Positions 1 to 64,000 of a stretch of 64,000 nt of DNA are shown in pieces. Location of the stretch: assembly GCF_002831565.1 (NCBI RefSeq), contig NZ_CP025096.1, positions 2,891,027 to 2,955,026 of the forward strand. The letters are read 5' to 3'. Under the pieces are notes generated by a model. That model worked only from the letters and a program-made list of their open reading frames with translations. It was not told the DNA's origin and searched no databases. Both the position numbers and the translations under genes were made by a program. Numbering within the stretch: position 1 is the first letter of the stretch; each line of letters opens with the position of its first letter. The DNA comes from Spirosoma pollinicola (GTDB lineage: Bacteria > Bacteroidota > Bacteroidia > Cytophagales > Spirosomataceae).

Positions 1-1
1 T

Positions 2-295
2 AAGCCAATTAAAACAGGCGAAAAAAAACTAAAAAAAGAAGGGGCCAAAGCAAAAAAGAACGCTCAAAAAGCTGAGAAGAATGCAAAACGCACGGCAAAA
101 AAAGCAGCTAACCTAGTTTCAGAAGCCGTTGATGTTGCCAAAACGGCAATAACACCAAAAACACCCAGCCGCCCATCACGCGCTACCACAACCGCGTCGA
201 AACCAGCCGCGACAAAATCTGCGACTCGTACACCAGGCGCGAAAACCACTACAAACTCATCAACGCCAGCCGAAACGGCGACGGAAAACGCATAA
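2..295 (+). CDS. Lys/Ala-rich protein, C-terminal part (5' end outside window)
   Basis: The frame is open from the left edge and ends at TAA 293-295, giving 97 visible residues with no start. The first half is rich in Lys, Ala and Glu (KKLKKEGAKAKKNAQKAEK). The second half is a low-complexity Thr/Ala/Pro/Ser/Lys tail. This resembles histone H1-like or other nucleic-acid-binding basic tails, but composition alone proves no function. A clean hairpin terminator follows 28 bp after the stop, which supports a real gene end. The strand is confirmed by the continuous open frame and basic composition. The family cannot be named without the missing N-terminus. Confidence 0.65.
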   Translation, partial: KPIKTGEKKLKKEGAKAKKNAQKAEKNAKRTAKKAANLVSEAVDVAKTAITPKTPSRPSRATTTASKPAATKSATRTPGAKTTTNSSTPAETATENA

Positions 296-323
296 GATTA
301 ATTCTGACGACTATTATTTACTT

Positions 324-349
324 AATGCCCGCTTTTGGCGGGCATTTTT
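324..349 (+). terminator. Rho-independent terminator
   Basis: Nine-bp stem AATGCCCGC / GCGGGCATT with a five-base loop, followed by a T run. It lies 28 bp past the stop of the partial Lys/Ala-rich gene. Confidence 0.8.
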
Positions 350-486
350 GTTGTAGCCTATTATTTTTATAGGGATTTTAGTGTGACATTTATGAAGGAG
401 TCTGGTCTATTATAGGCTTTGTCGATTTCAAACTAGAGTTTTCTACTTAATCCGTAACAGACGATTAATCTATAACAGACGGCGTT

Positions 487-1407
487 ATGCTACACCGTTA
501 CCGTTCCAGTGCCTTCCCTTTATTTACCTTCGCGCTTTTGTTAGTTTTTATAGCCGGATTGTTACTCAGAAACTGGCTTTCAGCTCCAGAAACCGACTCG
601 TTCGTGAGCCCGTCATTACTATGGTTAGCCTTATTTGGCCTGGCCATTGTACTACAAATGGTGATTGGCTACGTCTTATGGCGGGTGCTGCGCCAACGAC
701 AACGATCTGTTGTACAAACAGAAGTGCTCCATTCAATCGTCCACGAATTTCAAACGCCCATTACCGCTATCCGGATGGCGGTCGATATTCTGGACTCCCC
801 GATTGCCCGTAATCAGCCCGAACGAACGGAGAAATACGTTCGCATTATTCGGGAAGAAACAGAACGGCTTCAGCACCATGTAGAAACGATGCTCACGCTG
901 GCCCGTGCTGACCGGAACACGCTGATACTGAACACCGAACCGGTTTACGTACATCAACTTCTACACTCTGTAGCCGAACGCCACGGCGAATACCTGACGG
1001 TAAAGCTGCCTAACACAGATACGTACATTCTGGCCGACCGGCTGCACTTGACCAACGTCCTCTATAATCTGTTGGATAATGCCGTTAAGTATAGCTCGCA
1101 TGAGCCCCGAATAACAATGCAGGCCAGGAAAGATACCGACGGTCTTACGATCTCGATTTGTGACGAAGGTGTCGGTATTCCGCCCAAACTAATATCCCAG
1201 ATTTTTCAACCTTTCTTCCGAGTTCATGATCGCAATCAACCCAGTGTAAAAGGCTTCGGCTTGGGACTGAGCTATGTTCAACGAATCATCCAGTCGCACG
1301 GCTGGACAATCTGGGTAAAAAGTGAACAGGGCAAAGGCAGTGAATTCATTATTCAAATACCCCCCTCGTCCATATTACCTCCACTTCCAAAAGACATGCC
1401 TGCGTAG
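487..1407 (+). CDS. Membrane sensor histidine kinase (orphan)
   Basis: 306-residue two-component sensor kinase. Two N-terminal membrane segments (about residues 10-27 and 43-65) enclose only a short extracytoplasmic loop, so no large sensor domain is present. The HisKA H-box follows, with phospho-acceptor His86 in VHEFQTP. The HATPase_c domain shows the N box (NLLDNAVKYS), G1 box (DEGVGIP) and G2 box (GFGLGLSYV). No response regulator is adjacent, so its partner is encoded elsewhere. It is convergent with the large fusion gene at 1494-5261, with a hairpin between them. Family assignment is secure; the signal is unknown. Confidence 0.92.
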   Translation: MLHRYRSSAFPLFTFALLLVFIAGLLLRNWLSAPETDSFVSPSLLWLALFGLAIVLQMVIGYVLWRVLRQRQRSVVQTEVLHSIVHEFQTPITAIRMAVDILDSPIARNQPERTEKYVRIIREETERLQHHVETMLTLARADRNTLILNTEPVYVHQLLHSVAERHGEYLTVKLPNTDTYILADRLHLTNVLYNLLDNAVKYSSHEPRITMQARKDTDGLTISICDEGVGIPPKLISQIFQPFFRVHDRNQPSVKGFGLGLSYVQRIIQSHGWTIWVKSEQGKGSEFIIQIPPSSILPPLPKDMPA

Positions 1408-1434
1408 CCGGAAAACTATCAAGTAACTAAACGA

Positions 1435-1475
1435 CAATGGCCAGACATCATACTGATATCTGGCCATTGCCTTTT
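1435..1475. terminator. Bidirectional hairpin terminator
   Basis: Eleven-bp stem CAATGGCCAGA / TCTGGCCATTG with a T run on the + side. It sits between convergent stops (1407 on +, 1494 on -) and can serve both genes. Confidence 0.75.
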
Positions 1476-1493
1476 TGGTAAAGCGCTGTTGTA

Positions 1494-4400
1494 CTATTTG
1501 GCACTCATGCCAATACTCGCTTTGGTAACTTTCATAACACCGTTCATAATCCGCCAGTGACCAGGGAATGTACACACGAACGGATAGTCGCCGGGCGTAG
1601 TGGGGGCCGTAAATTTAAGTCGGTACGTTTGGTCCGGGTTAACCAGTGGCGTGGCAGCCAGCACCTGCGAAATAGCGGGCACGTAATTGCGATCGGCGCC
1701 ATCTTTTGCCGTAATCAGCTTGTCGGCAGCAGCGCCAATAATTTCCATGCTCTTGGGTTTACCTACCACCAGATTGTGCTGCATGGCATCGACGTTCTCC
1801 AGCACCAGCTCAACCTGCTTGCCTGCCGTAACGGTAAACTCTTTTTTGTCGAAACGCATCTCTTCACGCACCGTTTTCAGGCGAATCACTTCTACGTTTG
1901 GATCAACCGGCTCGCTCTTGGTCAGGCCCCATACTTCATACAGGCGACCCAAACGCTCGCGATTCTCCGTGGATGACGACCCACTCAAACTAGCCAGAAA
2001 CGACTTGTCGGCATCACGTACCTGAGCGGGCTGTTTCATATTCCATCCTTCCGATACACCTTTCACAATGGCATCGCCCTGAGCGCGGTCCAGTTTTGCA
2101 CTTTGCCGGAGCAAGGCAATAACCGAGTCGACGGAAGCAACCGAGGCATAACTCCGGGTGGCCCGTTCGAGCGTGTAGGCACTGAGACTCTGTGGGGCGC
2201 GGTAAGTTAGTGTGTGCGTTGCGTTGTTGTTCTGCTCGTTACCCTCGGGGATGACGTTTTCCCGGTCGAGCATGACCGAGATCGTATAGTCGCCCGCCCG
2301 CTCGAATAAAACACCCATATCACCCACCCAGGGACCATTGTTCGATTTGCTGATGGTTACCGTTTCGCCGGGCTTGATGCCTTTGTCATGGGTCACACTA
2401 ACAAAATTGATCTTGGCGCCTTCCTGCTCTCCCTTCGGCCCTTCAATACGAACCGTCATTGGAATAGGGATACCTTCGGGAATGGCGACACCACCGGCGT
2501 TGGTCACGTCGACAAAAATGCGCGCGCCCTCCCGTACCGATGGCGACTCGGGTGTTGTTCGTACGGCTGCTACCATCAGGTCTGGCTTATTGCCGGTGGG
2601 TGCTTTCGCAGCTTTCTGCATTGGCGCATCAGCACCATTATCTTTAGCAGCGTGGGCACTCATGTCGTGAGCCGGTTTGGGCTGCGCAGGGGCACGCATA
2701 GCCACCTGATTTATATAGGTTTTCAATAACTTCCCGTCCTGTCCTGTCAATACACAGGCAAACGCGTCGGGCAACCAGCGGTCGTTGGTTTCGGTTGCTT
2801 TGTCGAGCCGGGCCAGAATAGCCTGTTGCACAGCCTGCGTTTGTGGAATTTCAGATAGTTTCAGTAACGTATTCAGCACAACCAAGGGCTCCTTGTCGTT
2901 CAGCATATTGGTTTCGATCAGGGCACCGGCAACATCCGGTGTAGCAGGCATTACCTGTACTGCCGTTTTGCGGACACTGGAAGCGGGGTGTTTGAGTGCC
3001 TGTCCAGCGGCTACAGCTGCGTCACTGTTTGTTCCGTCCAATGCGCCTAGTCCCTGCAACGTCCAGAGTGCATGGATAGCCGCCGGATTGTTATCGATTT
3101 CATCAACCGATTTGTCGTTTACCAGGGCAATCAGCTGCGGCACCACATCTTTATTATTCCGCTCGATCAATAGCCGCTGGGCAGTCATCCGCCAGAACAT
3201 GTTTGTGTTTTTCAGCGCGGCAATCAATTCCTGCGGACGGTCTTTGCTCAGCGCCATTGGCGCATAGGCGGGTGCATTTTTATAGCCAACGCGGTAGATA
3301 CGGCCGTGGGTAAAATCGCGGAGGGGCGTTTCGTAGGCGTTGCCCGACCCATTGGTGGCTCCTTTCGGCGTAGGGTTGTGCTGGATAATATAGCTGTACC
3401 AGTCAACGACCCAAACGGCACCATCGGGCCCCACTTCGGCAAAAACAGGCGCAAACCATTCGTCGGCTCCCGCCATGAGGTTGAACCCTTCGGCATCTTC
3501 GAAGTTCGTTCCGGTTTTCTGCATCACGTTCTGGTGCAGAATATGGCCCGTTGGCTCAGACACAAAGGCAATGGTATTCCAGTATTTTTTCGGGAAAGCC
3601 CGGGCAGTATAAAAGTTATGGCCCGCAGCTGCCGTGAATCCGCCAAAAACATCGACCTGCCGAACCTTTTCGGTAATGGGTTTCATGTCCTTGTGCGTAT
3701 CAGTGCTGCGGCTGCCGTTTTCGCGAATGTGCGGTGCTCCATTAAAATACCGATTCGGAATGGCCATGTACCAGCCGTGCGAATTGTTGGCGGTCGACCC
3801 AAAAATATCGCCCGTTTCGGTCAGGCCAAGCCCCCATGTATTGTTGGATGTACCGGTCACGTATTCGAGCTTCGACCCATCTGGCTTGAACCGGAAAAAG
3901 CCCTGACCGAACTTCACACTGTCGGCACCGATTTTACCTTTAAAACCCGAGTAGCCAACGCTGCCCCAAATCCAGTTGTCAAAACCATAGTGCAGGTTGC
4001 TTGGTCCGGCATGGGTATCATAGGTACCAAATCCGGTAATGACAACTTTCTTCACATCGGCCTTATCATCGCCGTTGGTATCCTGCAAAAACAGCATGTG
4101 TGGTGCCTGCGAAACATACAGACCACCATTGCCAAAGGCCATTCCAGTTGGGATACTCAGTCCCTCGGCGAAGTTGGTAAACTTATCGGCTTTCCCATCT
4201 TTATCGGTATCCTCGCAAATAACGATGTAATCGGAACCACCTTCTGGTTTGCGTTCGTTGGGATAGTCTTTTGTTATCAGCGCATAGAGTCGTCCGCGTT
4301 CATCCCATGCCATAGCGATCGGGTGCATAACGTTCGGTTCATGCGCGAATAAATCGAGCGTAAAGTCTACGGGCACCTGAATGTGCTTCATGGACTCTTC

Positions 4401-5261
4401 CGGCGAAAGTGGGTTCTGCTCTAACTGAGCTCCCGGGCGTTTTTCGTAGTTAGGCAGGTTAGCATCATGATAGGTGAACGCTTGCGGCTTCAGATCGTCA
4501 TGCTGTTTTTTCACCTCATCGCCCACGGCCCACAAAATACCGCGCTCCAGCAGTTGCTGAAAACCCGGCTGGCTCCAGGTGCGCTCATCGTGACCATAGG
4601 CGGTGTAGAACACACGACCCTTGCCGTATTGACGAGTCCAGGTGTACGGCTCCTCCTTCTGGCCCGGCTTATCGGTTGCCTGATCAGCCTTGATGTCCCG
4701 CACGGCCAAAACATTGTTGTCGGCCTGTAAGTGACTGTGCAGGTAGGTCTCGTCATACGCCTTGAACGAGGGCAAACCCGCTACAATTGGGTTGTTTGGC
4801 TGCGTAAAATGGGTTTGAATGGTATCCATTTTATGCCGCCAGAATTGCCCGCCTACGACTTTATCGACGTATTCGGGGGAGTTTCGGAAGCAATACGACG
4901 CGCAGTGAACGGGAATCAGCCCTCTTCCCGACGAGACATAGTCTAACAAGGCTTTTTCCTGCGGCTTCCCAATACTGTCCCAGTTGGCAAAGATCAGTAA
5001 GCCGTCGTACTTGTTCAGGTTGTCGGCATTCAGGTCTTCTAGTTTATCCGTATAGGTAATATTGATGCCTTTATTGCCCAGTGCGGCCATTAGCTCAGGC
5101 ACCCGTTCGATAGGCCGGTGATGGCCATTGTCGCCCAGAAAGAGGATTTCTGTCCGGCGCGGGCTTTTCGACTCCTGCCGAACACTCGTTTGTTTCGCCG
5201 ACTGACGGGCGCACTGGGTAAGGATTACCATTAACCCGATGGCAGTTAGTATTTTTTTCAT
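1494..5261 (-). CDS. ThuA / PVC-type dehydrogenase / HEAT / CARDB / azurin-like fusion protein
   Basis: 1255-residue exported protein, starting at the ATG that opens a lipoprotein-like signal (MKKILTAIGL, Cys17) rather than at the longer upstream frame. Order of parts: ThuA-like domain (about 37-250), beta-propeller of the PVC-type membrane-bound dehydrogenase family (about 290-680), HEAT-like helical repeats (about 690-860), a CARDB-like beta-sandwich (about 915-1030), and a C-terminal cupredoxin. The cupredoxin has the azurin type-1 copper pattern: His1162, Cys1230, His1235 and Met1239 (C-X4-H-X3-M). Relatives usually carry a cytochrome c domain, but no CXXCH is visible here, so copper may replace heme as electron carrier (inference). 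It is the last gene of a leftward cluster with an oxidoreductase and an epimerase, which fits periplasmic sugar oxidation. The substrate is unknown. Confidence 0.85.
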   Translation of the reverse strand: MKKILTAIGLMVILTQCARQSAKQTSVRQESKSPRRTEILFLGDNGHHRPIERVPELMAALGNKGINITYTDKLEDLNADNLNKYDGLLIFANWDSIGKPQEKALLDYVSSGRGLIPVHCASYCFRNSPEYVDKVVGGQFWRHKMDTIQTHFTQPNNPIVAGLPSFKAYDETYLHSHLQADNNVLAVRDIKADQATDKPGQKEEPYTWTRQYGKGRVFYTAYGHDERTWSQPGFQQLLERGILWAVGDEVKKQHDDLKPQAFTYHDANLPNYEKRPGAQLEQNPLSPEESMKHIQVPVDFTLDLFAHEPNVMHPIAMAWDERGRLYALITKDYPNERKPEGGSDYIVICEDTDKDGKADKFTNFAEGLSIPTGMAFGNGGLYVSQAPHMLFLQDTNGDDKADVKKVVITGFGTYDTHAGPSNLHYGFDNWIWGSVGYSGFKGKIGADSVKFGQGFFRFKPDGSKLEYVTGTSNNTWGLGLTETGDIFGSTANNSHGWYMAIPNRYFNGAPHIRENGSRSTDTHKDMKPITEKVRQVDVFGGFTAAAGHNFYTARAFPKKYWNTIAFVSEPTGHILHQNVMQKTGTNFEDAEGFNLMAGADEWFAPVFAEVGPDGAVWVVDWYSYIIQHNPTPKGATNGSGNAYETPLRDFTHGRIYRVGYKNAPAYAPMALSKDRPQELIAALKNTNMFWRMTAQRLLIERNNKDVVPQLIALVNDKSVDEIDNNPAAIHALWTLQGLGALDGTNSDAAVAAGQALKHPASSVRKTAVQVMPATPDVAGALIETNMLNDKEPLVVLNTLLKLSEIPQTQAVQQAILARLDKATETNDRWLPDAFACVLTGQDGKLLKTYINQVAMRAPAQPKPAHDMSAHAAKDNGADAPMQKAAKAPTGNKPDLMVAAVRTTPESPSVREGARIFVDVTNAGGVAIPEGIPIPMTVRIEGPKGEQEGAKINFVSVTHDKGIKPGETVTISKSNNGPWVGDMGVLFERAGDYTISVMLDRENVIPEGNEQNNNATHTLTYRAPQSLSAYTLERATRSYASVASVDSVIALLRQSAKLDRAQGDAIVKGVSEGWNMKQPAQVRDADKSFLASLSGSSSTENRERLGRLYEVWGLTKSEPVDPNVEVIRLKTVREEMRFDKKEFTVTAGKQVELVLENVDAMQHNLVVGKPKSMEIIGAAADKLITAKDGADRNYVPAISQVLAATPLVNPDQTYRLKFTAPTTPGDYPFVCTFPGHWRIMNGVMKVTKASIGMSAK

Positions 5262-5263
5262 TT

Positions 5264-5345
5264 TAAACACAGAGTGAACAGAGGATTCACGGAGAGCACG
5301 GAGCAACTTGGTGCCCTCCGTTTTTTCTCCGTTACCTCCGTGTTT
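5264..5345. repeat. Imperfect inverted repeat of CACAGAG/ACGGAG words
   Basis: The left arm begins TAAACACAGAGTGAACAGAG and the right arm ends CTCCGTTACCTCCGTGTTTA. The arms match imperfectly and are built from short ACAGAG/ACGGAG words. It fills the space between two co-directional minus-strand genes, directly upstream of the 1494-5261 start. Confidence 0.6.
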
Positions 5346-5350
5346 ACTAG

Positions 5351-6466
5351 TTAGACATTTTTAAAATCTGGCAATTGAATCAACTTCCCACCCTGTAAAG
5401 CCGATTCGTGCGCCAGAATACCCACACTCGTCCAGTTGGCCGATTGTGCTGCATTGGGGAACGGATCACGGTCTTCAACGATGGCCGACACAAATTCATG
5501 TACCATGTGTGGGTGCGACCCACCATGACCTCCCCCCTGCGTAAACGATAGGTGTTGCTGCTCATCGGCATCATACACCCCTTTGGTCGTGAATCCGGCT
5601 ATTTCGGCGGGTAGTAAGCGCCCATAATCGGGTACAGTTACCTTTTCGGGAATCTCCGGCTCCGGCTTTTTGGCCGTATGAATAACCGGCTGCTCATCTT
5701 CAATCAGTTGCCATTCGAACGATTTTTTATCGCCGTATACTTCAAAACTTTCCCGGTATTGGCGGGCCACATCGAACAGCGACCGGTAAACATAGGCCGA
5801 CAAATCACTGTCTTTGAACTTGATATGCGCCGACTCCACCGCAAATGGCGAGTTATGAATCTTGGCTAACTCCTCCCGAATCGTACCCGAACCAAAGCAG
5901 GATACATAGTCGGCTTCGAGTTTGAGCAAGCCCGCAACGGGGCCAACACAGTGCGTTGCATAATGCATTGGTGGTAAACCCGGCCAGTAATCAGGCCACC
6001 CGTCCATGTCCTGCTGGTGACTTGCTTTCAGAAACTGAACTTTACCCAGTTCGCCCGTTTCATATAACTCCTTCACAAACAGAAACTCGCGGCTGTAAAC
6101 CACCGTTTCCATCATCATGTACTTTTTGCCTGATTCCTTACAGGCTTTCACGATTTCCAGACAATCGGCCACACTTGTCGCCATTGGTACCGTACAAGCT
6201 ACGTGTTTTCCAGCCCGCAGGGCCTTCAGACTTTGCTCGGCATGGTTTGGAATGGGCGAGTTGATATGCACCGCGTCGATGGCCGGGTCGGCCAGCAGTT
6301 CGTCGTAGTTGCTATAGCGTTTTTCAATGCCATACGCATCACCTATTTCATTTAACTTCTCAACGTTGCGCTGGCAAATCGCATACATGTTTGCGTTGGG
6401 GTGCCGCTGATAAATTGGAATAAATTCGGCCCCAAATCCGAGGCCAACGATTGCGATGTTAATCAT
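5351..6466 (-). CDS. Gfo/Idh/MocA family oxidoreductase
   Basis: 371-residue cytoplasmic NAD(P)-dependent dehydrogenase. It begins with a Rossmann fold (IVGLGFGAEF, about residues 5-14) and continues into the alpha/beta substrate domain typical of this family. The usual CEKP motif, whose Lys takes part in catalysis, reads CTVP here (residues 91-94), so the chemistry may differ or another residue substitutes. It has no signal peptide, unlike the Gfo/Idh protein at 26690. It lies between the epimerase (upstream) and the ThuA/dehydrogenase fusion (downstream) on the same strand, which suggests one sugar pathway. The substrate is not predictable from sequence. Confidence 0.88.
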   Translation of the reverse strand: MINIAIVGLGFGAEFIPIYQRHPNANMYAICQRNVEKLNEIGDAYGIEKRYSNYDELLADPAIDAVHINSPIPNHAEQSLKALRAGKHVACTVPMATSVADCLEIVKACKESGKKYMMMETVVYSREFLFVKELYETGELGKVQFLKASHQQDMDGWPDYWPGLPPMHYATHCVGPVAGLLKLEADYVSCFGSGTIREELAKIHNSPFAVESAHIKFKDSDLSAYVYRSLFDVARQYRESFEVYGDKKSFEWQLIEDEQPVIHTAKKPEPEIPEKVTVPDYGRLLPAEIAGFTTKGVYDADEQQHLSFTQGGGHGGSHPHMVHEFVSAIVEDRDPFPNAAQSANWTSVGILAHESALQGGKLIQLPDFKNV

Positions 6467-6477
6467 TTTTAAAGTAC

Positions 6478-6570
6478 GAAAGAGTGAATGAGCGAAAGAG
6501 TAAAAGAGAGAAAGAGTGAAATAATCATTTCATAATATAGCTCTTTGACTCTTTCGCTCTTTCACTCTTT
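6478..6570. repeat. Inverted repeat of GAAAGAG words
   Basis: Arms 6478-6508 and 6541-6570, with few mismatches and a loop of about 32 bp. Both arms are built of GAAAGAG(T/C) octamers. The right arm encodes the last residues before the stop of the upstream epimerase, so the palindrome overlaps coding sequence. Confidence 0.8.
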
Positions 6571-7403
6571 ATAAAGTCTAGTCCATCGACGGCCAGCTGC
6601 TCGGGCGAATCGAACATAGGCCGGAAAATATGTGTGGCTGCTGCCAGTTCGGGCGGGTTCGGGCCAAAGGCTTCAATGGCAATGGGCCCTGCATAATCGA
6701 CCTCCTCCAGGACAGCAAATACCTCTTCGAAATTTATATGCCCCTTGCCGGGAGTGGACCGGTCATTCTCCGAAATCTGCACATGAATCAAATAAGGCGC
6801 GCACATTCGTAAGGCATCACCAATACTTTTCTCCTCCATATTGGCATGAAAGGTGTCGAAAGCAACCCGGCAGTTCGGGTGGTTGACCGCTTCTACATAC
6901 CGCACTACATCATCGGCGCAGGTGAGCAGATAAATTTCAAATCGATTGAGGTACTCGATTGCCAGCGTTACGCCCTGTGTCTGCGCGTATTCGGCTACCT
7001 CACGCATACCATTTACCGACCAGTTCCACTCTTCGGCCGTTGCCGGTTTGCCCGTAAATGTCTTGAATCCTGCATACATAGGCCCCATTACAATCGCAGA
7101 CCCAACAGCCCGCGAGCAATCGACCACTTGTTTGAGATAATTGACGCTGGCTGTACGTACAGACTCATCAGAACTAATCAGGCTGTGCTCAGGACCGCAG
7201 ATCGTACAGGTCTGTACACCCAGCCCCAACTCACTGATTTGCTTCCCAATACGGTGCCATTTGTCTAGGCCAGCAGGCCCCGGCTCACTAATGGGTACTT
7301 CAACAAAGTCGAAGCCACTCGTTTTCAAAAACCTGAATGTATCGGTCAAATCTTCGTCCATCGACATTGTCCAGACGAACATATTCATTCCTATCTTATT
7401 CAT
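6525..7403 (-). CDS. Sugar phosphate isomerase/epimerase (TIM barrel, DTE-like)
   Basis: 292-residue xylose-isomerase-like TIM barrel resembling D-tagatose/D-psicose 3-epimerases. The expected metal and catalytic residues are seen in order: Glu in LAIEYLNRFE, Asp and His in VAFDTFHANM, His in HVQISENDRS with a following Arg-type site, and Glu in AIEAFGP. It is the first gene of the leftward cluster and is divergent from an AraC regulator 135 bp away. The Lys/Ser/Glu-rich C-terminal tail (KSERAKESKS) is encoded by one arm of the GAAAGAG palindrome, so the native C-terminus has probably been altered. Epimerase versus 3-keto-sugar hydrolase or isomerase activity is open. Confidence 0.88.
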   Translation of the reverse strand: MNKIGMNMFVWTMSMDEDLTDTFRFLKTSGFDFVEVPISEPGPAGLDKWHRIGKQISELGLGVQTCTICGPEHSLISSDESVRTASVNYLKQVVDCSRAVGSAIVMGPMYAGFKTFTGKPATAEEWNWSVNGMREVAEYAQTQGVTLAIEYLNRFEIYLLTCADDVVRYVEAVNHPNCRVAFDTFHANMEEKSIGDALRMCAPYLIHVQISENDRSTPGKGHINFEEVFAVLEEVDYAGPIAIEAFGPNPPELAAATHIFRPMFDSPEQLAVDGLDFIKSERAKESKSYIMK

Positions 7404-7538
7404 ATTCTTTCCGTAAAAAGTTAAACAAATATAAATAGGGCTTAAATTTGTATTCTGGCTTTTATTATCGAATACCGACTTTATTTTTACACATATTATA
7501 GAAATTAATCGATATTTGCGTTAAAAATCAGCAACTGA
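7404..7538. promoter_or_regulatory. Divergent promoter region, epimerase cluster / AraC regulator
   Basis: AT-rich 135-bp space between two divergent starts (7403 on -, 7539 on +). It is the natural place for both promoters and for AraC-family binding. No clear operator half-sites could be fixed by eye. Confidence 0.4.
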
Positions 7539-8411
7539 ATGAAACAGCCTCTTCGCAAAGACCTCGAACCTGTTGCGGCTTCATTCATCGTGAAAGAGTT
7601 GTCAGAACCGCACTTTGACCAAAACTGGCACTTCCATCCGCAATACCAGTTGTTTCTGGTTGAAGAAGGTACAGGTACTCGTTTTATCGGTGATTCGATC
7701 AAGCCGTTTGGACCCGGTGATCTGGTTTTTCTGGGCCCGAATTTACCTCACCTCTGGCGTAGCGATCAGGCCTATTTTGATCGGCAATCAAGTTTGACGA
7801 CGCGCGGTATTGTGGTTTACTTTACCGAAGATTTTCTGGGAAATGATTTCTTCGAAAGGCAGGAAATGTCTCAACTGAGGCAGTTACTTGGCCAGGCCCG
7901 GCAGGGTCTGGAATGGACCGGTCATACCCGTAGTCGAACAGAAACGGCATTGCAGAACCTGACCCGGCAGGCAGCAGGCTTCGAACGCGTCATTAGTCTT
8001 TTATCTTTATTGAACGACCTTTCCAGAGCGACCGATTATCGGTATTTGACAAGCCCTGGCTATACTAATACCGTTAAGGCAACCGAAACGGACCGAATGC
8101 AATTGGTATATGATTATGTACTAGGGCACTTTCCTGACGACCTGAGTCTGGATACGATTGCCGATCTGGCTGGCATGACCTCCCCGGCTTTCTGTCGGTA
8201 TTTCAAAACCCGCGCCAACAAAACATTTTCCGAATTCGTCTCCGAAGTACGCATTGGACACGCCTGCAAATTACTCATGAACGGCAAGCTCAACATCACG
8301 CAGATCAGTTTTGAGAGCGGCTTCCGAACCCTGTCGAACTTTAACCGACAGTTTAAAGATATTACCGGCCAAACGCCATCGGCCTATGTGAAGACCTACA
8401 AACAATTATAG
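7539..8411 (+). CDS. AraC family transcriptional regulator with cupin sensor
   Basis: 290-residue regulator. The N-terminal cupin-like sensor (about residues 20-100) contains HFHPQYQLFLVEEG and a PGDLVFLGPNLPH stretch. The C-terminal AraC double helix-turn-helix (about 190-288) contains DTIADLAGMTSPAFCRYFK and the second-helix signature FESGFRTLSNFNRQFK. Such regulators usually sense a sugar or derived metabolite and act on the neighbouring operon. It is divergent from the epimerase / Gfo-Idh / ThuA cluster, so that cluster is the likely target (inference). A strong hairpin terminator follows at 8458-8495. Confidence 0.92.
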   Translation: MKQPLRKDLEPVAASFIVKELSEPHFDQNWHFHPQYQLFLVEEGTGTRFIGDSIKPFGPGDLVFLGPNLPHLWRSDQAYFDRQSSLTTRGIVVYFTEDFLGNDFFERQEMSQLRQLLGQARQGLEWTGHTRSRTETALQNLTRQAAGFERVISLLSLLNDLSRATDYRYLTSPGYTNTVKATETDRMQLVYDYVLGHFPDDLSLDTIADLAGMTSPAFCRYFKTRANKTFSEFVSEVRIGHACKLLMNGKLNITQISFESGFRTLSNFNRQFKDITGQTPSAYVKTYKQL

Positions 8412-8457
8412 AGTCAGTTCCGTAACTGATGCCCGATAAAAACATAGGCGTAAAACG

Positions 8458-8495
8458 AAAACGGCCGGCCCTCTTAGGAGAGGGTCGGCCGTTTT
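8458..8495. terminator. Strong hairpin terminator
   Basis: GC-rich stem of about 17 bp (AAAACGGCCGGCCCTCT / AGAGGGTCGGCCGTTTT, one mismatch) with a tetraloop and flanking A/T runs, 46 bp after the AraC gene stop. Confidence 0.85.
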
Positions 8496-8529
8496 GAATT
8501 AAGCAATCGAACAGAATTAAAATATATAT

Positions 8530-8650
8530 TTAACCACAGAGACGGTCCGCCGTTGCGGCACAGAGCGTACAGAGGTGCAATATTCTGATAACAAGCCGAT
8601 TGAAGCTCTGTGCTCTCTGTGCCGCAACGGCGGACCGTCTCTGTGGTTAA
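8530..8650. repeat. Long inverted repeat, CACAGAG family
   Basis: Perfect 36-bp arms at 8530-8565 and 8615-8650, each beginning TTAACCACAGAGAC on its own outer strand. The loop still carries CAGAG words. It lies between convergent genes (8411 and 8682). The outer words are shared with the inverted repeat at 39156-39246. Confidence 0.9.
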
Positions 8651-8681
8651 AAAATTTGCGTAAGTACTTAAAAAGGCTTTT

Positions 8682-9569
8682 TTAATAAATAGTAGTGGTT
8701 CCTATTGATTCCCGGACAGTCACACCTTCCTGGATAAACGCAAGCAGATCCTGTGTCAGTCGATCTTTTTCGGTGATGAACAGGCCATGAGGAGCACCGT
8801 CATAAACAATATACGATGCGTTTGGCAGCGCGTTGGCTGTCCGCTCGCCCGAGGCTTCAATGGGCACGGTTTTGTCAGCATCGCCGTGAATAATCAGGGC
8901 AGGCACCTGAATTTGTGCCAGATCATCCCGAAAATCGGTTTGCGCAAATGACTTGGCACATTCAAGTGTGGCTTTGTGCGATGCCACATAAGCCCGTGCG
9001 AAATCGCCGTCGAGGTGAGCCTGACTAACGGGCTGACTGATCAGGTTAACGCCGTAGAACTGCTTGCCAAATGTTTTCAGAAAATCAGCTCTGTCTTTCT
9101 GAAGGTTAGTAGTTATTTCATCAAAAACATCCTGATCTACCCCATCCGGGTTATCCTCAGTTTTAAGAAGATACGGCGTTACAGCACTAATAAAGGCTAC
9201 TTTCGATACCCGTGCGCCACCATGACGACTCATGTAGCGGGCCACTTCGCCACCGCCCATCGAGAAGCCAACCAAGGTTACATTTTGCAGATTCAATTCA
9301 TCGAGAACTGCTTTCAAATCGTCGGCAAGGGTATCATAATCATATCCACCCCAGGGCTGCGACGACTTGCCGAATCCCCGACGGTCGTAGGCCACCACAC
9401 GGAGGCCGTGAGCGGGTAATTCGGCCAGTTGATAATCCCACATTTCGTGGCTCAATGGCCAGCCATGAATCAGAACAACTGTTTGTGTGGCGTTTCCGGT
9501 ACCCAGGTCCTGATAGAACAGTTTGATGTCATTGCCAGACGCATCCGTACCCGCTTTAATGTAGCTCAT
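8682..9569 (-). CDS. Alpha/beta hydrolase (chloroperoxidase/arylesterase-like)
   Basis: 295-residue cytoplasmic alpha/beta hydrolase of the non-heme chloroperoxidase / arylesterase group. The oxyanion-side motif HGWPLSHEMW, nucleophile elbow GFSMGGG (Ser), acid IIHGDADKTVP (Asp) and base GAPHGLF (His) are all present, so the triad is complete. The length is slightly above the usual 270-280 because of a C-terminal tail (VRESIGTTTIY). It stands alone on the minus strand. Natural substrate unknown; haloperoxidase activity in this family is often incidental. Confidence 0.9.
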   Translation of the reverse strand: MSYIKAGTDASGNDIKLFYQDLGTGNATQTVVLIHGWPLSHEMWDYQLAELPAHGLRVVAYDRRGFGKSSQPWGGYDYDTLADDLKAVLDELNLQNVTLVGFSMGGGEVARYMSRHGGARVSKVAFISAVTPYLLKTEDNPDGVDQDVFDEITTNLQKDRADFLKTFGKQFYGVNLISQPVSQAHLDGDFARAYVASHKATLECAKSFAQTDFRDDLAQIQVPALIIHGDADKTVPIEASGERTANALPNASYIVYDGAPHGLFITEKDRLTQDLLAFIQEGVTVRESIGTTTIY

Positions 9570-9747
9570 AACGTATTTTTTTGTTGAGTAAGTCTATTTG
9601 TCAAGTAGAACTATAGCTACGACAAATGGTTTTTTATGGATTCATATACCGGGCTTTTTTATGAACAGAAACCAGAAGATGTTCATAAAGTCCTGCTTGT
9701 TTAGTATATTGTAATTTGAGTTTTGTGTAAATTAGTATATTGGCAGG

Positions 9748-9903
9748 ATGAAAACGAAGCAAAAAAAGAAGACGGACAAATCGTCCATCAGGGAGCAAAT
9801 AGCCTGCTCAGCTATAGCTTCATTCCGCATTGAAGGCATTATGATCTCTACAGAACAGGCCCAGTTAGCCTTAAAAAAGATTAGTGTTGATGCAACGGGC
9901 TAA
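9748..9903 (+). CDS. Small protein, VbhA-like antitoxin (putative, orphan)
   Basis: 51-residue frame starting at ATG 9748. A Lys-rich N-terminus is followed by AIASFRIEGIMISTEQ, which resembles the VbhA-type antitoxin motif (ASxRIEGxxxSxE) of proteins that inhibit Fic AMP-transferase toxins. Such antitoxins normally sit directly upstream of a fic gene. Here the next 220 bp hold decayed transposase pieces and then an unrelated secreted-protein gene, so the toxin appears lost. The assignment rests on a short motif read by eye and is tentative. It could also be a chance frame. Confidence 0.45.
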   Translation: MKTKQKKKTDKSSIREQIACSAIASFRIEGIMISTEQAQLALKKISVDATG

Positions 9904-9912
9904 TTTTGCCAG

Positions 9913-10128
9913 ATGAAGTTCTCTATCGCTGATTTACGCGCCGACCGCCAGCAGCGATTGGCTACCGGACTTGACCAAAACTCATATTGACACTGTAGAA
10001 AGCGTTAAAGCTTATTGTAAGGACAAGGCATCCATCTTGATTAATGCCACTGAGCAACATACGCACAAGCTATCGGCGGGCTAAAACGGTATCGCTACAG
10101 AGTAGATCGTTTGCGCACACAAGGTATA
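9913..10128 (+). pseudogene. Decayed transposase remnant (IS5-like, DDE_Tnp_4 type)
   Basis: Three transposase-like pieces lie in order but in two frames. From ATG 9913 comes an N-terminal piece (DLRADRQQRLATGLDQ, then TGA at 9988). In the +1 frame, around 10013-10050, a piece reads ILINATEQ, like the first-Asp region ILIDATE of IS5-group DDE transposases. Back in the first frame, at 10072-10125, comes AIGGLKRYRYRVDRLR, like their C-terminal conserved block. About 70 codons remain of a normal 250-300, so large internal deletions and a frameshift have occurred. Confidence is moderate because each piece is short. Confidence 0.45.
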
Positions 10129-10161
10129 ATGTACACGAACCATTGCAACAACTCTATTCAT

Positions 10162-10938
10162 ATGAAATCATTATTCCTGACCTTGATAGCCGCGTTATCG
10201 CTTTCATGTACCTACGCACAAAAACGCGATTCGACGAAAGCAGCCCCCGTCCAGCAGGCAAATCCTAATGACCGCCGAAATGGCTACGAAACCTATCAAT
10301 CGACAGGTCAGATTGTTGGTTCGGGACCGAATGGGATGATCAATACCATAGATCACCGCTATGAAGGACTGCGTGGTACACCCTATTTTTTACCGGAATG
10401 GATCAAAGGACGAGTCGAAATGAATGCCGGGCAAAATTATACAAATGTGCCACTCAAGTTCAACGCCTATCAACAGCAGTTGGTCCTGCTGCGCACATGG
10501 GCCGGTAACGACTCCATCATTGTCGACGCCACTCAGGTGAAGCGGTTTACATTGACCAATGCCGACGGACAGACGTATTTGTTCGAGCGATTACCAATGG
10601 CGAAGACCAACGATCAAGCCTTGAAAGACGGGTATTTTCTGGTGCTTTACGAAGGAAAAAACGTGCTCCTTAAGCGAATAGCGAAAACCTTTAAACCCGC
10701 CGATTATAAAAACCCATACGCCAATGATGTTCGTTACGATGCCTTTCGGGACGCGTATTCGTATTACCTGCTGAAACCAGACCAGACATTGACCAAAGTT
10801 AAGCTCTCCGACAAATCAATTATCGATGCACTCGGCGATCGGAAAGATGAGTTGAAGGCATTTGTGAAGCAGGAAAATCTGTACTTCAAAACAGATAACG
10901 ACGCCGTGACACTCGTAAAAAAATACGATAGTATGTAG
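10162..10938 (+). CDS. Secreted protein of unknown function
   Basis: 258 residues. The start at ATG 10162 is chosen because it opens a clear signal peptide (MKSLFLTLIAALSLSCTYAQ); upstream in-frame codons belong to the transposase remnant. The mature part is soluble and mixed alpha/beta with many Tyr and Lys residues and no cysteines. It contains no motif that I recognise. It precedes two TonB-like genes on the same strand (63-bp gap), so an envelope role is plausible but unproven. The promoter must lie within or behind the decayed insertion element. Confidence 0.75.
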   Translation: MKSLFLTLIAALSLSCTYAQKRDSTKAAPVQQANPNDRRNGYETYQSTGQIVGSGPNGMINTIDHRYEGLRGTPYFLPEWIKGRVEMNAGQNYTNVPLKFNAYQQQLVLLRTWAGNDSIIVDATQVKRFTLTNADGQTYLFERLPMAKTNDQALKDGYFLVLYEGKNVLLKRIAKTFKPADYKNPYANDVRYDAFRDAYSYYLLKPDQTLTKVKLSDKSIIDALGDRKDELKAFVKQENLYFKTDNDAVTLVKKYDSM

Positions 10939-11001
10939 GTGATCTATGGAATTTGTCGGGCGCGAACATCCTGGTGATACAAACCAAATCGCACAACGCC
11001 C

Positions 11002-11832
11002 ATGTATCCGTCTACCACTTCCAAAGCCGTCGCGTTGACCTACGACGACATTATTTTTCAGGGCCGCAATCGTTCCTACGGGGCATTTGATCTCCGTAAA
11101 AGCTATAAACCGACGCTCAGCCGCGCTTTAGGACTGGGCGTCGGTTTGTTTTTAGGAGCCTTAACCGGACCTACGCTCTACGCCCGGTTCTGGCCCCACG
11201 AAGTCATCAACCCAAATCAGTCGATGAAGGAAGTGACGTTGACAAAACTGGTCGAACCTCCCCTCGAAAAACCCATCGTTATTCCACCCGCAGAAACGGC
11301 TCCGGCAGTAAACACCGTACGGAATCTGCCCCTTGTTGTGATGCCTGAAGCCGATGTCGTTGAGGAAACCTTACCACCAACGACAGATGACTTGAAAGAT
11401 GCCACATCGGGCACTGAAACCGCCGAAGGAACGGGCATCGACGACATCATTGCGGCTCCCGAAGCCTCGACTCCCACAGTTGCCGAGAAAGCTGTAGAAA
11501 CTGAGCCCAAAACCGAAGCGCCGTTCATCACCGTCGAGCAACAGCCCGAATACCCCGGCGGTATGGATGCCTTGCGAAACTTCCTGGGCAAGAACCTGAA
11601 CTACCCTCGACCGGCTGCTTCGGCGGGTGTTGCGGGACGGGTTTACCTTAGTTTTGTGGTCAATACAGACGGCAGTCTGACCGATTTGCAAGTGGTGAAA
11701 GGCATCGGCTTTGGCTGTGATGAAGAAGCGCTCCGCGTGATGCGCAAGATGCCGAACTGGCGGCCCGGTAAACAGGCAGGACGCGCCGTTCGGGTAAAGT
11801 ACAACTTACCAATTTCGTTTACACTGGAGTAA
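11002..11832 (+). CDS. Energy transducer TonB
   Basis: 276-residue inner-membrane energy transducer. A cytoplasmic N-terminus with DIIFQGRNRSYGAFDLRK, typical of Bacteroidota TonB, precedes one membrane segment (about residues 36-60). A periplasmic Pro/Glu/Thr-rich spacer (about 85-175) leads to a TonB C-terminal domain (about 180-276) with EYPGGMDALR, GRVYLSFVVNTDG, GCDEEALRVM and VKYNLPISF. It would couple the proton-motive force through ExbB/ExbD to outer-membrane receptors; neither partner nor any receptor is nearby. A shorter paralogue follows 59 bp downstream. Confidence 0.92.
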   Translation: MYPSTTSKAVALTYDDIIFQGRNRSYGAFDLRKSYKPTLSRALGLGVGLFLGALTGPTLYARFWPHEVINPNQSMKEVTLTKLVEPPLEKPIVIPPAETAPAVNTVRNLPLVVMPEADVVEETLPPTTDDLKDATSGTETAEGTGIDDIIAAPEASTPTVAEKAVETEPKTEAPFITVEQQPEYPGGMDALRNFLGKNLNYPRPAASAGVAGRVYLSFVVNTDGSLTDLQVVKGIGFGCDEEALRVMRKMPNWRPGKQAGRAVRVKYNLPISFTLE

Positions 11833-11891
11833 TTCTTTGTGGAAAAAGTCGGGGAACTGCATCCAGTTTCTGTACAAACCAGTTGACCAAC

Positions 11892-12344
11892 ATGCAGCTA
11901 CGTTTCCAGCTATCTATCTCCGCACTCATTCAGTTTTTAGTAATGAGTGCGGGGCTGTTTTTTATCCCCAGCGTTGGGCTTGCCCAAACAGTTGCGAAAG
12001 TCGACACAACCGTTTTTACAATTGTTGAAAAGCAGCCAGAATTTCCTGGTGGAATGAGCGCATTGAGCACATACATGAAAGCAAACGTCAACTACCCGCC
12101 CGAAGCGCAAAAAGCGGGTATGAAAGGCCGGGTTTTTGTCTCATTTATCGTTGAAACAGATGGTTCGCGTACCGCCATCACACTTTTGAAAGAATTGGGA
12201 TATGGCTGCGATGAAGAAGCCATGCGGGTTATCCGGTTAATGCCAGCATGGCAACCCGGTAGTCAATCAGGTCGGCCGTTACGGGTCAAGTACAACTTGC
12301 CTGTGCTTTTTGGTATCGACTATCCAAAGGTCAAGGTACGATAG
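11892..12344 (+). CDS. TonB C-terminal-domain protein, periplasmic
   Basis: 150 residues. ATG 11892 is preferred over a TTG nine bases earlier. A signal peptide (about residues 1-32, ending SVGLAQ) is followed directly by a TonB C-terminal domain with EFPGGMSALSTYMK, GRVFVSFIVETDG, GCDEEAMRVI and VKYNLPVLF. It lacks the proline-rich spacer and has no membrane anchor after cleavage, so it cannot transduce energy like a full TonB. Such stand-alone domains are common in this phylum, and their role is unclear. It is closely similar to the domain of the preceding gene, which suggests tandem duplication. Confidence 0.88.
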   Translation: MQLRFQLSISALIQFLVMSAGLFFIPSVGLAQTVAKVDTTVFTIVEKQPEFPGGMSALSTYMKANVNYPPEAQKAGMKGRVFVSFIVETDGSRTAITLLKELGYGCDEEAMRVIRLMPAWQPGSQSGRPLRVKYNLPVLFGIDYPKVKVR

Positions 12345-12355
12345 ACAGGTTTGCC

Positions 12356-12363
12356 TACCTTTG
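12356..12363 (+). promoter_or_regulatory. -7 box (TACCTTTG) of nspC
   Basis: Matches the Bacteroidota TAnnTTTG -7 consensus only 4 bp before the nspC ATG, implying a nearly leaderless transcript. No convincing -33 TTG was found. Confidence 0.45.
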
Positions 12364-12367
12364 CGGT

Positions 12368-13528
12368 ATGAATACGACTTTGCTTCAACACCTCGACCGC
12401 AATGCCGAACCTGTTATTCCGTCGCCTTGCTTTGTTCTTGAGGAAGCCAAACTCCGCCGAAACCTCGAACTGATCGATTCGGTACAGCGGACGGCTGGCG
12501 TAACGATCATTCTGGCCCTTAAAGGCTTCTCGATGTATTCGGCCTTTCCGCTGGTTCGTGAGTACCTGAGCGGTGCCACGGCCAGTTCACTCAACGAAAT
12601 CAAACTCGTGAACGAGTACATGGGCGTACAGGCCCATACCTACATTCCGGCCTATCAGGATGCTTCATTCGATGAAGTCGTGAGCCGCAGTAGTCACCTG
12701 ACGTTCAACTCCTGGAGCCAGTGGGAGCGATTTAAAGATCGTGTAGCTGGCAAACCCGTTTCGTGTGGCATTCGCGTGAACCCGCAATATTCGGAAGTAG
12801 CTACGGATATGTACAATCCCTGCGTGCCCGGTTCGCGGCTCGGCGCTAACCGCGACCAACTGCCCGATCAACTACCCGAAGGATTGGAGGGAATCCATTT
12901 CCATACCCTCTGCGAGAACGATTCATTTACGCTCGAACGAACACTGGAAGCCCTCGAAAGTCGGTTCGATACCCTATTGCATCAGGCTAAATGGGTAAAC
13001 TTCGGCGGTGGTCATTTGATGACACGCGAAGGCTACGATACCCAGCACCTGATTAAGCTGTTAACGGCTTTTCGGCAGAAATATAATGTGGACATTATTC
13101 TGGAGCCCGGTTCGGCCATTGCGTGGCAAACGGGCGTTCTGACCTCAACCGTTCTTGATGTGTTCAACAGTCAGGGGATTGACGTTGCTATTCTTGACAC
13201 CTCGTTTGCGGCTCACATGCCCGACACGCTCGAAATGCCCTATAAGCCCAAAATTATAGGCTCTTATCACGAACCCGTTGCCGGAAAACCAACCTATAGA
13301 CTGGGGGGAATGACCTGCCTGGCCGGTGATTTCATGGGCGACTATTCATTCGACAAACCGCTCGAAGTGGGCGACAAAGTCGTGTTCGACGATATGATTC
13401 ATTACACGATGGTAAAAACTACCACCTTCAACGGTGTAAACCTGCCCGCTATTGGTGTCTGGAAAGAAGATGAGTCCTTCCAGTTAATCAAAACGTTCGG
13501 CTACGAAAGTTTTAAAGATAAGCTGTAG
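12368..13528 (+). CDS. nspC: Carboxynorspermidine decarboxylase
   Basis: 386-residue PLP-dependent fold-III decarboxylase that converts carboxynorspermidine or carboxyspermidine to norspermidine or spermidine in the alternative polyamine pathway. The PLP lysine is Lys52 in ILALKGFSMYS. Further family marks are ATASSLNEIKLVNEYMG, NPGSRLG-type CVPGSRLG, FHTLCEND, the Gly-rich FGGGH phosphate-binding loop, and EPGSAIAW. The C-terminal part has CLAGDFMGDY, where the catalytic Cys lies. The partner carboxynorspermidine synthase is not in the window. A hairpin terminator follows. Confidence 0.93.
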   Translation: MNTTLLQHLDRNAEPVIPSPCFVLEEAKLRRNLELIDSVQRTAGVTIILALKGFSMYSAFPLVREYLSGATASSLNEIKLVNEYMGVQAHTYIPAYQDASFDEVVSRSSHLTFNSWSQWERFKDRVAGKPVSCGIRVNPQYSEVATDMYNPCVPGSRLGANRDQLPDQLPEGLEGIHFHTLCENDSFTLERTLEALESRFDTLLHQAKWVNFGGGHLMTREGYDTQHLIKLLTAFRQKYNVDIILEPGSAIAWQTGVLTSTVLDVFNSQGIDVAILDTSFAAHMPDTLEMPYKPKIIGSYHEPVAGKPTYRLGGMTCLAGDFMGDYSFDKPLEVGDKVVFDDMIHYTMVKTTTFNGVNLPAIGVWKEDESFQLIKTFGYESFKDKL

Positions 13529-13556
13529 CACCGATGTACCCAGTGCCACAATACTA

Positions 13557-13591
13557 AAAAAACCTGCATACGATACCGTGTGCAGGTTTTT
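13557..13591. terminator. Bidirectional hairpin terminator
   Basis: Stem AAAACCTGCA / TGCAGGTTTT with flanking A and T runs, located between the convergent stops of nspC and the uxs-like gene. Confidence 0.75.
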
Positions 13592-13673
13592 GATAGACAG
13601 CTAAAGGTAACCACCTAAGGCAGTTACAGCGAGGTAAAGCTACGATGGTTTTCGGGAATGAAAACCGGTTCGT

Positions 13674-14654
13674 TTACTTTTTTGAGAACTCGCGGTGATA
13701 GGCCGCCGTGTATAATTCTTCTTCCGGCAGGCTCTTGAAGTAGTCATACGTAATACGCAGACCTTCTTCACGCGACACTTTTGGCTCCCAATCCAGAATC
13801 GCTTTGGCCTTCGTAATATCAGGCTGGCGCTGTTTTGGATCGTCTACAGGTAAATCTTTAAGCACTAACTTTTGTGTTGTTCCTGTAAGTTTGATGATCT
13901 CTTCGCCAAACTCTTTAATCGTAATTTCCGACGGGTTGCCAATGTTGACCGGATACGCATAATCGCTCAACAACAGGCGATAAATTCCTTCGACCAAATC
14001 ATCGACATAACAGAACGAGCGCGTCTGGCTGCCATCACCAAAAACCGTCAGGTCTTCACCACGCAAAGCTTGTCCAATGAACGCAGGCAATACACGACCG
14101 TCGTTCAGGCGCATCCGTGGTCCATAAGTATTGAAAATCCGAACGATACGCGTTTCCAGACCGTGGTAGGTGTGGTAAGCCATTGTAATGGCTTCCTGGA
14201 AACGCTTGGCTTCATCATATACTCCGCGTGGCCCTACTGGATTTACATTTCCCCAATATTCTTCGGGTTGCGGGTGAACACTCGGGTCACCATAAATTTC
14301 CGACGTCGATGCGATGAGTACGCGTGCGTTTTTCACACGAGCCAGACCCAGGCAATTGTGAATACCCAACGAGCCCACCTTCAGTGTCTGTATCGGGATT
14401 TTCAGGTAATCAATAGGGCTGGCAGGAGAGGCAAAATGAAGGATGTAATCCAGTTCGCCCGGTACATGGATGTACTTGGAAACATCGTGATGATAAAACT
14501 CAAAATTAGGCAGATGGAACAAGTGCTCAATATTGCGAATGTCGCCCGTAATGAGATTGTCCATTGCCATTACGTGGTAACCTTCTTTAATAAACCGATC
14601 GCAGAGGTGCGACCCCAGAAATCCGGCTCCACCCGTAATTAATACACGTTTCAT
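13674..14654 (-). CDS. UDP-glucuronate decarboxylase (UDP-xylose synthase)
   Basis: 326-residue short-chain dehydrogenase that turns UDP-glucuronate into UDP-xylose. The N-terminal NAD site is [11 protein letters not shown]. The family blocks [31 protein letters not shown] (catalytic Tyr and Lys), [10 protein letters not shown] and [12 protein letters not shown] are all present and are typical of UXS rather than of dTDP-glucose dehydratases. It lies 98 bp downstream of UDP-glucose 6-dehydrogenase on the same strand, which makes its substrate. The product would feed exopolysaccharide or glycan assembly; no glycosyltransferases are close. Confidence 0.92.
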
Positions 14655-14673
14655 ATATCGTTTGGAATAGAAT

Positions 14674-14748
14674 TACACACAAATACACAGAGCACACGAC
14701 ATGTGTACTCTGTGCAAATCTCTGTGTATTTTGTCTTTGTGTGTGATA
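14674..14748. repeat. Imperfect inverted repeat, CACAGAG family
   Basis: The left arm contains ACACACAAATACACAGAG. The right arm contains CTCTGTGTATTTTGTCTTTG and ends in GTGTGT. It includes a second CTCTGTGCA word in the loop. It lies in the 98-bp space between two co-directional minus-strand genes. Confidence 0.65.
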
Positions 14749-14752
14749 AAAG

Positions 14753-16084
14753 TTAGACTTTCTGTTCAACAGGCGCCAAAACAGCTTCGCGTCCAACACT
14801 ATAGTAAGTATAATTTACTTCACGCATCTGGTCAAGTTCATATACGTTACGGCCATCGAAGATCACCTTGTTCTTTAATAGCAGATTCATTTTGTCGAAA
14901 TCGGGTGTGCGGAACAACGGCCATTCGGTAATGATCACCAAGGCATCGGCATCATCCAAGGCAGCGTATTGTGTGTGCGCATAGGTAACGGAGTTGCCAA
15001 TCACATTCCGAACATTTTCCATGGCTTCCGGATCATATACGGTCACCTTGGCACCAGCGGCAAGCAACTCCTTGATGTTATCCAAAGCGGGCGCTTCACG
15101 GATATCATCAGTATAAGGTTTGAACGCCAATCCCCATATAGCGATTGTTTTTCCTTTCAAATCACCACCAAAGTGGTTCAGGATCAACGGCATCAGCTTG
15201 GTTTTTTGTTCATAGTTCACCTCCATTACCGACTTCAGTACTTTGAAATCATAATCAAAATCCTGTGCCGTTCTGGCCAATGCCTGAACATCTTTAGGAA
15301 AACAGCTCCCGCCGTAGCCAATACCGGCAAACAGGAAACGTTTGCCAATGCGACTATCCGTACCAATACCCCGGCGAATATCGTCCACATTGGCACCCGC
15401 ACGCTCGCAGAGGTTGGCAATCTCGTTCATGAACGTGATTTTCGTAGCCAGGAACGCGTTAGCAGCATACTTGGTCATTTCGGCTGAACGTTCGTCCATG
15501 AAAATAACCGGGTTTCCCTGCCGCACCAGCGGTGCATAGAGTTTATTCATTACTGCCTTGGCCCGATCTGATTTTGTACCAATTACAACACGGTCGGGTT
15601 TCATGAAATCTTCCACGGCTACGCCTTCACGCAGAAATTCGGGATTCGATACTACGTCGAAATCTACCTTAGCGTTATCAGCGATGTGTGCATGTACTTT
15701 CTCGGCTGTACCAACAGGAACGGTACTTTTATCAACAATAACCGCATACTGACTCAGGATCGGTCCGAGATCGCTGGCTACTTTCAGAATATATTTCAGG
15801 TCGGCTGAGCCATCTTCGCCCGGAGGGGTTGGCAGGGCAAGAAAAATAACTTCAGCGCCTTTGATTCCTTCTTCTAAATCCGTTGTAAATGTTAAACGTC
15901 CTTCTTCAACGTTCCGATGAAAAAGTGTTTCAAGACCAGGTTCGTATATGGGAACGATACCATTATTAAGTTTCTCAACTTTTCGTACGTCGATATCGAC
16001 GCAGGTTACCTGATTGCCCGTCTCAGCGAAGCATGTACCCGTAACAAGTCCTACATATCCGGTTCCAACAACTGCTAATTTCAT
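14753..16084 (-). CDS. ugd: UDP-glucose 6-dehydrogenase
   Basis: 443-residue NAD-dependent enzyme oxidising UDP-glucose to UDP-glucuronate. N-terminal Rossmann site GTGYVGLVTG; central FLALPTPPGEDGSADL and VDKSTVPVGTA; catalytic Cys in GYGGSCFPKDV; C-terminal UDP-binding region with WGLAFKPYTDDIREAP. Length and motif order are standard for the Ugd/TuaD family. The downstream UXS-like gene uses its product, so together they make UDP-xylose from UDP-glucose. A 364-bp AT-rich space upstream should hold the promoter for the pair. Confidence 0.95.
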   Translation of the reverse strand: MKLAVVGTGYVGLVTGTCFAETGNQVTCVDIDVRKVEKLNNGIVPIYEPGLETLFHRNVEEGRLTFTTDLEEGIKGAEVIFLALPTPPGEDGSADLKYILKVASDLGPILSQYAVIVDKSTVPVGTAEKVHAHIADNAKVDFDVVSNPEFLREGVAVEDFMKPDRVVIGTKSDRAKAVMNKLYAPLVRQGNPVIFMDERSAEMTKYAANAFLATKITFMNEIANLCERAGANVDDIRRGIGTDSRIGKRFLFAGIGYGGSCFPKDVQALARTAQDFDYDFKVLKSVMEVNYEQKTKLMPLILNHFGGDLKGKTIAIWGLAFKPYTDDIREAPALDNIKELLAAGAKVTVYDPEAMENVRNVIGNSVTYAHTQYAALDDADALVIITEWPLFRTPDFDKMNLLLKNKVIFDGRNVYELDQMREVNYTYYSVGREAVLAPVEQKV

Positions 16085-16448
16085 ATATATATAGTAAAAT
16101 AAAATTTCAAAATAACTACTACAGACTATTCCGAAGGATTCGTTTCACAAAAATAGGAGTTTTTCAATAAGCACCCACATCTGGCATACAATAATGACTG
16201 AGCGGTCGGTATGCCCTACTCCAATGTGTATTTACTACAGAATGCCTTTACAGCATGACCATATGCTACCATTTAGAATCAATAATTACACTATTGTAAC
16301 AAATATAATTATTTAATAAACAAAAAACCTATCTATCGGTATTTTATTTACTATAATTTGGGATTTTAACGTACAGAAAAAAAGGTTGAAATTCTTTTAT
16401 AATTTCCTTATATTTCTATTCACTCATCAACAGAAGTAGACTCATTGT
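16085..16448. other. Intergenic region between divergent genes
   Basis: 364 bp, strongly AT-rich, between the ugd start (-) and the acyl-CoA dehydrogenase start (+). It must hold both promoters. No frame, RNA gene or long repeat is seen. Confidence 0.5.
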
Positions 16449-17594
16449 ATGATTAACGAAATTGTAGAAAATCAAGAATTAATTGCCCAATCAGTTCGCG
16501 ACCTGGGCGAACGCCTTATTCGCCCAAATATCAGACAATGGGATGACAGTCAACACTTTCCCTCAACTTTATTTCACCAGCTCGGCGAACAGGGTTTAAT
16601 GGGTATGCTTGTCCCGGTTGCCTATGGTGGTTCAGGCCTGGGTTATCATGAATATGTAGCTGCTATTGTTGAACTTTCACGTATAGATGGCTCAATCGGG
16701 CTATCTATGGCTGCCCATAATTCCTTATGTACTAATCATATCCTCCTGTTCGGAAACGAAGACCAAAAACAGACCTACCTTCCTCACCTGGCTTCCGGCG
16801 AGTGGCTTGGTGCCTGGGGACTAACCGAGCCCAACACAGGCTCCGATGCAGGAAATATGCGTACAACAGCGGTTCGAGAGGGTGCATCCGGTGATTGGGT
16901 GCTTAACGGGGCGAAAAACTTCATCACACACGGTATAAGCGGTGACGTTGCCGTTGTCATTGCCCGCACTGGTGAGCCAAATACACCGCATAATGCAACT
17001 GCCTTTATTGTTGAGCGCAATACACCTGGTTTTTCGGGTGGACGTAAAGAAGATAAACTTGGTATGCGGGCTTCGGAAACTGCCGAAATGTTGTTTCAGG
17101 ATTGCCGGATTCCCGATAGTCAGCGGTTAGGCGCCGTGGGCGATGGGTTTGTTCAGTCGCTGAAAGTACTTGATGGCGGTCGTATTTCGATTGCCGCTCT
17201 TAGTCTTGGCATTGCTTACGGAGCCTATGACGCAGCTTTGGCGTATGCAAAGGAGCGTGAGCAGTTTGGGCAACCCATCGCTACGTTTCAGGGCATCAGT
17301 TTTAAACTGGCCGATATGGCTACCGATATAGAAGCGGCCAAGCTACTGACCTATCAGGCTGCTAATTTAAAAGACAGTGGAAAATCTGTAACGAAAGAAT
17401 CGGCGATGGCGAAACTGTTTGCGTCTGAAACAGCGGTGAAGGTCGCCAATGAAGCGGTTCAGATCTTTGGCGGCTATGGCTATTCGAAAGATTATCCGGT
17501 CGAGAAGTTTTACCGGGATGCAAAGCTGTGTACTATTGGAGAAGGAACAAGTGAAATTCAGAAACTTGTTATTTCAAGGCAGATATTGAAGTAG
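16449..17594 (+). CDS. Acyl-CoA dehydrogenase
   Basis: 381-residue FAD flavoprotein that introduces an alpha,beta double bond into acyl-CoA. It has the three classical parts: helical N-domain, central beta-domain with [15 protein letters not shown] (FAD/substrate), and C-terminal helices with [15 protein letters not shown]. The catalytic Glu lies in the IGEGTSEIQ block near the C-terminus, as in short- and branched-chain enzymes. The [15 protein letters not shown] region and size fit short-chain or glutaryl/isovaleryl-like types, but chain length cannot be fixed. It stands alone, without electron-transfer flavoprotein or hydratase genes nearby. Confidence 0.93.
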
Positions 17595-17597
17595 ACC

Positions 17598-17772
17598 GGA
17601 CCGGGATTATAGCTAGATCTTAAAGATTGCCCAAGATTACGCGCTTACTGTAATCTCGGGCATATAATAACGTAATCCAGACTGGGATTTTAGTGAGATT
17701 TAAACGATTGATCAGGATTATGCACTTGCTGCAATCTTGGTTAATCGCTAAAATCTCGCTAAAATCCCGGTC
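17598..17772. repeat. Nested inverted repeat of GGGATTTTAG words
   Basis: The outer arms begin GACCGGGATTATAGC and end GCTAAAATCCCGGTC. Two inner hairpins lie inside: one around CCCAAGATTACGC / GTAATCTCGGG and one around CTGGGATTTTAGTGAG / CTCGCTAAAATCCC. The structure fills the space between convergent stops at 17594 and 17779. Confidence 0.8.
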
Positions 17773-17778
17773 ATTTAT

Positions 17779-18021
17779 TTATACTGTGCTGCTGCGTCCT
17801 TTAATCAAAGCGGCAATACCCAGAATAATAACCGCCCCAACAAAGGCTGTTAAAATTTGGTCAATTACGGTACCATCACGGCCAAAAATCCAGCCGCCAA
17901 CAAATCCACCAGCTATACCAAGCAGAATTTCGGCGAATAACGAGAACGAAAACCGTTTAAAAACGAGGTCGGCAAGCCAACCGGCTACCGCACCTACCAG
18001 AATTGATACCAAGATTCCCAT
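17779..18021 (-). CDS. GlsB/YeaQ/YmgE family stress-response membrane protein
   Basis: 80-residue inner-membrane protein with three hydrophobic segments. The start is placed at MGILVSILVGAVAGWLAD, the conserved N-terminus of the family, rather than at the upstream frame. The family signature GWLADLVFK...GIAGGFVGGWIFG is clear. These proteins are induced by general stress in many bacteria, and the molecular role is unknown. It lies downstream of the laccase-domain gene on the same strand (68 bp). Confidence 0.88.
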   Translation of the reverse strand: MGILVSILVGAVAGWLADLVFKRFSFSLFAEILLGIAGGFVGGWIFGRDGTVIDQILTAFVGAVIILGIAALIKGRSSTV

Positions 18022-18089
18022 GACGTTTGCGTGTTGAGTAAAAAGTATGTGATAAAAACAGATACATAACGCCACCAATAAATAATTGT

Positions 18090-18836
18090 TCAAGGCTTCA
18101 AACCAATAACGGCCAGCATACGTCCGGTTTGACCGTGCTCTGCACGATATGAAAAGTACGTGTCGTTGTTCAGCACGGTCGAAAATGGCGAGATAGCAAT
18201 CTGAGTCGCAGGAATACCGAAATCTGTTAATAAGTGCGCGTTCGCTGCTTTTAAGTCAACAAAGCTTTTTTCACTGTCTTTGTCCAGTCGTTTGAAAGCC
18301 GAAGCAAACTGGTCGGCTACGTCGGGGCCAACCTCAAAAGCACAGTCATCAATGCACGTACCTACGTAAGCATAGCAATGCTCCGCTTGTGTACCAAACT
18401 GCTGCTGCATGGCCGCCAATGTTTTGGTGACAATCCCCTCTACCGTACCACGCCAGCCTGCATGAATAGCGGCAACGGCCTGCTGGTGCTGGTCGTAAAT
18501 CAGAATGGGTACGCAATCGGCAACAGTTACACCTATCAGCAAACCGGGCTTGTTTGTAATAAGCGCATCGTAGCCCTCAAATCGGCCTGCCTCTGTAGCA
18601 TACAGAATTTCTGTACCGTGTATTTGGTGTGAGGAAGCAAACTGGCAGGTAGAGGCCCCAACAGAGGAAAAAAAACGACGACGATTCTCATCGACATTTT
18701 CCGCATCATCAGCCGTATTGATACCCAGATTAAGCGATTCGAACGGGGCAGGACTTACACCCCCATGCCGGGTACTTTCGGCGGCAATCAACGTAGAGAA
18801 AGGAGAAAATAACGCAGGTTTATAATGAAGCGACAT
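18090..18836 (-). CDS. pgeF: Laccase-domain (polyphenol oxidase / purine nucleoside phosphorylase) protein
   Basis: 248-residue member of the YfiH/YlmD/PgeF family (multicopper-polyphenol-oxidase-like fold). Older names call it polyphenol oxidase, but characterised members act as Zn-dependent purine nucleoside phosphorylases / adenosine deaminases or in peptidoglycan editing. The zinc ligands are visible: His in SSHQIHG, Cys in VADCVPILI and His in AAIHAGWRGTV. The CIDDCAFEVGPDV block also fits. It is cytoplasmic with no signal peptide. The symbol follows family usage; activity is not proven here. Confidence 0.85.
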   Translation of the reverse strand: MSLHYKPALFSPFSTLIAAESTRHGGVSPAPFESLNLGINTADDAENVDENRRRFFSSVGASTCQFASSHQIHGTEILYATEAGRFEGYDALITNKPGLLIGVTVADCVPILIYDQHQQAVAAIHAGWRGTVEGIVTKTLAAMQQQFGTQAEHCYAYVGTCIDDCAFEVGPDVADQFASAFKRLDKDSEKSFVDLKAANAHLLTDFGIPATQIAISPFSTVLNNDTYFSYRAEHGQTGRMLAVIGLKP

Positions 18837-19006
18837 GGAAGTAATGACGTTTTGAGCGACTTGTGTGTCAGGAAACTGAGCAAAATTGCGACCTAAACAC
18901 CGCCAATCCTACAAACCATTCAATCAGCCATCCCTATTTTCTACCCGCTCATCAACAGAAATGACCGTTCCGGTAGTTTGCAATGCATAGTACCAACTAT
19001 AGCCTA

Positions 19007-19014
19007 TATCTTTG
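19007..19014 (+). promoter_or_regulatory. -7 box (TATCTTTG)
   Basis: TAnnTTTG match 58 bp before ATG 19073. A TTTG at 18977-18980 is the nearest -33 candidate, with spacing (26 bp) longer than usual. Confidence 0.4.
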
Positions 19015-19072
19015 TTTCACCAATCGGAAATAATCCGACTAGCTTTTATACTAAAAACACAACCATATAATC

Positions 19073-19480
19073 ATGAAAACGCTTATCAAATCCCTCGTCC
19101 TAGCCCTTTCATTGGGTATTATTACATCAGCTGCTTCTTTTGCGGCTATTCCGGAAACCAACCCTATTGGTCGTCCATCGAAGGTATCATCGTATAAAAC
19201 CGGCATTTATTCGACCATAGCGGGCAAATTGCATATCTCGCTGGATAAAACGATTGGCGGTCGTGTTGACATTCGCCTGATCGATGCCGACGGGAAAGCG
19301 CTATACGCTCAGCACCTCGGCAAAAATGAATCAGGATGCCGTGTTCGTTTAAATTTAAGCGATTTGGAAGATGGGGTATACACGCTGGAAATTACGAATG
19401 GTATTGAAACGACCACTCAGAGCGTAACCATTGTAACTCAGCAACCTACCATCAGCAACCGCGTCGTTGCCATAAATTAA
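19073..19480 (+). CDS. Small secreted beta-sandwich protein
   Basis: 135 residues with a signal peptide (about 1-24, ending AASFA). The mature part looks like a single immunoglobulin-like or type-A sorting-domain-like beta-sandwich: GGRVDIRLIDADGKALYAQ and LSDLEDGVYTLEITNG match the common Bacteroidota pattern of strands ending in a GxYxL motif. Normally such a domain is the C-terminal tail of a larger secreted protein; here it is alone. A hairpin terminator follows closely. Function unknown. Confidence 0.78.
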   Translation: MKTLIKSLVLALSLGIITSAASFAAIPETNPIGRPSKVSSYKTGIYSTIAGKLHISLDKTIGGRVDIRLIDADGKALYAQHLGKNESGCRVRLNLSDLEDGVYTLEITNGIETTTQSVTIVTQQPTISNRVVAIN

Positions 19481-19498
19481 TCCTTCTATAGGCATTAC

Positions 19499-19537
19499 AT
19501 AAAAACCGCACTGGGCTGGTCCGAGTGTGGTTTTTAT
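19499..19537. terminator. Hairpin terminator
   Basis: Fourteen-bp stem ATAAAAACCGCACT / AGTGTGGTTTTTAT with one mismatch, 19 bp past the stop at 19480. Confidence 0.75.
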
Positions 19538-19644
19538 ATGCGTTTATACCAGCAACTGCCAACATAGACGCTTCTTTTTTGTTGTATATTCAAGAAATTT
19601 TTGCCTTGTACTTGGTGTAGTAACAGGTACACTCTTTTTAATCT

Positions 19645-21312
19645 ATGGTTACGACGCAATCATTACATCTGCCTACAGGCTGGCTTAACGCGGGTTCCGA
19701 CGCCCAGTTCTGGACAATACTGACGCAAACACTATTGCCGCCCTATGTTAATACCTGCCGGTGGTTTGCCGGTAAAGCGCGTCAGCAAACCGGTTTTGCG
19801 GTTAAAACCGTACATACTCTACCGCTTGCCGATGGCGATGTGGCCTATCTGCTAATCCTGGAAGCGTCGTATGCCGAGGGTATTCCTGAAAATTATTTAT
19901 TGCCGGTAACTTTTCTGGCCGATCATACAGCCCATACGTTATCCTTTCAAGTTGGCGACATTCCGGAGAAAGGGCGCATTGGCGATGTAATGATCGGCAA
20001 CAAAACAGGCCTGTTGATCGATGCGATTTACGACGACCGATTCCGACAGGCGTTGTTTGCGGCTATCTGTCAAAATCAGATCATTTCCCAAACAAACGGA
20101 GCCCTGACGTTTCACCGGGGAAAAGGCCTGGATGAAGGCGATGAATCCCTTACCTCGCAAGTGCTTCCCGTCGATTCGAGTAATTCGGCCATGACGTTTG
20201 GCGATAAATATTTCCTTAAACTATATCGAAAACTATTTCAGGAAACCAACCCGGAAGTCGATATGGTAGCGTTTCTGACCGACGAGAGCAGCTTCGAACA
20301 TATTCCGGCTTTCGGGGGCAGCATTATCTGGCAGCACGAACAACGGCCTGATATTACGCTGGGCATGGTGCAGCGAATGGTGCCTAACGACAAAGATTCG
20401 TGGATGCAAACCGGCGATTACCTGAACGACTTTCTGTATGCCGTTCCTCAGCGCCTGTTTGCCATTCGGGAAGATGTGTTCGAGAAAGTTGAACTGCTGG
20501 GCAAACGGACCGGCGAAATGCATTGTGCGCTCTACAAGCCATCCCGCCCCGATAACCCAACAGATCCGGCTTTTGCCCCGGAACACTTTACCGATGAGTA
20601 TCGCGATTTTTTGATCAAACGTTTCGAAGATTTACTGGACCGGCGTTACAATTTGCTCATCGACAATTACACCAAACTGGATATTCAGGCTCAGCGACTG
20701 GCCTGGGTGTTTATGGAAGCGAAGGAAATGATTGAAACATTCATTGCCGACTTCCGCACCCGTCCAATCGACTCGCTCCGTATCCGTATTCACGGTGACT
20801 ACCATCTGGGGCAGGTGCTGGCGACAGAAGATGATTTCGTGATCATTGATTTCGAAGGTGAACCCGAAAGTAGTATTGCCGACCGAAAAATCAAGCATTC
20901 GCCCCTCAAAGATGTGGCGGGTATGATTCGGTCATATCATTACGCCGTTTCGGCCAAATTATTCAACTCTGCCGAAACCGACGACCTCGACCCCGATCAT
21001 TTGCAACGAGTCTCAGATCGCTGGTTTTACCTTATTCGGGATACCTTTCTGAATGCTTATCTGGATGTTTTTGGTGCTCCGCATCCGTTGTTCAAAAACA
21101 ACAGCGAAATCAACTTTCTCCTCCTTATTTACTTACTCGAAAAGGCCGTCTATGAACTGGGTTACGAGATAAGTTACCGGCCATCGTGGGTTAAGATCCC
21201 TTTGAAAGGCATTATTGATGTGGTGCGCGAGATCGAAAAAATCCGCCTGAGCGATGGTGTTGCCACACCCCATGTGGCCATGCTGCAAACGGGGCTACTA
21301 CAAACGAAGTAA
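19645..21312 (+). CDS. Maltokinase-like sugar kinase
   Basis: 555-residue protein of the maltokinase (Mak/Pep2) family, which phosphorylates maltose to maltose 1-phosphate with ATP. The N-terminal cap has the characteristic CRWFAGKARQ motif (about residues 38-47). The phosphotransferase-like kinase core has IRIHGDYHLGQVL, containing the catalytic Asp, and VIIDFEGEP, containing the metal-binding Asp. In other bacteria Mak works with trehalose synthase and GlgE to make alpha-1,4-glucan, which GlgB branches. glgB follows 281 bp downstream here, but GlgE and TreS are absent from the window. Confidence 0.88.
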   Translation: MVTTQSLHLPTGWLNAGSDAQFWTILTQTLLPPYVNTCRWFAGKARQQTGFAVKTVHTLPLADGDVAYLLILEASYAEGIPENYLLPVTFLADHTAHTLSFQVGDIPEKGRIGDVMIGNKTGLLIDAIYDDRFRQALFAAICQNQIISQTNGALTFHRGKGLDEGDESLTSQVLPVDSSNSAMTFGDKYFLKLYRKLFQETNPEVDMVAFLTDESSFEHIPAFGGSIIWQHEQRPDITLGMVQRMVPNDKDSWMQTGDYLNDFLYAVPQRLFAIREDVFEKVELLGKRTGEMHCALYKPSRPDNPTDPAFAPEHFTDEYRDFLIKRFEDLLDRRYNLLIDNYTKLDIQAQRLAWVFMEAKEMIETFIADFRTRPIDSLRIRIHGDYHLGQVLATEDDFVIIDFEGEPESSIADRKIKHSPLKDVAGMIRSYHYAVSAKLFNSAETDDLDPDHLQRVSDRWFYLIRDTFLNAYLDVFGAPHPLFKNNSEINFLLLIYLLEKAVYELGYEISYRPSWVKIPLKGIIDVVREIEKIRLSDGVATPHVAMLQTGLLQTK

Positions 21313-21593
21313 TGCTCTCTGCCTGGCAGATGTCTGCCTGATGGTCTGTTTGATCCGGATGCCGTTTTGTCATTCACCAGAATTAAACACGTAATATACC
21401 AAACGACTTAAACCCATTCATAGCGGCAAGAGTTGTTTAGAAACGTAGACCATGTTGCGATTGACCTTATTTAAAAAAATGCGCAACTAACCGGCACACA
21501 AATTGAACCCTTATCCCTGTTGAACGGCGAGGAATTTTTCTAACTTTCCGATTCTGATTCCGTTCTATAATGAGCGTTCTACCCTTTTAACCT

Positions 21594-23609
21594 ATGGCAA
21601 AACGAAAAACCACTACACCCGCGGCCGAAACTGAACAAACGGTACAACCTGCTTCACCACAGGCACCAACGACTATAACAGCCCCGGCAGCGTCCCCAAC
21701 CCATCAGGACGCCGGGATATACTCCCGTTTCTCCGATTTCGATGTTCACTTATTTCGGGCGGGAAAGCACCAAAAGCTTTATGAGAAATTTGGCTCTCAT
21801 GTGGTTGAACACAACGGTGTTACCGGCACTTATTTTGCGGTATGGGCACCCTCGGCCAAGTACGTTTCCGTAATTGGGAACTTCAACGGCTGGAACAAAG
21901 GAAGCCACTCTCTGAGTGTGCGCTGGGATTCGTCGGGTATCTGGGAAGTGTTTATCCCAAACATTGGTCGGGGCGAAAGCTATAAATATTTTATCGTCCA
22001 CGAAGGCGGACGCGAAGTAGAAAAAGGCGATCCCTATGCCCACTGGTGGGAACTGCCCCCAAAAACAGCCTCCATCGTCTGGGATACCTACCACGAGTGG
22101 CAGGATCAGGAATGGATGGCAACCCGTAAGGAAAAAAACGCCCTCAATGCGCCAATTTCCGTTTACGAAATGCATATGTCGTCCTGGCGACGCGATCCGG
22201 GCGACCCCGAACGTGAATTGAGCTATGGCGAAATTGCCGATGCGCTGGTGCCATACCTTCAGGATATGGGCTTCACGCACGTTGAGTTCATGCCGGTTAT
22301 GCAGTACCCTTATGCACCGTCGTGGGGCTATCAAATTACTGGCTACTACGCACCAAGTAGCCGGTTTGGTACACCACAGGAATTTATGCAACTCATTGAA
22401 CGCCTGCACCAGGCGGGCATTGGCGTGTTGCTGGACTGGGTTCCCTCCCACTTTCCCGGCGATGCACACGGCCTGTATGAGTTCGATGGGTCACATTTAT
22501 ACGAACATCCCGACCCACGTAAAGGCTATCATCCCGACTGGAAAAGCTATATTTTCAACTACGGTCGCCCGGAGGTTCGCTCCTTCCTGTTGAGCAACGC
22601 CATGTTCTGGCTTGATCGCTGCCATGCCGATGGTCTCCGCGTCGATGCCGTAGCCTCGATGCTTTACTTGGATTACTCACGTAATGCGGGCGAATGGGAA
22701 CCTAACGTATTTGGCGGGCGCGAAAACCTGGACGTTATCTCGCTCATTAAAGAACTTAACGAAGCCATCTATAAGGAATTTCCTGATATACAGACAATTG
22801 CTGAAGAATCGACTGCCTTTCCGGGCGTGTCAAGACCGGTATTTATGGGTGGTCTTGGCTTTGGCATGAAGTGGATGATGGGCTGGATGAACGACACGCT
22901 CCGGTATTTCGAGCGCGATCCTGCTTTCCGTAAATTTCATCAGGATGAGCTCACCTTCAGCACGGTGTATGCCTATACAGAAAACTTCATGCTGCCACTT
23001 TCGCACGATGAAGTTGTGTATGGCAAGAAGTCGCTGGTTGGTAAAATGCCTGGCGATGAGTGGCAGCGATTTGCCAACCTGCGTTTGTTATTCTCGTACA
23101 TGTTCACGCATTCGGGCGCTAAATTGCTGTTTATGGGTGGTGAATTCGGACAAACATCAGAGTGGAAATTTGATGACAGCTTAGACTGGCACTTACTCCA
23201 GTTTGCTCCTCACAAAGGTATGGCTGCTTGCGTAAAGGCGTTAAACACCCTTCACAAAACCGAGCCAGCCATGTATGAGCGCAATTTTACGGCCGATGGT
23301 TTTGAATGGCTTGAAACCTCCGACCGTGAGAACAGTGTAATCACCTACATTCGCAAAGGCAATCGACCAGAAGACAATTTGCTGATTGTGTTGAACATGA
23401 CACCCGTTCCACGTTCCAGTTATCGCATTGGTGTGCCAACGGAAGGTTCCTATCAGGAGGTGTTCAACAGCGATGCGCTTGAATTTTATGGAAGTGGCGT
23501 TGTCAATTCGTCGCCCATATCCTCCGATCAGCAACCCTGGCAGGGACGATCACAGTCGATCAACTTAAATGTACCACCACTGGGCGCGGTTGTCCTTAAA
23601 ATGGTATAA
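21594..23609 (+). CDS. glgB: 1,4-alpha-glucan branching enzyme
   Basis: 671-residue GH13 enzyme that makes alpha-1,6 branches in glycogen-like glucan. An unusual Thr/Pro/Ala-rich N-terminal tail (about 1-45) precedes the CBM48 module (about 70-170), where VWAPSAKYVSVIGNFNGW is clear. The catalytic barrel shows DWVPSHFPGDAHGL, DGLRVDAVASM (nucleophile Asp), IAEESTAF (acid Glu) and LPLSHDEV (transition-state residues). The C-terminal all-beta domain ends at residue 671. The maltokinase-like gene upstream supports a GlgE-type alpha-glucan pathway. A long hairpin terminator follows. Confidence 0.96.
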   Translation: MAKRKTTTPAAETEQTVQPASPQAPTTITAPAASPTHQDAGIYSRFSDFDVHLFRAGKHQKLYEKFGSHVVEHNGVTGTYFAVWAPSAKYVSVIGNFNGWNKGSHSLSVRWDSSGIWEVFIPNIGRGESYKYFIVHEGGREVEKGDPYAHWWELPPKTASIVWDTYHEWQDQEWMATRKEKNALNAPISVYEMHMSSWRRDPGDPERELSYGEIADALVPYLQDMGFTHVEFMPVMQYPYAPSWGYQITGYYAPSSRFGTPQEFMQLIERLHQAGIGVLLDWVPSHFPGDAHGLYEFDGSHLYEHPDPRKGYHPDWKSYIFNYGRPEVRSFLLSNAMFWLDRCHADGLRVDAVASMLYLDYSRNAGEWEPNVFGGRENLDVISLIKELNEAIYKEFPDIQTIAEESTAFPGVSRPVFMGGLGFGMKWMMGWMNDTLRYFERDPAFRKFHQDELTFSTVYAYTENFMLPLSHDEVVYGKKSLVGKMPGDEWQRFANLRLLFSYMFTHSGAKLLFMGGEFGQTSEWKFDDSLDWHLLQFAPHKGMAACVKALNTLHKTEPAMYERNFTADGFEWLETSDRENSVITYIRKGNRPEDNLLIVLNMTPVPRSSYRIGVPTEGSYQEVFNSDALEFYGSGVVNSSPISSDQQPWQGRSQSINLNVPPLGAVVLKMV

Positions 23610-23623
23610 GTCAAGAGTATACA

Positions 23624-23678
23624 GTAGCAAAGAAACAGGTGCAGCCAACTTAGTTGACTGCACCTGTTTTTTTGCTAC
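23624..23678. terminator. Long hairpin terminator after glgB
   Basis: Stem GTAGCAAAGAAACAGGTGCAG / CTGCACCTG-TTTTTTTGCTAC with small internal mismatches, plus a T run. It begins 15 bp after the glgB stop. Confidence 0.8.
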
Positions 23679-23721
23679 CCATTTTCTATTTTAGTGCATA
23701 TCCCACTCTGAGTTCGTTCCC

Positions 23722-23729
23722 TATCTTTG
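23722..23729 (+). promoter_or_regulatory. -7 box (TATCTTTG)
   Basis: TAnnTTTG match 24 bp before ATG 23754, the signal-peptide start of the next gene. No clear -33 element. Confidence 0.4.
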
Positions 23730-23753
23730 TGGGCTCAACAGCTTGACTTATTA

Positions 23754-24527
23754 ATGAAGCAATTATTTGGTGCGTTACTAATTTTATCTCCACTATTCAC
23801 CTATGCGCAATCGCCAGTATCAGCCCGCCTTAGTAGTGGTTATGATTTAGGTATGGCCTACTCGGAAAGCCACTACAATCCGTCTCTCACCTATTACCAG
23901 TTGATAAATATTGGCGAGCATAAAACGTTTTCGCTGGGCTGGACGGGGCGTCTGGCCGCTTTTTACGGCGACAACCTCAACTACTACACAGCTCCCGCTC
24001 GCCTTACACGCGGGAAAAGCGGATTCGGGGCCCTGAGTGGGCCGCTACTTGTCGATAACATCGATACGGTTCGCTACGACTACGTGTCGATGACCTCGTT
24101 TAATTTAGGGATTCGGGCGCAGGTAAATTTGGGGCTGTTGGAATTGGGTGCAAGTGCTGACCTGTTGGGGTTAAGTTTCGGCAAGTCACGAACAGGACGT
24201 TATCAGTCGTCAACGGGTCAGTTCAACATTCAATCCAGCACAGGAACCGATTCGACGACGGCTTTTTACCAGGGTTCGAATACCTTTCAGAAATCGCATC
24301 CAAGTCTGATGAATCTACGCTTACTCAGCGATAATGACAGAGGTACGCTCGCTACCGAAGTATATGCCAGACTTAAAATCGGCCAGCGAATTGGCGTTAA
24401 AGTGAGCTATCAATGGCTCACGACCGAGACAACCGTTTCTAAGCGCGATGTAATTTCCGACAATAATCGCTTTCGAAACCGGGCAAACATGGCGTATATA
24501 GCCCTAACGATTCCGGTGTTTTATTAA
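23754..24527 (+). CDS. Probable outer-membrane beta-barrel protein
   Basis: 257 residues. ATG 23754 opens a signal peptide (MKQLFGALLILSPLFTYAQ); a longer in-frame extension lacks it. The mature part alternates polar and hydrophobic residues in many short strands (SLGWTGRLAAFYG, NLGIRAQVNLGLLELGASAD, RIGVKVSYQWLTTE) and ends with a C-terminal aromatic (PVFY), as outer-membrane barrels often do. I do not recognise the family. Its stop codon lies inside a perfect 37-bp palindrome shared with the convergent neighbour. Confidence 0.75.
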   Translation: MKQLFGALLILSPLFTYAQSPVSARLSSGYDLGMAYSESHYNPSLTYYQLINIGEHKTFSLGWTGRLAAFYGDNLNYYTAPARLTRGKSGFGALSGPLLVDNIDTVRYDYVSMTSFNLGIRAQVNLGLLELGASADLLGLSFGKSRTGRYQSSTGQFNIQSSTGTDSTTAFYQGSNTFQKSHPSLMNLRLLSDNDRGTLATEVYARLKIGQRIGVKVSYQWLTTETTVSKRDVISDNNRFRNRANMAYIALTIPVFY

Positions 24528-24622
24528 TGTTGAATGAGCGAATGAAGGAATGAGAGAATGGATTTTGGGAAGTACTTACTCATTGCATTCTCTCATTCCT
24601 TCATTCGCTCATTCAACATTAA
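24524..24622. repeat. Perfect 37-bp inverted repeat spanning two convergent stop codons
   Basis: Arms 24524-24560 and 24586-24622 are exact reverse complements (37 of 37), with a 25-bp loop. They are made of GAATGAG/GAATGAAG words. The left arm contains the TAA of the barrel-protein gene; the right arm contains the stop of the alpha-E gene (24619-24621). Confidence 0.93.
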
Positions 24623-25581
24623 ACCTCTATCGGTTTCAAATCGAAATAGGTCTCGAAGATCGTGCTCCCGATTTTGTTGGTACGCGTCTGAAAATCGTCG
24701 AGGTACTGGTGCAGGCCTGCTTTGAAAATATCGGCAGTTTCCGTGAATTCAATTTCTGTACGGAGCTTTGATAATGATCGCTCAGCTATATTACCAAAGC
24801 CGTTAGTAATATTGTTTCCCGAAATTTCGTAGAGCGATAGTTCAGCCTGCCGGATGCAGTGCGCTACAGCACGCGGGAACATTTTATCGAGAATAAGAAA
24901 CTCCACAATGCTCGATGGCGTGAGTGCCCTGTACTGTTGGCGGTGCATATTATACGCACTAACCGACTTTAGCACTGCCGACCAGATCATCAGATCGATA
25001 GTTGAGCCAACAGCTTCTATCTCAGGCAGCAGCGTAAAGTATTTCACATCCAGAAACCGGGATGTTTTGTCGGCCCGCTCCAGAAAACGCCCTAGCCGCC
25101 CAAAATGCCAGGCTTCGTTTCGCGTGATTGTCGCGTCGATAATGCCATAAAAAAGCTGAGTGCTGTTGCGTATCTCCGTAAAGAAATGCTGCGTCTGAAT
25201 TTCGCCCCATTGCTGATTAGGCGATGTGTCGCGCACCATCAGATAAAACTGATTCAGGTGTTCCCACATTTCCTTCGAAATGATCTCGCGGATGGTGCGG
25301 GCATTTTCGCGGGCGTAGCTCAGACAGGTAACAATAGAGTTTGGATTACGCTTATCGAACGTCATAAACTGGATAACATTCTCCCGCGTAGGCTCCTTAT
25401 AATATTTCACAAAAAGATCGTGATCCGCTGTTGCAATGAGCAGAGGCTCCCACTGTTGATCCACATTGGGCGGCAAATCGAGGGCGAGATTGAAGTTCAC
25501 ACTCATAAAACGAGCATAGTTTTCGGCCCGCTCAATGTATCGATGCATCCAGTAAACAGAATTGGCAACGCGACTCAGCAT
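24619..25581 (-). CDS. Alpha-E domain protein (DUF403)
   Basis: 320 residues, all-helical. The start is set at MLSRVANSVYWMHRYIERAE, the conserved N-terminus of the family; the 22-residue upstream extension is not typical. Other family marks are the ESIGAIMxR-like WHFGRLGRFLERADKTSRFLDVKYF block and SRDLPNQ-like spacing of paired helices. Members usually sit next to a circularly permuted ATP-grasp protein and a transglutaminase-like protein, forming a presumed peptide-modifying system. None of these partners is nearby. Biochemical role unknown. Confidence 0.85.
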   Translation of the reverse strand: MLSRVANSVYWMHRYIERAENYARFMSVNFNLALDLPPNVDQQWEPLLIATADHDLFVKYYKEPTRENVIQFMTFDKRNPNSIVTCLSYARENARTIREIISKEMWEHLNQFYLMVRDTSPNQQWGEIQTQHFFTEIRNSTQLFYGIIDATITRNEAWHFGRLGRFLERADKTSRFLDVKYFTLLPEIEAVGSTIDLMIWSAVLKSVSAYNMHRQQYRALTPSSIVEFLILDKMFPRAVAHCIRQAELSLYEISGNNITNGFGNIAERSLSKLRTEIEFTETADIFKAGLHQYLDDFQTRTNKIGSTIFETYFDLKPIEV

Positions 25582-25829
25582 AACGTATAAAATTGGGATA
25601 AAACGGTGGATGACCAACAAAAATAGGCCTTTTTGACCACTTAACAACTAAAGACAGCCAACTAAAGATTTCTCACCAAATGCTGACATATAAAACTAAC
25701 AGGCAATCTTGGTAGAAATATTGACAGACAATTGAATAAAATAAGGTTATGCGTTTTTGATGGGGTTAGAAAATGGGGCTAGATTACTTCTATTGTCAAA
25801 ACACTTTATTACTTCGTTTCTGCAATATT

Positions 25830-26633
25830 ATGACAGACAAACTGTATTCACTATTCTTGTTTAGCCTGCTTCTCTGCACGGCCACTTTTGCCATGCCCAA
25901 CCCAGGTTCACCCAAACCCGCTGAATCAGTCACGACAGCGCCAAGTTCTAAATTTTATGAAGTAAGAATCTACTACCCAACACCAGGTAAATATGCCGAA
26001 ATCGTTGATCGTTTCCGTCAGTATACGACCAAGATATTCGAGAAACACGGCATGGAAAACATTGGTTACTGGACACCCACCGATACCGCTCGCAAAGAAC
26101 TGATCTATATTCTGGCCTACCCAAGCCGCGAAGCGCGCGATGCATCCTGGAAAGCTTTCGGTAGTGATCCTGAATGGAAAGCGGTGGTAGCCAAAACCGA
26201 AGCCAATGGCAAACTAGTCGACCATGTCGATCAGATTTTCATGACCGAAGCCGACATATCGCCCAAGCTTAAATTAAGTCAGAAATCGCCGGAACGGACG
26301 TTTGAATTGCGTACCTACACGTGCACCCCCGGCAAACTGCCTAATCTGCTAACGCGTTTCCGCGATCATACCATCAAGTTATTCAGCAAGCATGGCATGA
26401 CGAACATGGTCTATTGGGTTACCCAGGAAAAAGATCCAAGCGTTCAGCCCAAACTGGTTTATATTCTGGCCCACCCCAGCGAGGCCGAAGGAAAAGCACA
26501 CTTCGAAGATTTCCGCAAAGACCCCAAATGGATTGCGGTTAAAGATGCCTCTGAAAAAGAAGCGGGTGGTTCGCTAACGACAAAAGTTGAGTCAATTTAT
26601 ATGAAACCAACCGATTATTCGCCTATTAAATAA
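25830..26633 (+). CDS. Exported double-NIPSNAP protein
   Basis: 267 residues. ATG 25830 opens a signal peptide (MTDKLYSLFLFSLLLC...TFA). Two tandem NIPSNAP ferredoxin-like domains follow. The first (about 45-145) starts YEVRIYYPTPGKYAEIVDRF and holds ENIGYWTPTD. The second (about 160-262) starts FELRTYTCTPGKLPNLLTRF and holds TNMVYWVTQE. The repeats are clearly related, so the gene arose by internal duplication. The function of bacterial NIPSNAP proteins is unknown; they often accompany oxidoreductases. A Gfo/Idh dehydrogenase follows 56 bp downstream, probably co-transcribed. Confidence 0.88.
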   Translation: MTDKLYSLFLFSLLLCTATFAMPNPGSPKPAESVTTAPSSKFYEVRIYYPTPGKYAEIVDRFRQYTTKIFEKHGMENIGYWTPTDTARKELIYILAYPSREARDASWKAFGSDPEWKAVVAKTEANGKLVDHVDQIFMTEADISPKLKLSQKSPERTFELRTYTCTPGKLPNLLTRFRDHTIKLFSKHGMTNMVYWVTQEKDPSVQPKLVYILAHPSEAEGKAHFEDFRKDPKWIAVKDASEKEAGGSLTTKVESIYMKPTDYSPIK

Positions 26634-26689
26634 CTCAGGCAAACAACCTTATTTATCAATCGGTTTCATAACGTAAAATAAACAACGTT

Positions 26690-28084
26690 ATGAAACCGAT
26701 TGATCGTTTAGTGAACAGCTTACTTGGCAATCCGGCGATGTCAACATTATCTCGTCAGGATTTTCTTCAACTCACGGGCCAGGGTCTGGCTGTTGGCGCA
26801 TTGGGCAGCACCCTTACTTCCTGCGAGAAAAAACCGGAAGCAAATACCGCAGCCGTTGAAACAGCCAGCACGCCTGGCGGGCCCGTTCCAAAACTCCCCG
26901 CTACTTCGCCCCCGGCCCAAGTCCCTGCCGACTCTACCAAACCTATTGAGCTGGAGCAGATAAAAGCTAAAACAGAGCAACAGGAAGGGCCCACCCCTAC
27001 ACCAATGGCCGCAGATCAGCGCGTTGGCTATGCGCTCGTTGGCCTTGGGCACCTGACACTCAATCAGATTTTGCCCGCTTTCGGTGCTTGTACAAAATCG
27101 AAAGTGGTGGCTTTGGTGAGTGGTAGCCCCGAAAAAATGCAGAAGGTGGCCGCGCAATATGGCATTAAAGAATCGAGCTGTTACAGCTACGCCGACTACG
27201 ACAAACTCAAGGACAATAAGGAAGTACAGGCTATTTACATTGTGCTGCCCAACGGTATGCACGCCGAATACACCATTCGGGGGGCGCAGGCCGGAAAGCA
27301 TATTCTCTGCGAAAAACCGATGGCCAACTCCGTGCAGGAATGCCAGGCGATGATCGACGCCTGCAAAAAAGCGGACCGCAAGCTCATGATTGCCTACCGA
27401 ATTCAGTATGAGCCGCATAATAAGATGGTGCGCGAGATGGTACAGACAGAGAAATTCGGGAAGGTAAAAAGCATTATTGCCAACAACGGCCAAAACTCCG
27501 ATAATCCTAAACACTGGCGGTTTAACAAGGCATTGGCTGGTGGAGGGTCTTTACCCGATGTGGGGCTGTATTGCCTGAACACGATTCGATTTGTACTCGC
27601 CGAAGAACCTACGGAGGTAATGGGCTACGTTCACAGCACGCCCAACGACCCACGATTTAAGGAAGTTGAAGAGCAGGTAAACTGGTTAATGAAGTTTCCA
27701 AGTGGTGTGCAGGCCAGTTGCGGAACCAGTTACGGCCATCATGACGATAAGAGCTATCGCGTTTTGGCCGACACCGGCTGGATTAAAATGGACCCGGCTT
27801 TTCCTTACACAGGTCTAAAGCTGGAAACGAGCCAGGCGCAGGGTCAGGAAAATCAAATTATCCAGCATAACATTCCCGATAAAGACCATTTCTCCACCGA
27901 GATGGACCACTTTTCGGAATGTATTCTGGACAACAAAGTGCCATTTACACCCGGCGAAGAAGGACTTCAGGACCAGAAAATCATGGAAGCTATTTACCAG
28001 TCGGCGCGGGAAGGGAAACCGGTTAAGTTGCCTGCCGTGAGCAAGAAAGATGCGTTTAGAGGGCCTGAACCTAAAACTGCCTGA
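26690..28084 (+). CDS. Exported Gfo/Idh/MocA oxidoreductase
   Basis: 464 residues resembling periplasmic glucose-fructose-oxidoreductase-type enzymes. The N-terminus has SRQDFLQLTGQGLAVGA, similar to a Tat signal but with RQ rather than RR, and a Cys at TLTSC that could be lipidated. A Pro/Thr/Lys-rich linker (about 45-105) leads to a Rossmann fold (ALVGLGHLTLN, about 114-124) and the catalytic CEKP motif in HILCEKPMANS, followed by the substrate domain. Cofactor would have to be bound before export, as in the Zymomonas enzyme. It is probably in one operon with the NIPSNAP protein. Substrate unknown. Confidence 0.88.
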   Translation: MKPIDRLVNSLLGNPAMSTLSRQDFLQLTGQGLAVGALGSTLTSCEKKPEANTAAVETASTPGGPVPKLPATSPPAQVPADSTKPIELEQIKAKTEQQEGPTPTPMAADQRVGYALVGLGHLTLNQILPAFGACTKSKVVALVSGSPEKMQKVAAQYGIKESSCYSYADYDKLKDNKEVQAIYIVLPNGMHAEYTIRGAQAGKHILCEKPMANSVQECQAMIDACKKADRKLMIAYRIQYEPHNKMVREMVQTEKFGKVKSIIANNGQNSDNPKHWRFNKALAGGGSLPDVGLYCLNTIRFVLAEEPTEVMGYVHSTPNDPRFKEVEEQVNWLMKFPSGVQASCGTSYGHHDDKSYRVLADTGWIKMDPAFPYTGLKLETSQAQGQENQIIQHNIPDKDHFSTEMDHFSECILDNKVPFTPGEEGLQDQKIMEAIYQSAREGKPVKLPAVSKKDAFRGPEPKTA

Positions 28085-28146
28085 CAGCGCAAGCCATCTC
28101 GATAAGGTTTGTTGGCTACTTTCAGTTGCGCAGTTTGATCGAGCGT

Positions 28147-28194
28147 TTTATTTATCTGCCGAAATTGAGCGATCAGTTTCGGCAGATAAATAAA
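28147..28194. terminator. Bidirectional hairpin
   Basis: Perfect 18-bp stem TTTATTTATCTGCCGAAA / TTTCGGCAGATAAATAAA with a 12-bp loop and A/T runs, between convergent stops at 28084 and 28220. Confidence 0.8.
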
Positions 28195-28219
28195 AAATAA
28201 TCTGCTTGTTTTTTAAACA

Positions 28220-28438
28220 CTAATGGTCGGCGTCTTCATTGAGTTTCTGCCCTGCGAACAAGCCTGAAGCGTCATTTTCAATAAAAAAATGGGCTATCAC
28301 ACATACAATACATATAACTATAATGGCAATCAGGAATAATAGTAGGTCCGGCATACCTAGAGCCATTGAATCTAAAATACATAAAGGCACAGCTATGGTA
28401 AGCATTACTAAATAAACGGGAGCTTTTCGTTCGTGCAT
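28220..28438 (-). CDS. Small two-helix membrane protein, unknown
   Basis: 72 residues with two hydrophobic segments (about 9-30, and 32-51 with a run of Ile/Val/Cys) and an acidic C-terminal end (KLNEDADH). It starts with MHERKAPVYLVMLT. No family recognised. It is flanked by a hairpin downstream and by a 128-bp very AT-rich space that separates it from the OmpA-like gene, which is on the same strand. It may be a real gene on grounds of composition and spacing. Confidence 0.6.
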   Translation of the reverse strand: MHERKAPVYLVMLTIAVPLCILDSMALGMPDLLLFLIAIIVICIVCVIAHFFIENDASGLFAGQKLNEDADH

Positions 28439-28566
28439 AGTAGTATATAATTTTAGATAATTACTAATATTAACAATATTTAAATAAATGTAATATTATA
28501 TTTATCATTTCAAAAATACGTAAATAAAATATGAGATTAAATTTACGTAAAGACTAAAAAAATACC

Positions 28567-29793
28567 TCAATAGTATAGTATAATAAATTCCACCCGCCTG
28601 TTTTTCCGTCGGTTCTCTTCGTTGTTATTCGGAGCGATGGGGTCAATTGGGCCGCGCCCAAGGGCACTAAGCCGGTTTTTAGCAATTCCTTTGGTAACGA
28701 GGTAGTCAATAACAGCCTGGCATCGATCGCGGGAGAGCTTTACGTTTAAATCGAAATCGCCCTGATTGTCGGTATGACCACGCAGTTCGATTTGCATGGC
28801 CGGGTTCTCCGCGAGCATAGAGACTAGTTGATCAAGTTCAGGAAACGACTCAGACCGTAGAATGGGCAAGCTCTGGTCAAAATAGACATTTTTCAGTTGC
28901 ACGGGCTTACCATTTTCAACTGAACCGAACGGCTTATTTGTAACGGCTGGCATCTGTATGCTGCCAGAGAGTGTTGGAGCCTTTATAATCGGTTTTGCAA
29001 CTGGCGTTTCCACGAATGTCGACTTCGCCGATTTAACTACCGCTTCAGGAAGCGCCTGAGCTTTGGTAACATCCGGTGTCTTCTTACGCGTCAATATGAC
29101 CCGTGCTTCGCTCTGCATACTGTCCAGTTTGATGGACTTTGTAAAATCGCCGTAGCCACTGGCCGAACTGGTCAACTGATACATTCCTTTCCCAGGAAGC
29201 TCCGTTTTAACCACACCGGTAGTCGAATCGGGAGTTAGCAAGAGCGTTGTGTTGCCGGCTTTACCCGAAACTGTAAAATGAGCATCGTGGATTGGCTTGT
29301 TCGTCCGGCTATCGACTGCCCATACGGTCAACGAAATGGGTGCTGGGTCGAGCTGAGCGTCAAACTCATAGCGATTACCCGTAGGCGACACGGCAATGGT
29401 CATCGTGCGTTGGGCAGACTTGTACCCGTCTGCGTTAACTTCAATAGACAGATTATCAGGCCTTTCGAATACACGTGTAAGTTGCCCATTGGTTATGGCA
29501 ATACGCTCCGTTCTATTGGTAATACGTGAAGTCATAACGGCAACAGCCGACGCCAGTGGCTTACTGATATCAACCGAAAAAACTTTGATCGTCAATAGAC
29601 TGGGTTTGTTTTTTCGGACAGAATCTGCTGGTCTTGCTGTTGCTATAGTCGGTTTATACCTACCTCCAGATGCCTTCAGACGTGAGTAATCAATAACCTG
29701 ACTTCGAACATGACCAGAACCGACGAGCAGAAAACACGCCATCAGTATCAGTAGTACCTTTCCACTGTGCAAGGTTATAAGTTGCCTATTCAT
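28567..29793 (-). CDS. OmpA family protein
   Basis: 408 residues. An N-terminal signal segment (about 12-32, LLILMACFLLVGS) is followed by two repeated beta-rich regions with carboxypeptidase-regulatory-like character (about 65-150 and 152-235). A linker comes next, then a C-terminal OmpA/MotB peptidoglycan-binding domain (about 295-408) showing QIELRGHTDNQGDFDLNVKLS, YLVTKGIAKNRL and ENRRKNRRVEF. It would tie the outer membrane to the cell wall. The repeated sandwich domains before the OmpA part are common in T9SS-linked OmpA proteins such as PorE-like proteins, but that link is inference. Confidence 0.9.
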   Translation of the reverse strand: MNRQLITLHSGKVLLILMACFLLVGSGHVRSQVIDYSRLKASGGRYKPTIATARPADSVRKNKPSLLTIKVFSVDISKPLASAVAVMTSRITNRTERIAITNGQLTRVFERPDNLSIEVNADGYKSAQRTMTIAVSPTGNRYEFDAQLDPAPISLTVWAVDSRTNKPIHDAHFTVSGKAGNTTLLLTPDSTTGVVKTELPGKGMYQLTSSASGYGDFTKSIKLDSMQSEARVILTRKKTPDVTKAQALPEAVVKSAKSTFVETPVAKPIIKAPTLSGSIQMPAVTNKPFGSVENGKPVQLKNVYFDQSLPILRSESFPELDQLVSMLAENPAMQIELRGHTDNQGDFDLNVKLSRDRCQAVIDYLVTKGIAKNRLSALGRGPIDPIAPNNNEENRRKNRRVEFIILYY

Positions 29794-29882
29794 CTGTGGC
29801 CTTGATTGATACTACTTCTGTCTTCTGCACCCACTTTGCCGCTACTACCATCCGTAACATGCATCAGATTCTTCACCATAGA

Positions 29883-30491
29883 TTAATGATGAGCTGTAGT
29901 CGACACCGGTGGATTTATCATTATATGTGCCCGATGCGTACCGGGGTCCATGATCCAGGGCATACCCGGTGCTTCGGGTTTGAGCGGTAAACCAGTGCTT
30001 TCGGCAGTAGCATAGGGAATATAGACAACTGAGCGCATATATCCGTCCTTCACCTCACCCGTAGCCGCAGTAAAATCTTCTTCTTTGGCCGTGTAGGAGA
30101 CTAACGATGATGGATGGCTCGGCATGATCAGCTTCTTATCCTTTACTTCCTGCTCGCGCATCGCCAGAATCTCCGCCGGTTTTTTACCGGCCTGTTTCAG
30201 GATTCGGCCACGCTCCATGAACGGGTCGAGATCGCGGTGGTAACACGACACGCTCAATCCTTTTTGAGCGGGGTCGTCGGCCAGACAGATCAATTCATTG
30301 GTGCCCTTCCGCAACACGACGAACTGATTTTTATCCGAGTAGCCATACACCGTAGCTCCATCGCGCTTATCGGCCGGGGCTGCCAGCACGGCGGTTTTAA
30401 TTTGTATATCAGGTGCTGGAATGGTTGGCGTTTGGGCCAGTGCATTGGTCAGTAACGCGGGTAAGGCAATGAAAGTAAGGGTGATTTTCAT
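29883..30491 (-). CDS. Secreted protein of unknown function
   Basis: 202 residues with a signal peptide (MKITLTFIALPALLTNALAQ). The mature part begins with a Pro/Ile-rich stretch, then ATVYGYSDKNQFVVLRKGTN and ELICLADDP, and ends with MPWIMDPGTHRAHIMINPP. The two central Cys (in ELICLADD and SVSCYHRDLDPF) may pair. Similar hypothetical proteins occur widely in environmental bacteria, but I know no function. It lies upstream of the OmpA-like gene on the same strand with an 89-bp gap, and its own upstream side is a REP palindrome. Confidence 0.72.
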   Translation of the reverse strand: MKITLTFIALPALLTNALAQTPTIPAPDIQIKTAVLAAPADKRDGATVYGYSDKNQFVVLRKGTNELICLADDPAQKGLSVSCYHRDLDPFMERGRILKQAGKKPAEILAMREQEVKDKKLIMPSHPSSLVSYTAKEEDFTAATGEVKDGYMRSVVYIPYATAESTGLPLKPEAPGMPWIMDPGTHRAHIMINPPVSTTAHH

Positions 30492-30514
30492 AGTTATTAG
30501 ATGGTTTAGAGCTT

Positions 30515-30635
30515 ATGGCGCGAGGCTCTGGCCTCGTGTCTACTATTACCCGGCCTCTGGCCGAAATATAAAGAATGTGAACAGTCCGGCCAGAGGCCGG
30601 GTAATAGTAGACACGAGGCTAGAGCCTCGCGCCAT
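30515..30635. repeat. REP inverted pair, copy 1 (GGCGCGAGGCT family)
   Basis: 121 bp. The outer arms start ATGGCGCGAGGCTCTGGCCT and end with the complement ...GCCTCGCGCCAT. Each arm contains two small hairpins (GAGGC-tct-GCCTC type and CCGGCC-tct-GGCCGG type). It directly follows the transposase stop side. Confidence 0.88.
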
Positions 30636-30641
30636 TATTAT

Positions 30642-31172
30642 TCAATACGGACTTAAATGTAAAGCCGTGTCTGGATTGGCGCTACTGTAAATATAATTCT
30701 GTGGCTCGTTAACCAGACCTGCCTTAACTGGATTCTGATGAATATACTCAATCTTCTCGTCGATCCAGCGATTCGATTCCAGACTAATGGGGTGATTTCC
30801 ATGTACCCATACTTGGTATTCAGAATTATTGATCTTCTGTTTAGCAAAGTACCGAAATAAATATAACAGCCAATCTCGCCTGCTTTCTTCACTATGATCC
30901 TGAATCAGTTGCAAGAGTTGCTTTGCGGTAAAACTCTTGAAGTCGCGCATAACTGGACCAACTTCACCCGACTTAACATCGCAAACCATATGAATGTGGC
31001 TCGGCATTATACAGAATGCATATACGCGCAGCCCCTTCCTGGCAATACAGACGTTCAGGTTACGGATAATCTCGTCGCAATATTCCTTTCGGGTAAATAA
31101 ATCAATCCAACCAACAATTGTAAACGTTACAAAAAACAAACCGTCTTTGTAAAATCGGTACTTCTCCGACAT
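30642..31172 (-). CDS. REP-associated tyrosine transposase (RAYT, Y1 HUH family)
   Basis: 176 residues. The start is MSEKYRFYKDGLFFVTFTIV at 31172; the longer upstream frame reads through the flanking REP. The HUH metal-binding motif is His59/His61 in PSHIHMV, and the catalytic Tyr is probably Tyr143 in IEYIHQNPVKAGLV, the RAYT/IS200-like C-terminal block. RAYTs are single-copy, vertically kept relatives of IS200/IS605 transposases that nick and move REP palindromes. Identical palindrome types lie on both sides and a third lies at 34641. Both ends of the protein and all key residues appear intact, so the enzyme may be active. Confidence 0.92.
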   Translation of the reverse strand: MSEKYRFYKDGLFFVTFTIVGWIDLFTRKEYCDEIIRNLNVCIARKGLRVYAFCIMPSHIHMVCDVKSGEVGPVMRDFKSFTAKQLLQLIQDHSEESRRDWLLYLFRYFAKQKINNSEYQVWVHGNHPISLESNRWIDEKIEYIHQNPVKAGLVNEPQNYIYSSANPDTALHLSPY

Positions 31173-31195
31173 AGAAATGGTGTGAACAGTGTGTA

Positions 31196-31323
31196 GGATG
31201 GCGCGAGGCTCCAGCCTCGTGTCTGGTATTCTCCGGCCTCTGGCCGGGTTAAATAAAAAGCAATACAATAACCCGGCCAGAGGCCGGAGAATACCAGACA
31301 CGAGGCAGAGCCTCGCGCCATCC
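31196..31323. repeat. REP inverted pair, copy 2 (GGCGCGAGGCT family)
   Basis: 128 bp. Outer GGATGGCGCGAGGCTCCAGC pairs with the complementary end ...CTCGCGCCATCC, with minor differences at the inner hairpin tips. The loop is an AT-rich stretch around 31250-31270. It ends 2 bp from the stop of the ABC transporter gene. Confidence 0.9.
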
Positions 31324-31324
31324 C

Positions 31325-33175
31325 CTACTGATAACCCCGTGCCTGCAAGCCGAACAGCTCGGCGTAGCGGCCATCTTTTTCCAGCAGTTCATAGTGGCTG
31401 CCAATTTCGAGAAGGGTACCATTTTCCAGTACCAGAATCCGGTCGGCCATGCGAACGGTGCTGAACCGGTGCGAAATAATGACCGACGATTTTCCGTCCG
31501 TCAACTGGCCAAATCGCTGGAAAACTTCGTACTCGGCGCGGGCATCGAGAGCGGCTGTAGGTTCATCCAGAATAATAAGCTGGGCATCGCGCATATACGC
31601 CCGGCCCAGCGCTACTTTCTGCCATTCACCCCCCGACAGTTCAACGCCTTTGCCAAACGAGCGGCCCAGTTGCTGATCGTAGCCACCAGCAAGTTTAGCA
31701 ATGACCGTATCGGCCAGACTGCGTTGCGCCGAGGTTTCGATACGGGGCTGATTTGTACGCTCGTCAATATCACCCACAGCAATGTTTACTCCCGCCGACA
31801 TTTTGAAGCGCGTATAATCCTGAAAAATGACACCGATATTGCGTCGGAGTTCCATCAGATCGTACTCTCGAAGATCATAACCATCTAGAAGGATCCGGCC
31901 CTCAGCAGGGTCATAAAGGCGAGCTAATAGCTTAACAAGCGTCGTTTTACCAGCGCCGTTTTCGCCAACGAGTGCCAGTTTCTCTCCTGACTGAAGTGTG
32001 AAGGAGAGATTACGTAAAGCCCAGCGTTCAGAATTGGTGTACTTAAAGCCAACGTTCTCGAACACAAACCCTTCGCGAATCGGACTTGGGAACGGACGTA
32101 TATTTTTGGGCGAATGAATAAGTGGCTTGATGGCGAAATAATCAAACAAATCCTGCAAATAGATTGCCTCTTGAGTGAGACTGCTAAACTGAAGCAAAAT
32201 GCCCTCCAGCGAACCCCTCACCTGCCGAAATGAGCCCGCCAGAAATGTCAGATCACCCAGTGTTATTTGGCCGCTTATAGCTCGCATCACAATCCAGACA
32301 TAAGCCCCATAATAGCCCGCCGTTCCCAGCGCGGTGAGCAACGTTCCCCAGCCTGCGCGGCTGATGGCCAACGCCCGGTTCTTTAGATAATACCCCCACG
32401 ACAATTCCTTGAATCGGTCGATCAGGAAACCTGACAAACCAAAAATCTTAACCTCTTTTGCGGTTTCATCACTTGCGCCAATGTAACGGAGGTAATCGAG
32501 TTCGCGCCGTTCGGGGGTCCAGGAGCGGGATAGTGAATAACTACGTTGATTGAAGTAGTTATCCCCAATAAACGAGGGTGTTACGGCCACCAGAATCAAC
32601 AGTAACAACCACGGATTATAGACGGCCAGACCAGCCCCCAGAAAACCCACCGAAATCAATTCCTGCACCTGCCCGAAAACACCCGAAAGCAGCACCGTGC
32701 GGCCGCTTGTCTGACGTCGGGCGCGTTCGAGTTTGTCGTAAAAAGTAGCATCTTCAAACTGTTCCAGATCGAGCGTGGCAGCGTGTTCCATTAGCTGAAT
32801 AGACGTCTGGTTGGCGAACAGATCGCCCAGTAAACTGTCCATCAGGGCCACCGCCCTGCCTAGCGCAGTTGAGAGAATAGCCAGTCCAAACTCAGCCCCA
32901 ACCAGCCACCAGATGTACTGAGTATCCTCGGTCGCACTCTGTTTGGAAAGGGCTACAACCTGATCAATTATAAGTTTGCCAACATAGAGCGTTGCCGCCG
33001 GAATAGCCGCCCGAATCAGGCGGAGGGCCGCATTGCCAAGGAAAAGCCCCGGCGAAACTTCCCAGACTAATTTAAAAAATGCGGGCAGATTGCCCAGTGC
33101 CGCGAAGCGTTCACGCCAGCTTACCTGTTCCTTCGTATCAGCGGGTTTAGTATGTGGAATTTCAGACTTTGCCAT
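31325..33175 (-). CDS. ABC transporter, fused permease and ATPase
   Basis: 616-residue half-transporter of the exporter type. ATG 33175 is preferred over a TTG 15 bases upstream. The N-terminal half has about six membrane helices (about residues 40-330). The ATPase half shows Walker A GENGAGKTT, Q-loop GVIFQDYTRF, signature LSGGEWQK, Walker B LIILDEPTAALD and H-loop IISHRF. It would act as a homodimer or pair with another half-transporter; none is adjacent. Substrate cannot be told (lipid, peptide or drug). Its stop codon lies 2 bp from REP copy 2. Confidence 0.93.
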   Translation of the reverse strand: MAKSEIPHTKPADTKEQVSWRERFAALGNLPAFFKLVWEVSPGLFLGNAALRLIRAAIPAATLYVGKLIIDQVVALSKQSATEDTQYIWWLVGAEFGLAILSTALGRAVALMDSLLGDLFANQTSIQLMEHAATLDLEQFEDATFYDKLERARRQTSGRTVLLSGVFGQVQELISVGFLGAGLAVYNPWLLLLILVAVTPSFIGDNYFNQRSYSLSRSWTPERRELDYLRYIGASDETAKEVKIFGLSGFLIDRFKELSWGYYLKNRALAISRAGWGTLLTALGTAGYYGAYVWIVMRAISGQITLGDLTFLAGSFRQVRGSLEGILLQFSSLTQEAIYLQDLFDYFAIKPLIHSPKNIRPFPSPIREGFVFENVGFKYTNSERWALRNLSFTLQSGEKLALVGENGAGKTTLVKLLARLYDPAEGRILLDGYDLREYDLMELRRNIGVIFQDYTRFKMSAGVNIAVGDIDERTNQPRIETSAQRSLADTVIAKLAGGYDQQLGRSFGKGVELSGGEWQKVALGRAYMRDAQLIILDEPTAALDARAEYEVFQRFGQLTDGKSSVIISHRFSTVRMADRILVLENGTLLEIGSHYELLEKDGRYAELFGLQARGYQ

Positions 33176-33315
33176 ATACAAAAAAGACAAGGCCAGCGGG
33201 GGAATAGTTCATCGCAGGTAAGCCAGCGTTCGCGACAACACAGTTGGCTATGAACAACGCGAGGGAGGGCCGCACACTAGTATTAGCTTTACAAATTTTT
33301 GTTGTTACTTCCCGA

Positions 33316-34638
33316 ATGAAATTATTCGTTTCAGGTCTAACGCTGCTCATCTTTCTGATTGTCACGTGTGAACTTACGGCTCACAATAGTAGTCCAATAG
33401 TCAGCGACCAAACGGGTATTGTCTTTTTCAAAGGTTCCTGGAAAGACGTGCTCGCCGAAGCCAAACACCAGAATAAACCCGTGTTTCTGGACGTCTATAC
33501 AAGCTGGTGTCCACCCTGTAAACGCATGGCTAAGGAAGCGTTTCCCAATCCAAAGGTGGGGACAAAATTCAACGTCCATTTCATTAACTATCAGCTCGAT
33601 GCCGAAAAAGGCGAAGGCATACAGTTAGCCAAACAATTTGCTGTGGCCAGCTATCCAACCGCGCTCTACATTGCGCCCAACGGCGATTTAATTTACAGAG
33701 CCGTGGGTTACAGTGGCATCAATGGGATGCTCGATCAGGCCGATCGTATGCTGGATCTGCCCCGATTGCGCACCACTCTCGCCAAAGGGGATAATGATTT
33801 TGTCGAGGGTAAGCGCGACTTGAATTTCCTGAGAAGGTACGTAAAAACACGTCAGAGCCTTAATCGGCCCACTCATGATGTGCTCGATGCCTATATCGAC
33901 GCCTTGCCCGAGCATGAGCAGGCAACCAGCGAAACACTAACTTATGTTGCCGAAACACTCGAATCATCAGACACGAAGGCATTTGGTTTTTTGATAAAAA
34001 AGCGTCCATTGATACGCTCATCTGACCTAACCAGTCAACAGTTAGTAACAACTATTTCCGATGCGTTAGCCCGTGCGCTGACTAACGACTTTAAACAGGC
34101 CTGTGCTACTACAGACGAAGTGCTATTGGAAAAGACTATCCGAAACAGTGAGCGAAACACGGCATCGGCCGAATCATTCGGGACGCAGCAGCAGAGCCAG
34201 CATCAGGCTACAGCCAATCGTTACCGGCTACAATTTTATAAGCAAACCCGAAACTTTGTAAAATACCGGACCATTGCAGAACCTATCGCCCAACAGCAAC
34301 TGATGGTTGTGTCGGCAGGTGAGTCCACCAGATTAGCTGCTGATTCAGCAACACAACAGGAAAATGCTGTGGCCCATTCGCTTTACGAAATTGCCGATAC
34401 GTACCGCGAACTGGGCACTTCGCCGGCAGACTGGCAAGCTGCAATAACCTGGGCCACACGATCTATTGACCTACATCGTAGCCATGAGTACCTGAACACC
34501 TACGCGCTGTTGCTATACAAACTTGGCCAGAAAGAGGAAGCCATAAACGCACAGAAAGAAGCCATTTGCGAAGCCGAAAAAGTAGGTCGGCACACCGAAC
34601 AGTATAAAAACGAACTGGCTAGTATGAAAGGAAATTAA
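33316..34638 (+). CDS. Thioredoxin-fold exported protein
   Basis: 440 residues. ATG 33316 opens a signal or anchor segment (MKLFVSGLTLLIFLIVTCEL). The thioredoxin-like domain (about 35-145) has the redox motif Cys65-Pro-Pro-Cys68 in TSWCPPCKRM and the cis-Pro region ASYPTALYI. The C-terminal 290 residues are helical and TPR-like, ending with repeats such as WATRSIDLHRSHEYLNTYAL. It probably acts as a periplasmic disulfide reductase or sensor in complex with other proteins (inference). It is divergent from the ABC exporter. Confidence 0.88.
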   Translation: MKLFVSGLTLLIFLIVTCELTAHNSSPIVSDQTGIVFFKGSWKDVLAEAKHQNKPVFLDVYTSWCPPCKRMAKEAFPNPKVGTKFNVHFINYQLDAEKGEGIQLAKQFAVASYPTALYIAPNGDLIYRAVGYSGINGMLDQADRMLDLPRLRTTLAKGDNDFVEGKRDLNFLRRYVKTRQSLNRPTHDVLDAYIDALPEHEQATSETLTYVAETLESSDTKAFGFLIKKRPLIRSSDLTSQQLVTTISDALARALTNDFKQACATTDEVLLEKTIRNSERNTASAESFGTQQQSQHQATANRYRLQFYKQTRNFVKYRTIAEPIAQQQLMVVSAGESTRLAADSATQQENAVAHSLYEIADTYRELGTSPADWQAAITWATRSIDLHRSHEYLNTYALLLYKLGQKEEAINAQKEAICEAEKVGRHTEQYKNELASMKGN

Positions 34639-34640
34639 TG

Positions 34641-34783
34641 TCTGAGTGATGATGGCGCGAGGCTCTGCCTCGTGTCTAGTATTCTCCGGCCTCTGGCCGG
34701 GTTAAGTTATATAGTTTAGCAAACCGGCCAGAGGCCGGAGAATACTAGACACGAGGCAGAGCCTCGCGCCATCATCACTCAGA
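34641..34783. repeat. REP inverted pair, copy 3, perfect 60-bp arms
   Basis: The arms (34641-34700 and 34724-34783) are perfect reverse complements over 60 bp, beginning TCTGAGTGATGATGGCGCGA. Both inner hairpins of the family are present. It starts 2 bp after the thioredoxin gene stop. A partial extra end (GCCTCGCGCCATCATC, about 34789-34804) follows as a direct repeat. Confidence 0.93.
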
Positions 34784-34862
34784 TATTAGCCTCGCGCCAT
34801 CATCCTCATCAATTTTAATGCCTACATACGTTTTTACAGCACGCAAAACCCATTTTTAAAGG

Positions 34863-34870
34863 TAAATTTG
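34863..34870 (+). promoter_or_regulatory. -7 box (TAAATTTG)
   Basis: Exact TAnnTTTG match 100 bp before ATG 34970, in the 186-bp space after REP copy 3. A T-rich run lies upstream but no clear TTG at -33. Confidence 0.4.
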
Positions 34871-34969
34871 CGCCCTTTTATTTAATTAAAGTCGTGCATA
34901 CCTGTTTCTATGTGTCATCTATTCTGATACAGAAGGTGATTTGCGCGGTGCTATTTGAGACAGATCGGA

Positions 34970-36241
34970 ATGACAACAGTTTCTTGCGGAATAGATTTTG
35001 GCACATCGAATACAAGCGTAGCCATTGATAAAGACGGCGAAATCAGCCTGGTACCCGTTGAGCAATCTCATGTAACTATACCCAGTGCCATCTTCTTTCA
35101 ACGGACCGATAATAAAGGAGTGTATGGACGAATGGCCGTTAATTTATTCCTCGACCGTGAGCAGGGCCGTTTCATGCGTAGTTTAAAGCGGGTGCTGGGT
35201 ACCTCGCTCATGAAACAGGGGACCGTCGTTAACGGTGTATCCATGAATTTCTCGGCCATCATAACGTCTTTTCTAGAACACGTAAAAAATAAAGCTGATT
35301 TGACTGCGGGTCAGGAAATTGAGCATGTCATTATGGGCCGCCCCGTTCATTTTGTCGACAACGACCCCGAAGCCGACATCCGGGCACAGGCCGAATTGAG
35401 TGTGATTGCCAAACGGATTGGATTTAAACACATCGACTTTCAGTTCGAGCCTATTGCTGCGGCCTTTGCTCACGAAGTTCGGCTGAGTGGCGAAAAGCTG
35501 GCCATTGTCGTCGATCTGGGTGGCGGAACGTCTGACTTTACCGTCATAAAACTCTCAAATAAATACATCCACAAGCCCGATCGAACGTCTGATATTCTGG
35601 CCAATACCGGCGTTCGGGTTGGGGGAAATGATTTTGATAAAGAGCTAAGTTTATCGGCCATTATGCCCGAACTGGGTTACCGCAGTACATATGGCGATAA
35701 AAATCTGGAAGTGCCTATAAAACAGTATCAGGATCTGGCCGAATGGAGTAAGGTGAACTTTTTGTATACCACCAAACTCATCATGCAAACCCGGCAGATC
35801 CTCCATCAGTCGCACGACAAAAAACGATACAGTCGGCTGTTGAACGTGCTGGAACACGAAACGGGGCACACGCTTTTGTCGGCTGCCGAGGAAACAAAAA
35901 TTGCTCTTACAGACCATCAGCAGCATAAGGCTCTGTTCGATTTTATAGAAGAAGACTTTTCGATAACTATAAAACGTGATCTTTTTGAAAAGTCCATTCA
36001 CGGCGAAGTTGAAAAAATAGCCGCTTCGGCCCGGCAGTGCCTTCAGGATGCGGGGGTTAAAAAGGAAGATATCGACCTTGTTATTCTCACCGGCGGCTCT
36101 ACCGAAGTCCATTCCATACAAACCGAATTTAAACGACTCTTTCCCAATGCGGCCATTGCTGACGAGAATAAACTCTCCAGCGTTGGTCTCGGTCTTGCCT
36201 ATGAGAGCCGGAATAAATTTGGCAATAACGGTTTTCATTGA
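34970..36241 (+). CDS. Hsp70-family protein, YegD-like
   Basis: 423 residues. ATG 34970 (MTTVSCGIDFGTSNTSVAI) is preferred over an upstream TTG. The actin-like ATPase fold is complete: phosphate-1 GIDFGTSNTS, phosphate-2 VVDLGGGTSDF, connect region and adenosine motif ILTGGSTEVHSIQ. The length and the absence of a beta-sandwich substrate domain place it with the YegD group of truncated Hsp70 proteins, whose clients are unknown. It stands alone between REP copy 3 and an iron-permease-like gene, with no DnaJ or GrpE nearby. Confidence 0.9.
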   Translation: MTTVSCGIDFGTSNTSVAIDKDGEISLVPVEQSHVTIPSAIFFQRTDNKGVYGRMAVNLFLDREQGRFMRSLKRVLGTSLMKQGTVVNGVSMNFSAIITSFLEHVKNKADLTAGQEIEHVIMGRPVHFVDNDPEADIRAQAELSVIAKRIGFKHIDFQFEPIAAAFAHEVRLSGEKLAIVVDLGGGTSDFTVIKLSNKYIHKPDRTSDILANTGVRVGGNDFDKELSLSAIMPELGYRSTYGDKNLEVPIKQYQDLAEWSKVNFLYTTKLIMQTRQILHQSHDKKRYSRLLNVLEHETGHTLLSAAEETKIALTDHQQHKALFDFIEEDFSITIKRDLFEKSIHGEVEKIAASARQCLQDAGVKKEDIDLVILTGGSTEVHSIQTEFKRLFPNAAIADENKLSSVGLGLAYESRNKFGNNGFH

Positions 36242-36265
36242 ATAACAGGATTCGTCTGAAAGCGA

Positions 36266-36316
36266 GGGCCAACTGACGTCAAAAAGGCATTTTCTGGCAT
36301 TAGTTGGCCTTTTTAA
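36266..36316 (+). terminator. Hairpin terminator
   Basis: Stem GGGCCAACT / AGTTGGCCT enclosing an inner A-rich hairpin, followed by TTTTT. It begins 25 bp past the Hsp70-like stop. Confidence 0.7.
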
Positions 36317-36379
36317 TTTCATAAGGCACCCTGCTGCATCGTTTACGTAGTAATCATCCTTTTTAACTTTCCTGCTCGT

Positions 36380-36946
36380 ATGAATACCAATTCATTTACC
36401 AAATTTTTTGAGCGATTTGCCTCTAAAGCAACACAGGCTACAGGCTCTTCAACCGCTTTTTTGATGGCGTTACTTACGATCATCATCTGGATTATTACCG
36501 GACCTGTTTTTGGTTATTCAGACACATGGCAGCTTGTTATCAACACAGGTACGACAATCATTACCTTTTTGATGGTCTTTCTGATTCAGAAATCGCAGAA
36601 TAAGGACTCATTGGCTATGCAGCTTAAACTCAATGAGTTGATTGCCGTAAACAACAAAGCCAGCAATCGGCTGCTAAATGTAGAAGATCTGACCGAAACA
36701 GAACTACACGCGCTACATCAATTCTTCGGCAAATTGGTCGAAAAAGCGAAAACAGAAGCAAACCTGTCTGAATCGCACTCCGTTGAAGAAGCCGAAGATA
36801 TTCATGAAGACAAAGTTGAGGTTTTAAGACAACGGCAAGCCGATCGCCGGAAAAATAGACCAGCGTCAAAATCGACTGCTCTGCCGAATGTAAAACCATC
36901 CAAAAAATCGTCTAGCCCTAAGAACACCAGCAATCCCGATCAGTAA
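36380..36946 (+). CDS. Low-affinity iron permease family membrane protein
   Basis: 188 residues matching the low-affinity iron permease family (Pfam PF04120 type). The amphipathic N-terminus FFERFASKATQATGSSTAF is the family signature. It is followed by two membrane segments (about 25-42 and 50-70) and FLIQKSQNKDSLAMQLKLNELI. The C-terminal tail (about 130-188) is acidic, then strongly Lys/Ser/Pro-rich, unlike the short bacterial versions. Bacterial members are not shown to carry iron, so the transport role is by name only. Confidence 0.85.
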   Translation: MNTNSFTKFFERFASKATQATGSSTAFLMALLTIIIWIITGPVFGYSDTWQLVINTGTTIITFLMVFLIQKSQNKDSLAMQLKLNELIAVNNKASNRLLNVEDLTETELHALHQFFGKLVEKAKTEANLSESHSVEEAEDIHEDKVEVLRQRQADRRKNRPASKSTALPNVKPSKKSSSPKNTSNPDQ

Positions 36947-37132
36947 GGTTACAGGCCCTGGACCGTCTGGAGATATTTTAAAGACGTTTTGTCTGTAATT
37001 TTGTTTAGCATGTAAACAGGTTTTTAGTCTGAAAACAGGCTCGTTTACCAGCAACTAACTTCGATACGGCTATCGAACGGTTTATCTTTTTCGTAAAACT
37101 GGTAAACTATATTTTCCAGACAGTATCAACGC

Positions 37133-39160
37133 ATGAATCAGCCTTTTGCCGCTCAATCAACTTCTCTTCTACCAGACGAAGAAGCTTTGCTTCGACGTTC
37201 TTATGATCAATTGCAAACAGCCCTTAGTATTGGGTTGATTGCTACCTGGTTTTGGGACATCCAAACCGATAAAGTTTACGGCGACTTGAATCTTTTCCGG
37301 CTGTTCGGCATCCCAGAACATTCCCTAACAGTTGGACTTCCACTACACACATTTACAGATCAAATACATCCTGACGACCAGTCGCGGGTTACTCATCTCA
37401 TCAATGAGGCCATTCAGTCAGGTACGATGTATGAAGCAGAATTCCGCACCATGCCTGATGGCCCCATGAAGTGGGTCCTTGCCCGGGGAAAGGCAACGTA
37501 TGATAAAGATGGGCAACCCCTTACCCTGTCGGGAGCACTGGTCGATGTCACAGAACGCAAGCAGGTTGAACTGCGCTCACAAATAGCCGAAACCAGTCTT
37601 CGGCTTTCCGTTGAAGCGGCACGAATGGGCACCTGGGACTATCAGCCCCTTTCAGGTGAGTTAACGTGGTCTGATCGTACAAAAGAACTCTTTGGTCTCC
37701 CTTTAACAGCAGCTATAGACTACAACGTCTTTTTGCAGTGTGTTCATCCCGACGACCGAGAAGCAACTGACCGGGCTGTGCAGGCCATTTTACAGCCAGA
37801 CAGCAACGGGCGATTTGCCTGTGAATACCGAATTGTGGACACTAAAGGCGGGCTCATACGTTGGATCCGATCAAACGGACAGGCTTTTTTTAACGAGCAG
37901 GGAGCTGTTTACCAATTCATTGGTACCGTCATCGACATTACTTCTGACAAAGAAAATGAGTCGCTCTTACAACGACGTGTTGAGGAGCAAACGTACATTC
38001 TGGAACAACAGGCACATCAATTGCGGACAACGCTGGATGCTTCCATCAATAGCATTATTGCCATGACCGCTCTACGAGACGACACTAATACGATTGTCGA
38101 CTTCATGATGGATACGGCTAATGAAGCGGTCATAAAAAGTAATTTCATGACACCCGAGCAGATAATTGGCCGAACATTATTAACGGTTTTTCCGGGCAAT
38201 AAAGAGAACGGCTTTTTTGATCTCTATGTACGGGTTGTTGAAACGGGCAAGGCGGAACAAAGCAGTCAATATTACCGGGATGAATTTGGTCTTGAAGGCT
38301 GGTTTGAAGTATCGGCGGTTAAGCAGGGTAATGATGGCGTGGTGGTTACTTATAATAACATCACCGAACGAAAACGGGCCGAATTGGCTGCTTTGCAACA
38401 AGAGAAAGAGCTCAAAGAAGCCAATGCTGAACTCCGCCGTTCCAATGAAAACCTTCAGCAATTTGCCCACATTGCCTCGCATGATTTGCAGGAACCACTC
38501 CGGCGCATCCAGGCGTTTAGTGACATCCTGCAAAACCAGTTTGTCGACAGTCTTTCCGACGGTGAGCGGGATATGGTTCGTCGTGTTCAGAAGTCAGCTC
38601 AACGAATGCAGTTGCTTATCAAAGACCTACTACTTTACTCGCAACTCAGTACCCAGCGCGACTCGTTCACAACGGTATCCCTTACGAACGTGCTTTCAGA
38701 TGTCGTATCGGATTTAGAGATGACTATATCCGAGAAGAATGCAACTATTGATGTAGCCCCCTTGCCACAGGTTTATGGAAGCGCCCCGCGACTTCGGCAA
38801 CTTTTTCAGAATCTGATCACCAACGCGCTCAAGTTTTCATCACCCGGCGTCTTACCGCTTATTCAAATTCGTTTCCGGGCGGCTCAACCTAACGAACTCC
38901 CCGCCGACCTGCACGATCAGGCAAGCCAGCCTTTTTGGTTGATTTCTGTGGCCGATAATGGCATTGGGTTCGATGAACGTTACAAAGACCGAATTTTTAC
39001 ACCCTTCCAGCGCTTACATAATCCAGCCACGTATAGTGGAACAGGCATCGGTCTGGCTATTTGCCAGCGCGTTACCGAGAGTCATGGCGGGAGCATCGAT
39101 GTGAGCAGCGAAGAGAACAAAGGCTCAACCTTTAAAGTGTTTTTGCCTGCGCTTGTTTAA
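37133..39160 (+). CDS. Multi-PAS sensor histidine kinase
   Basis: 675-residue cytoplasmic kinase with no membrane segments. At least three PAS domains are visible (about 25-150, 155-285 and 300-420), the first two of the PAS_3/PAC type ending in DVTERK-like blocks. A coiled-coil helix (about 420-440) joins them to the HisKA domain with His450 in HIASHDLQEPLRRI. HATPase_c shows FQNLITNALKFS, DNGIGFDE and GTGIGLAICQRV. This layout is typical of light, redox or cyclic-signal kinases related to phytochrome partners. It is convergent with the phytochrome operon, so a shared signal is possible but unproven. Its stop lies in an inverted repeat arm. Confidence 0.92.
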   Translation: MNQPFAAQSTSLLPDEEALLRRSYDQLQTALSIGLIATWFWDIQTDKVYGDLNLFRLFGIPEHSLTVGLPLHTFTDQIHPDDQSRVTHLINEAIQSGTMYEAEFRTMPDGPMKWVLARGKATYDKDGQPLTLSGALVDVTERKQVELRSQIAETSLRLSVEAARMGTWDYQPLSGELTWSDRTKELFGLPLTAAIDYNVFLQCVHPDDREATDRAVQAILQPDSNGRFACEYRIVDTKGGLIRWIRSNGQAFFNEQGAVYQFIGTVIDITSDKENESLLQRRVEEQTYILEQQAHQLRTTLDASINSIIAMTALRDDTNTIVDFMMDTANEAVIKSNFMTPEQIIGRTLLTVFPGNKENGFFDLYVRVVETGKAEQSSQYYRDEFGLEGWFEVSAVKQGNDGVVVTYNNITERKRAELAALQQEKELKEANAELRRSNENLQQFAHIASHDLQEPLRRIQAFSDILQNQFVDSLSDGERDMVRRVQKSAQRMQLLIKDLLLYSQLSTQRDSFTTVSLTNVLSDVVSDLEMTISEKNATIDVAPLPQVYGSAPRLRQLFQNLITNALKFSSPGVLPLIQIRFRAAQPNELPADLHDQASQPFWLISVADNGIGFDERYKDRIFTPFQRLHNPATYSGTGIGLAICQRVTESHGGSIDVSSEENKGSTFKVFLPALV

Positions 39161-39246
39161 CCACAGAGACACAAAGTGCATAGAGGTCAATTGGGGAATT
39201 AAGTTCCCTCTTCAACCTCTGTGCACTTTGTGCCTCTGTGGTTAAA
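39156..39246. repeat. Inverted repeat, CACAGAG family
   Basis: 32-bp arms with two mismatches, opening TTTAACCACAGAGACACAAA. The left arm contains the stop of the PAS kinase (39158-39160). It shares the outer TTAACCACAGAGAC word with the repeat at 8530-8650. Confidence 0.85.
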
Positions 39247-39281
39247 TCATTTTTTTGATTGGCGTGCAACAACGTCCGCCA

Positions 39282-39872
39282 TCAATTAATCTGGCTTATT
39301 TCTGGCTGGTTTTGCAGTAAAACGCGTTGATAAAGCGCAAATGCCCGACCCGCCGAGGCCACCACATCATCGGCAAAAGGTGTACCCTTCTGAGTCAGGA
39401 ACGTCCCGAAGTTCTTCCAGTTACTACCGGTAGCGGGGCCGTAACCCTGATAGAACCGGGCATGTGTCAACAAGGGTTGAATAGCTTCGTTTTGCTGCAA
39501 CAGCCGCCCTATAATCGTGCCGCCTAACATAGATCCTTCACCAACGTAGGTAGCACCCAACAAGGCAACGGGCGACCAATCGGCAAATAACTCGGGCATA
39601 GGCGCGGGTAATGTTGCCTGTAAGTAGGCCAGATCAGCTACCAGCCAGGAAGTTTTCCGGCGAATTTCGGGCTCATAGTCCTGAAAAAAATCGGCATGGC
39701 TGTCGATAGCCGTTTCCAGCGCCTGATGAAACACCAGGTGAGTACGCAATAAATGCGTATAGTCAATAGGCGAAAGCGTACCGTTACGTAGTGCTTCTGT
39801 ATAAAAAAGCTGCTCGGTTTCTTCATGCAATGGTCGCGTTTCCTGCCGCAACCGGCTCAGCAAATCACTCAT
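39282..39872 (-). CDS. Biliverdin-producing heme oxygenase
   Basis: 196 residues, all-helical. It cleaves heme to biliverdin, CO and iron. The proximal heme ligand is His16 in RPLHEETE. The distal-helix Gly block is seen as YVGEGSMLGGTIIG, equivalent to the usual YVLEGSxLGG. It is last in the order phytochrome, response regulator, heme oxygenase, with its ATG overlapping the regulator stop by four bases (ATGA), so translation is coupled. It therefore supplies the biliverdin chromophore for the phytochrome encoded in the same operon. Confidence 0.92.
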   Translation of the reverse strand: MSDLLSRLRQETRPLHEETEQLFYTEALRNGTLSPIDYTHLLRTHLVFHQALETAIDSHADFFQDYEPEIRRKTSWLVADLAYLQATLPAPMPELFADWSPVALLGATYVGEGSMLGGTIIGRLLQQNEAIQPLLTHARFYQGYGPATGSNWKNFGTFLTQKGTPFADDVVASAGRAFALYQRVLLQNQPEISQIN

Positions 39873-40300
39873 TTGTAGTCAATTCGGGTATTGTTCTCCA
39901 GCCAGAAATCGCACATTTTTTCAAGGACAGCACCTGTTGCCTGATAGCTGCCGGGTTTTACCACATAGGCATTGATACCTGCTTCGTAGGCCGATTTAAT
40001 GTCTTTAGGATTATCGGACGTACTAAATGCCACAATAGGCAGATAGCGTGTGCGCGCAAAGGCACGCGTTTGCTCCAGCACGTCAAGACCACTCAAACCA
40101 TCCAGATTCAGATCGAGGAGGAGCAGTTTTGGCAGGGTTGTTTTCTGTTGCTCATATCGCCCCTGCTCTCTTAAATAATCAAGGGCTTCGGAGCCGCTGC
40201 TGAAAACGGTGTATGTGATGGATCGATTCAGTTTCCGTATCAGGCGACCAAATATGTCCGCATCGTTCGGATTGTCTTCAACATATAGTACGTCGATCAT
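39869..40300 (-). CDS. Single-domain response regulator (phytochrome partner)
   Basis: 143-residue receiver domain without output domain, of the Rcp1 type. Acidic pocket Glu8-Asp9, phospho-acceptor Asp63 in LLLLDLNLDG, conserved Ser in AFSTSDNP and Lys in YVVKPGSYQ. It starts 7 bp after the phytochrome stop and overlaps the heme oxygenase start. Its position makes it the phosphate acceptor of the phytochrome kinase. With no output domain, it must act by protein contact or pass phosphate on. Confidence 0.93.
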   Translation of the reverse strand: MIDVLYVEDNPNDADIFGRLIRKLNRSITYTVFSSGSEALDYLREQGRYEQQKTTLPKLLLLDLNLDGLSGLDVLEQTRAFARTRYLPIVAFSTSDNPKDIKSAYEAGINAYVVKPGSYQATGAVLEKMCDFWLENNTRIDYK

Positions 40301-40307
40301 GCCTTTA

Positions 40308-42548
40308 TTATGTTGCCGGTATTACTGGAAATGAAACAAAAAAGGTAGTGCCCTGGTTTGGCTCGCTATGGAACCAGATTTTGCCCTGGTGCCGGTTAAC
40401 AATGCGTTTGACAATGGCCAGCCCAACCCCCGACCCGTCGAAGGCGCGTGCATTTTCCAGCCGCTTGAACAGGTCAAATATTTTGCCGGCCTGTTTCATA
40501 TCGAAGCCAATGCCATTGTCCTCAATCGAATAAATAACTTCGCCATCGGTTTGAACGCCTTTAATCCGAACCACTGCTTCAGTTGTCAGTTGGGTGTATT
40601 TGGCCGCATTACTCAGCAGGTTTGTAAACAGCTGGAGCGCCATAGTAGGGTCGGCCTTGATAGCCGGCGTTTCACCAATGTCGAAATGGAGCAAACGATC
40701 TTTTGTCGTTACCATAATTTCTTCCCTGATGCCGTCCAGCAGTTGACGCATATCAATCGGCTGCGTATCCAGTTCAGAGCGCCCCATTCGCGAATAGTAC
40801 AGAATATGGCGAATAAGCTGGCGCATCCGATCAGTCGAGTCGATCACTTTTTGCAGTAGAGCCTGTGCATCGGGCGTCAGATCAGCCCCATATTCTTCAA
40901 CTAAAATTTCTGTATAACACCGAATGGACGATAAGGGCGTCCGTAAATCGTGCGATACCGTGTAACTGAAGGCGTCCAGTTCTTCGTAAGCCAGTTGAAG
41001 CCGCTGGTTCAGCAGCCGGATTTCGTTGGCCTGTTTCGTTACGATCTGCAAAATATCTTCCCGCAGTTTCACCACAACCGAAATTTCGGCTTCGCTCCAG
41101 GGCTCAGACGTATTATGCACAATTTCGGTCCAGGCGGCAAAACTTTTACGGGGACTCAGCCGACGTGTTCCATCATCTTCGACGGTTACGGGCTTGTCGG
41201 GGTTGCCTGCCCACGTAACCTGTTCGATACGCTCAGGCTTGAACCAGAAAAGGTACTCGTTCAACTCCCTCGACAGCACGATGGTCAATAAGCCCGCGCC
41301 CACAGCCCTAAATGTTTCGGCGGGTGGGTATAGATTGGGCAGTTGGTTGGTTTCCAGAAACGATTCGGTACCGGTTGCTCCTACCCAGTCGCCTAGTGCC
41401 CGAATGGCGTTTTCATCTGGCGTTGCACCTAGTCGATATACCTTGTTGTTGAACAGTAAAGCGGCTCCGGTGGCCCCGGTCACATGGAGGGCAGTAATAG
41501 GGAGCTTCGTGAGGGCACGCACCACGTCGTCGCTCAGCAAGAGCTGCTCATGCAGTTGCTGACCTGTTTGCTGGTATTGAAGAAGGTTTGTCTGATCCTC
41601 TTTGTCTTTGCGGAACTCCAGAGAAGCCGACAGCAGCTGGCTCACAAATTTTGCTGCCTGCCGTGCCGGAAAATCGACAAAGCGAGGGCTGGTGTTATGG
41701 CAGGAAATCAAGCCCCACAACTCACCCCGATACAACAGCGAAATACTCATAGACGCCTGTACGCCCATGTTTTTGAGGTATTCGATATGCACCGGCGACA
41801 CGGCCCTCAATACCGAGTGTGTCAGGTCAAGCGGTTGATTCTCAGGCCAGCCGGGCTTCGACAGAATGCGGGATGGCACACTGCCCGCATCGGCAATCAT
41901 ACGAACCAGATTGACCTTGTATAATTCGCGTGCCTGCCGGGGAATGTCTGTTGCCGGATAATGCAAACCCAGAAAAGGCTCCAGATCATCGTCTTTTTCT
42001 TCGGCAACGACCTTCCCATGCCAATCGGGCCCAAACCGGTAGACCATTACCCGGTCATAGCCGATAATACTTTTCACACGCCGGGCCGTATTTTGTAGCA
42101 GTTCGTCGAGGGTTCGACTGGATTGTACTTCGCTGAGTGCCTGAGCAATTAGTTGCTGATTGATCGACAGGTTCTGGTCATTGCCAATGGGTTCCCATTC
42201 GAGCAAAATCAGCCCCTTATAGTAATGAATAATGAGGTTCCAGTACTTACCGTTCAGGTGTAACCGATGTGGATTCATAGACTCCCACGATTCGTTACGA
42301 CCAACTACATTCAGAATTTCGATTAACGTACTACCGGGTAGATCGGTACCGGTCAGGAGCTTACTAATAGGTTGCCCCAACAATTGCGCGGCCTCTATAC
42401 CAGTTAGATCGACTATATTATCGCTGGCATGAACAATAGCGTACGTGTCGGGCTGTATGGCAATCAGATAGCCATAGGATTGAATATGACCGAGAATATG
42501 AATTGGCTCCCGTTCGCAGTTTGTTAAATCAATAATTGATGGAGTCAT
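40308..42548 (-). CDS. bphP: Bacteriophytochrome histidine kinase
   Basis: 746 residues. The start is placed at MTPSIIDLTNCEREPIHILG (42548), which puts the biliverdin-binding Cys at residue 11, as in other bacteriophytochromes. The order is PAS (about 15-120), GAF with DRVMVYRFGPDWHGKVVAEE and the PATDIPRQAR chromophore loop (about 140-310), PHY (about 330-500), HisKA with His533 in VSHDLRTPL, and HATPase_c with NLLSNAAKYT, DNGIGFDM and GSGVGLAIVKRI. It senses red/far-red light and phosphorylates the downstream receiver. All three genes are tightly packed, so they form one operon. Confidence 0.96.
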   Translation of the reverse strand: MTPSIIDLTNCEREPIHILGHIQSYGYLIAIQPDTYAIVHASDNIVDLTGIEAAQLLGQPISKLLTGTDLPGSTLIEILNVVGRNESWESMNPHRLHLNGKYWNLIIHYYKGLILLEWEPIGNDQNLSINQQLIAQALSEVQSSRTLDELLQNTARRVKSIIGYDRVMVYRFGPDWHGKVVAEEKDDDLEPFLGLHYPATDIPRQARELYKVNLVRMIADAGSVPSRILSKPGWPENQPLDLTHSVLRAVSPVHIEYLKNMGVQASMSISLLYRGELWGLISCHNTSPRFVDFPARQAAKFVSQLLSASLEFRKDKEDQTNLLQYQQTGQQLHEQLLLSDDVVRALTKLPITALHVTGATGAALLFNNKVYRLGATPDENAIRALGDWVGATGTESFLETNQLPNLYPPAETFRAVGAGLLTIVLSRELNEYLFWFKPERIEQVTWAGNPDKPVTVEDDGTRRLSPRKSFAAWTEIVHNTSEPWSEAEISVVVKLREDILQIVTKQANEIRLLNQRLQLAYEELDAFSYTVSHDLRTPLSSIRCYTEILVEEYGADLTPDAQALLQKVIDSTDRMRQLIRHILYYSRMGRSELDTQPIDMRQLLDGIREEIMVTTKDRLLHFDIGETPAIKADPTMALQLFTNLLSNAAKYTQLTTEAVVRIKGVQTDGEVIYSIEDNGIGFDMKQAGKIFDLFKRLENARAFDGSGVGLAIVKRIVNRHQGKIWFHSEPNQGTTFFVSFPVIPAT

Positions 42549-42771
42549 TGACAAATAGCCTATTGATAGCGAACGAAATCGTGTAGGCTGGCGAACGAAA
42601 ACGCGGAACAGAAAAACGCATAGTGACAAAGTGCAATATAAGCATACGGCTTCAGGAACTAAAGGAAACCTGTCAATCGCACAGATCGCACATATATAAA
42701 AACGATAGAAAGAGTAAATGTTTACCCATGAATGTATTTATTTGAAAAAGTACACCTAATCACCCGAATGC

Positions 42772-43689
42772 ATGTCTGCACAAATTTTAGTCATTGGTAG
42801 TTCAAACACCGATATGGTTGTAAAAGCCGACCGGCTACCGGCACCCGGCGAAACCGTAATTGGCGGTACATTTCTGATGAACGCAGGCGGAAAAGGGGCT
42901 AATCAGGCTGTGGGTGCCGCCCGGCTCATTACCAGTGCAGACTCGCGGGTAACGTTTGTCGCCAAAGTGGGTGCCGATATTTTCGGGCAGCAAGCGGTTA
43001 GCGGCTTTCGGGCCGAAGGTATCAATACGAATTATATCCTGACCGATACCGACCATCCGTCGGGGGTGGCGCTTATTAACGTCGATGCCGCTGGCGAGAA
43101 CTGCATAACCGTTGCTCCCGGCGCAAACGCTCATCTGCAACCAAACGAAACAGATGCCGCTTTACAGGCTGTCGACGCTGATTCACTGGTGTTGCTCCAA
43201 CTCGAAATTCCGCTGCCCACCGTTGAACACGCGGTCGAACAGGCCGCCAGCCGGGGGTTACGGGTCATTCTGAACCCTGCTCCGGCCAGGGCGTTGCCAT
43301 CGAGCCTGTTTCCTAATCTGTTCCTGATCACGCCCAACGAAACCGAAGCCGAATTACTGACGGGAATCCGTGTAACAGACGTGCAAAGTGCCGAACAGGC
43401 CGCCTTGACACTGCACGAGATGGGTGTATCCAATGTAGTGATTACCCTCGGCGTAAAGGGCGCGTATCTGCACACAGGCTCCGAAGGGCAACTGATCACC
43501 ACAGCAACCGTTGAGGCCGTGGATTCAACGGCCGCTGGCGACTGCTTTAACGGAGCCCTGGCGGTAGGCTTGTCGGAAGGGCAATCGCTTCCCGATGCTA
43601 TTGCTTTTGCCTGTAAAGCCGCGTCTATTTCTGTTACCCGTATGGGTGCGCAGGCGTCCATGCCGCACCGAAACGAATTGCAGGCTTAA
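42772..43689 (+). CDS. rbsK: Ribokinase
   Basis: 305-residue PfkB-family kinase that phosphorylates ribose to ribose 5-phosphate. The ribose-binding motif GGKGANQAVGAARL is present, along with NPAPARALP and the ATP/anion-hole AAGDCFNGALAVGL with the catalytic Asp. It starts at ATG 42772; an overlapping ATG four bases earlier is out of frame. It is divergent from bphP and 58 bp upstream of an ADP-ribosylglycohydrolase-family gene, which suggests a role in scavenging ribose from a riboside. No ribose ABC transporter is near, but a sugar transporter lies at 47716. Confidence 0.94.
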   Translation: MSAQILVIGSSNTDMVVKADRLPAPGETVIGGTFLMNAGGKGANQAVGAARLITSADSRVTFVAKVGADIFGQQAVSGFRAEGINTNYILTDTDHPSGVALINVDAAGENCITVAPGANAHLQPNETDAALQAVDADSLVLLQLEIPLPTVEHAVEQAASRGLRVILNPAPARALPSSLFPNLFLITPNETEAELLTGIRVTDVQSAEQAALTLHEMGVSNVVITLGVKGAYLHTGSEGQLITTATVEAVDSTAAGDCFNGALAVGLSEGQSLPDAIAFACKAASISVTRMGAQASMPHRNELQA

Positions 43690-43723
43690 AGCTCCCTGTT
43701 CATCTTTCACTCCGGCGACTCAG

Positions 43724-43747
43724 TTTCGCTCTTTCACCCTTTCACTC
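43724..43747. repeat. Single-arm GAAAGAG octamer block
   Basis: TTTCGCTCTTTCACCCTTTC, followed by ACTC, is one arm of the GAAAGAG(T/C) word family without a partner arm. It abuts the ATG at 43748. Confidence 0.6.
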
Positions 43748-45292
43748 ATGAAAACACTCCTACTATCTGCCCTGACACTAGCGCTGTCGGCAATGACGCC
43801 ACCCGCTAAAGTGGCTCCTAAAGCTGTTACTCTCGCCAAATCGGTTATTCAGGACAAAATTAAAGGTGGCTGGGCGGGTCAGGTCATTGGCTGCACCTTT
43901 GGCGGCCCGACCGAGTTCCGGTTTACGGGCACGATGATTAATGATTATCAGCCCATTCCGTGGTACGATGGCTACATCAAACACACAATGCTCAACAATC
44001 CGGGCCTTTACGATGACCTGTATATGGACTTGACATTTGTGGATGTGTTCGAGAAAAAGGGCATCGACGCACCCGTTTCCGAACATGCCAATGCTTATGC
44101 CAATGCAGATTATATGCTCTGGCACGCCAACCAGGCCGGTCGGTACAATCTGCTGAACGGCATGAAAGCACCCGAATCAGGGCACTGGCTCAACAACCCC
44201 CACGCCGATGATATTGATTTCCAGATTGAAGCCGATTTTTCAGGGCTCATGGCTCCCGGAATGCCAAACACGGCGGTGCAGCTTGGCGACCCCATCGGTC
44301 ATATCATGAACTACGGCGATGGCTGGTATGGTGGGGCGTATGTGGGCGCTATGTATTCGCTGGCGTTCCTGTCGACAGATGTTAATCACATCGTAAAGGA
44401 AGCCCTCAAGACCATTCCGGTGCAGAGCACGTTCTACCAATGCATTTCCGACGTCATTAAATGGCATGACCAGTACCCCAACGACTGGAAACGCAACTGG
44501 TTTGAGATACAACGAAAATGGTCGGATGAAGTGGGCTGCCCTGATGGCGTATTCCGTGCCTTTAACATCGACGCCAAAATAAACTCGGCGTATATTGTTC
44601 TGGGCTTGCTTTATGGCGGGGGCGACTTCACCAAAACAATGGAAATCAGCACCCGCGCCGGACAGGACTCCGACTGTAATCCAGCCTCGGCGGGCGGCAT
44701 TCTGGGCACTATGCTTGGGTACGACAAACTACCGGTTTACTGGAAACAGGGTCTGAAAGAAGCCGAAGATATTGACTTCAAATACACAACTATGTCGCTT
44801 AATGACGTCTATGCAATGGGCATGAAACACGCTCTGCAGGTCGTAGAACGAAACGGCGGCAAAGTGACCGGCGATCAGGTAACCATTGCCCTGCAAACAC
44901 CCAAAGCCGTGCGGCTCGAACAAGCCTTTACGGGTCATCATCCCGTTTTGTCAACCTCGATCAACAAAGACCTGGACACTGACTACAGCGTTGATTTTGA
45001 GGGAATTGGTTTTGTTCTTCGGGGTGAAGCCAAACCCAAAAATCGGAGTTCGTGGGGCTATGAAAGTCCGTTCGCTTTCACGGCTGAAGTTTATGTGGAC
45101 GGCAAGAAAATAGAAACGGCAAAGCTCCCCGTCGATTTTACCCACCGCCGGCATGAATTGTCCTGGAAATACCAACTGCCAAAGGGTAAACACACACTTC
45201 GTATTAAACTCCTGAATCCTGACGCCGAACATGTTGTGCATATGTCGGATTTGCTGGTGTACAGCGACCAGCCGGTAAAATCGAAGCTGTAG
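43748..45292 (+). CDS. Exported ADP-ribosylglycohydrolase-family protein
   Basis: 514 residues. ATG 43748 opens a signal peptide (MKTLLLSALTLALSAMTPPA); the longer frame is read-through of the ribokinase region. The ADP-ribosylglycohydrolase fold (about 35-385) has KGGWAGQVIGCTFGGPTEF, the first metal block DDLYMDLTFVDVFE and the second, RAGQDSDCNPASAGG, which supply acidic Mg ligands. A C-terminal beta-sandwich (about 400-512) resembles carbohydrate-binding modules. It would hydrolyse an N-glycosidic bond of a riboside outside the cytoplasm, and ribokinase next to it could use the ribose. Substrate is inferred only. Confidence 0.88.
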   Translation: MKTLLLSALTLALSAMTPPAKVAPKAVTLAKSVIQDKIKGGWAGQVIGCTFGGPTEFRFTGTMINDYQPIPWYDGYIKHTMLNNPGLYDDLYMDLTFVDVFEKKGIDAPVSEHANAYANADYMLWHANQAGRYNLLNGMKAPESGHWLNNPHADDIDFQIEADFSGLMAPGMPNTAVQLGDPIGHIMNYGDGWYGGAYVGAMYSLAFLSTDVNHIVKEALKTIPVQSTFYQCISDVIKWHDQYPNDWKRNWFEIQRKWSDEVGCPDGVFRAFNIDAKINSAYIVLGLLYGGGDFTKTMEISTRAGQDSDCNPASAGGILGTMLGYDKLPVYWKQGLKEAEDIDFKYTTMSLNDVYAMGMKHALQVVERNGGKVTGDQVTIALQTPKAVRLEQAFTGHHPVLSTSINKDLDTDYSVDFEGIGFVLRGEAKPKNRSSWGYESPFAFTAEVYVDGKKIETAKLPVDFTHRRHELSWKYQLPKGKHTLRIKLLNPDAEHVVHMSDLLVYSDQPVKSKL

Positions 45293-45337
45293 TTTTAGTT
45301 CAAACAATAGACTTTTATGAAAGTAAACAAAACGCGA

Positions 45338-45426
45338 TTTTGTCATCCCGACGGAAGGAGGGATCTTCGGTAAACCGGGAAATTTCATTTCTACCGAAGA
45401 TCCCTCCTTCCGTCGGGATGACAAAA
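45338..45426. repeat. Perfect 35-bp inverted repeat (GATCTTCGG family)
   Basis: The arms start TTTTGTCATCCCGACGGAAG and are exact reverse complements over 35 bp, with a 19-bp loop. The inner GGGATCTTCGGTA core is shared with the repeat at 58561-58683. It lies between co-directional genes. Confidence 0.9.
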
Positions 45427-45512
45427 CTAAACCAACAACAACTTACTCATTATCAAATACTTACTCTAAAATTAGTTATTATTGACGTTAGTTTTAGTTC
45501 CTATCCAGATTC

Positions 45513-46697
45513 ATGCATTTCCGCCTGCTCTTCCTGCTTCTGATTCTGATACGCCCGGCTTTGGCGCAGCGGGTGGTGTTGCCCACGCTGCACAACAATC
45601 CGGCAGGAGAATTGCAGGTTTACCGCGAAAATCTGGCATTACTACGGCAGGAACACCCTACCCACCGCGAGCTTCCTAATCTGAAGTTTTTCCTGTTCGG
45701 TATGGGCGACCGACTAAAACTCATTTATCGGAATGGGCGGTTGCTCAACGCATTGACCGGGAATATTGAAGAACAATGGCAGGTGACGCAGGAAATCATT
45801 GTGCCATCGGCTTATCTGGTCCATCTGGTTCTGGCCGACGGGCAAATCGTGCAGATTCAGGAAGATGAAACAGGCGTGTGGCTGCTACAGCCAAACAAGC
45901 GGCCCAAGTTGATACCGGGTACACGCAGTCGGGTAAACTTACCTCGTTTTGCGGGCAAACGCTTTGGTCCGGTGCTGCGGGTGCTGCACCAGGAAATACT
46001 GATCAACGTTATCCATGGTCGCCCTGTCCCGAACTTCCTGGTATATCAAAAACCTCGTTATCGTGATGCGGCTTCGATGGCGATGGTATTACGTCAGACA
46101 AATAACCTGATGCTTATTCATGATTGGATTATGGCTATTCATGATCCTTTCGACCGAAACAATAACGATATCCTCGACGCTGATAACCCCGGCGAAGTAC
46201 TGTTTCTGGTGTCATTAGTGTCAGACAAGACGCATCCGGTTGTACAGATGGTGCTGAATTCAATCAGGCAATTTGAGAAAGATAATTACATCGCTGGAAA
46301 ATCTGACAATACCGAACACCCTGTTTATCAGACAAAGTGGTTTAAGTACGGCCTCAAATCGCTCAACCTGCCCGATCGCTACAGTATTCCAAAACAGTAT
46401 GATAGTTACTCGTCGCTGGTGTGGTGGGCATACACCCATGACCATGTAGAAGGCAAAAAATTCAGCGAAGATTCGGGCCTCAACTATCCATATTTAAGTT
46501 GGGCAGAAGATCATTTTTATGCCGGAAACAGAGGGTTTATTGGTACTCTTGACTATCCCTTAAGTTGGGAACAACACGCCGACAATGCCCATTACCCCGG
46601 CCTTACGGTGCTCGACAAAGACCTCGTCAAGCAAAAGTTAGCCTTTCCGCAGGCCTGGCACGCAGCCGAAATGTTTTTGCTGCTCGAAAAGCAATGA
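45513..46697 (+). CDS. Secreted protein of unknown function
   Basis: 394 residues with a signal peptide (MHFRLLFLLLILIRPALAQ). No known family recognised. The N-terminal part (about 20-165) is beta-rich, with KLIYRNGRLLNALTG and VIHGRPVPNFLVYQK. The C-terminal part is rich in Trp, His and Tyr (SSLVWWAYTHDHVEGK, SWAEDHFYAGNRGF, SWEQHADNAHYPG). A DPFDRNNNDILDADNPGE segment resembles a calcium-binding loop. The His/Asp/Trp pattern could fit an enzyme. It follows the ADP-ribosylglycohydrolase gene but is separated from it by a palindrome. Confidence 0.75.
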   Translation: MHFRLLFLLLILIRPALAQRVVLPTLHNNPAGELQVYRENLALLRQEHPTHRELPNLKFFLFGMGDRLKLIYRNGRLLNALTGNIEEQWQVTQEIIVPSAYLVHLVLADGQIVQIQEDETGVWLLQPNKRPKLIPGTRSRVNLPRFAGKRFGPVLRVLHQEILINVIHGRPVPNFLVYQKPRYRDAASMAMVLRQTNNLMLIHDWIMAIHDPFDRNNNDILDADNPGEVLFLVSLVSDKTHPVVQMVLNSIRQFEKDNYIAGKSDNTEHPVYQTKWFKYGLKSLNLPDRYSIPKQYDSYSSLVWWAYTHDHVEGKKFSEDSGLNYPYLSWAEDHFYAGNRGFIGTLDYPLSWEQHADNAHYPGLTVLDKDLVKQKLAFPQAWHAAEMFLLLEKQ

Positions 46698-46719
46698 CTG
46701 GATTTACTAGTACTACTGC

Positions 46720-46790
46720 GAGGATTCTAATTGACGTTATATAGGCCATAACGTCAAGATATGGCCTATATAACGTCAATTAGAATCCTC
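46720..46790. repeat. Perfect 30-bp inverted repeat
   Basis: Arms 46720-46749 and 46761-46790 are exact reverse complements with an 11-bp loop, beginning GAGGATTCTAATTGACGTTA. It is located between convergent stops at 46697 and 46796. Confidence 0.92.
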
Positions 46791-46795
46791 ATCTA

Positions 46796-47452
46796 TTAGT
46801 GCGTACCGCCAATGGTAATACCCGCCTTCAGGCTCAGGTAACTGTTATCAGCTTTCAAGGTAAGCCCTGTTGCTGCGTTTTTAACACTGGTGTTGCTAAC
46901 CAGATTATAAGCTGCTTCCAGATGGAGTATCTTATATTTTACCCCTACTCGGCCCAGCCCCCCAACGGCGAATGTCGTTGGCAATGGATAGGTAACGGAT
47001 GGGTTCCCTGACGACTGAAAGGTTTGTGAACTGGCATCGGCATAGTAAAGTCCAGCCCCAAGGCCAACAAACGGTTTGAGACCAGTACTTGTACTAATCA
47101 CATAATTTGCCGTTACCGCCCCCGACATAATAGACTTAGCCTTGCTTGCATAATAAATATCGTTTTTCAGAGCTTCAGACCGCTGGATGAACGCCTGTTC
47201 AAAACGCAGGCCAACTTCCAGATTTTTAGATAGTTCAAACTGGGGTTCAATGCTGTAGACAACGCCAGCTTTAGCAAAACCATTTTCTCCCGTATTGAGC
47301 GGTGACGCATAGCCACCGGCGAGTGTCATTTTAAATAAGGGCTTGTTTGATTTGGTTGATTTTGCCGGTTTCGTCGGTGTGGCAGGTGCAGCGGTTTGGG
47401 CATTGGCTACAACAGAGACCATTACCAGCATGATAACGAATAACTTACGCAT
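46796..47452 (-). CDS. Outer-membrane beta-barrel protein
   Basis: 218 residues with a signal peptide (MRKLFVIMLVMVSVVANAQ) and a Lys/Thr/Pro-rich linker. It continues as an eight-strand-type barrel with FKMTLAGGYASPL, FELSKNLEVGLRFEQAF, KPFVGLGAGLYYADAS and GGLGRVGVKYKILHLEAAYN, ending in alternating strands. This matches the common OmpX-like PorT/outer-membrane protein group of Bacteroidota. Role unknown. The downstream palindrome supplies the likely terminator. Confidence 0.85.
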   Translation of the reverse strand: MRKLFVIMLVMVSVVANAQTAAPATPTKPAKSTKSNKPLFKMTLAGGYASPLNTGENGFAKAGVVYSIEPQFELSKNLEVGLRFEQAFIQRSEALKNDIYYASKAKSIMSGAVTANYVISTSTGLKPFVGLGAGLYYADASSQTFQSSGNPSVTYPLPTTFAVGGLGRVGVKYKILHLEAAYNLVSNTSVKNAATGLTLKADNSYLSLKAGITIGGTH

Positions 47453-47715
47453 AAGAAATTAATAATTGTGTACTTGATGATTAACCGATTTTACTGAAGT
47501 TAGCCTTCGTTCGGCAAAGATGATCATTTTACAAATCAACCTATCCAACCAACCAAAAAACGGCAAACCCCAGTCTATCCTTATACAAGTAATGACCCGC
47601 TTCCGTTGCAGATGGTTGTTATTCATCCAGTAAAATTATACCTGTTTCAGTGATCCAGGCGTGTGTAGTTGATTCGTATCTGTCAATCCGATCGCATCAC
47701 CCTGCCGTTTTTACA

Positions 47716-48708
47716 TTATTTGGCGTAGATAATGAGCGCCAGACCCAGCACATAGCATAGGCCCATAAGAGTCAAATACCGGTTAGATGTTGCAGGGGCC
47801 CCTTTAAACTCATGCCAGATAAACACCCCCCACAAAACGGCGATAATTGTAGCTCCCTGCCCCAGTCCATAACTAATTGCATAGCCAGCTTCCCCCGACG
47901 CCAGTAAACTCGAAGCCATGCCCAGGCACCAGACCATGCCCCCCAGCATACCAATCCGGTGATTCCGGCGGCTCACATCGCTGTAATCAATCTCCCCATC
48001 GGCAGGTTTACTGGCATACCGGCGTAAAATCGGCAGAAACACCGGTGTACTAACAACTACACCAAGAGCAAACAGCACCAGCGCCGTATAGGGTGTAAGT
48101 AGACCCGGTCCGGGATTGGCGAAATCAGGAGCCATAGCTCTGGCTACGAAATAGAAAAAGAAACTCATTAAAAAGCCACCCACCAGCGAGATGATGAGCC
48201 CCTGAGTACTAACAGATCCATCAGTTGTTGCTTTGGCGCGATAGGCCAATGCGCTGAACACAATAGCCAGAAAAATAGAAAACACACCGCCCGATAGTAA
48301 GCTAATATTACCAACCGGCGACAGAATGTAGTTTACCACAACACCCAAAATCAATGCCAGCCCAATACCTACCGGCATGGCTACCGAGAGCCCCGCCAGT
48401 TCAATGCCAATCACAATCAGCACATTGGCTATGTTAAACACAAACCCACCCACCAAAGCAAAGAGGATGCTTTGTGTATCGCCCTGTTTAATATCGGTTA
48501 GAAAAGATCGCCCGGAAGTGCCAAAGCTCCCTAGTGTAAAGGCCAGTAACAAACTCAGAATCAGTATGCCATATGTATAATCTCGATAAAAGATGGTTGT
48601 TGGAACAGACTGCGTGGCTAATTTTTGCGTATTGGCCCAGGAGCCCCAGCAAAGCATGGTCAGGAAGCAGACGACAACCGCCAACGGGTAGTGAGAAATA
48701 ATAAACAT
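47716..48708 (-). CDS. GRP-family sugar uptake transporter
   Basis: 330 residues with about ten membrane helices. The N-terminus CFLTMLCWGSWANTQKL and the repeated helices with GGFVFNIANVLIV and GLSVAMPVGIGLALILG match the glucose/ribose transporter (GRP, RhaT-like) part of the drug/metabolite superfamily. Such proteins often move ribose or rhamnose into Bacteroidota cells. The ribokinase and ADP-ribosylglycohydrolase genes 3-5 kb away would fit ribose, but they are on the opposite strand and this is only inference. Separate from the upstream small DMT gene. Confidence 0.85.
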   Translation of the reverse strand: MFIISHYPLAVVVCFLTMLCWGSWANTQKLATQSVPTTIFYRDYTYGILILSLLLAFTLGSFGTSGRSFLTDIKQGDTQSILFALVGGFVFNIANVLIVIGIELAGLSVAMPVGIGLALILGVVVNYILSPVGNISLLSGGVFSIFLAIVFSALAYRAKATTDGSVSTQGLIISLVGGFLMSFFFYFVARAMAPDFANPGPGLLTPYTALVLFALGVVVSTPVFLPILRRYASKPADGEIDYSDVSRRNHRIGMLGGMVWCLGMASSLLASGEAGYAISYGLGQGATIIAVLWGVFIWHEFKGAPATSNRYLTLMGLCYVLGLALIIYAK

Positions 48709-48828
48709 ATTCGACTGAGCTTGTTTAGGTTAGGTTTATCAGGCAATCTACAAAATGCATTACTCACGACAAAGCCCGTTCTGTTTATAAAAGTTGAGTA
48801 GACGGTAAGGCTACGCCTTGTAGTTGGC

Positions 48829-48836
48829 TACCTTTG
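48829..48836 (+). promoter_or_regulatory. -7 box (TACCTTTG)
   Basis: TAnnTTTG match, 5 bp before ATG 48842, giving an almost leaderless message. Confidence 0.45.
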
Positions 48837-48841
48837 CAGGC

Positions 48842-49285
48842 ATGAATTACATCTACATCCTCTTTGCTTTTCTGGTTGGTCTGGCTATTACTGTTCAGGC
48901 AGGTGTTAATGCTAATCTGCGGCAAGCGATGGCCAGCCCTATTCTGGCAGCCGCTATTTCGTTTGGTTCCGGCTTCATCGCCTTGCTTGTCCTGTTCTTT
49001 GCCTCCGGCTCATCAACTCCTTCGCTGGAAGCCATCAAACAGGTAAGCTGGTGGAAATGGATGGGTGGGGTTATGGGCGCAGTGTATATGATAACCGTCA
49101 TTGTTAGTGTGCCAAAGATCGGTACCGCTAATCTAGTAAGCCTGAGCGTGGCGGGCCAATTGGTAGCCGCCATTATCCTCGACCATTATGGATTGCTGGG
49201 TTTCGCTATCCATCCGGCCAACGGCTGGCGTATGCTGGGTGTCATGCTGATTGTAACGGGCGTTTTGCTGGTGGTGAAAAACTAA
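48842..49285 (+). CDS. DMT-family transporter, YdcZ (DUF606) type
   Basis: 147 residues with five hydrophobic segments. The start at ATG 48842 fits the TACCTTTG box. The family marks are ITVQAGVNANLRQAMASP, FGSGFIALLVLF, GGVMGAVYMITVI and GLLGFAIHPANGWRMLGV. Small DMT proteins of this group are usually half-size and work as dimers. Substrate unknown. It lies divergent from the GRP sugar transporter. A short palindrome separates it from the downstream nuclease-like gene. Confidence 0.88.
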   Translation: MNYIYILFAFLVGLAITVQAGVNANLRQAMASPILAAAISFGSGFIALLVLFFASGSSTPSLEAIKQVSWWKWMGGVMGAVYMITVIVSVPKIGTANLVSLSVAGQLVAAIILDHYGLLGFAIHPANGWRMLGVMLIVTGVLLVVKN

Positions 49286-49297
49286 GTGTATGGTTTT

Positions 49298-49350
49298 CGG
49301 TTTACAGTTTTCGGACTGTCGGCCAACCGTAACCCGAAAACTGTAAACCG
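49298..49350. repeat. 17-bp inverted repeat touching a start codon
   Basis: Perfect arms CGGTTTACAGTTTTCGG (49298-49314) and the complement at 49334-49350. The right arm ends exactly before ATG 49351. Confidence 0.82.
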
Positions 49351-49974
49351 ATGATCAATTACCGCTTCTACCCTTCGCTCCTCAACGTGTTTGCGCGCTA
49401 CCTGCGTGGCGGAAACCTCTCGGCACAGGAACTGATTGACTCCATCAACCGCGTACCAACACCCGGCACAGCCGCCCAGGAGCGTGGCGTTTCGTTTGAA
49501 GAGGCTGTTGTGAAAGGCACCAATGAGGAACGCTTCGACCCGGAGCTTATTAAAAAAGTTCGGAAGCTCCTCCCCCGGCCCATTGTCGATACGCAGGTCT
49601 ATTGCCAATGGGAAATTGACGATGTGCTGTTTTACGGTTATGTCGATCTGATTGGTAAATTCAAAGCTGTCGATTTAAAGACGACGGCTTCCTACCAGCC
49701 AAACCGCTTTCTGCACAACCACCAGAATTTATACCTGCATGCCCTCAAGCGTAAAGGCATCAAACTCATGGAATACGTCATTGCCGAATTTCAGCCGGGT
49801 GGGCAAGCCGAAGTACATGTGGAAAGTTACTCCCTCACACACCCCATTGACAAACAGCTGGAAGAAATTCGCCTGCTCAAAGCATTTCTGGAAGAACACC
49901 GGCCACTAATTACCGACCCCAAAATATTTGTGACACCCGGCGAAGATGCCGACGCAAGACGAAAGTCAAGGTAA
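49351..49974 (+). CDS. PD-(D/E)XK nuclease-like protein
   Basis: 207 residues of the RecB/Cas4-like PD-(D/E)XK type. The catalytic pattern is visible: Glu50/51, Asp99 in FYGYVDLIG, Asp108 and Lys110 in KAVDLKTTASY, and Gln125 with Tyr128 in NHQNLYLHAL. No iron-sulfur Cys cluster, helicase or Cas gene is nearby, so it is a free-standing domain. Role unknown; it may serve DNA repair or defence. Its ATG directly follows the inverted repeat at 49298-49350, which could hinder ribosome access. Confidence 0.85.
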   Translation: MINYRFYPSLLNVFARYLRGGNLSAQELIDSINRVPTPGTAAQERGVSFEEAVVKGTNEERFDPELIKKVRKLLPRPIVDTQVYCQWEIDDVLFYGYVDLIGKFKAVDLKTTASYQPNRFLHNHQNLYLHALKRKGIKLMEYVIAEFQPGGQAEVHVESYSLTHPIDKQLEEIRLLKAFLEEHRPLITDPKIFVTPGEDADARRKSR

Positions 49975-50034
49975 ACCTATACAGTTTCTAAAGGGCTTCC
50001 TTACAAAAACTGGACTCCCCAATTGATGACTAAA

Positions 50035-50140
50035 ATTGGAACACAGATAATACAGATTGAACGGATTTTCACTGCATCAACGGTCAGTCATGAGTTTTAT
50101 CCGTAAAAATCCGTTCAATCTGTATTATCTGTGTTCCAAT
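50035..50140. repeat. Perfect 35-bp inverted repeat
   Basis: Arms 50035-50069 and 50106-50140 are exact, beginning ATTGGAACACAGATAATACA, with a 36-bp loop. They are built of CAGAT-like words. It lies between co-directional + strand genes. Confidence 0.9.
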
Positions 50141-50211
50141 TGCTTTGCAAGAATGCCGTATACGGTTTCTAAAAGCCGCCACAGCGTCCCGGCTTGTAGT
50201 TCGTTTCGCCG

Positions 50212-50219
50212 TACCTTCG
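50212..50219 (+). promoter_or_regulatory. -7-like box (TACCTTCG)
   Basis: Near-match to TAnnTTTG (one mismatch), 4 bp before ATG 50224 of the MFS gene. Confidence 0.35.
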
Positions 50220-50223
50220 CGCT

Positions 50224-51489
50224 ATGCTTCAGCGCACTTTCCATCTCTATCAACGTGCTTACAAAGGCCTGTCGCCTTCCGTGTGGCTATTGGCGGGGGT
50301 AATGCTCATCAACCGATGCGGCACGATGGTGTTGCCGTTCATGACGCTCTACCTGACGCAGCACTTGCATTACTCCGTTCAGGACACGGGTATTGTGATG
50401 GCTATTTATGGCCTCGGTGCGTTTGTCGGAACGTTTTTAGGGGGCCGTCTCACCGACCGGTTTGGCTTTTACTATGTCCAGTTGTTCAGCCTGTTGTTTG
50501 GCGGCATGGCTTTGATAGGCTTGCAATTCGTCACTCATTTTTATGCGCTTTGCGGAAGTGTATTTGTTTTTACGCTCTTCGGCGATGCGTTCCGCCCGGC
50601 GAATCAGGCCGCTATTGCCCATTATTCAGAAACCGAAACCCGCACCCGCGCTTTCTCCCTGAACCGGTTAGCCATAAACCTGGGCTGGTCGGTGGGAGGT
50701 GGACTGGGAGGCTTGATAGCCGGCATAAGTTATAATCTCCTTTTCTGGACGGATGGCCTGACGTGCCTGGCAGCGAGTGTAGTATTATGGCTGTTTTTAC
50801 CGGTTCCAGCCCGTCAATCAGTTTCTGAGGCAAGCCCAACAGACGATCAGCCAGTTGTTTTAACGAAAGCTCTATCACCTTATCGCGACAAGTGGTTTAT
50901 TGCTTTCGTCATCTGTTCCTGTCTTTACCTGATGGCTTTCATGCAGTTATTCTCCATTGTGCCTTTGTTTTTTAAGGAGGTCATGCAGATGGACGTAGGC
51001 ACCATTGGGTTACTAACGTCACTCAATGGAATGATAATTGTTCTTATTGAAATGACGCTGGTTTATAACCTGGAACGGCAGAACTGGTCCAAGATAAACC
51101 TGATTGTAGTGGGTGTTATCCTGACGAGTGTCTCTTACGTCACATTAGCCTTAACCAACTGGATTCCCGTTTCTTACATGGCCATTGCGCTGGTATTTAT
51201 ACTTGTAGGAACGTTCAGTGAGATGCTGGCGATTCCCTTTATTCAGTCGTTTACGGTCGAGCGAGCGAGTCCCGCCACACGGGGGCAGTATCTGGCGCTG
51301 GCATCCATGAGCGGGGCACTGGCACAGACCTTGTCGCCGGCAATTGGGTCGCAAATCGTTGCCCACTTTGGTTTCTCAATACACTGGCTGGTTATTGCCG
51401 GCATCAGCCTGCTATCGGCCGGTGGGTTTTGGTGGTTGGGAAAAACGGCACTCAGCAGGCAGTTTTCAGAGATAGATCCAGTTGTCTAA
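50224..51489 (+). CDS. MFS transporter
   Basis: 421-residue inner-membrane protein with about twelve helices. The motif-A loop is GGRLTDRFGFYYVQ between helices 2 and 3. The central loop (about 190-215, with QSVSEASPTDDQPVV) separates the two six-helix halves. Style resembles the drug/peptide efflux MFS group with TMTLYLTQHLHYSV near the start. Substrate unknown. It is followed by a large octamer-rich inverted repeat and then argH on the same strand. Confidence 0.9.
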   Translation: MLQRTFHLYQRAYKGLSPSVWLLAGVMLINRCGTMVLPFMTLYLTQHLHYSVQDTGIVMAIYGLGAFVGTFLGGRLTDRFGFYYVQLFSLLFGGMALIGLQFVTHFYALCGSVFVFTLFGDAFRPANQAAIAHYSETETRTRAFSLNRLAINLGWSVGGGLGGLIAGISYNLLFWTDGLTCLAASVVLWLFLPVPARQSVSEASPTDDQPVVLTKALSPYRDKWFIAFVICSCLYLMAFMQLFSIVPLFFKEVMQMDVGTIGLLTSLNGMIIVLIEMTLVYNLERQNWSKINLIVVGVILTSVSYVTLALTNWIPVSYMAIALVFILVGTFSEMLAIPFIQSFTVERASPATRGQYLALASMSGALAQTLSPAIGSQIVAHFGFSIHWLVIAGISLLSAGGFWWLGKTALSRQFSEIDPVV

Positions 51490-51530
51490 GAAATTGTCTC
51501 CCCAACTTTCTTTACGACCTTTGCAAAAAA

Positions 51531-51660
51531 CGAAAGAGTGAAAGAGCGAAAGAGTGAAAGAGCGGAAGAGTGAGAAAGCGAAGGAGTGATCAAGCCAGTC
51601 CACTCTTTCGTCCTTTCGCTCTTTCGCTCTTTCACTCTTTCACTCTTTCGCTCTTTCACT
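51531..51660. repeat. Octamer-rich inverted repeat upstream of argH
   Basis: About 60-bp imperfect arms, each a tandem run of the octamers GAAAGAGT and GAAAGAGC (complement on the right side), with a loop around 51590-51600. It spans from 41 bp after the MFS stop to 13 bp before the argH TTG start. Confidence 0.88.
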
Positions 51661-51673
51661 AACTCATTGTCTC

Positions 51674-53020
51674 TTGAAACTCTGGCAGAAAGAAGGCGTC
51701 AGCACCGCCGAACAAATTGAACGTTTCACCGTAGGCCGCGACCGTGAAATGGACCTGTACCTCGCTCCTTTCGATGTACTGGGGAACCTTGCCCACGCTC
51801 AAATGCTTGAAACCATTGGCCTGTTGAGCAGTGATGAATTAGGCATGATGACTGATGAATTGAACGTTATTTTTCAGAAAATTCAGGCAGGCGAGTTCAA
51901 AATTGAAGACGGTGTCGAAGATGTTCACTCGCAGGTAGAGCTAATGCTAACACGGGTATTGGGCGATGTGGGCAAGAAAATTCACTCAGGCCGGTCGCGC
52001 AACGATCAGGTGCTGGTCGATTTAAAACTCTTCACCCGTGATCGACTCTGGCGCGTGGCCGAAGCCGTTCGAACGGTGTTCGATAGGCTGGTGAGCCGCT
52101 CGGAGCAACATAAAAATGACCTCCTGCCGGGTTATACCCATCTGCAAATCGCCATGCCATCGTCGTTCGGGCTTTGGTTTGGTGCCTATGCCGAGGCTCT
52201 CGCCGACGATATGCTGACGCTGCAAACGGCTTACCGACTGGCTAACCGGAATCCGCTTGGGTCAGGGGCGGGCTATGGCTCGTCGTTTCCGCTCAACCGC
52301 ACGCTTACCACCGAGTTATTGGGTTTTGAAGGTATGCACGTCAATGTGGTATATGCACAGATGAGCCGGGGGAAAACGGAACAAACGGCACTGACGGCAC
52401 TGGCTGCCGTAGCCACAACGATCTCGCGCATGGCGATGGATATTTGCCTGTATAACAGCCAGAACTTCGGTTTTCTGGTCCTCCCAGACGCGCTCACAAC
52501 GGGCAGCAGCATCATGCCGCACAAGAAAAACCCGGATGTAGCGGAATTGCTGCGGGCCAAGACCAACAAAATGAAAGCGTTACCTATGGAAGTAACGCTT
52601 GTCATGAGCAACCTGCCCTCCGGCTATCACCGCGATATGCAGTTGCTGAAAGAAATCCTGATGCCCGCCTTCGACGAAATTCTGGATTGCCTGGAAATCG
52701 CCGATTTCATGCTGGAACACCTTCAGGTAAAGCCCAATTTGCTGGACGACCCCAAATATGATTTACTCTTCAGCGTCGAACGCGTGAATGAGCTAGTGTT
52801 ACAGGGCGTTCCCTTCCGCGAAGCCTACCGAACCGTTGGTAAAGAGATTGCCGAACATACCTATAACCCACCCCGCGAACTGCATCATACACACGAAGGC
52901 AGCATTGGCAATTTGGGAAATGATTTAATCGAAAACGCCATGAACAAGGCCATGACGGGCTTTGGCGCTGAAAAAGCCCAAACAGCCATTCGGCAGTTGT
53001 TAAAGGAGCGTATTGACTGA
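51674..53020 (+). CDS. argH: Argininosuccinate lyase (TTG start)
   Basis: 448-residue enzyme cleaving argininosuccinate into arginine and fumarate. The start is TTG at 51674, because the encoded KLWQKEGVS is the expected N-terminus and no ATG is available in frame. Family motifs are HSGRSRNDQVLVDLK, GYTHLQIAMP and the catalytic-Ser loop GSSIMPHKKNPDVAEL. Other arginine genes are not in the window. Unusually, a GAAAGAG palindrome ends 13 bp upstream, and the last codons and stop sit inside a second perfect palindrome (53005-53095). Confidence 0.95.
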   Translation: MKLWQKEGVSTAEQIERFTVGRDREMDLYLAPFDVLGNLAHAQMLETIGLLSSDELGMMTDELNVIFQKIQAGEFKIEDGVEDVHSQVELMLTRVLGDVGKKIHSGRSRNDQVLVDLKLFTRDRLWRVAEAVRTVFDRLVSRSEQHKNDLLPGYTHLQIAMPSSFGLWFGAYAEALADDMLTLQTAYRLANRNPLGSGAGYGSSFPLNRTLTTELLGFEGMHVNVVYAQMSRGKTEQTALTALAAVATTISRMAMDICLYNSQNFGFLVLPDALTTGSSIMPHKKNPDVAELLRAKTNKMKALPMEVTLVMSNLPSGYHRDMQLLKEILMPAFDEILDCLEIADFMLEHLQVKPNLLDDPKYDLLFSVERVNELVLQGVPFREAYRTVGKEIAEHTYNPPRELHHTHEGSIGNLGNDLIENAMNKAMTGFGAEKAQTAIRQLLKERID

Positions 53021-53095
53021 ACTGAACTGAACTTTAAACGCCATATCTTGAAGATATGGCGTTTAAAGTTCAGTTCAGTTCAGTCAATACGCTCC
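53005..53095. repeat. Perfect 45-bp palindrome with one-base loop over the argH stop
   Basis: Arms 53005-53049 and 53051-53095 are exact reverse complements around a single G at 53050. The left arm includes argH codons and its TGA; the right arm is an inverted copy of them. The arms begin GGAGCGTATTGACTGAACTG. Confidence 0.95.
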
Positions 53096-53127
53096 TGCCA
53101 AACCAATGGACGCTCAACTCTCACTCT

Positions 53128-53346
53128 ATGAATACGTTACCAGAAGAAACCAGAAATGATTTACGGCGAATTGGCGGAGAATTATCCCGCTTATCATTCG
53201 ATGTTTTAACCGTTGTTGGCATTGGTGATCAGGACGACCTGAACCACAAGCGATTAACTGAAGTCATGGATCACATAGATCAGGCCCTATCCGGTCTGGC
53301 AGAAATTATCACCGGGGGTGAGGACGATGATGAAGAACTAGAGTAG
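53128..53346 (+). CDS. Small acidic protein, unknown
   Basis: 72 residues starting at ATG 53128 (MNTLPEETRNDLRRIGGELS). An in-frame upstream ATG lies inside the palindrome and was not used. It is helical and acidic, ending GGEDDDEELE. No family recognised. It follows argH on the same strand and could be co-transcribed with it if the palindrome does not terminate. Confidence 0.6.
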   Translation: MNTLPEETRNDLRRIGGELSRLSFDVLTVVGIGDQDDLNHKRLTEVMDHIDQALSGLAEIITGGEDDDEELE

Positions 53347-53349
53347 GTT

Positions 53350-53409
53350 ATTGGTGGAGTAAGTGAAGTAGCCAATTGACTATTTAACTACTTCACTTAC
53401 TCCACCAAT
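53350..53409. repeat. Perfect 22-bp inverted repeat
   Basis: Arms 53350-53371 and 53388-53409 begin ATTGGTGGAGTAAGTGAAGT. An extra tandem of ACTTCAC/CCTCACC words follows the right arm. Located between convergent stops at 53346 and 53435. Confidence 0.85.
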
Positions 53410-53434
53410 CACTTACTTCACCTACCTCACCATT

Positions 53435-54298
53435 TTACTCAACCCGATAGGCGACTAATGAATTTTTGTAAAACGTTGGAACGATCAACAGTTTTTTGCG
53501 GGCAACATAGTCAAGGTCAGCCGCGTTGATTTTCTGCTCACGGGTGTCGAGTAGCTGCTCTTTGGAGCCATCGGCGTTGACATGGAACACCTGACCATTC
53601 CAGTCCGACACAAAATAATTTCCTTTTCCCTCTGCCGCGATACCATCAGTAGCCGCCATTCCATCGGCGAGAGTTGTCATCGTTTTCGTCGCTAAGTCCA
53701 CCGAGCGCAACGCACCGATTTTGGTGCTGCCAACCATGAGTTTATCTTTACCGACGGCTAGCACGCCGTTTGGTTTGTTGAGCTGTTCACCCTCCATCCA
53801 GACTTCCCATTTGTCGTCTTTCAGGCGGTAGATTTTATCATTCTGGTTATCAGACACATACACCGTCCCGTCTTTTGCTACGGTCACATCGTTCAGAAAC
53901 CCTCCCTTTCCAACGGCATCCCACGTTTTTTCGGCCTGTCCATTTTCAGTATTGATGCACACCAGGCGGTATACATCTGTTACATACAGCCGATTTTTGT
54001 AGAGGCCCATACCTTTTGGTGCATTTAATCCAGATGTCCACCGCAAATTTTCGATTTTACCATCCAGCGTAACTTTAGAAATAAACCCACTGCCATCGAG
54101 TTCGCCAGCTTTGCCATCAATATTAGCTACATACAATGTATTACTACCGTCATAGAGCACTGACTCAGGGGTTCGAAGCGTCGTGTCGGTTTCCCATACT
54201 TTCACCAGCTTCATTGGTTTCGGGCGGGCGGATGGCGTTAGGGCCAACAGACTGACACTGCCGACAGCCAGGGATAAAAAAAAGGCAAAGTGTTTCAT
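53435..54298 (-). CDS. Exported SMP-30/gluconolactonase-like beta-propeller
   Basis: 287 residues with a signal peptide (about 1-20, ending LLALTPSARP region). The six-bladed propeller is recognised by repeats such as PESVLYDGSNTLYVANIDG, LNAPKGMGLYKNRLYVTDV, FLNDVTVAKDGTVYVSDN and KPNGVLAVGKDKLMVGS. The family includes lactonases and metal-dependent esterases in sugar breakdown. No CHEF-type catalytic residue can be assigned with certainty. It is monocistronic, with a palindrome on its downstream side. Confidence 0.82.
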   Translation of the reverse strand: MKHFAFFLSLAVGSVSLLALTPSARPKPMKLVKVWETDTTLRTPESVLYDGSNTLYVANIDGKAGELDGSGFISKVTLDGKIENLRWTSGLNAPKGMGLYKNRLYVTDVYRLVCINTENGQAEKTWDAVGKGGFLNDVTVAKDGTVYVSDNQNDKIYRLKDDKWEVWMEGEQLNKPNGVLAVGKDKLMVGSTKIGALRSVDLATKTMTTLADGMAATDGIAAEGKGNYFVSDWNGQVFHVNADGSKEQLLDTREQKINAADLDYVARKKLLIVPTFYKNSLVAYRVE

Positions 54299-54496
54299 AT
54301 TTTGATTGATTATCAGGTGATTAAAAAGTTTTGAAAAAAAATAGTTGCATCATGCCGTGTTAAGTATTGGCTCTTGTTGTCTATGCAAAAGGAAAAATAT
54401 AATTTTTCTAACCAGTTGGTAACTGGCCATCTTTCCTTTAAAAACAATAGAATAACTGGGGTGTTTAAAAAACTCGCACGTTAACAACAACAGGTT

Positions 54497-54706
54497 ATGA
54501 AAACTCCACAATTACGCTCTACAGAGGGGCCAACACCGACCGACCAACTTAAAGCAAGTATCCGGGATATGATCCGGCTGCAACGTGATTACCAGATTTC
54601 GGATGAATTATTCTGGGAGATTTTTAACACCCGTGTGCTGCTCAACGAGCAGATAGATATAGACGAATTTATATGCGATTTTCATCGGTTGCCTGCCTAC
54701 GCCTGA
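54497..54706 (+). CDS. Small protein, unknown
   Basis: 69 residues beginning MKTPQLRSTEGPTPTDQLKA. The rest is helical and acidic-to-neutral (SIRDMIRLQRDYQISDELFWEIF, then LLNEQIDIDEFICDF). No family recognised. It is followed by an inverted repeat before a convergent transporter gene. Coding is plausible because of the clean amphipathic helix pattern. Confidence 0.55.
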   Translation: MKTPQLRSTEGPTPTDQLKASIRDMIRLQRDYQISDELFWEIFNTRVLLNEQIDIDEFICDFHRLPAYA

Positions 54707-54720
54707 TTGCTCATTCAGGG

Positions 54721-54805
54721 AATGAAGAGTGTAGAGTGAACAATGAAGAATAAAAGACTGATTGCCTGTATTTTATTCTTCATTATTCACTCTACACTCT
54801 TCATT
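54721..54805. repeat. 35-bp inverted repeat of GAAGAGTG words
   Basis: Arms 54721-54755 and 54771-54805 differ at one base, beginning AATGAAGAGTGTAGAGTGAA. The words recall the GAAAGAG/GAATGAAG group. Convergent space between 54706 and 54815. Confidence 0.87.
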
Positions 54806-54814
54806 ATCTAAAGT

Positions 54815-56065
54815 TTAGCTCAATCGAACGGCAAATAAAGCTTTCGACTTGGCGTACACGTACCCGACAACAACCAGTGTAACTACGCCCCCCAGCATAA
54901 CAGAAGGAACCGTGCCCAGTAATCGGGCAAGCAGTCCAGATTCAAACGCACCTATTTCGTTCGATGAACTGACGAACATGCCGTTTACAGCGGCTACACG
55001 TCCGCGCATGTGATCGGGCGGAAAAATTTGCAGAATCGTTTGACGGATAATTACACTGACACTGTCGAAAGCGCCTGTCAGGCCAAGCATAATCAACGAC
55101 AGATAAAAATTTGTCGATAGGGAAAATACGATTGTCGCTACGCCAAAACCGGCCACCGCCAGCAGCATATTTCGCCACGCATTATGGGTAGGCGGATGTT
55201 TGGTCATGTAGGCCATAGTCAGTAGCGCCCCAACAGATGGAGCGGCCCGCAAAAAGCCCAGACCTTCGGCACCTACTTTCAGAATGTCTTCGGCAAAGAC
55301 CGGCAAAATGGCCACGACGCCCCCAAACAACACAGAGAACAAATCGAGCGAAATAGCGTAGAGAACGATCTGGGTTTTAAACACGAACCGGAACCCTTCT
55401 TTCAGGCTTTCACTGAGCTTCAGCACCGGCAAGTCATTGACAGGCATAGGCTTGCGATCAATGAGCGAAATCAACACGAAGCAAACAACAAGCAGGGCAA
55501 TCACGGCAATCAGGCTATTGTCAAAGCCAACCCAACTGTATAAAAACCCGGCCAACCCCGGCCCTATTATGGCGCCTGCCTGCCAAAACGAACTACTCCA
55601 GGTAGCCGAGTTTGGATAGAGTTCGCGCGGTACTAAAAACGGCTTTAGCGAAGAACTGGCAGGAGAATAAAACCCTTTAGCGGTTCCAATCAGCATAAGT
55701 ACCCCATAAATAGTAGCCAGCCGTGCCGTTTGCGACAACCCTACCGCCACAGAGGGCTGAAAAACCAGATACAGAATAACTGACCCTAACAGAATAACCA
55801 GCAAACTCCATTGCAGAATTCGCTTCTTATCCCGACGGTCGGCCAGGTGGCCCCCAAACAGGGATAGCGCAATAAACGGAATCGCTTCGGCAAGGCCAAC
55901 CAGCCCCAGCATCAGCGGATCATGAGTCATTTTATACAATTCATACCCCAGCGTAACCTCCTGAATCAGCAGCGTAGCCGTAATCAGGAAACTGTTCATT
56001 ACGAAATAACGAAATTCAGGAATTCGGAGGGATGCGAAAGTGTCGACCGGGGACTGTTGAGCCAT
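54815..56065 (-). CDS. MFS transporter, EntS-like
   Basis: 416 residues with about twelve helices. The start is set at MAQQSPVDTFASLRIPEFRY (56065). The motif-A loop reads GGHLADRRDKKRILQ, and the fold order agrees with the EntS/MFS_3 group that exports siderophores or drugs. FFPPDHMRGRVAAVNG-like text (IFPPDHMRGRVAAVNGMF) is typical of this group. It is divergent from the TrpF-like gene with 59 bp between the starts. Substrate unknown; no siderophore genes nearby. Confidence 0.88.
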   Translation of the reverse strand: MAQQSPVDTFASLRIPEFRYFVMNSFLITATLLIQEVTLGYELYKMTHDPLMLGLVGLAEAIPFIALSLFGGHLADRRDKKRILQWSLLVILLGSVILYLVFQPSVAVGLSQTARLATIYGVLMLIGTAKGFYSPASSSLKPFLVPRELYPNSATWSSSFWQAGAIIGPGLAGFLYSWVGFDNSLIAVIALLVVCFVLISLIDRKPMPVNDLPVLKLSESLKEGFRFVFKTQIVLYAISLDLFSVLFGGVVAILPVFAEDILKVGAEGLGFLRAAPSVGALLTMAYMTKHPPTHNAWRNMLLAVAGFGVATIVFSLSTNFYLSLIMLGLTGAFDSVSVIIRQTILQIFPPDHMRGRVAAVNGMFVSSSNEIGAFESGLLARLLGTVPSVMLGGVVTLVVVGYVYAKSKALFAVRLS

Positions 56066-56124
56066 ACTGTTGTCGGCGTATACTATATTTACCGCCTGAG
56101 TGTTTGATTTATCAACCCAAAACC

Positions 56125-56790
56125 ATGCAAGCTCCGTTCCGAACAAGGGTTAAAATTTGTTGCATCAGCAGTCTTGAAGAAGCCCAGCTAGCGATTCGTC
56201 TGGGTGCCGATGCGCTTGGTCTGGTGGGCCGTATGCCCAGTGGACCCGGTGTAGTGGGCGATGAACTGGCTGCACAAATTGTTCAGGCCACGCCCCCGCC
56301 CCTGGCTACATTCATGCTCACCAGCGAAACGAATGTGGCCGACATTCTGGCCCATCAGCAGCGTGTAGGGGCCAACACCATCCAGCTCGTAGACGCTGTT
56401 CCTGCCGACACCTACGCCCAGCTTCATGCCGCGCTACCGACTGTAAAAGTGGTTCAGGTTATTCATGTCATTGACGAAAAAAATGTTACCGAAGCGTTGC
56501 TTGCCGTTCAGTATGGAGTCGATGCCCTGCTTCTCGACTCAGGCAACCCTACTCTGGCGGTGAAAGAACTGGGCGGCACCGGGCGGGTTCATAACTGGCA
56601 GGTAAGCCGACAAATCGTGGAGCAATCGCCAGTACCGGTGTTTCTGGCGGGTGGTTTGAACCCGACCAACGTTCGGGAAGCGATTAATGCAGTGCACCCT
56701 TATGGCCTTGACATTTGCAGTGGTGTGCGAACGAATGGGCAGTTGGATGCGCAGAAACTGGAAGCGTTTATGCATGCGATAAATCCTTAG
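56125..56790 (+). CDS. Phosphoribosylanthranilate isomerase-like protein (orphan)
   Basis: 221 residues of the TrpF TIM-barrel family, starting at ATG 56125. The base-catalyst Cys is retained in VKICCISS (usual form KICG) and the acid Asp in ALLLDSGN. The phosphate-binding ends GGTGRVHNW, FLAGGLNPTNV and GLDICSGV also fit. But the FVGVFVN-like strand is changed to LATFMLTSE and the QLHG loop reads QLVD. It is not in a trp operon. It may still act in tryptophan synthesis or have moved to a related amino-sugar isomerisation; I leave the symbol blank for that reason. Confidence 0.8.
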   Translation: MQAPFRTRVKICCISSLEEAQLAIRLGADALGLVGRMPSGPGVVGDELAAQIVQATPPPLATFMLTSETNVADILAHQQRVGANTIQLVDAVPADTYAQLHAALPTVKVVQVIHVIDEKNVTEALLAVQYGVDALLLDSGNPTLAVKELGGTGRVHNWQVSRQIVEQSPVPVFLAGGLNPTNVREAINAVHPYGLDICSGVRTNGQLDAQKLEAFMHAINP

Positions 56791-56862
56791 TTTTACTGAA
56801 ACGAAACCGTACTCGCCGGGTTATTCATTCATTGTTGGTTCCTGAACCTAAACGGCTTACTC

Positions 56863-57627
56863 ATGCGCAGTCTCACAATTCAGATACCGCAGCCCTGCCA
56901 CGAACGGTGGGACGACATGCAACCGAACGAACAAGGTCGATTCTGTGCCAGTTGCCAGAAAACGGTAGTTGATTACACGGCATTATCGGATCAGGAATTG
57001 GTGCGATTGCTTAGTAAGACATCGGGAAGCAGTTGCGGGCGCCTTCGGAACGAACAACTGGATCGACCTCTGGGGTTGGCAAACCCGTCCATCGCTTCCA
57101 GTTGGCGGCATTGGGTCGGACTGCTCACGATGAGCTTGTTCGGCTGGCAAACGGCAAGGGCGCAACTTAATCCGGCCAGAAAACCAGCCCAACCAGCGTC
57201 TATACGACCAGACTTTGCTGTCAATACGCTTCCTGCACGAACGAGTGCGTCTCCTCCAACGAAGATGGATATTGTAGGGCGGGCCATGCTAATGGACTCC
57301 GCTGGAAACCTGTCACCGGCTTTGGAAGCGTATGTATCTATTTCGCTTCATGGCGAGAATTGGCAAACACAAACGGATAGCACCGGTGCATTCAGCCTTC
57401 AGGTTCCTGGTCAACTACAGGTTACAGACCTTAAAATTCAGGTGATGACACCAGGGCGGGCGTCAGGAAATAGTACGTTCAGCGTATCACCGTCAACGTG
57501 TTCGGTTGTATTGAATGACATTGTGCTACAGAAACCTATGGCTCCACGAACGATCTCTACTGGGGGTCTGGTCCTCATTAAAACACCTTCCCGCTGGCAG
57601 AAGTTGACGCGTAAATTATTCAAATAA
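56863..57627 (+). CDS. Cys-rich N-terminal / carboxypeptidase-regulatory membrane protein
   Basis: 254 residues of a type common in Bacteroidota but unnamed. The N-terminus (about 1-65) carries a conserved PCHERWDDM, GRFCASCQKTVVDYT pattern with Cys12, Cys28, Cys31 and Cys58, perhaps a metal or redox site in the cytoplasm. A hydrophobic segment (about 83-97) follows, then a periplasmic beta-sandwich of the carboxypeptidase-D-regulatory type (about 135-225) with DSAGNLSPALEAYVSISL and DSTGAFSLQV. The two halves suggest a membrane-spanning sensor or transducer, but no function is known. Confidence 0.7.
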   Translation: MRSLTIQIPQPCHERWDDMQPNEQGRFCASCQKTVVDYTALSDQELVRLLSKTSGSSCGRLRNEQLDRPLGLANPSIASSWRHWVGLLTMSLFGWQTARAQLNPARKPAQPASIRPDFAVNTLPARTSASPPTKMDIVGRAMLMDSAGNLSPALEAYVSISLHGENWQTQTDSTGAFSLQVPGQLQVTDLKIQVMTPGRASGNSTFSVSPSTCSVVLNDIVLQKPMAPRTISTGGLVLIKTPSRWQKLTRKLFK

Positions 57628-57665
57628 ACGCGATCTATGAGATTTTGACCGCATAGCGGTCGAAC

Positions 57666-57780
57666 GTTTGTAGAAAAAATTCCAGTTGAGTTAACTAGCG
57701 TGCCGTAGGTACGCCACCTTTGGCCATTGTTGCGTACCTACGGCACGCTAGTTAACTCAACTGGAATTTTTTCTACAAAC
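57666..57780. repeat. Perfect 49-bp inverted repeat (TGCCGTAGGTACG family)
   Basis: Arms 57666-57714 and 57732-57780 are exact, starting GTTTGTAGAAAAAATTCCAG, with a 17-bp loop. A further CGTACCTACGGCAC copy of the inner word sits at 57785-57798. Convergent space between 57627 and 57928. Confidence 0.92.
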
Positions 57781-57879
57781 ATGTCGTACCTACGGCACTT
57801 AAACGAGTAATAATCAGACATGAAACCTCATAGTTAGCGTTAAATAAGAACATCTCTTTTCATGACCTCTAAAAAACAA

Positions 57880-57909
57880 AAACGCCCGAACCAATTGGCC
57901 CGGGCGTTT
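57880..57909. terminator. Hairpin terminator of the Hsp20 gene
   Basis: Stem AAACGCCCG / CGGGCGTTT with inner CCAATTGG, plus an A run on the upper strand that gives T run for the minus-strand transcript. Confidence 0.78.
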
Positions 57910-57927
57910 CAATTCTGCCGATTACCC

Positions 57928-58350
57928 TTAGGCTACGACAATTTCTTTAACTAATTTCTCTTCTTTCACTTCCACTTTAGGCAATTCAACAGTTAGAATT
58001 CCATCTGTGTAAGCGGCTTTGATTGCGTCGGCATTAACCGTTTTTGGTAATTTAAACGCACGTTCAAATGAATTTAAGCTGAACTCGTGCCGGGTAAATT
58101 TGTCGGCGGTTTCTTCTGTTTTCGCTTCCGATTGATAGCCAATCGTCAGTTTGTTATTTTCCACGTTGATCTTCAAATCTTCTTTTTTCAAGCCGGGAGC
58201 GGCCAGTTCAAGAAGGAATGCCGTTTCGGTTTCTTTCACGTTCACGGCTGGTACGTTAGGCGTCGTGTTCTGATACCGATTGATAACGGGACGGCTATAA
58301 AAAGGGTTGAAAAAGGTAGGGAGGTTATTATATCGAACTAAGGTTGCCAT
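57928..58350 (-). CDS. Small heat shock protein, Hsp20/alpha-crystallin
   Basis: 140 residues starting at MATLVRYNNLPTFFNPFYS. The alpha-crystallin domain (about 40-130) shows FLLELAAPGLKKEDLKINVENNKLTI, FSLNSFERAFKLP and AAYTDGILTVELPK. The C-terminal IXI-like motif is weak (EIVVA). It holds unfolding proteins under heat stress. The 437-bp space upstream should contain its promoter. A hairpin terminator follows. Confidence 0.92.
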   Translation of the reverse strand: MATLVRYNNLPTFFNPFYSRPVINRYQNTTPNVPAVNVKETETAFLLELAAPGLKKEDLKINVENNKLTIGYQSEAKTEETADKFTRHEFSLNSFERAFKLPKTVNADAIKAAYTDGILTVELPKVEVKEEKLVKEIVVA

Positions 58351-58560
58351 GTTCTTATTTATTTTAGTAGGTTGTTTATTGTCAAACACAAACAGCCTTG
58401 CTCAAATGGCGTACCAAATCTAAAACTTTAACTAATGCTGTCAGTTTGTCTTAATTAGTTCAATAACGGGTAAATTATACTGTCATTTTGGCGCATTTTT
58501 GAGAATTACGGTGAAATTCTAATGATAAAATGTCTTACCTGCTGGCATTACGTTTTTTAG
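58351..58560 (-). other. Upstream region of the hsp20 gene
   Basis: 210 bp of AT-rich sequence before the hsp20 ATG, with no frame. Likely carries the heat-shock promoter. No clear CIRCE-type repeat was seen by eye. Confidence 0.4.
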
Positions 58561-58683
58561 GTTTTTGTCATGGCTCCGGCCACCCGGACCGACGAAGAAG
58601 GGATCTTCGGATGAGACGAAGTGCTCCAATTTACCGAAGATCCCTCCTTCGTCGGTCCGGGTGGCCGGAGCCGTGACAAAAAC
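58561..58683. repeat. 50-bp inverted repeat (GATCTTCGG family)
   Basis: The arms begin GTTTTTGTCATGGCTCCGGC and pair over about 50 bp with two mismatches. The inner core GGGATCTTCGG / CCGAAGATCCC is shared with the repeat at 45338. Between co-directional minus genes. Confidence 0.88.
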
Positions 58684-58787
58684 ACAGGACCACAAAAAGC
58701 CTAAATAAACTCATTACAATTCATCACTGAACTTCTGCATAAGCACAATTCATTACACCTACTCCACTCACTTCACCATAATGGCTC

Positions 58788-59549
58788 TCAGCCAACAATA
58801 ACCTTCACCAGTAAATACAAAATGGATGGGCAAAGTAAACAGCCCAGGCCTGTATAAAACGTGGCTGTCATGGCTCCATACGGAACAAGTTTTGGGTCTG
58901 TGGAAGCCAGCCCTGCCGCTACCCCACTTGTGGTGCCGATTAAACCGCCAAAGACCATAGCCGTTGCCGGATTATTTAACCCGATAACCCGTGCAACGAG
59001 GGGTGTACAAATAGTAATGGCGATCGATTTCACGAGACCGGTAGCTATACTTATGGCGATCACGTCAGACGATGCACCAATGGCGGCACCCGTTACGGGC
59101 CCAACAACGAATGTGCAGGCTCCAGCCCCAATGGTTGTGATACTTATCGCATCCCTATACCCCATGAAATAAGCAATGGTAGCTCCAGTAAAGAAAGTAA
59201 GTATCACGCCAACAAAAAGCGAAATGATACCCGCCAGGCCCGTTTTCCTGACAACGACGAAACTGACGCCCATAGCCGTTGACACAATAGCGAAATCGCG
59301 GAACATGGCGCCCCCCATCAGCTCGAACCCACTTAATTCTTTTATGTCGGCGATACCTTTGCTCCCGCCAGAAACAACACCCCCTATATACGCTAGTACC
59401 AACCCAAGAAAGATAGCGATGGCCGATCCCGGAATTTTTTTGCGGGTCAGTTTCTCCGACAGGAAATCGGATGAGTACATAATCAGGCCTACCGATAGAA
59501 ATGCCACGACCAACCCATTTTTGGCCAGGAGAGTTGTTATATACTCCAT
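58788..59549 (-). CDS. madM: Malonate transporter subunit MadM
   Basis: 253-residue membrane protein with about seven helices. Conserved MadM features include LSEKLTRKKIPGSAIAIFLGL, GAGACTFVVGPVTGAAIGASSDVIA and LIGTTSGVAAGLASTDPKLVPYGAM. Together with MadL it forms a Na+/H+-coupled malonate importer. Its start overlaps the MadL gene by 13 bp, so the two are coupled. The downstream space contains the GATCTTCGG palindrome. Confidence 0.92.
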   Translation of the reverse strand: MEYITTLLAKNGLVVAFLSVGLIMYSSDFLSEKLTRKKIPGSAIAIFLGLVLAYIGGVVSGGSKGIADIKELSGFELMGGAMFRDFAIVSTAMGVSFVVVRKTGLAGIISLFVGVILTFFTGATIAYFMGYRDAISITTIGAGACTFVVGPVTGAAIGASSDVIAISIATGLVKSIAITICTPLVARVIGLNNPATAMVFGGLIGTTSGVAAGLASTDPKLVPYGAMTATFYTGLGCLLCPSILYLLVKVIVG

Positions 59550-59914
59550 TCTTCCGGTGTTTTCAGCGAGATTCTAGTAATAGACGGAACGAGAAACAGA
59601 CAGATAGCCACGGGTATAATCCCGGCGGCAAGAGCAATCAGGCCGCTCGACAAGGCCACCCGAACATTTTGAGTAGCCGACATTGCGACAATAACGGGAA
59701 TGTACATTTTACTCCAGAACAGGATTCCACTTTCCATTTCGGGATGAAGACTATCCCGTTTTTCGAACCAGTTTTGTGCGAAAACAAGCAGCAGCATGGC
59801 AAATCCAACGCCCCCCACATTCGCATTAATATGGATAAGCCTACCCAGGGTTTCGCCCAGCAGTTGACCCGCAATAAAACAGCCCGCTAAAAGGGCAACA
59901 CCTCTGATAAGCAT
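59537..59914 (-). CDS. madL: Malonate transporter subunit MadL
   Basis: 125-residue membrane protein with about four helices. The MadL marks are GQLLGETLGRLI, NANVGGVGFAMLLLV and MSATQNVRVALSSGLIALAAG. It pairs with MadM. It starts 24 bp after the stop of the malonyl-CoA synthetase-like gene, so the three genes form one operon: activation enzyme, then madL, then madM. Confidence 0.92.
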   Translation of the reverse strand: MLIRGVALLAGCFIAGQLLGETLGRLIHINANVGGVGFAMLLLVFAQNWFEKRDSLHPEMESGILFWSKMYIPVIVAMSATQNVRVALSSGLIALAAGIIPVAICLFLVPSITRISLKTPEEWSI

Positions 59915-59938
59915 CGGGATTGATAGTTAATTCGGGCC

Positions 59939-61429
59939 TTAAAATAGTTTCTTCAAGTCATTTTTTGTGACCTTCCCCATAGCGTTGCGCGGGAGATCGT
60001 CCACTATAAGATACTGCCGGGGTACTTTATAAGCGGGCATTAATTCACGAATCCAGGCATTCAGCAGGCTGGTATCGAGCGCTGTGTCATTGACAACGAG
60101 GGCCGCAACAACCAGTTCTCCCCACTCTTCGTTGTCCACGCCCACCACGCTGCAATCGCTGATTTGGGGATGGGTTCGTAATACTTCTTCTATTTCCAAA
60201 GCCGAGATTTTGTAGCCGCCCGATTTGATAATGTCAATTGAACTTCGTCCCAGTATTTTATAATATCCGTCATCCTGCACGGCGACATCGCCCGTTTTAA
60301 ACCAACCATCGGCCGTAAACGTCGCTTCGGTGGCGTCTGGTTTACGCCAGTATTCCTGAAAAACGTTTGCTCCTTTCACCTGAATTTCGCCGGCATCGCC
60401 CGGAGCCACCTCCTGGTTTTGCTCATCGACCAACCGAATGGTTACACCCGGCAATGCCTGCCCAATATGCCCTGCGCGTCGTTCGCCCAGATAAGGGTTA
60501 CTTATGGCCATACCGATTTCGGTCATGCCGTAGCGTTCCAGCAACCTGTGCCCGCTGATGGTTTCCCATTTTTCCATCACAGAAACAGGCAAAGCCGCCG
60601 ACCCGGACACCATTAGCCGGAAGGTCGTCATACTGGCCTTTAATGCTTTCTGCTGTTCGTCGGGCAGGCTGTCGAAATAGGCGATCAGTTTAAAATAAAT
60701 GGTCGGCACGGCCATAAACAGGCCGCTCACAGGCTGTAAGGCCGTCTTTGTGAACCAGTCAAATACTCGTTCGGCAGAAAAATTTGGCAAAAACTCAACC
60801 GTTCCTCCCGCCCATAGGGTACATGAAATTACATTTATAATTCCATGTACATGGTGGAGTGGTAACACACACAAAATAGTATCCTGATCTGAATACGCCC
60901 AGGCATATACGAGAGTAGATACCTGCGCTTCGATGTTAGCATGTGTCGTCACCACGCCTTTGGGCAGATTCGTGGTACCACTTGTATAGAGAATCATAGC
61001 CCGACGGGTGGGTTCCAATTTCGGCAAAACACTAGCTAGTTGCGTTTGAGACTCCCCTACTACAATAAATCGTATGTTATTCAACTCCGAATATGCCTTC
61101 AGGACAGGCTCGAACTCGGGGGATACAACGATGATTTCCGCCTGAGTGTCCTCAATTACATACTGTAGCGACGCCAGTGGATACGTTATGCAAAGCGGTA
61201 CGGCAATGCCGCCAGCCAACCAGATACCCCATTGAGTACGTACATAATCAAAGCCCGGCAGCACCATAAAAGCGACCCTGGCTTCCAGTAAATCAGCTCG
61301 ATCCTCCAGTAGTATACTCGCAAACTGGTGCGAAGCTTCCTGCAAATCATGATAACTATATGACCTGTTATTGGCAACAATAGCTGTTTTAGCCGGTTTG
61401 ATAGGTTGACGTCGTAAGAGCGATAGCAT
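59939..61429 (-). CDS. Acyl-CoA synthetase, malonyl-CoA synthetase-like
   Basis: 496-residue AMP-forming ligase. The P-loop ILYTSGTTNLPKGVV, adenine block YGMTEIGMAISNP, hinge DGWFKTGDVAVQDDGYYKILGRSS, and C-terminal Lys in NAMGKVTKNDL are present. The RXS-type KSGGYKISALEIE agrees with MatB-type malonyl-CoA synthetases. Its place directly before madL and madM indicates that malonate entering the cell is activated to malonyl-CoA. No malonyl-CoA decarboxylase is in the window, so the product may go to fatty acid or polyketide building. Confidence 0.9.
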   Translation of the reverse strand: MLSLLRRQPIKPAKTAIVANNRSYSYHDLQEASHQFASILLEDRADLLEARVAFMVLPGFDYVRTQWGIWLAGGIAVPLCITYPLASLQYVIEDTQAEIIVVSPEFEPVLKAYSELNNIRFIVVGESQTQLASVLPKLEPTRRAMILYTSGTTNLPKGVVTTHANIEAQVSTLVYAWAYSDQDTILCVLPLHHVHGIINVISCTLWAGGTVEFLPNFSAERVFDWFTKTALQPVSGLFMAVPTIYFKLIAYFDSLPDEQQKALKASMTTFRLMVSGSAALPVSVMEKWETISGHRLLERYGMTEIGMAISNPYLGERRAGHIGQALPGVTIRLVDEQNQEVAPGDAGEIQVKGANVFQEYWRKPDATEATFTADGWFKTGDVAVQDDGYYKILGRSSIDIIKSGGYKISALEIEEVLRTHPQISDCSVVGVDNEEWGELVVAALVVNDTALDTSLLNAWIRELMPAYKVPRQYLIVDDLPRNAMGKVTKNDLKKLF

Positions 61430-61479
61430 CAGTATTTAATTAACGTACTTGCATTCATAAAATGAACATCGGCTCCTAT

Positions 61480-62250
61480 CTACTCAAATCGCAAATGCTT
61501 CACCGAATCGCCGGATGATTCGAGTTCGAGCAGGGCGTCGATACCAATTTCCAAGTGAACATTCACGAACTGGCCCGTTACCCGCTTATCACTCTCTTCG
61601 GTTTTGACGCCTTCCGGCACTAATGGGTTGTCGGATACCAGCAACAGAGCGCCGTGGGGAATGGAGTTCACAAAGCCAACGGTGAAAATAGTTGCCGTTT
61701 CCATGTCAATTGCCATTGTCCGAATTTCGCGCAGGTAATCTTTAAATTGTTCGTCATGTTCCCATATGCGCCGGTTGGTCGTGTACACCGTGCCGGTCCA
61801 GTAATCCAGCTCGTATCGTTTGATGGTCGATGAAACCGCCCGTTGCAGTCGGAACGATGGCAAGGCCGGAATTTCGGGGCGCATGTAATCGTTGCTGGTC
61901 CCCTCCCCCCGAATGGCGGCAATGGGCAGCACCAGGTCGCCGATCTGCGTTTTTTTCAACCCGCCACATTTACCTAAAAACAAAACAGCTTTGGGGTTAA
62001 CAGCCGACAGCAAGTCCATTACGGTGGCTGCCATTGCACTACCCATGCCAAAATTTATAATGGTAATATTATTGGCCGTAGCCGTTTGCATGGCTCGGCC
62101 CATACCAAAAATTTCTACATCGAACTTTTTAGCAAATAGATCGACATAGTTTATGAAGTTAGTCAGCAAAATATATTCGCCGAAATTTTCAATAGGGGTT
62201 CCCGTGTAGCGCGGCAACCAGTTCTGAACGATTTCTTCTTTTGTTTTCAT
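61480..62250 (-). CDS. AMP nucleosidase
   Basis: 256-residue short form of the Amn / nucleoside-phosphorylase-fold family, starting at MKTKEEIVQNWLPRY. It would hydrolyse AMP to adenine and ribose 5-phosphate. Seen motifs are IINFGMGSAMAATVMDLL, FLGKCGGLKKTQIGDLVLP, GEGTSNDYMRPEIPALPSF and MAIDMETATIFTVGF, and the substrate-recognition part VSDNPLVPEGVKTEESD. It is divergent from the HsdR-N-like gene; the palindrome at 62255 sits between the two starts. Confidence 0.9.
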   Translation of the reverse strand: MKTKEEIVQNWLPRYTGTPIENFGEYILLTNFINYVDLFAKKFDVEIFGMGRAMQTATANNITIINFGMGSAMAATVMDLLSAVNPKAVLFLGKCGGLKKTQIGDLVLPIAAIRGEGTSNDYMRPEIPALPSFRLQRAVSSTIKRYELDYWTGTVYTTNRRIWEHDEQFKDYLREIRTMAIDMETATIFTVGFVNSIPHGALLLVSDNPLVPEGVKTEESDKRVTGQFVNVHLEIGIDALLELESSGDSVKHLRFE

Positions 62251-62254
62251 TTTT

Positions 62255-62322
62255 AAAGAGTGAATGAGTGAAAGAGCGAATGGAAGATTAAAAAGATTCG
62301 CTCTTTCACTCATTCGCTCTTT
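62255..62322. repeat. GAAAGAG-family inverted repeat in a divergent promoter space
   Basis: The arms match over about 27 bp (left 62255-62281, right 62296-62322), made of GAAAGAG/GAATGAG words. It occupies most of the 92 bp between the starts of two divergent genes. Confidence 0.8.
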
Positions 62323-62330
62323 CGCTCTTT

Positions 62331-62338
62331 TATCTTTG
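62331..62338 (+). promoter_or_regulatory. -7 box (TATCTTTG)
   Basis: TAnnTTTG match 4 bp before ATG 62343, right after the palindrome. Confidence 0.45.
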
Positions 62339-62342
62339 AGGT

Positions 62343-62786
62343 ATGGTTGCGCTGAACCTCCCGACTTTTGACTGTAAAATTAAACAAGTCGAAGGGAAAC
62401 CCTACATTTTCGATTCATTACGCCGGAAGTACGTCCGGCTCTCGCCCGAAGAGTGGGTTCGGCAGCATATTGTCAATCTGCTGCTGACTCATTATGCCTA
62501 TCCCAAATCTCTTATTCGCACCGAAGGAGGACTAATCCTGAACCAGACCCAAAAAAGGACAGATGTGGTGGTCTTCGACCGGCAGGGGCAGCCTTTTCTG
62601 GTGGTTGAATGCAAGGCTCCCCATATTCCATTGACCCAGTCGGTATTCGATCAGATTGCCCGCTACAACCACGTACACAAGGCTCCCTACCTAGTCATTT
62701 CCAACGGCCTGACACACTACTGCTGCGGCATTGATCACAACACGGCCGATGTGCAATTTCTGGACGATTTCCCGGCATTTATGTAG
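62343..62786 (+). CDS. HsdR N-terminal-domain-like nuclease protein
   Basis: 147 residues, corresponding to the N-terminal PD-(D/E)XK domain of type I restriction HsdR subunits and found as a free-standing protein throughout Bacteroidota. The catalytic pattern is Asp74 in KRTDVVVFD and Glu89-Cys90-Lys91 in VVECKAPHI. A helix follows with QIARYNHVHKAPYLVISNG. There is no helicase, methylase or specificity subunit nearby, so a complete restriction system is not present. Role unknown. Confidence 0.85.
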   Translation: MVALNLPTFDCKIKQVEGKPYIFDSLRRKYVRLSPEEWVRQHIVNLLLTHYAYPKSLIRTEGGLILNQTQKRTDVVVFDRQGQPFLVVECKAPHIPLTQSVFDQIARYNHVHKAPYLVISNGLTHYCCGIDHNTADVQFLDDFPAFM

Positions 62787-62795
62787 CGTGGTTTT

Positions 62796-62888
62796 ATGTA
62801 ACGTGGCAGGAATGCCGCGTAGCTGTAGGCTAACAAGTATAAGTACTATTTCAGCCTACAGCTACGCGGCATTCCTGCCACGCTACAT
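62796..62888. repeat. 36-bp inverted repeat
   Basis: Arms 62796-62831 and 62853-62888 with one mismatch, beginning ATGTAACGTGGCAGGAATGC. The outer word GTAGCGTGG also occurs once more at 62783. Convergent space between 62786 and 62945. Confidence 0.88.
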
Positions 62889-62891
62889 GAA

Positions 62892-62923
62892 AAACCCCCG
62901 GCACCGTTGGGTGTCGGGGGTTT
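62892..62923. terminator. Hairpin terminator
   Basis: Stem AACCCCCGGCAC / GTGTCGGGGGTT with a short loop and A/T runs. It serves the YceI gene and perhaps the HsdR-N-like gene. Confidence 0.8.
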
Positions 62924-62944
62924 ATATACATACGGCAGTGTAAA

Positions 62945-63514
62945 TTAGTTAGCCTTAACAAGCTCACCACTGGCGCGGATCGAGATTTCGTCGCTAACAA
63001 CAGCCGCAGGAACCGTACCTAACGTAAAGTCAGCACGTTTCACTTCGCCAGTTACTTTAAAACCAGCTAAGGTTTTCTTGTTTTGTGGGTTGGTAACAGG
63101 ACCGGTGATAACCGCATCAAGCGTTACTGGCTTGGTTACACCGTGCATCGTCAGGTCGCCCATCAGTTTGTATTTGTTGCCCGATACTTTGCTGATCGAC
63201 TTGCTCTTGAATTCCAGGGTTGGATATTTAGTTGCGTCGAAGAAATCGGGGCTTTTCAGGTGACCGTCGCGTTTTTCCTGGTTCGTGTTGACGCTGCTTA
63301 CATCGGCAGTCAAGTCGATTTTAGCATCCGTAAAGTCAGCCTTCTCCGATGTCATTTTAACATCGAAATTCTGGAATTTACCATCAACTTCAGACAACAT
63401 CATGTGTGTTACTGTGAAGCCTAAGTTAGAGTGCGCTTTGTCAAGCGTCCAGTTCTGAGCAAAAGCGCCTACCGAAGCGAACATCAGTGCAGCGATCATG
63501 GTTACTTTTTTCAT
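62945..63514 (-). CDS. YceI family protein
   Basis: 189 residues with a signal peptide (MKKVTMIAALMFASVGAFAQ). The lipocalin-like YceI barrel shows WTLDKAHSNLGFTVTHMMLS, DGKFQNFDVKMTSEKADF, and KLMGDLTMHGVTKPVTLDA. It binds polyisoprenoid-type lipids in the periplasm. It lies next to a MarR regulator on the same strand (54 bp upstream), which is a common pairing; the two are probably co-transcribed. Confidence 0.92.
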   Translation of the reverse strand: MKKVTMIAALMFASVGAFAQNWTLDKAHSNLGFTVTHMMLSEVDGKFQNFDVKMTSEKADFTDAKIDLTADVSSVNTNQEKRDGHLKSPDFFDATKYPTLEFKSKSISKVSGNKYKLMGDLTMHGVTKPVTLDAVITGPVTNPQNKKTLAGFKVTGEVKRADFTLGTVPAAVVSDEISIRASGELVKAN

Positions 63515-63568
63515 TGGTTTGTAGATTAATAAATGGAAAATAGGTAAAAGTACTACAGGTAAAGTAAG

Positions 63569-64000
63569 TTAAGCCCGCAACTGATCGAGCAGTTGACTAA
63601 GGGTTGCGGCATCATCGGCAGTCAGTTTTTCCTGCAACAGCAAATCCCATTTGGCCTGCCGGGCATCTAACTGGGTCAGCAAATCAAGGCCCTTCTCCGT
63701 AATGATCACATCAACGGCCCGGCGGTCACTTGGGCATTCTGTACGTAAGACAAGTTTCTTGGCAACCAACTTGTCGACCAATCGGGACGCGTTCGACATT
63801 TTATCGAGCATGCGCTCCGTGATGTCCGATACTTTGATTGGGTCGGGAAACTGTCCACGAAGAATCCGCAACACATTATATTGCTGTAACGTGAGCTTAA
63901 ACGGCTTCAATAGTTGCGTCTGGCTGCCAGCCAGCCAGTTGCTGGTATATATTAAATTCACAATCACCCGATGATATGAGGATTTGAATGGCGTGCTCTG
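63569..64000 (-). CDS. MarR family transcriptional regulator, 5' end outside window
   Basis: The frame is open to the right edge; 144 residues are visible. The winged-helix MarR fold is clear: LTLQQYNVLRILRGQ, KVSDITERMLDKMSNASRLVDKL and TECPSDRRAVDVIITEKG (wing). A GTG at 63967 is an internal codon, because the sequence upstream (FKSSYHRVIVNLIYTSNWL) matches the family N-terminus. It probably controls itself and the YceI gene downstream. The very N-terminus is missing. Confidence 0.88.
   Translation of the reverse strand, partial: QSTPFKSSYHRVIVNLIYTSNWLAGSQTQLLKPFKLTLQQYNVLRILRGQFPDPIKVSDITERMLDKMSNASRLVDKLVAKKLVLRTECPSDRRAVDVIITEKGLDLLTQLDARQAKWDLLLQEKLTADDAATLSQLLDQLRA

Follow-up and report, generated by a model that had tools for sequence, protein, structure and literature searches.

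Inverted repeats in the window

The window analyzed here, a stretch of 64,000 nucleotides of Spirosoma pollinicola, contains 23 inverted repeats (IRs) of score at least 16, with arms of 18 to 68 bp, several of them perfect. In 20 dinucleotide shuffles of the window (in 1-kb blocks), no IR of that score occurs, and none even at score 13. The preliminary description had listed long IRs at 22 intergenic positions and had proposed the comparison with shuffled controls. An IR of score at least 16 is present at 19 of these positions, and the remaining ones (5264, 14674, and 17598) read by eye as real palindromes, but imperfect or gapped; next to 17598, a strong IR occupies 17680–17772. Four IRs of score at least 16 were absent from that list (17680, 23624, 26655, and 28146). 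The observation of long intergenic IRs is confirmed. Over the window, Rfam gives no match at the gathering score. At score at least 20, the window is IR-rich, with 34 per 100 kb, whereas other parts of the same genome (400 kb sampled) have 10 per 100 kb.

On the minus strand, at 30642–31301, lies a gene for a REP-associated tyrosine transposase (RAYT), located by a PF01797 search of the genome (26.4 bits, cut-off 23). It also matches NF047646 (95.1 bits, cut-off 80) and carries the SHIH and YIHQNP motifs; our own gene caller places its start at 31172. This gene sits between two copies of its own REP doublet family, one at 30515–30635 (GGCGCGAGGC/CCGGCCTCTGGCCGG family, with an arm of 49 bp) and one on the opposite side of the gene at 31198–31322 (with a 38-bp perfect part at 31214–31306). 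A third REP doublet, with arms of 65–68 bp, occupies 34636–34788, starting with the stop codon of gene 33244–34638.

The palindrome at 53004–53096, with a AACGCCATATCTT core, has 46-bp perfect arms made of the tip core and a 33-bp outer stem, and it supplies the last codons and the stop of gene 51674–53020. CACAGAG words occur at 8529–8651 (convergent space, with a GGTCCGCCGTTGCGG block in both arms) and at 39156–39246 (convergent, at the stop of gene 37133–39160). A degenerate and gapped CACAGAG palindrome is found at 5264–5351 and an imperfect CACAGAG-like one at 14674–14748 (both by eye); a CACAGAT-word palindrome is at 50034–50141. CGTC-like palindromes are present at 45338–45426 (GTCATCCCGACG..GGGATCTTCGG, 35-bp perfect arms) and 58561–58683 (with a GGCTCCGGCCACCCGGAC block in both arms). 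AAAGAGYG words are seen at 6479–6570, 51525–51660 (tandem space), and 62255–62322 (divergent space, with words common to several Spirosoma). The 8-mer-word palindrome at 24524–24622, with 37-bp perfect arms, occupies its convergent space from stop to stop. Others are built on AATGAAGAGTG words (54714–54812), on GTGGAGTAAGTG words (53342–53417, convergent), or on GGGATTTTAGTGAGATTT (17680–17772, preceded by a second, imperfect palindrome at about 17598–17675). The palindrome at 57666–57780 (49 bp) is near-unique, with two partial relatives in the genome. Convergent spaces also contain 46720–46790 (31-bp perfect arms), 62792–62892 (40 bp, after gene 62343–62786), and 28146–28195 (23 bp), and tandem spaces 49297–49351 (18-bp perfect arms) and 23624–23678 (27 bp). 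The 20-bp perfect palindrome at 26655–26704 overlaps the start of gene 26690–28084.

The IRs of the window are, thus, a mixture of REP doublets, of dispersed CGTC-like, CACAGAG, and AACGCCATATCTT-core families, of 8-mer words, and of near-unique palindromes. The earlier statement that they are different at each locus is only partly right, several loci being members of dispersed families; the RAYT gene and the dispersed nature of those families had been overlooked.

Placement at gene ends

In 464 kb of this genome, with IRs near stretch ends excluded and with a home-made gene caller that missed genes (coverage 0.47–0.92 by stretch), IRs are present in 25 of 64 convergent, 39 of 222 tandem, and 4 of 60 divergent spaces (p = 1.4e-5). 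This comparison had been suggested beforehand. In the window, the ORF sets give 11 convergent pairs, 9 of them with an IR of score at least 16, where the preliminary description had 9 of 12. None of 75 IRs lies inside a called gene. In 84 tandem cases, the median distance of the IR is 17 nt from the stop codon upstream and 50 nt from the start codon that follows. Wherever related species are compared, their rows are not independent. This location just after stop codons is that of terminators. A symmetric bidirectional terminator centered between the convergent genes was considered and is not supported: where there is slack, the IRs are nearer to one stop than by random placement (55 spaces). 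Both edges of the IR are within 15 nt of the stops in 42 of 119 spaces, with about 36 (95% range 32–41) by random placement.

The hairpins recur at orthologous gene ends. At the Alpha-E gene end, an IR of score at least 10 is present at 24 of 30 Spirosoma loci (our own included) and of score at least 16 at 14, mostly with a different sequence. With both genes of the Alpha-E space placed, 12 of 13 spaces reach score 12 and 7 reach 16. At score 12, the three divergent control spaces contain no IR (0/18, 0/10, and 0/20).

Evolution of the arms

The AACGCCATATCTT core carried by 53004 is present 19 times and is repeated in five genomes, with 74 copies. In the 37 copies read (mainly best matches for three of the five genomes), the outer stems have 0 mismatches in 900 pairs, and thus no G·U pair either, while the core has 12 in 481. 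These perfect stems are specific to the locus. An outer 10-mer is common to only 3 of 666 pairs of copies, one of which is an orthologous pair, and the repetition of 53004 in the genome is limited to the core region, bar one partial relative (query 13–81) and one slightly longer match (28–66). Between the members of four orthologous pairs, the outer stems differ by 18 substitutions (9 transversions, by our own count) and by indels, all mirrored; the AACGCCATATCTT.AAGATATGGCGTT core is less variable than its stems. The local flanks were rejected as the origin of the outer stems, since no stem 12-mer recurs in the same fetched locus (0/37 copies). Among 58 IRs of this genome, a shared tip and a shared base are equally frequent (19 vs. 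18, with 6 in the middle); a constant tip with a variable stem is, therefore, a feature of the AACGCCATATCTT family and does not emerge as a general trait of the IRs.

Two close species pairs were compared, G005 with G004 and G010 with G027. Of the 21 IRs of G005, 19 were placed; one of these was excluded because of a long insertion, and G004 has an IR at 17 of the others and none at 1. Of the 36 IRs of G010, 30 were placed, and G027 has an IR at 23 of them and none at 7. The totals leave out the reverse directions, which were also run. There are 43 mirrored pair changes (23 transitions and 20 transversions) versus about 6 expected from the divergence of the flanks (our own estimate), in a count restricted to cases where both species have an IR, which favors paired cells. 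The share of transversions resembles that of the flanks. At G010_73216, a multi-base block change is mirrored. One-sided differences are more numerous (126, with 43 G·T, 37 A·C, and 46 other), in 21 cells the two sides both changed but do not pair, and gaps are more often one-sided than mirrored (78 vs. 26). Most IRs are, therefore, homogenized less strictly than the core family.

The loop is clearly inverted between close species in 3 of 31 loops versus 0 of 530 control segments (p = 1.5e-4), where the script flagged 6 of 31, the three clear cases were picked on reading, and a stricter placement rule applied to the controls than to the loops. Two of them have an inverted identity of 0.94–0.95; in G005_114001, by eye, 24 of 26 positions agree in the inverted and 14 of 26 in the forward direction.

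The suggestion that the stems are kept perfect by copying between arms is well supported by these mirrored substitutions (including transversions), mirrored indels, and loop inversions, and by the absence of mismatches in stems that differ between loci. Mirrored multi-base changes and transversions, together with loop inversion between relatives, are marks of template switching, and the sequence comparisons point to replication template switching; the copying would be of that type and not another arm-to-arm exchange. According to the theory of intrastrand switching (PMC8794818), the 5′ arm should have G > C and T > A. We observe G > C (65 vs. 15 and 52 vs. 26), but not T > A. At G010_96894, neither arm resembles the IR-less site of two relatives, so that this locus does not reveal how the stem arose. 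Loss of SbcCD was rejected as the reason for the survival of the palindromes: SbcD scores above the cut-off in this genome and in 11 of 19 searched. In G004, G001, G023, and G035, all 99%–100% complete, it does not reach the cut-off.

Related behavior is described in the literature. The RNA hairpins maintained by template switches (Monttinen and Loytynoja 2022, PMC8794818) share the perfect stems, the multi-base compensatory changes, the loop inversions, and the preference for G–C over C–G in the 5′ arm. Those hairpins are rRNA and microRNA stems, whereas here they are bacterial gene-end palindromes with arms of up to 68 bp, with locus-specific stems on a shared core and without T > A. The coding palindromes of nematomorph mitochondria (PMC6649704) are also long perfect IRs with concerted evolution of the arms and gain or loss between species, but they are inside mitochondrial genes, whereas those of Spirosoma are between genes and include dispersed families. 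Quasipalindrome correction in E. coli involves the same proposed mutational step; it is known from mutational hotspots, while here the step is deduced from species comparison.

Possible role at 3′ ends

The hairpins may act as transcription 3′ ends or as protectors of RNA ends, which fits their position and recurrence. The initial proposal of bidirectional terminators or mRNA-end stabilizers agrees with only some of the observations. The convergent bias and the placement near stops favor it, as does the 54714 site, where the long palindrome of the window corresponds to an ordinary T-tract terminator in two relatives (L061 and L063). On the other hand, there is no U-tract after the 3′ arm, with a T fraction of 0.23–0.44 at each of 12 positions (a class average; single cases may have one). 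Further, T-tract hairpins are not depleted next to long IRs, and the polarity of the arms is opposite, with a G-rich 5′ arm in the long IRs and a C-rich one in ordinary T-tract terminators. Intrinsic and bidirectional terminators also have a hairpin just after the stop, common to convergent genes, but the arms are several times longer here. Replacement of ordinary terminators by long IRs is not supported, T-tract hairpins being slightly enriched near long IRs (27% vs. 20% in convergent and 16% vs. 8% in tandem spaces).

The same observations on position, convergent bias, and the 54714 site, as well as the compensatory changes in pairs, would follow from RNA selection alone, with long (bidirectional) intrinsic terminators, ordinary compensatory mutation, and a need for perfect pairing in convergent pairs, where both strands are transcribed. 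We hold this to be improbable, given the lack of any mismatch in the outer stems of the core family, the transversions that make up about half of the mirrored changes, the mirrored indels and inverted loops, and the absence of a U-tract as a class. Moreover, mismatches in tandem IRs have no significant excess of G·T over A·C (56 vs. 44, p = 0.27), unlike those in T-tract terminators (105 vs. 54, p = 6e-5), although the two ratios themselves do not differ significantly (p = 0.12). RNA-level wobble, considered as the cause of the perfection, gave no significant signal.

Dispersed families

The 30515/31198/34636 family occurs at 22 places in the genome (22 loci were read, of which L160 returned the neighboring CACAGAG palindrome instead). 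It is a RAYT-associated REP doublet (REPIN/BIME), with a cognate tyrosine transposase flanked by the repeat and dispersed copies in which two inverted units form a hairpin. As in the REP/BIME/REPIN systems (PMC3733652, PMC6006769), the RAYT is flanked by inverted REP pairs, and the copies are scattered between genes, mostly downstream of them. The likeness covers one family of the window and a few others in the genome, and the GTAG tag expected at the foot of the hairpin varies among the copies: the letters GTAG are near the hairpin in some copies (in 30515, the complement CTAC) and CTAG, CTGG, or CTGT in others (by eye). At four RAYT loci, the letters after the hairpin are GTGT. PMC6006769 mentions atypical secondary structures for the Bacteroidetes subclass 2.6. 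Of 12 other loci where the same two genes are paired, 11 lack the RAYT.

The 45338 family, with words common to 58561, is found at 40 places among 40 scored of 69 candidates, and the 39156 family, with words common to 8529, at about 30 places among 40 scored of 59 candidates. The 45338 family may belong to the CGTC REPs (Di Nocera families), which have a CGTC tag beside the palindrome: its reverse complement reads CGTCGGGATGAC, and CGTC repeats are stated to occur in Bacteroidetes (PMC3733652). Among the other families of the window that were examined, none showed a RAYT link, and the AACGCCATATCTT core is absent from the IRs listed within 1.5 kb on either side at the 7 Y1_Tnp loci, so that no RAYT is seen flanked by it.

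The view that all IRs are mobile REP/REPIN or MITE insertions, with a symmetry inherited from a symmetrical element, agrees with the RAYT and REP doublets of the window, with the same-word IRs on both sides at 4 of the 7 Y1_Tnp loci of the genome, and with the dispersed families. It is, nevertheless, still less likely than RNA selection alone. Outside the shared core, the stems are perfect although nearly every locus has its own, and 53004 is repeated essentially at its core only. Target-site duplications as in MITEs are not above the shuffled level in the 37 AACGCCATATCTT-core copies (33 without a direct repeat and one with 8 nt). Finally, arms match better within a copy than between copies in the REP family (identity 0.955 vs. 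0.83, median 0.86) and in the CACAGAG copies (0.959 vs. 0.896), with little gap in the CGTC-like copies (0.969 vs. 0.939). Double-stranded protein-binding or cruciform sites (nucleoid or supercoiling elements) requiring a palindrome are very improbable. The AACGCCATATCTT.AAGATATGGCGTT core does vary less than its stems and recurs in five genomes, but no sequence is common to the other families, the stems vary freely, and the rarity in divergent spaces points to gene ends.

Proposed explanation

We consider it probable that these gene-end hairpins differ in origin but evolve in one common way, in which the arms are rewritten by replication template switching. Some would start as dispersed hairpin repeats (the RAYT-linked REP doublet, CGTC-like, CACAGAG, and AACGCCATATCTT-core families), a route of arrival that we infer, and would settle just after stop codons because insertions do least harm there. 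Other palindromes may have come from ordinary terminators or from simple words. In an existing IR, template switching would repeatedly rewrite one arm from the other, so that a mutation, an indel, or a small insertion is either mirrored or lost, and would sometimes flip the loop. Through such rewriting, the shape and position of the hairpin would persist while the sequence drifts. More tentatively, a dispersed core such as AACGCCATATCTT.AAGATATGGCGTT could be a palindrome seed, from which, wherever it lands, fold-back copying would build and keep a perfect stem, mostly of 8–40 bp, out of locus-specific DNA; the outcome would be dozens of hairpins with a constant tip and a unique stem that proofread themselves at gene ends and double as bidirectional 3′ ends.

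The perfect pairing of long stems over time is a standing puzzle in the evolution of RNA and DNA. Spirosoma alone provides many natural test cases, with pairing kept while the sequence is replaced, with known gene ends, and with a rate that can be bounded. Compensatory changes by themselves are no proof of selection at the RNA level. Should the hairpins define 3′ ends as well, a regulatory shape would be maintained by a mutational process without sequence conservation, and methods based on sequence conservation would overlook such shapes.

Density and placement of the palindromes

A hairpin finder that allows no gaps (+1 per match, −2 per mismatch) detects 23 inverted repeats (IRs) of score 16 or more across the 64-kb window, and none in 20 block-wise dinucleotide shuffles of it, even down to score 13; the excess over shuffled sequence expected in the preliminary description is confirmed. 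The chromosome containing the window has 8.79 Mb, and 20 spaced 20-kb stretches of the same genome gave 52 further IRs. At score 20, the window holds 34 IRs per 100 kb against 10 in the 400 kb sampled elsewhere and is, therefore, richer (about 3.4 times) than the rest of the genome. Four relatives have 4.5 to 11.5 IRs per 100 kb (200 kb each), and ten other stretches of Spirosomataceae (~21 kb each, family membership judged from titles and similarity) have 0 to 29. Outside that family, seven of eight stretches have no IR and the remaining one has a single IR; the 50 kb of E. coli scanned contain none. SbcD falls below cut-off in the near-complete Spirosoma genomes G004, G001, G023, and G035, yet palindromes are common in the genus.

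IRs are held by 25/64 convergent, 39/222 tandem, and 4/60 divergent spaces (chi-square p = 1.4e-5), and 0/75 lie inside called genes, with genes called by a home-made codon-model caller that must have missed some, since its coverage is 0.47–0.92 depending on the stretch. In tandem spaces (own genome and relatives), the IR begins a median of 17 nt past the upstream stop and is closer to that stop than to the next start in 58/84 cases. Some IRs fill, or almost fill, the convergent gap (e.g., 24524–24622), as at six loci of the core family (palindromes sharing the tip core of the IR at 53004), where 76–93 nt separate the convergent stops. Both IR edges lie within 15 nt of a stop in 42 of the 119 convergent spaces with one IR (~36 under random placement). 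At 53004–53020, the palindrome encodes the final codons and the stop of gene 51674–53020 (C-terminus LLKERID); several relatives end in LLSK, LLG, or LLS.

Palindrome families and the RAYT

The core AACGCCATATCTT.AAGATATGGCGTT of the IR at 53004 has 19 copies in the own genome and 31, 14, 9, and 1 in four relatives; it is absent, with up to two mismatches, from the other 31 of the 36 genomes searched. A partial relative at G000:C1:3605419-3605487 shares part of the outer stem of 53004 (84%) and is the sole match of that extent found. The CGTC-like family of 45338, with words in common with 58561, occurs at 40 places (40 of its 69 candidates were scored), and the CACAGAG family of 39156, with words in common with 8529, at ~30 (40 of 59 candidates scored). 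Apart from the REP doublets described below, the remaining window IRs are palindromes built on 8-mer words (AAAGAGYG, GTGGAGTAAGTG) or near-unique ones, such as 57666. An AAAGAGYG palindrome (62255–62322), recurring in several Spirosoma, fills the space that separates a PNP_UDP_1 gene from a divergently oriented HSDR_N_2 gene; the adjoining TATCTTTG box resembles the Bacteroidetes −7 motif.

The REP-associated tyrosine transposase (RAYT) gene at 30642–31301 (NF047646, 95.1 bits, cut-off 80) has a copy of its own REP doublet on either side (30515–30635 and 31198–31322), with a third at 34636–34788 and 22 places genome-wide. Among 12 other loci with the same neighboring genes, a RAYT is present in L104 only. 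At four of the own genome's seven Y1_Tnp loci, both sides carry IRs built on the same word, a different one at each locus; two others have a one-sided IR and one has none. By eye, the letters GTGT directly follow the hairpin in RAYT-flanking REPs of four families of the own genome (L025, L026, L027, and L028).

Shape kept and sequence replaced

Within ~100 nt of the Alpha-E gene end, 24/30 Spirosoma loci (own included) have an IR scoring at least 10 and 14/30 one scoring at least 16, with arms that differ among loci save in a few related species with common arms. Score 12 is reached in 12, and score 16 in 7, of the 13 loci with both genes placed. In these gene-space comparisons, the loci come partly from related genera. 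Convergent occupancy at score 16 is uneven (g45/g46 3/18, g51/g52 2/9), and the divergent control spaces have no IR of score 12 or more (g19/g20 0/18, g37/g38 0/10, g44/g45 0/20). Divergent sites are rare, yet they do occur, since g50/g51 is occupied at score 12 or more in 10/16 loci. The g43/g44 gene end holds a plain T-tract terminator in L061 and L063 and a long word palindrome in the window. By these comparisons, the palindrome shape outlives its sequence.

Concerted changes of the arms

Two species pairs of ~90%–92% identity were compared over ~220 kb each (G005 to G004 and G010 to G027); the counts are limited to sites where both species have an IR, which favors paired cells. Next to 774 unchanged base pairs, there are 43 two-sided changes that still pair (23 transitions, 20 transversions), 21 two-sided changes without pairing, and 126 one-sided changes (43 G.T, 37 A.C, 46 other); gap cells are one-sided in 78 cases and mirrored in 26. 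About six matched double changes would be expected by chance, as estimated from flank divergence. A mirrored multi-base block change occurs in G010_73216, words are replaced in both arms of G010_109417 and G010_208586, and seven G010 IRs have no counterpart IR in G027.

The AACGCCATATCTT family is the strictest case of arms changing together. In the 37 of 74 copies read (own 19/19; relatives 9/31, 4/14, 4/9, and 1/1), the outer stem extends 8–40 bp past the core (3 bp in L219), with mismatches in 0/900 outer-stem pairs and 12/481 core pairs. An outer-stem 10-mer is common to only 3/666 copy pairs, one of them orthologous. Four orthologous copy pairs differ in their outer stems by several indels and 18 aligned substitutions (nine transversions by reading, with one pair aligning poorly); as no outer stem has a mismatch, each of these differences is mirrored in the opposite arm. 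In L229 and L221, the core itself carries one-sided changes.

Among the 31 orthologous loops, orientation is forward in 24 and ambiguous in one; six are flagged as inverted, three of these being plain inversions (92%–95% identity, one scored by eye). Among 530 non-IR control segments, placed under a stricter rule than the loops, 528 are forward, two ambiguous, and none inverted (3/31 vs. 0/530, p = 1.5e-4). Since RNA pairing alone would not flip loops, the flips suggest DNA copying or exchange between arms. Extra blocks in both arms of window 8529 and L017:16169 (CACAGAG words), and of window 58561 and L132 (CGTC-like words), are as expected for an insertion copied from arm to arm.

The IR at 26655 is likely a polarized case: where L101–L106 read C-TGACGT, CCTGACGT, or CACGACGT, the own genome and L100 have CATAACGT, which exactly complements the arm bearing the next gene's start. 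That 3′ arm of 26655–26704 contains the start codon region of gene 26690–28084; the other arm is largely kept in eight aligned loci and is a perfect complement in the own genome and L100 only. A translation-blocking hairpin is possible there.

Function and origin

The preliminary description saw in these IRs bidirectional terminators or mRNA-end stabilizers. Their position and recurrence are compatible with a 3′-end role; on the other side, a U-tract was not found as a class feature, the IRs are not centered between convergent genes, and T-tract hairpins are not depleted beside them (convergent 65/244 vs. 73/372, tandem 22/135 vs. 55/714 gene ends). The chances of a real 3′-end function are about evenly balanced, and we rate arm copying, by which one arm is rewritten from the other, as the more probable of the two. 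The copying also proposed in the preliminary description is supported by the 43 mirrored pair changes, the 0/900 outer-stem mismatches, and the three clear loop inversions. The 5′ arm of long IRs is G-rich (convergent 65 vs. 15, tandem 52 vs. 26); that of T-tract terminators is C-rich (63 vs. 113). Intrastrand template switching is said, in an excerpt of PMC8794818, to yield G over C plus T over A in the 5′ arm; the G-richness is alike, but T over A is absent here.

The mutational step behind arm copying is already known, and passages of PMC6649704 describe long perfect IRs with concerted arms in nematomorph mitochondria. The main texts of the IR surveys PMC10434271, PMC4060949, and PMC13155455 do not mention Spirosoma, and among the open-licence papers listed for Spirosoma and palindromes, no title concerns such palindromes. 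With the step and the nematomorph IRs known and the Spirosoma case not found in that literature, what we count as new is a bacterial population of palindromes at gene ends, family-seeded and self-copied.
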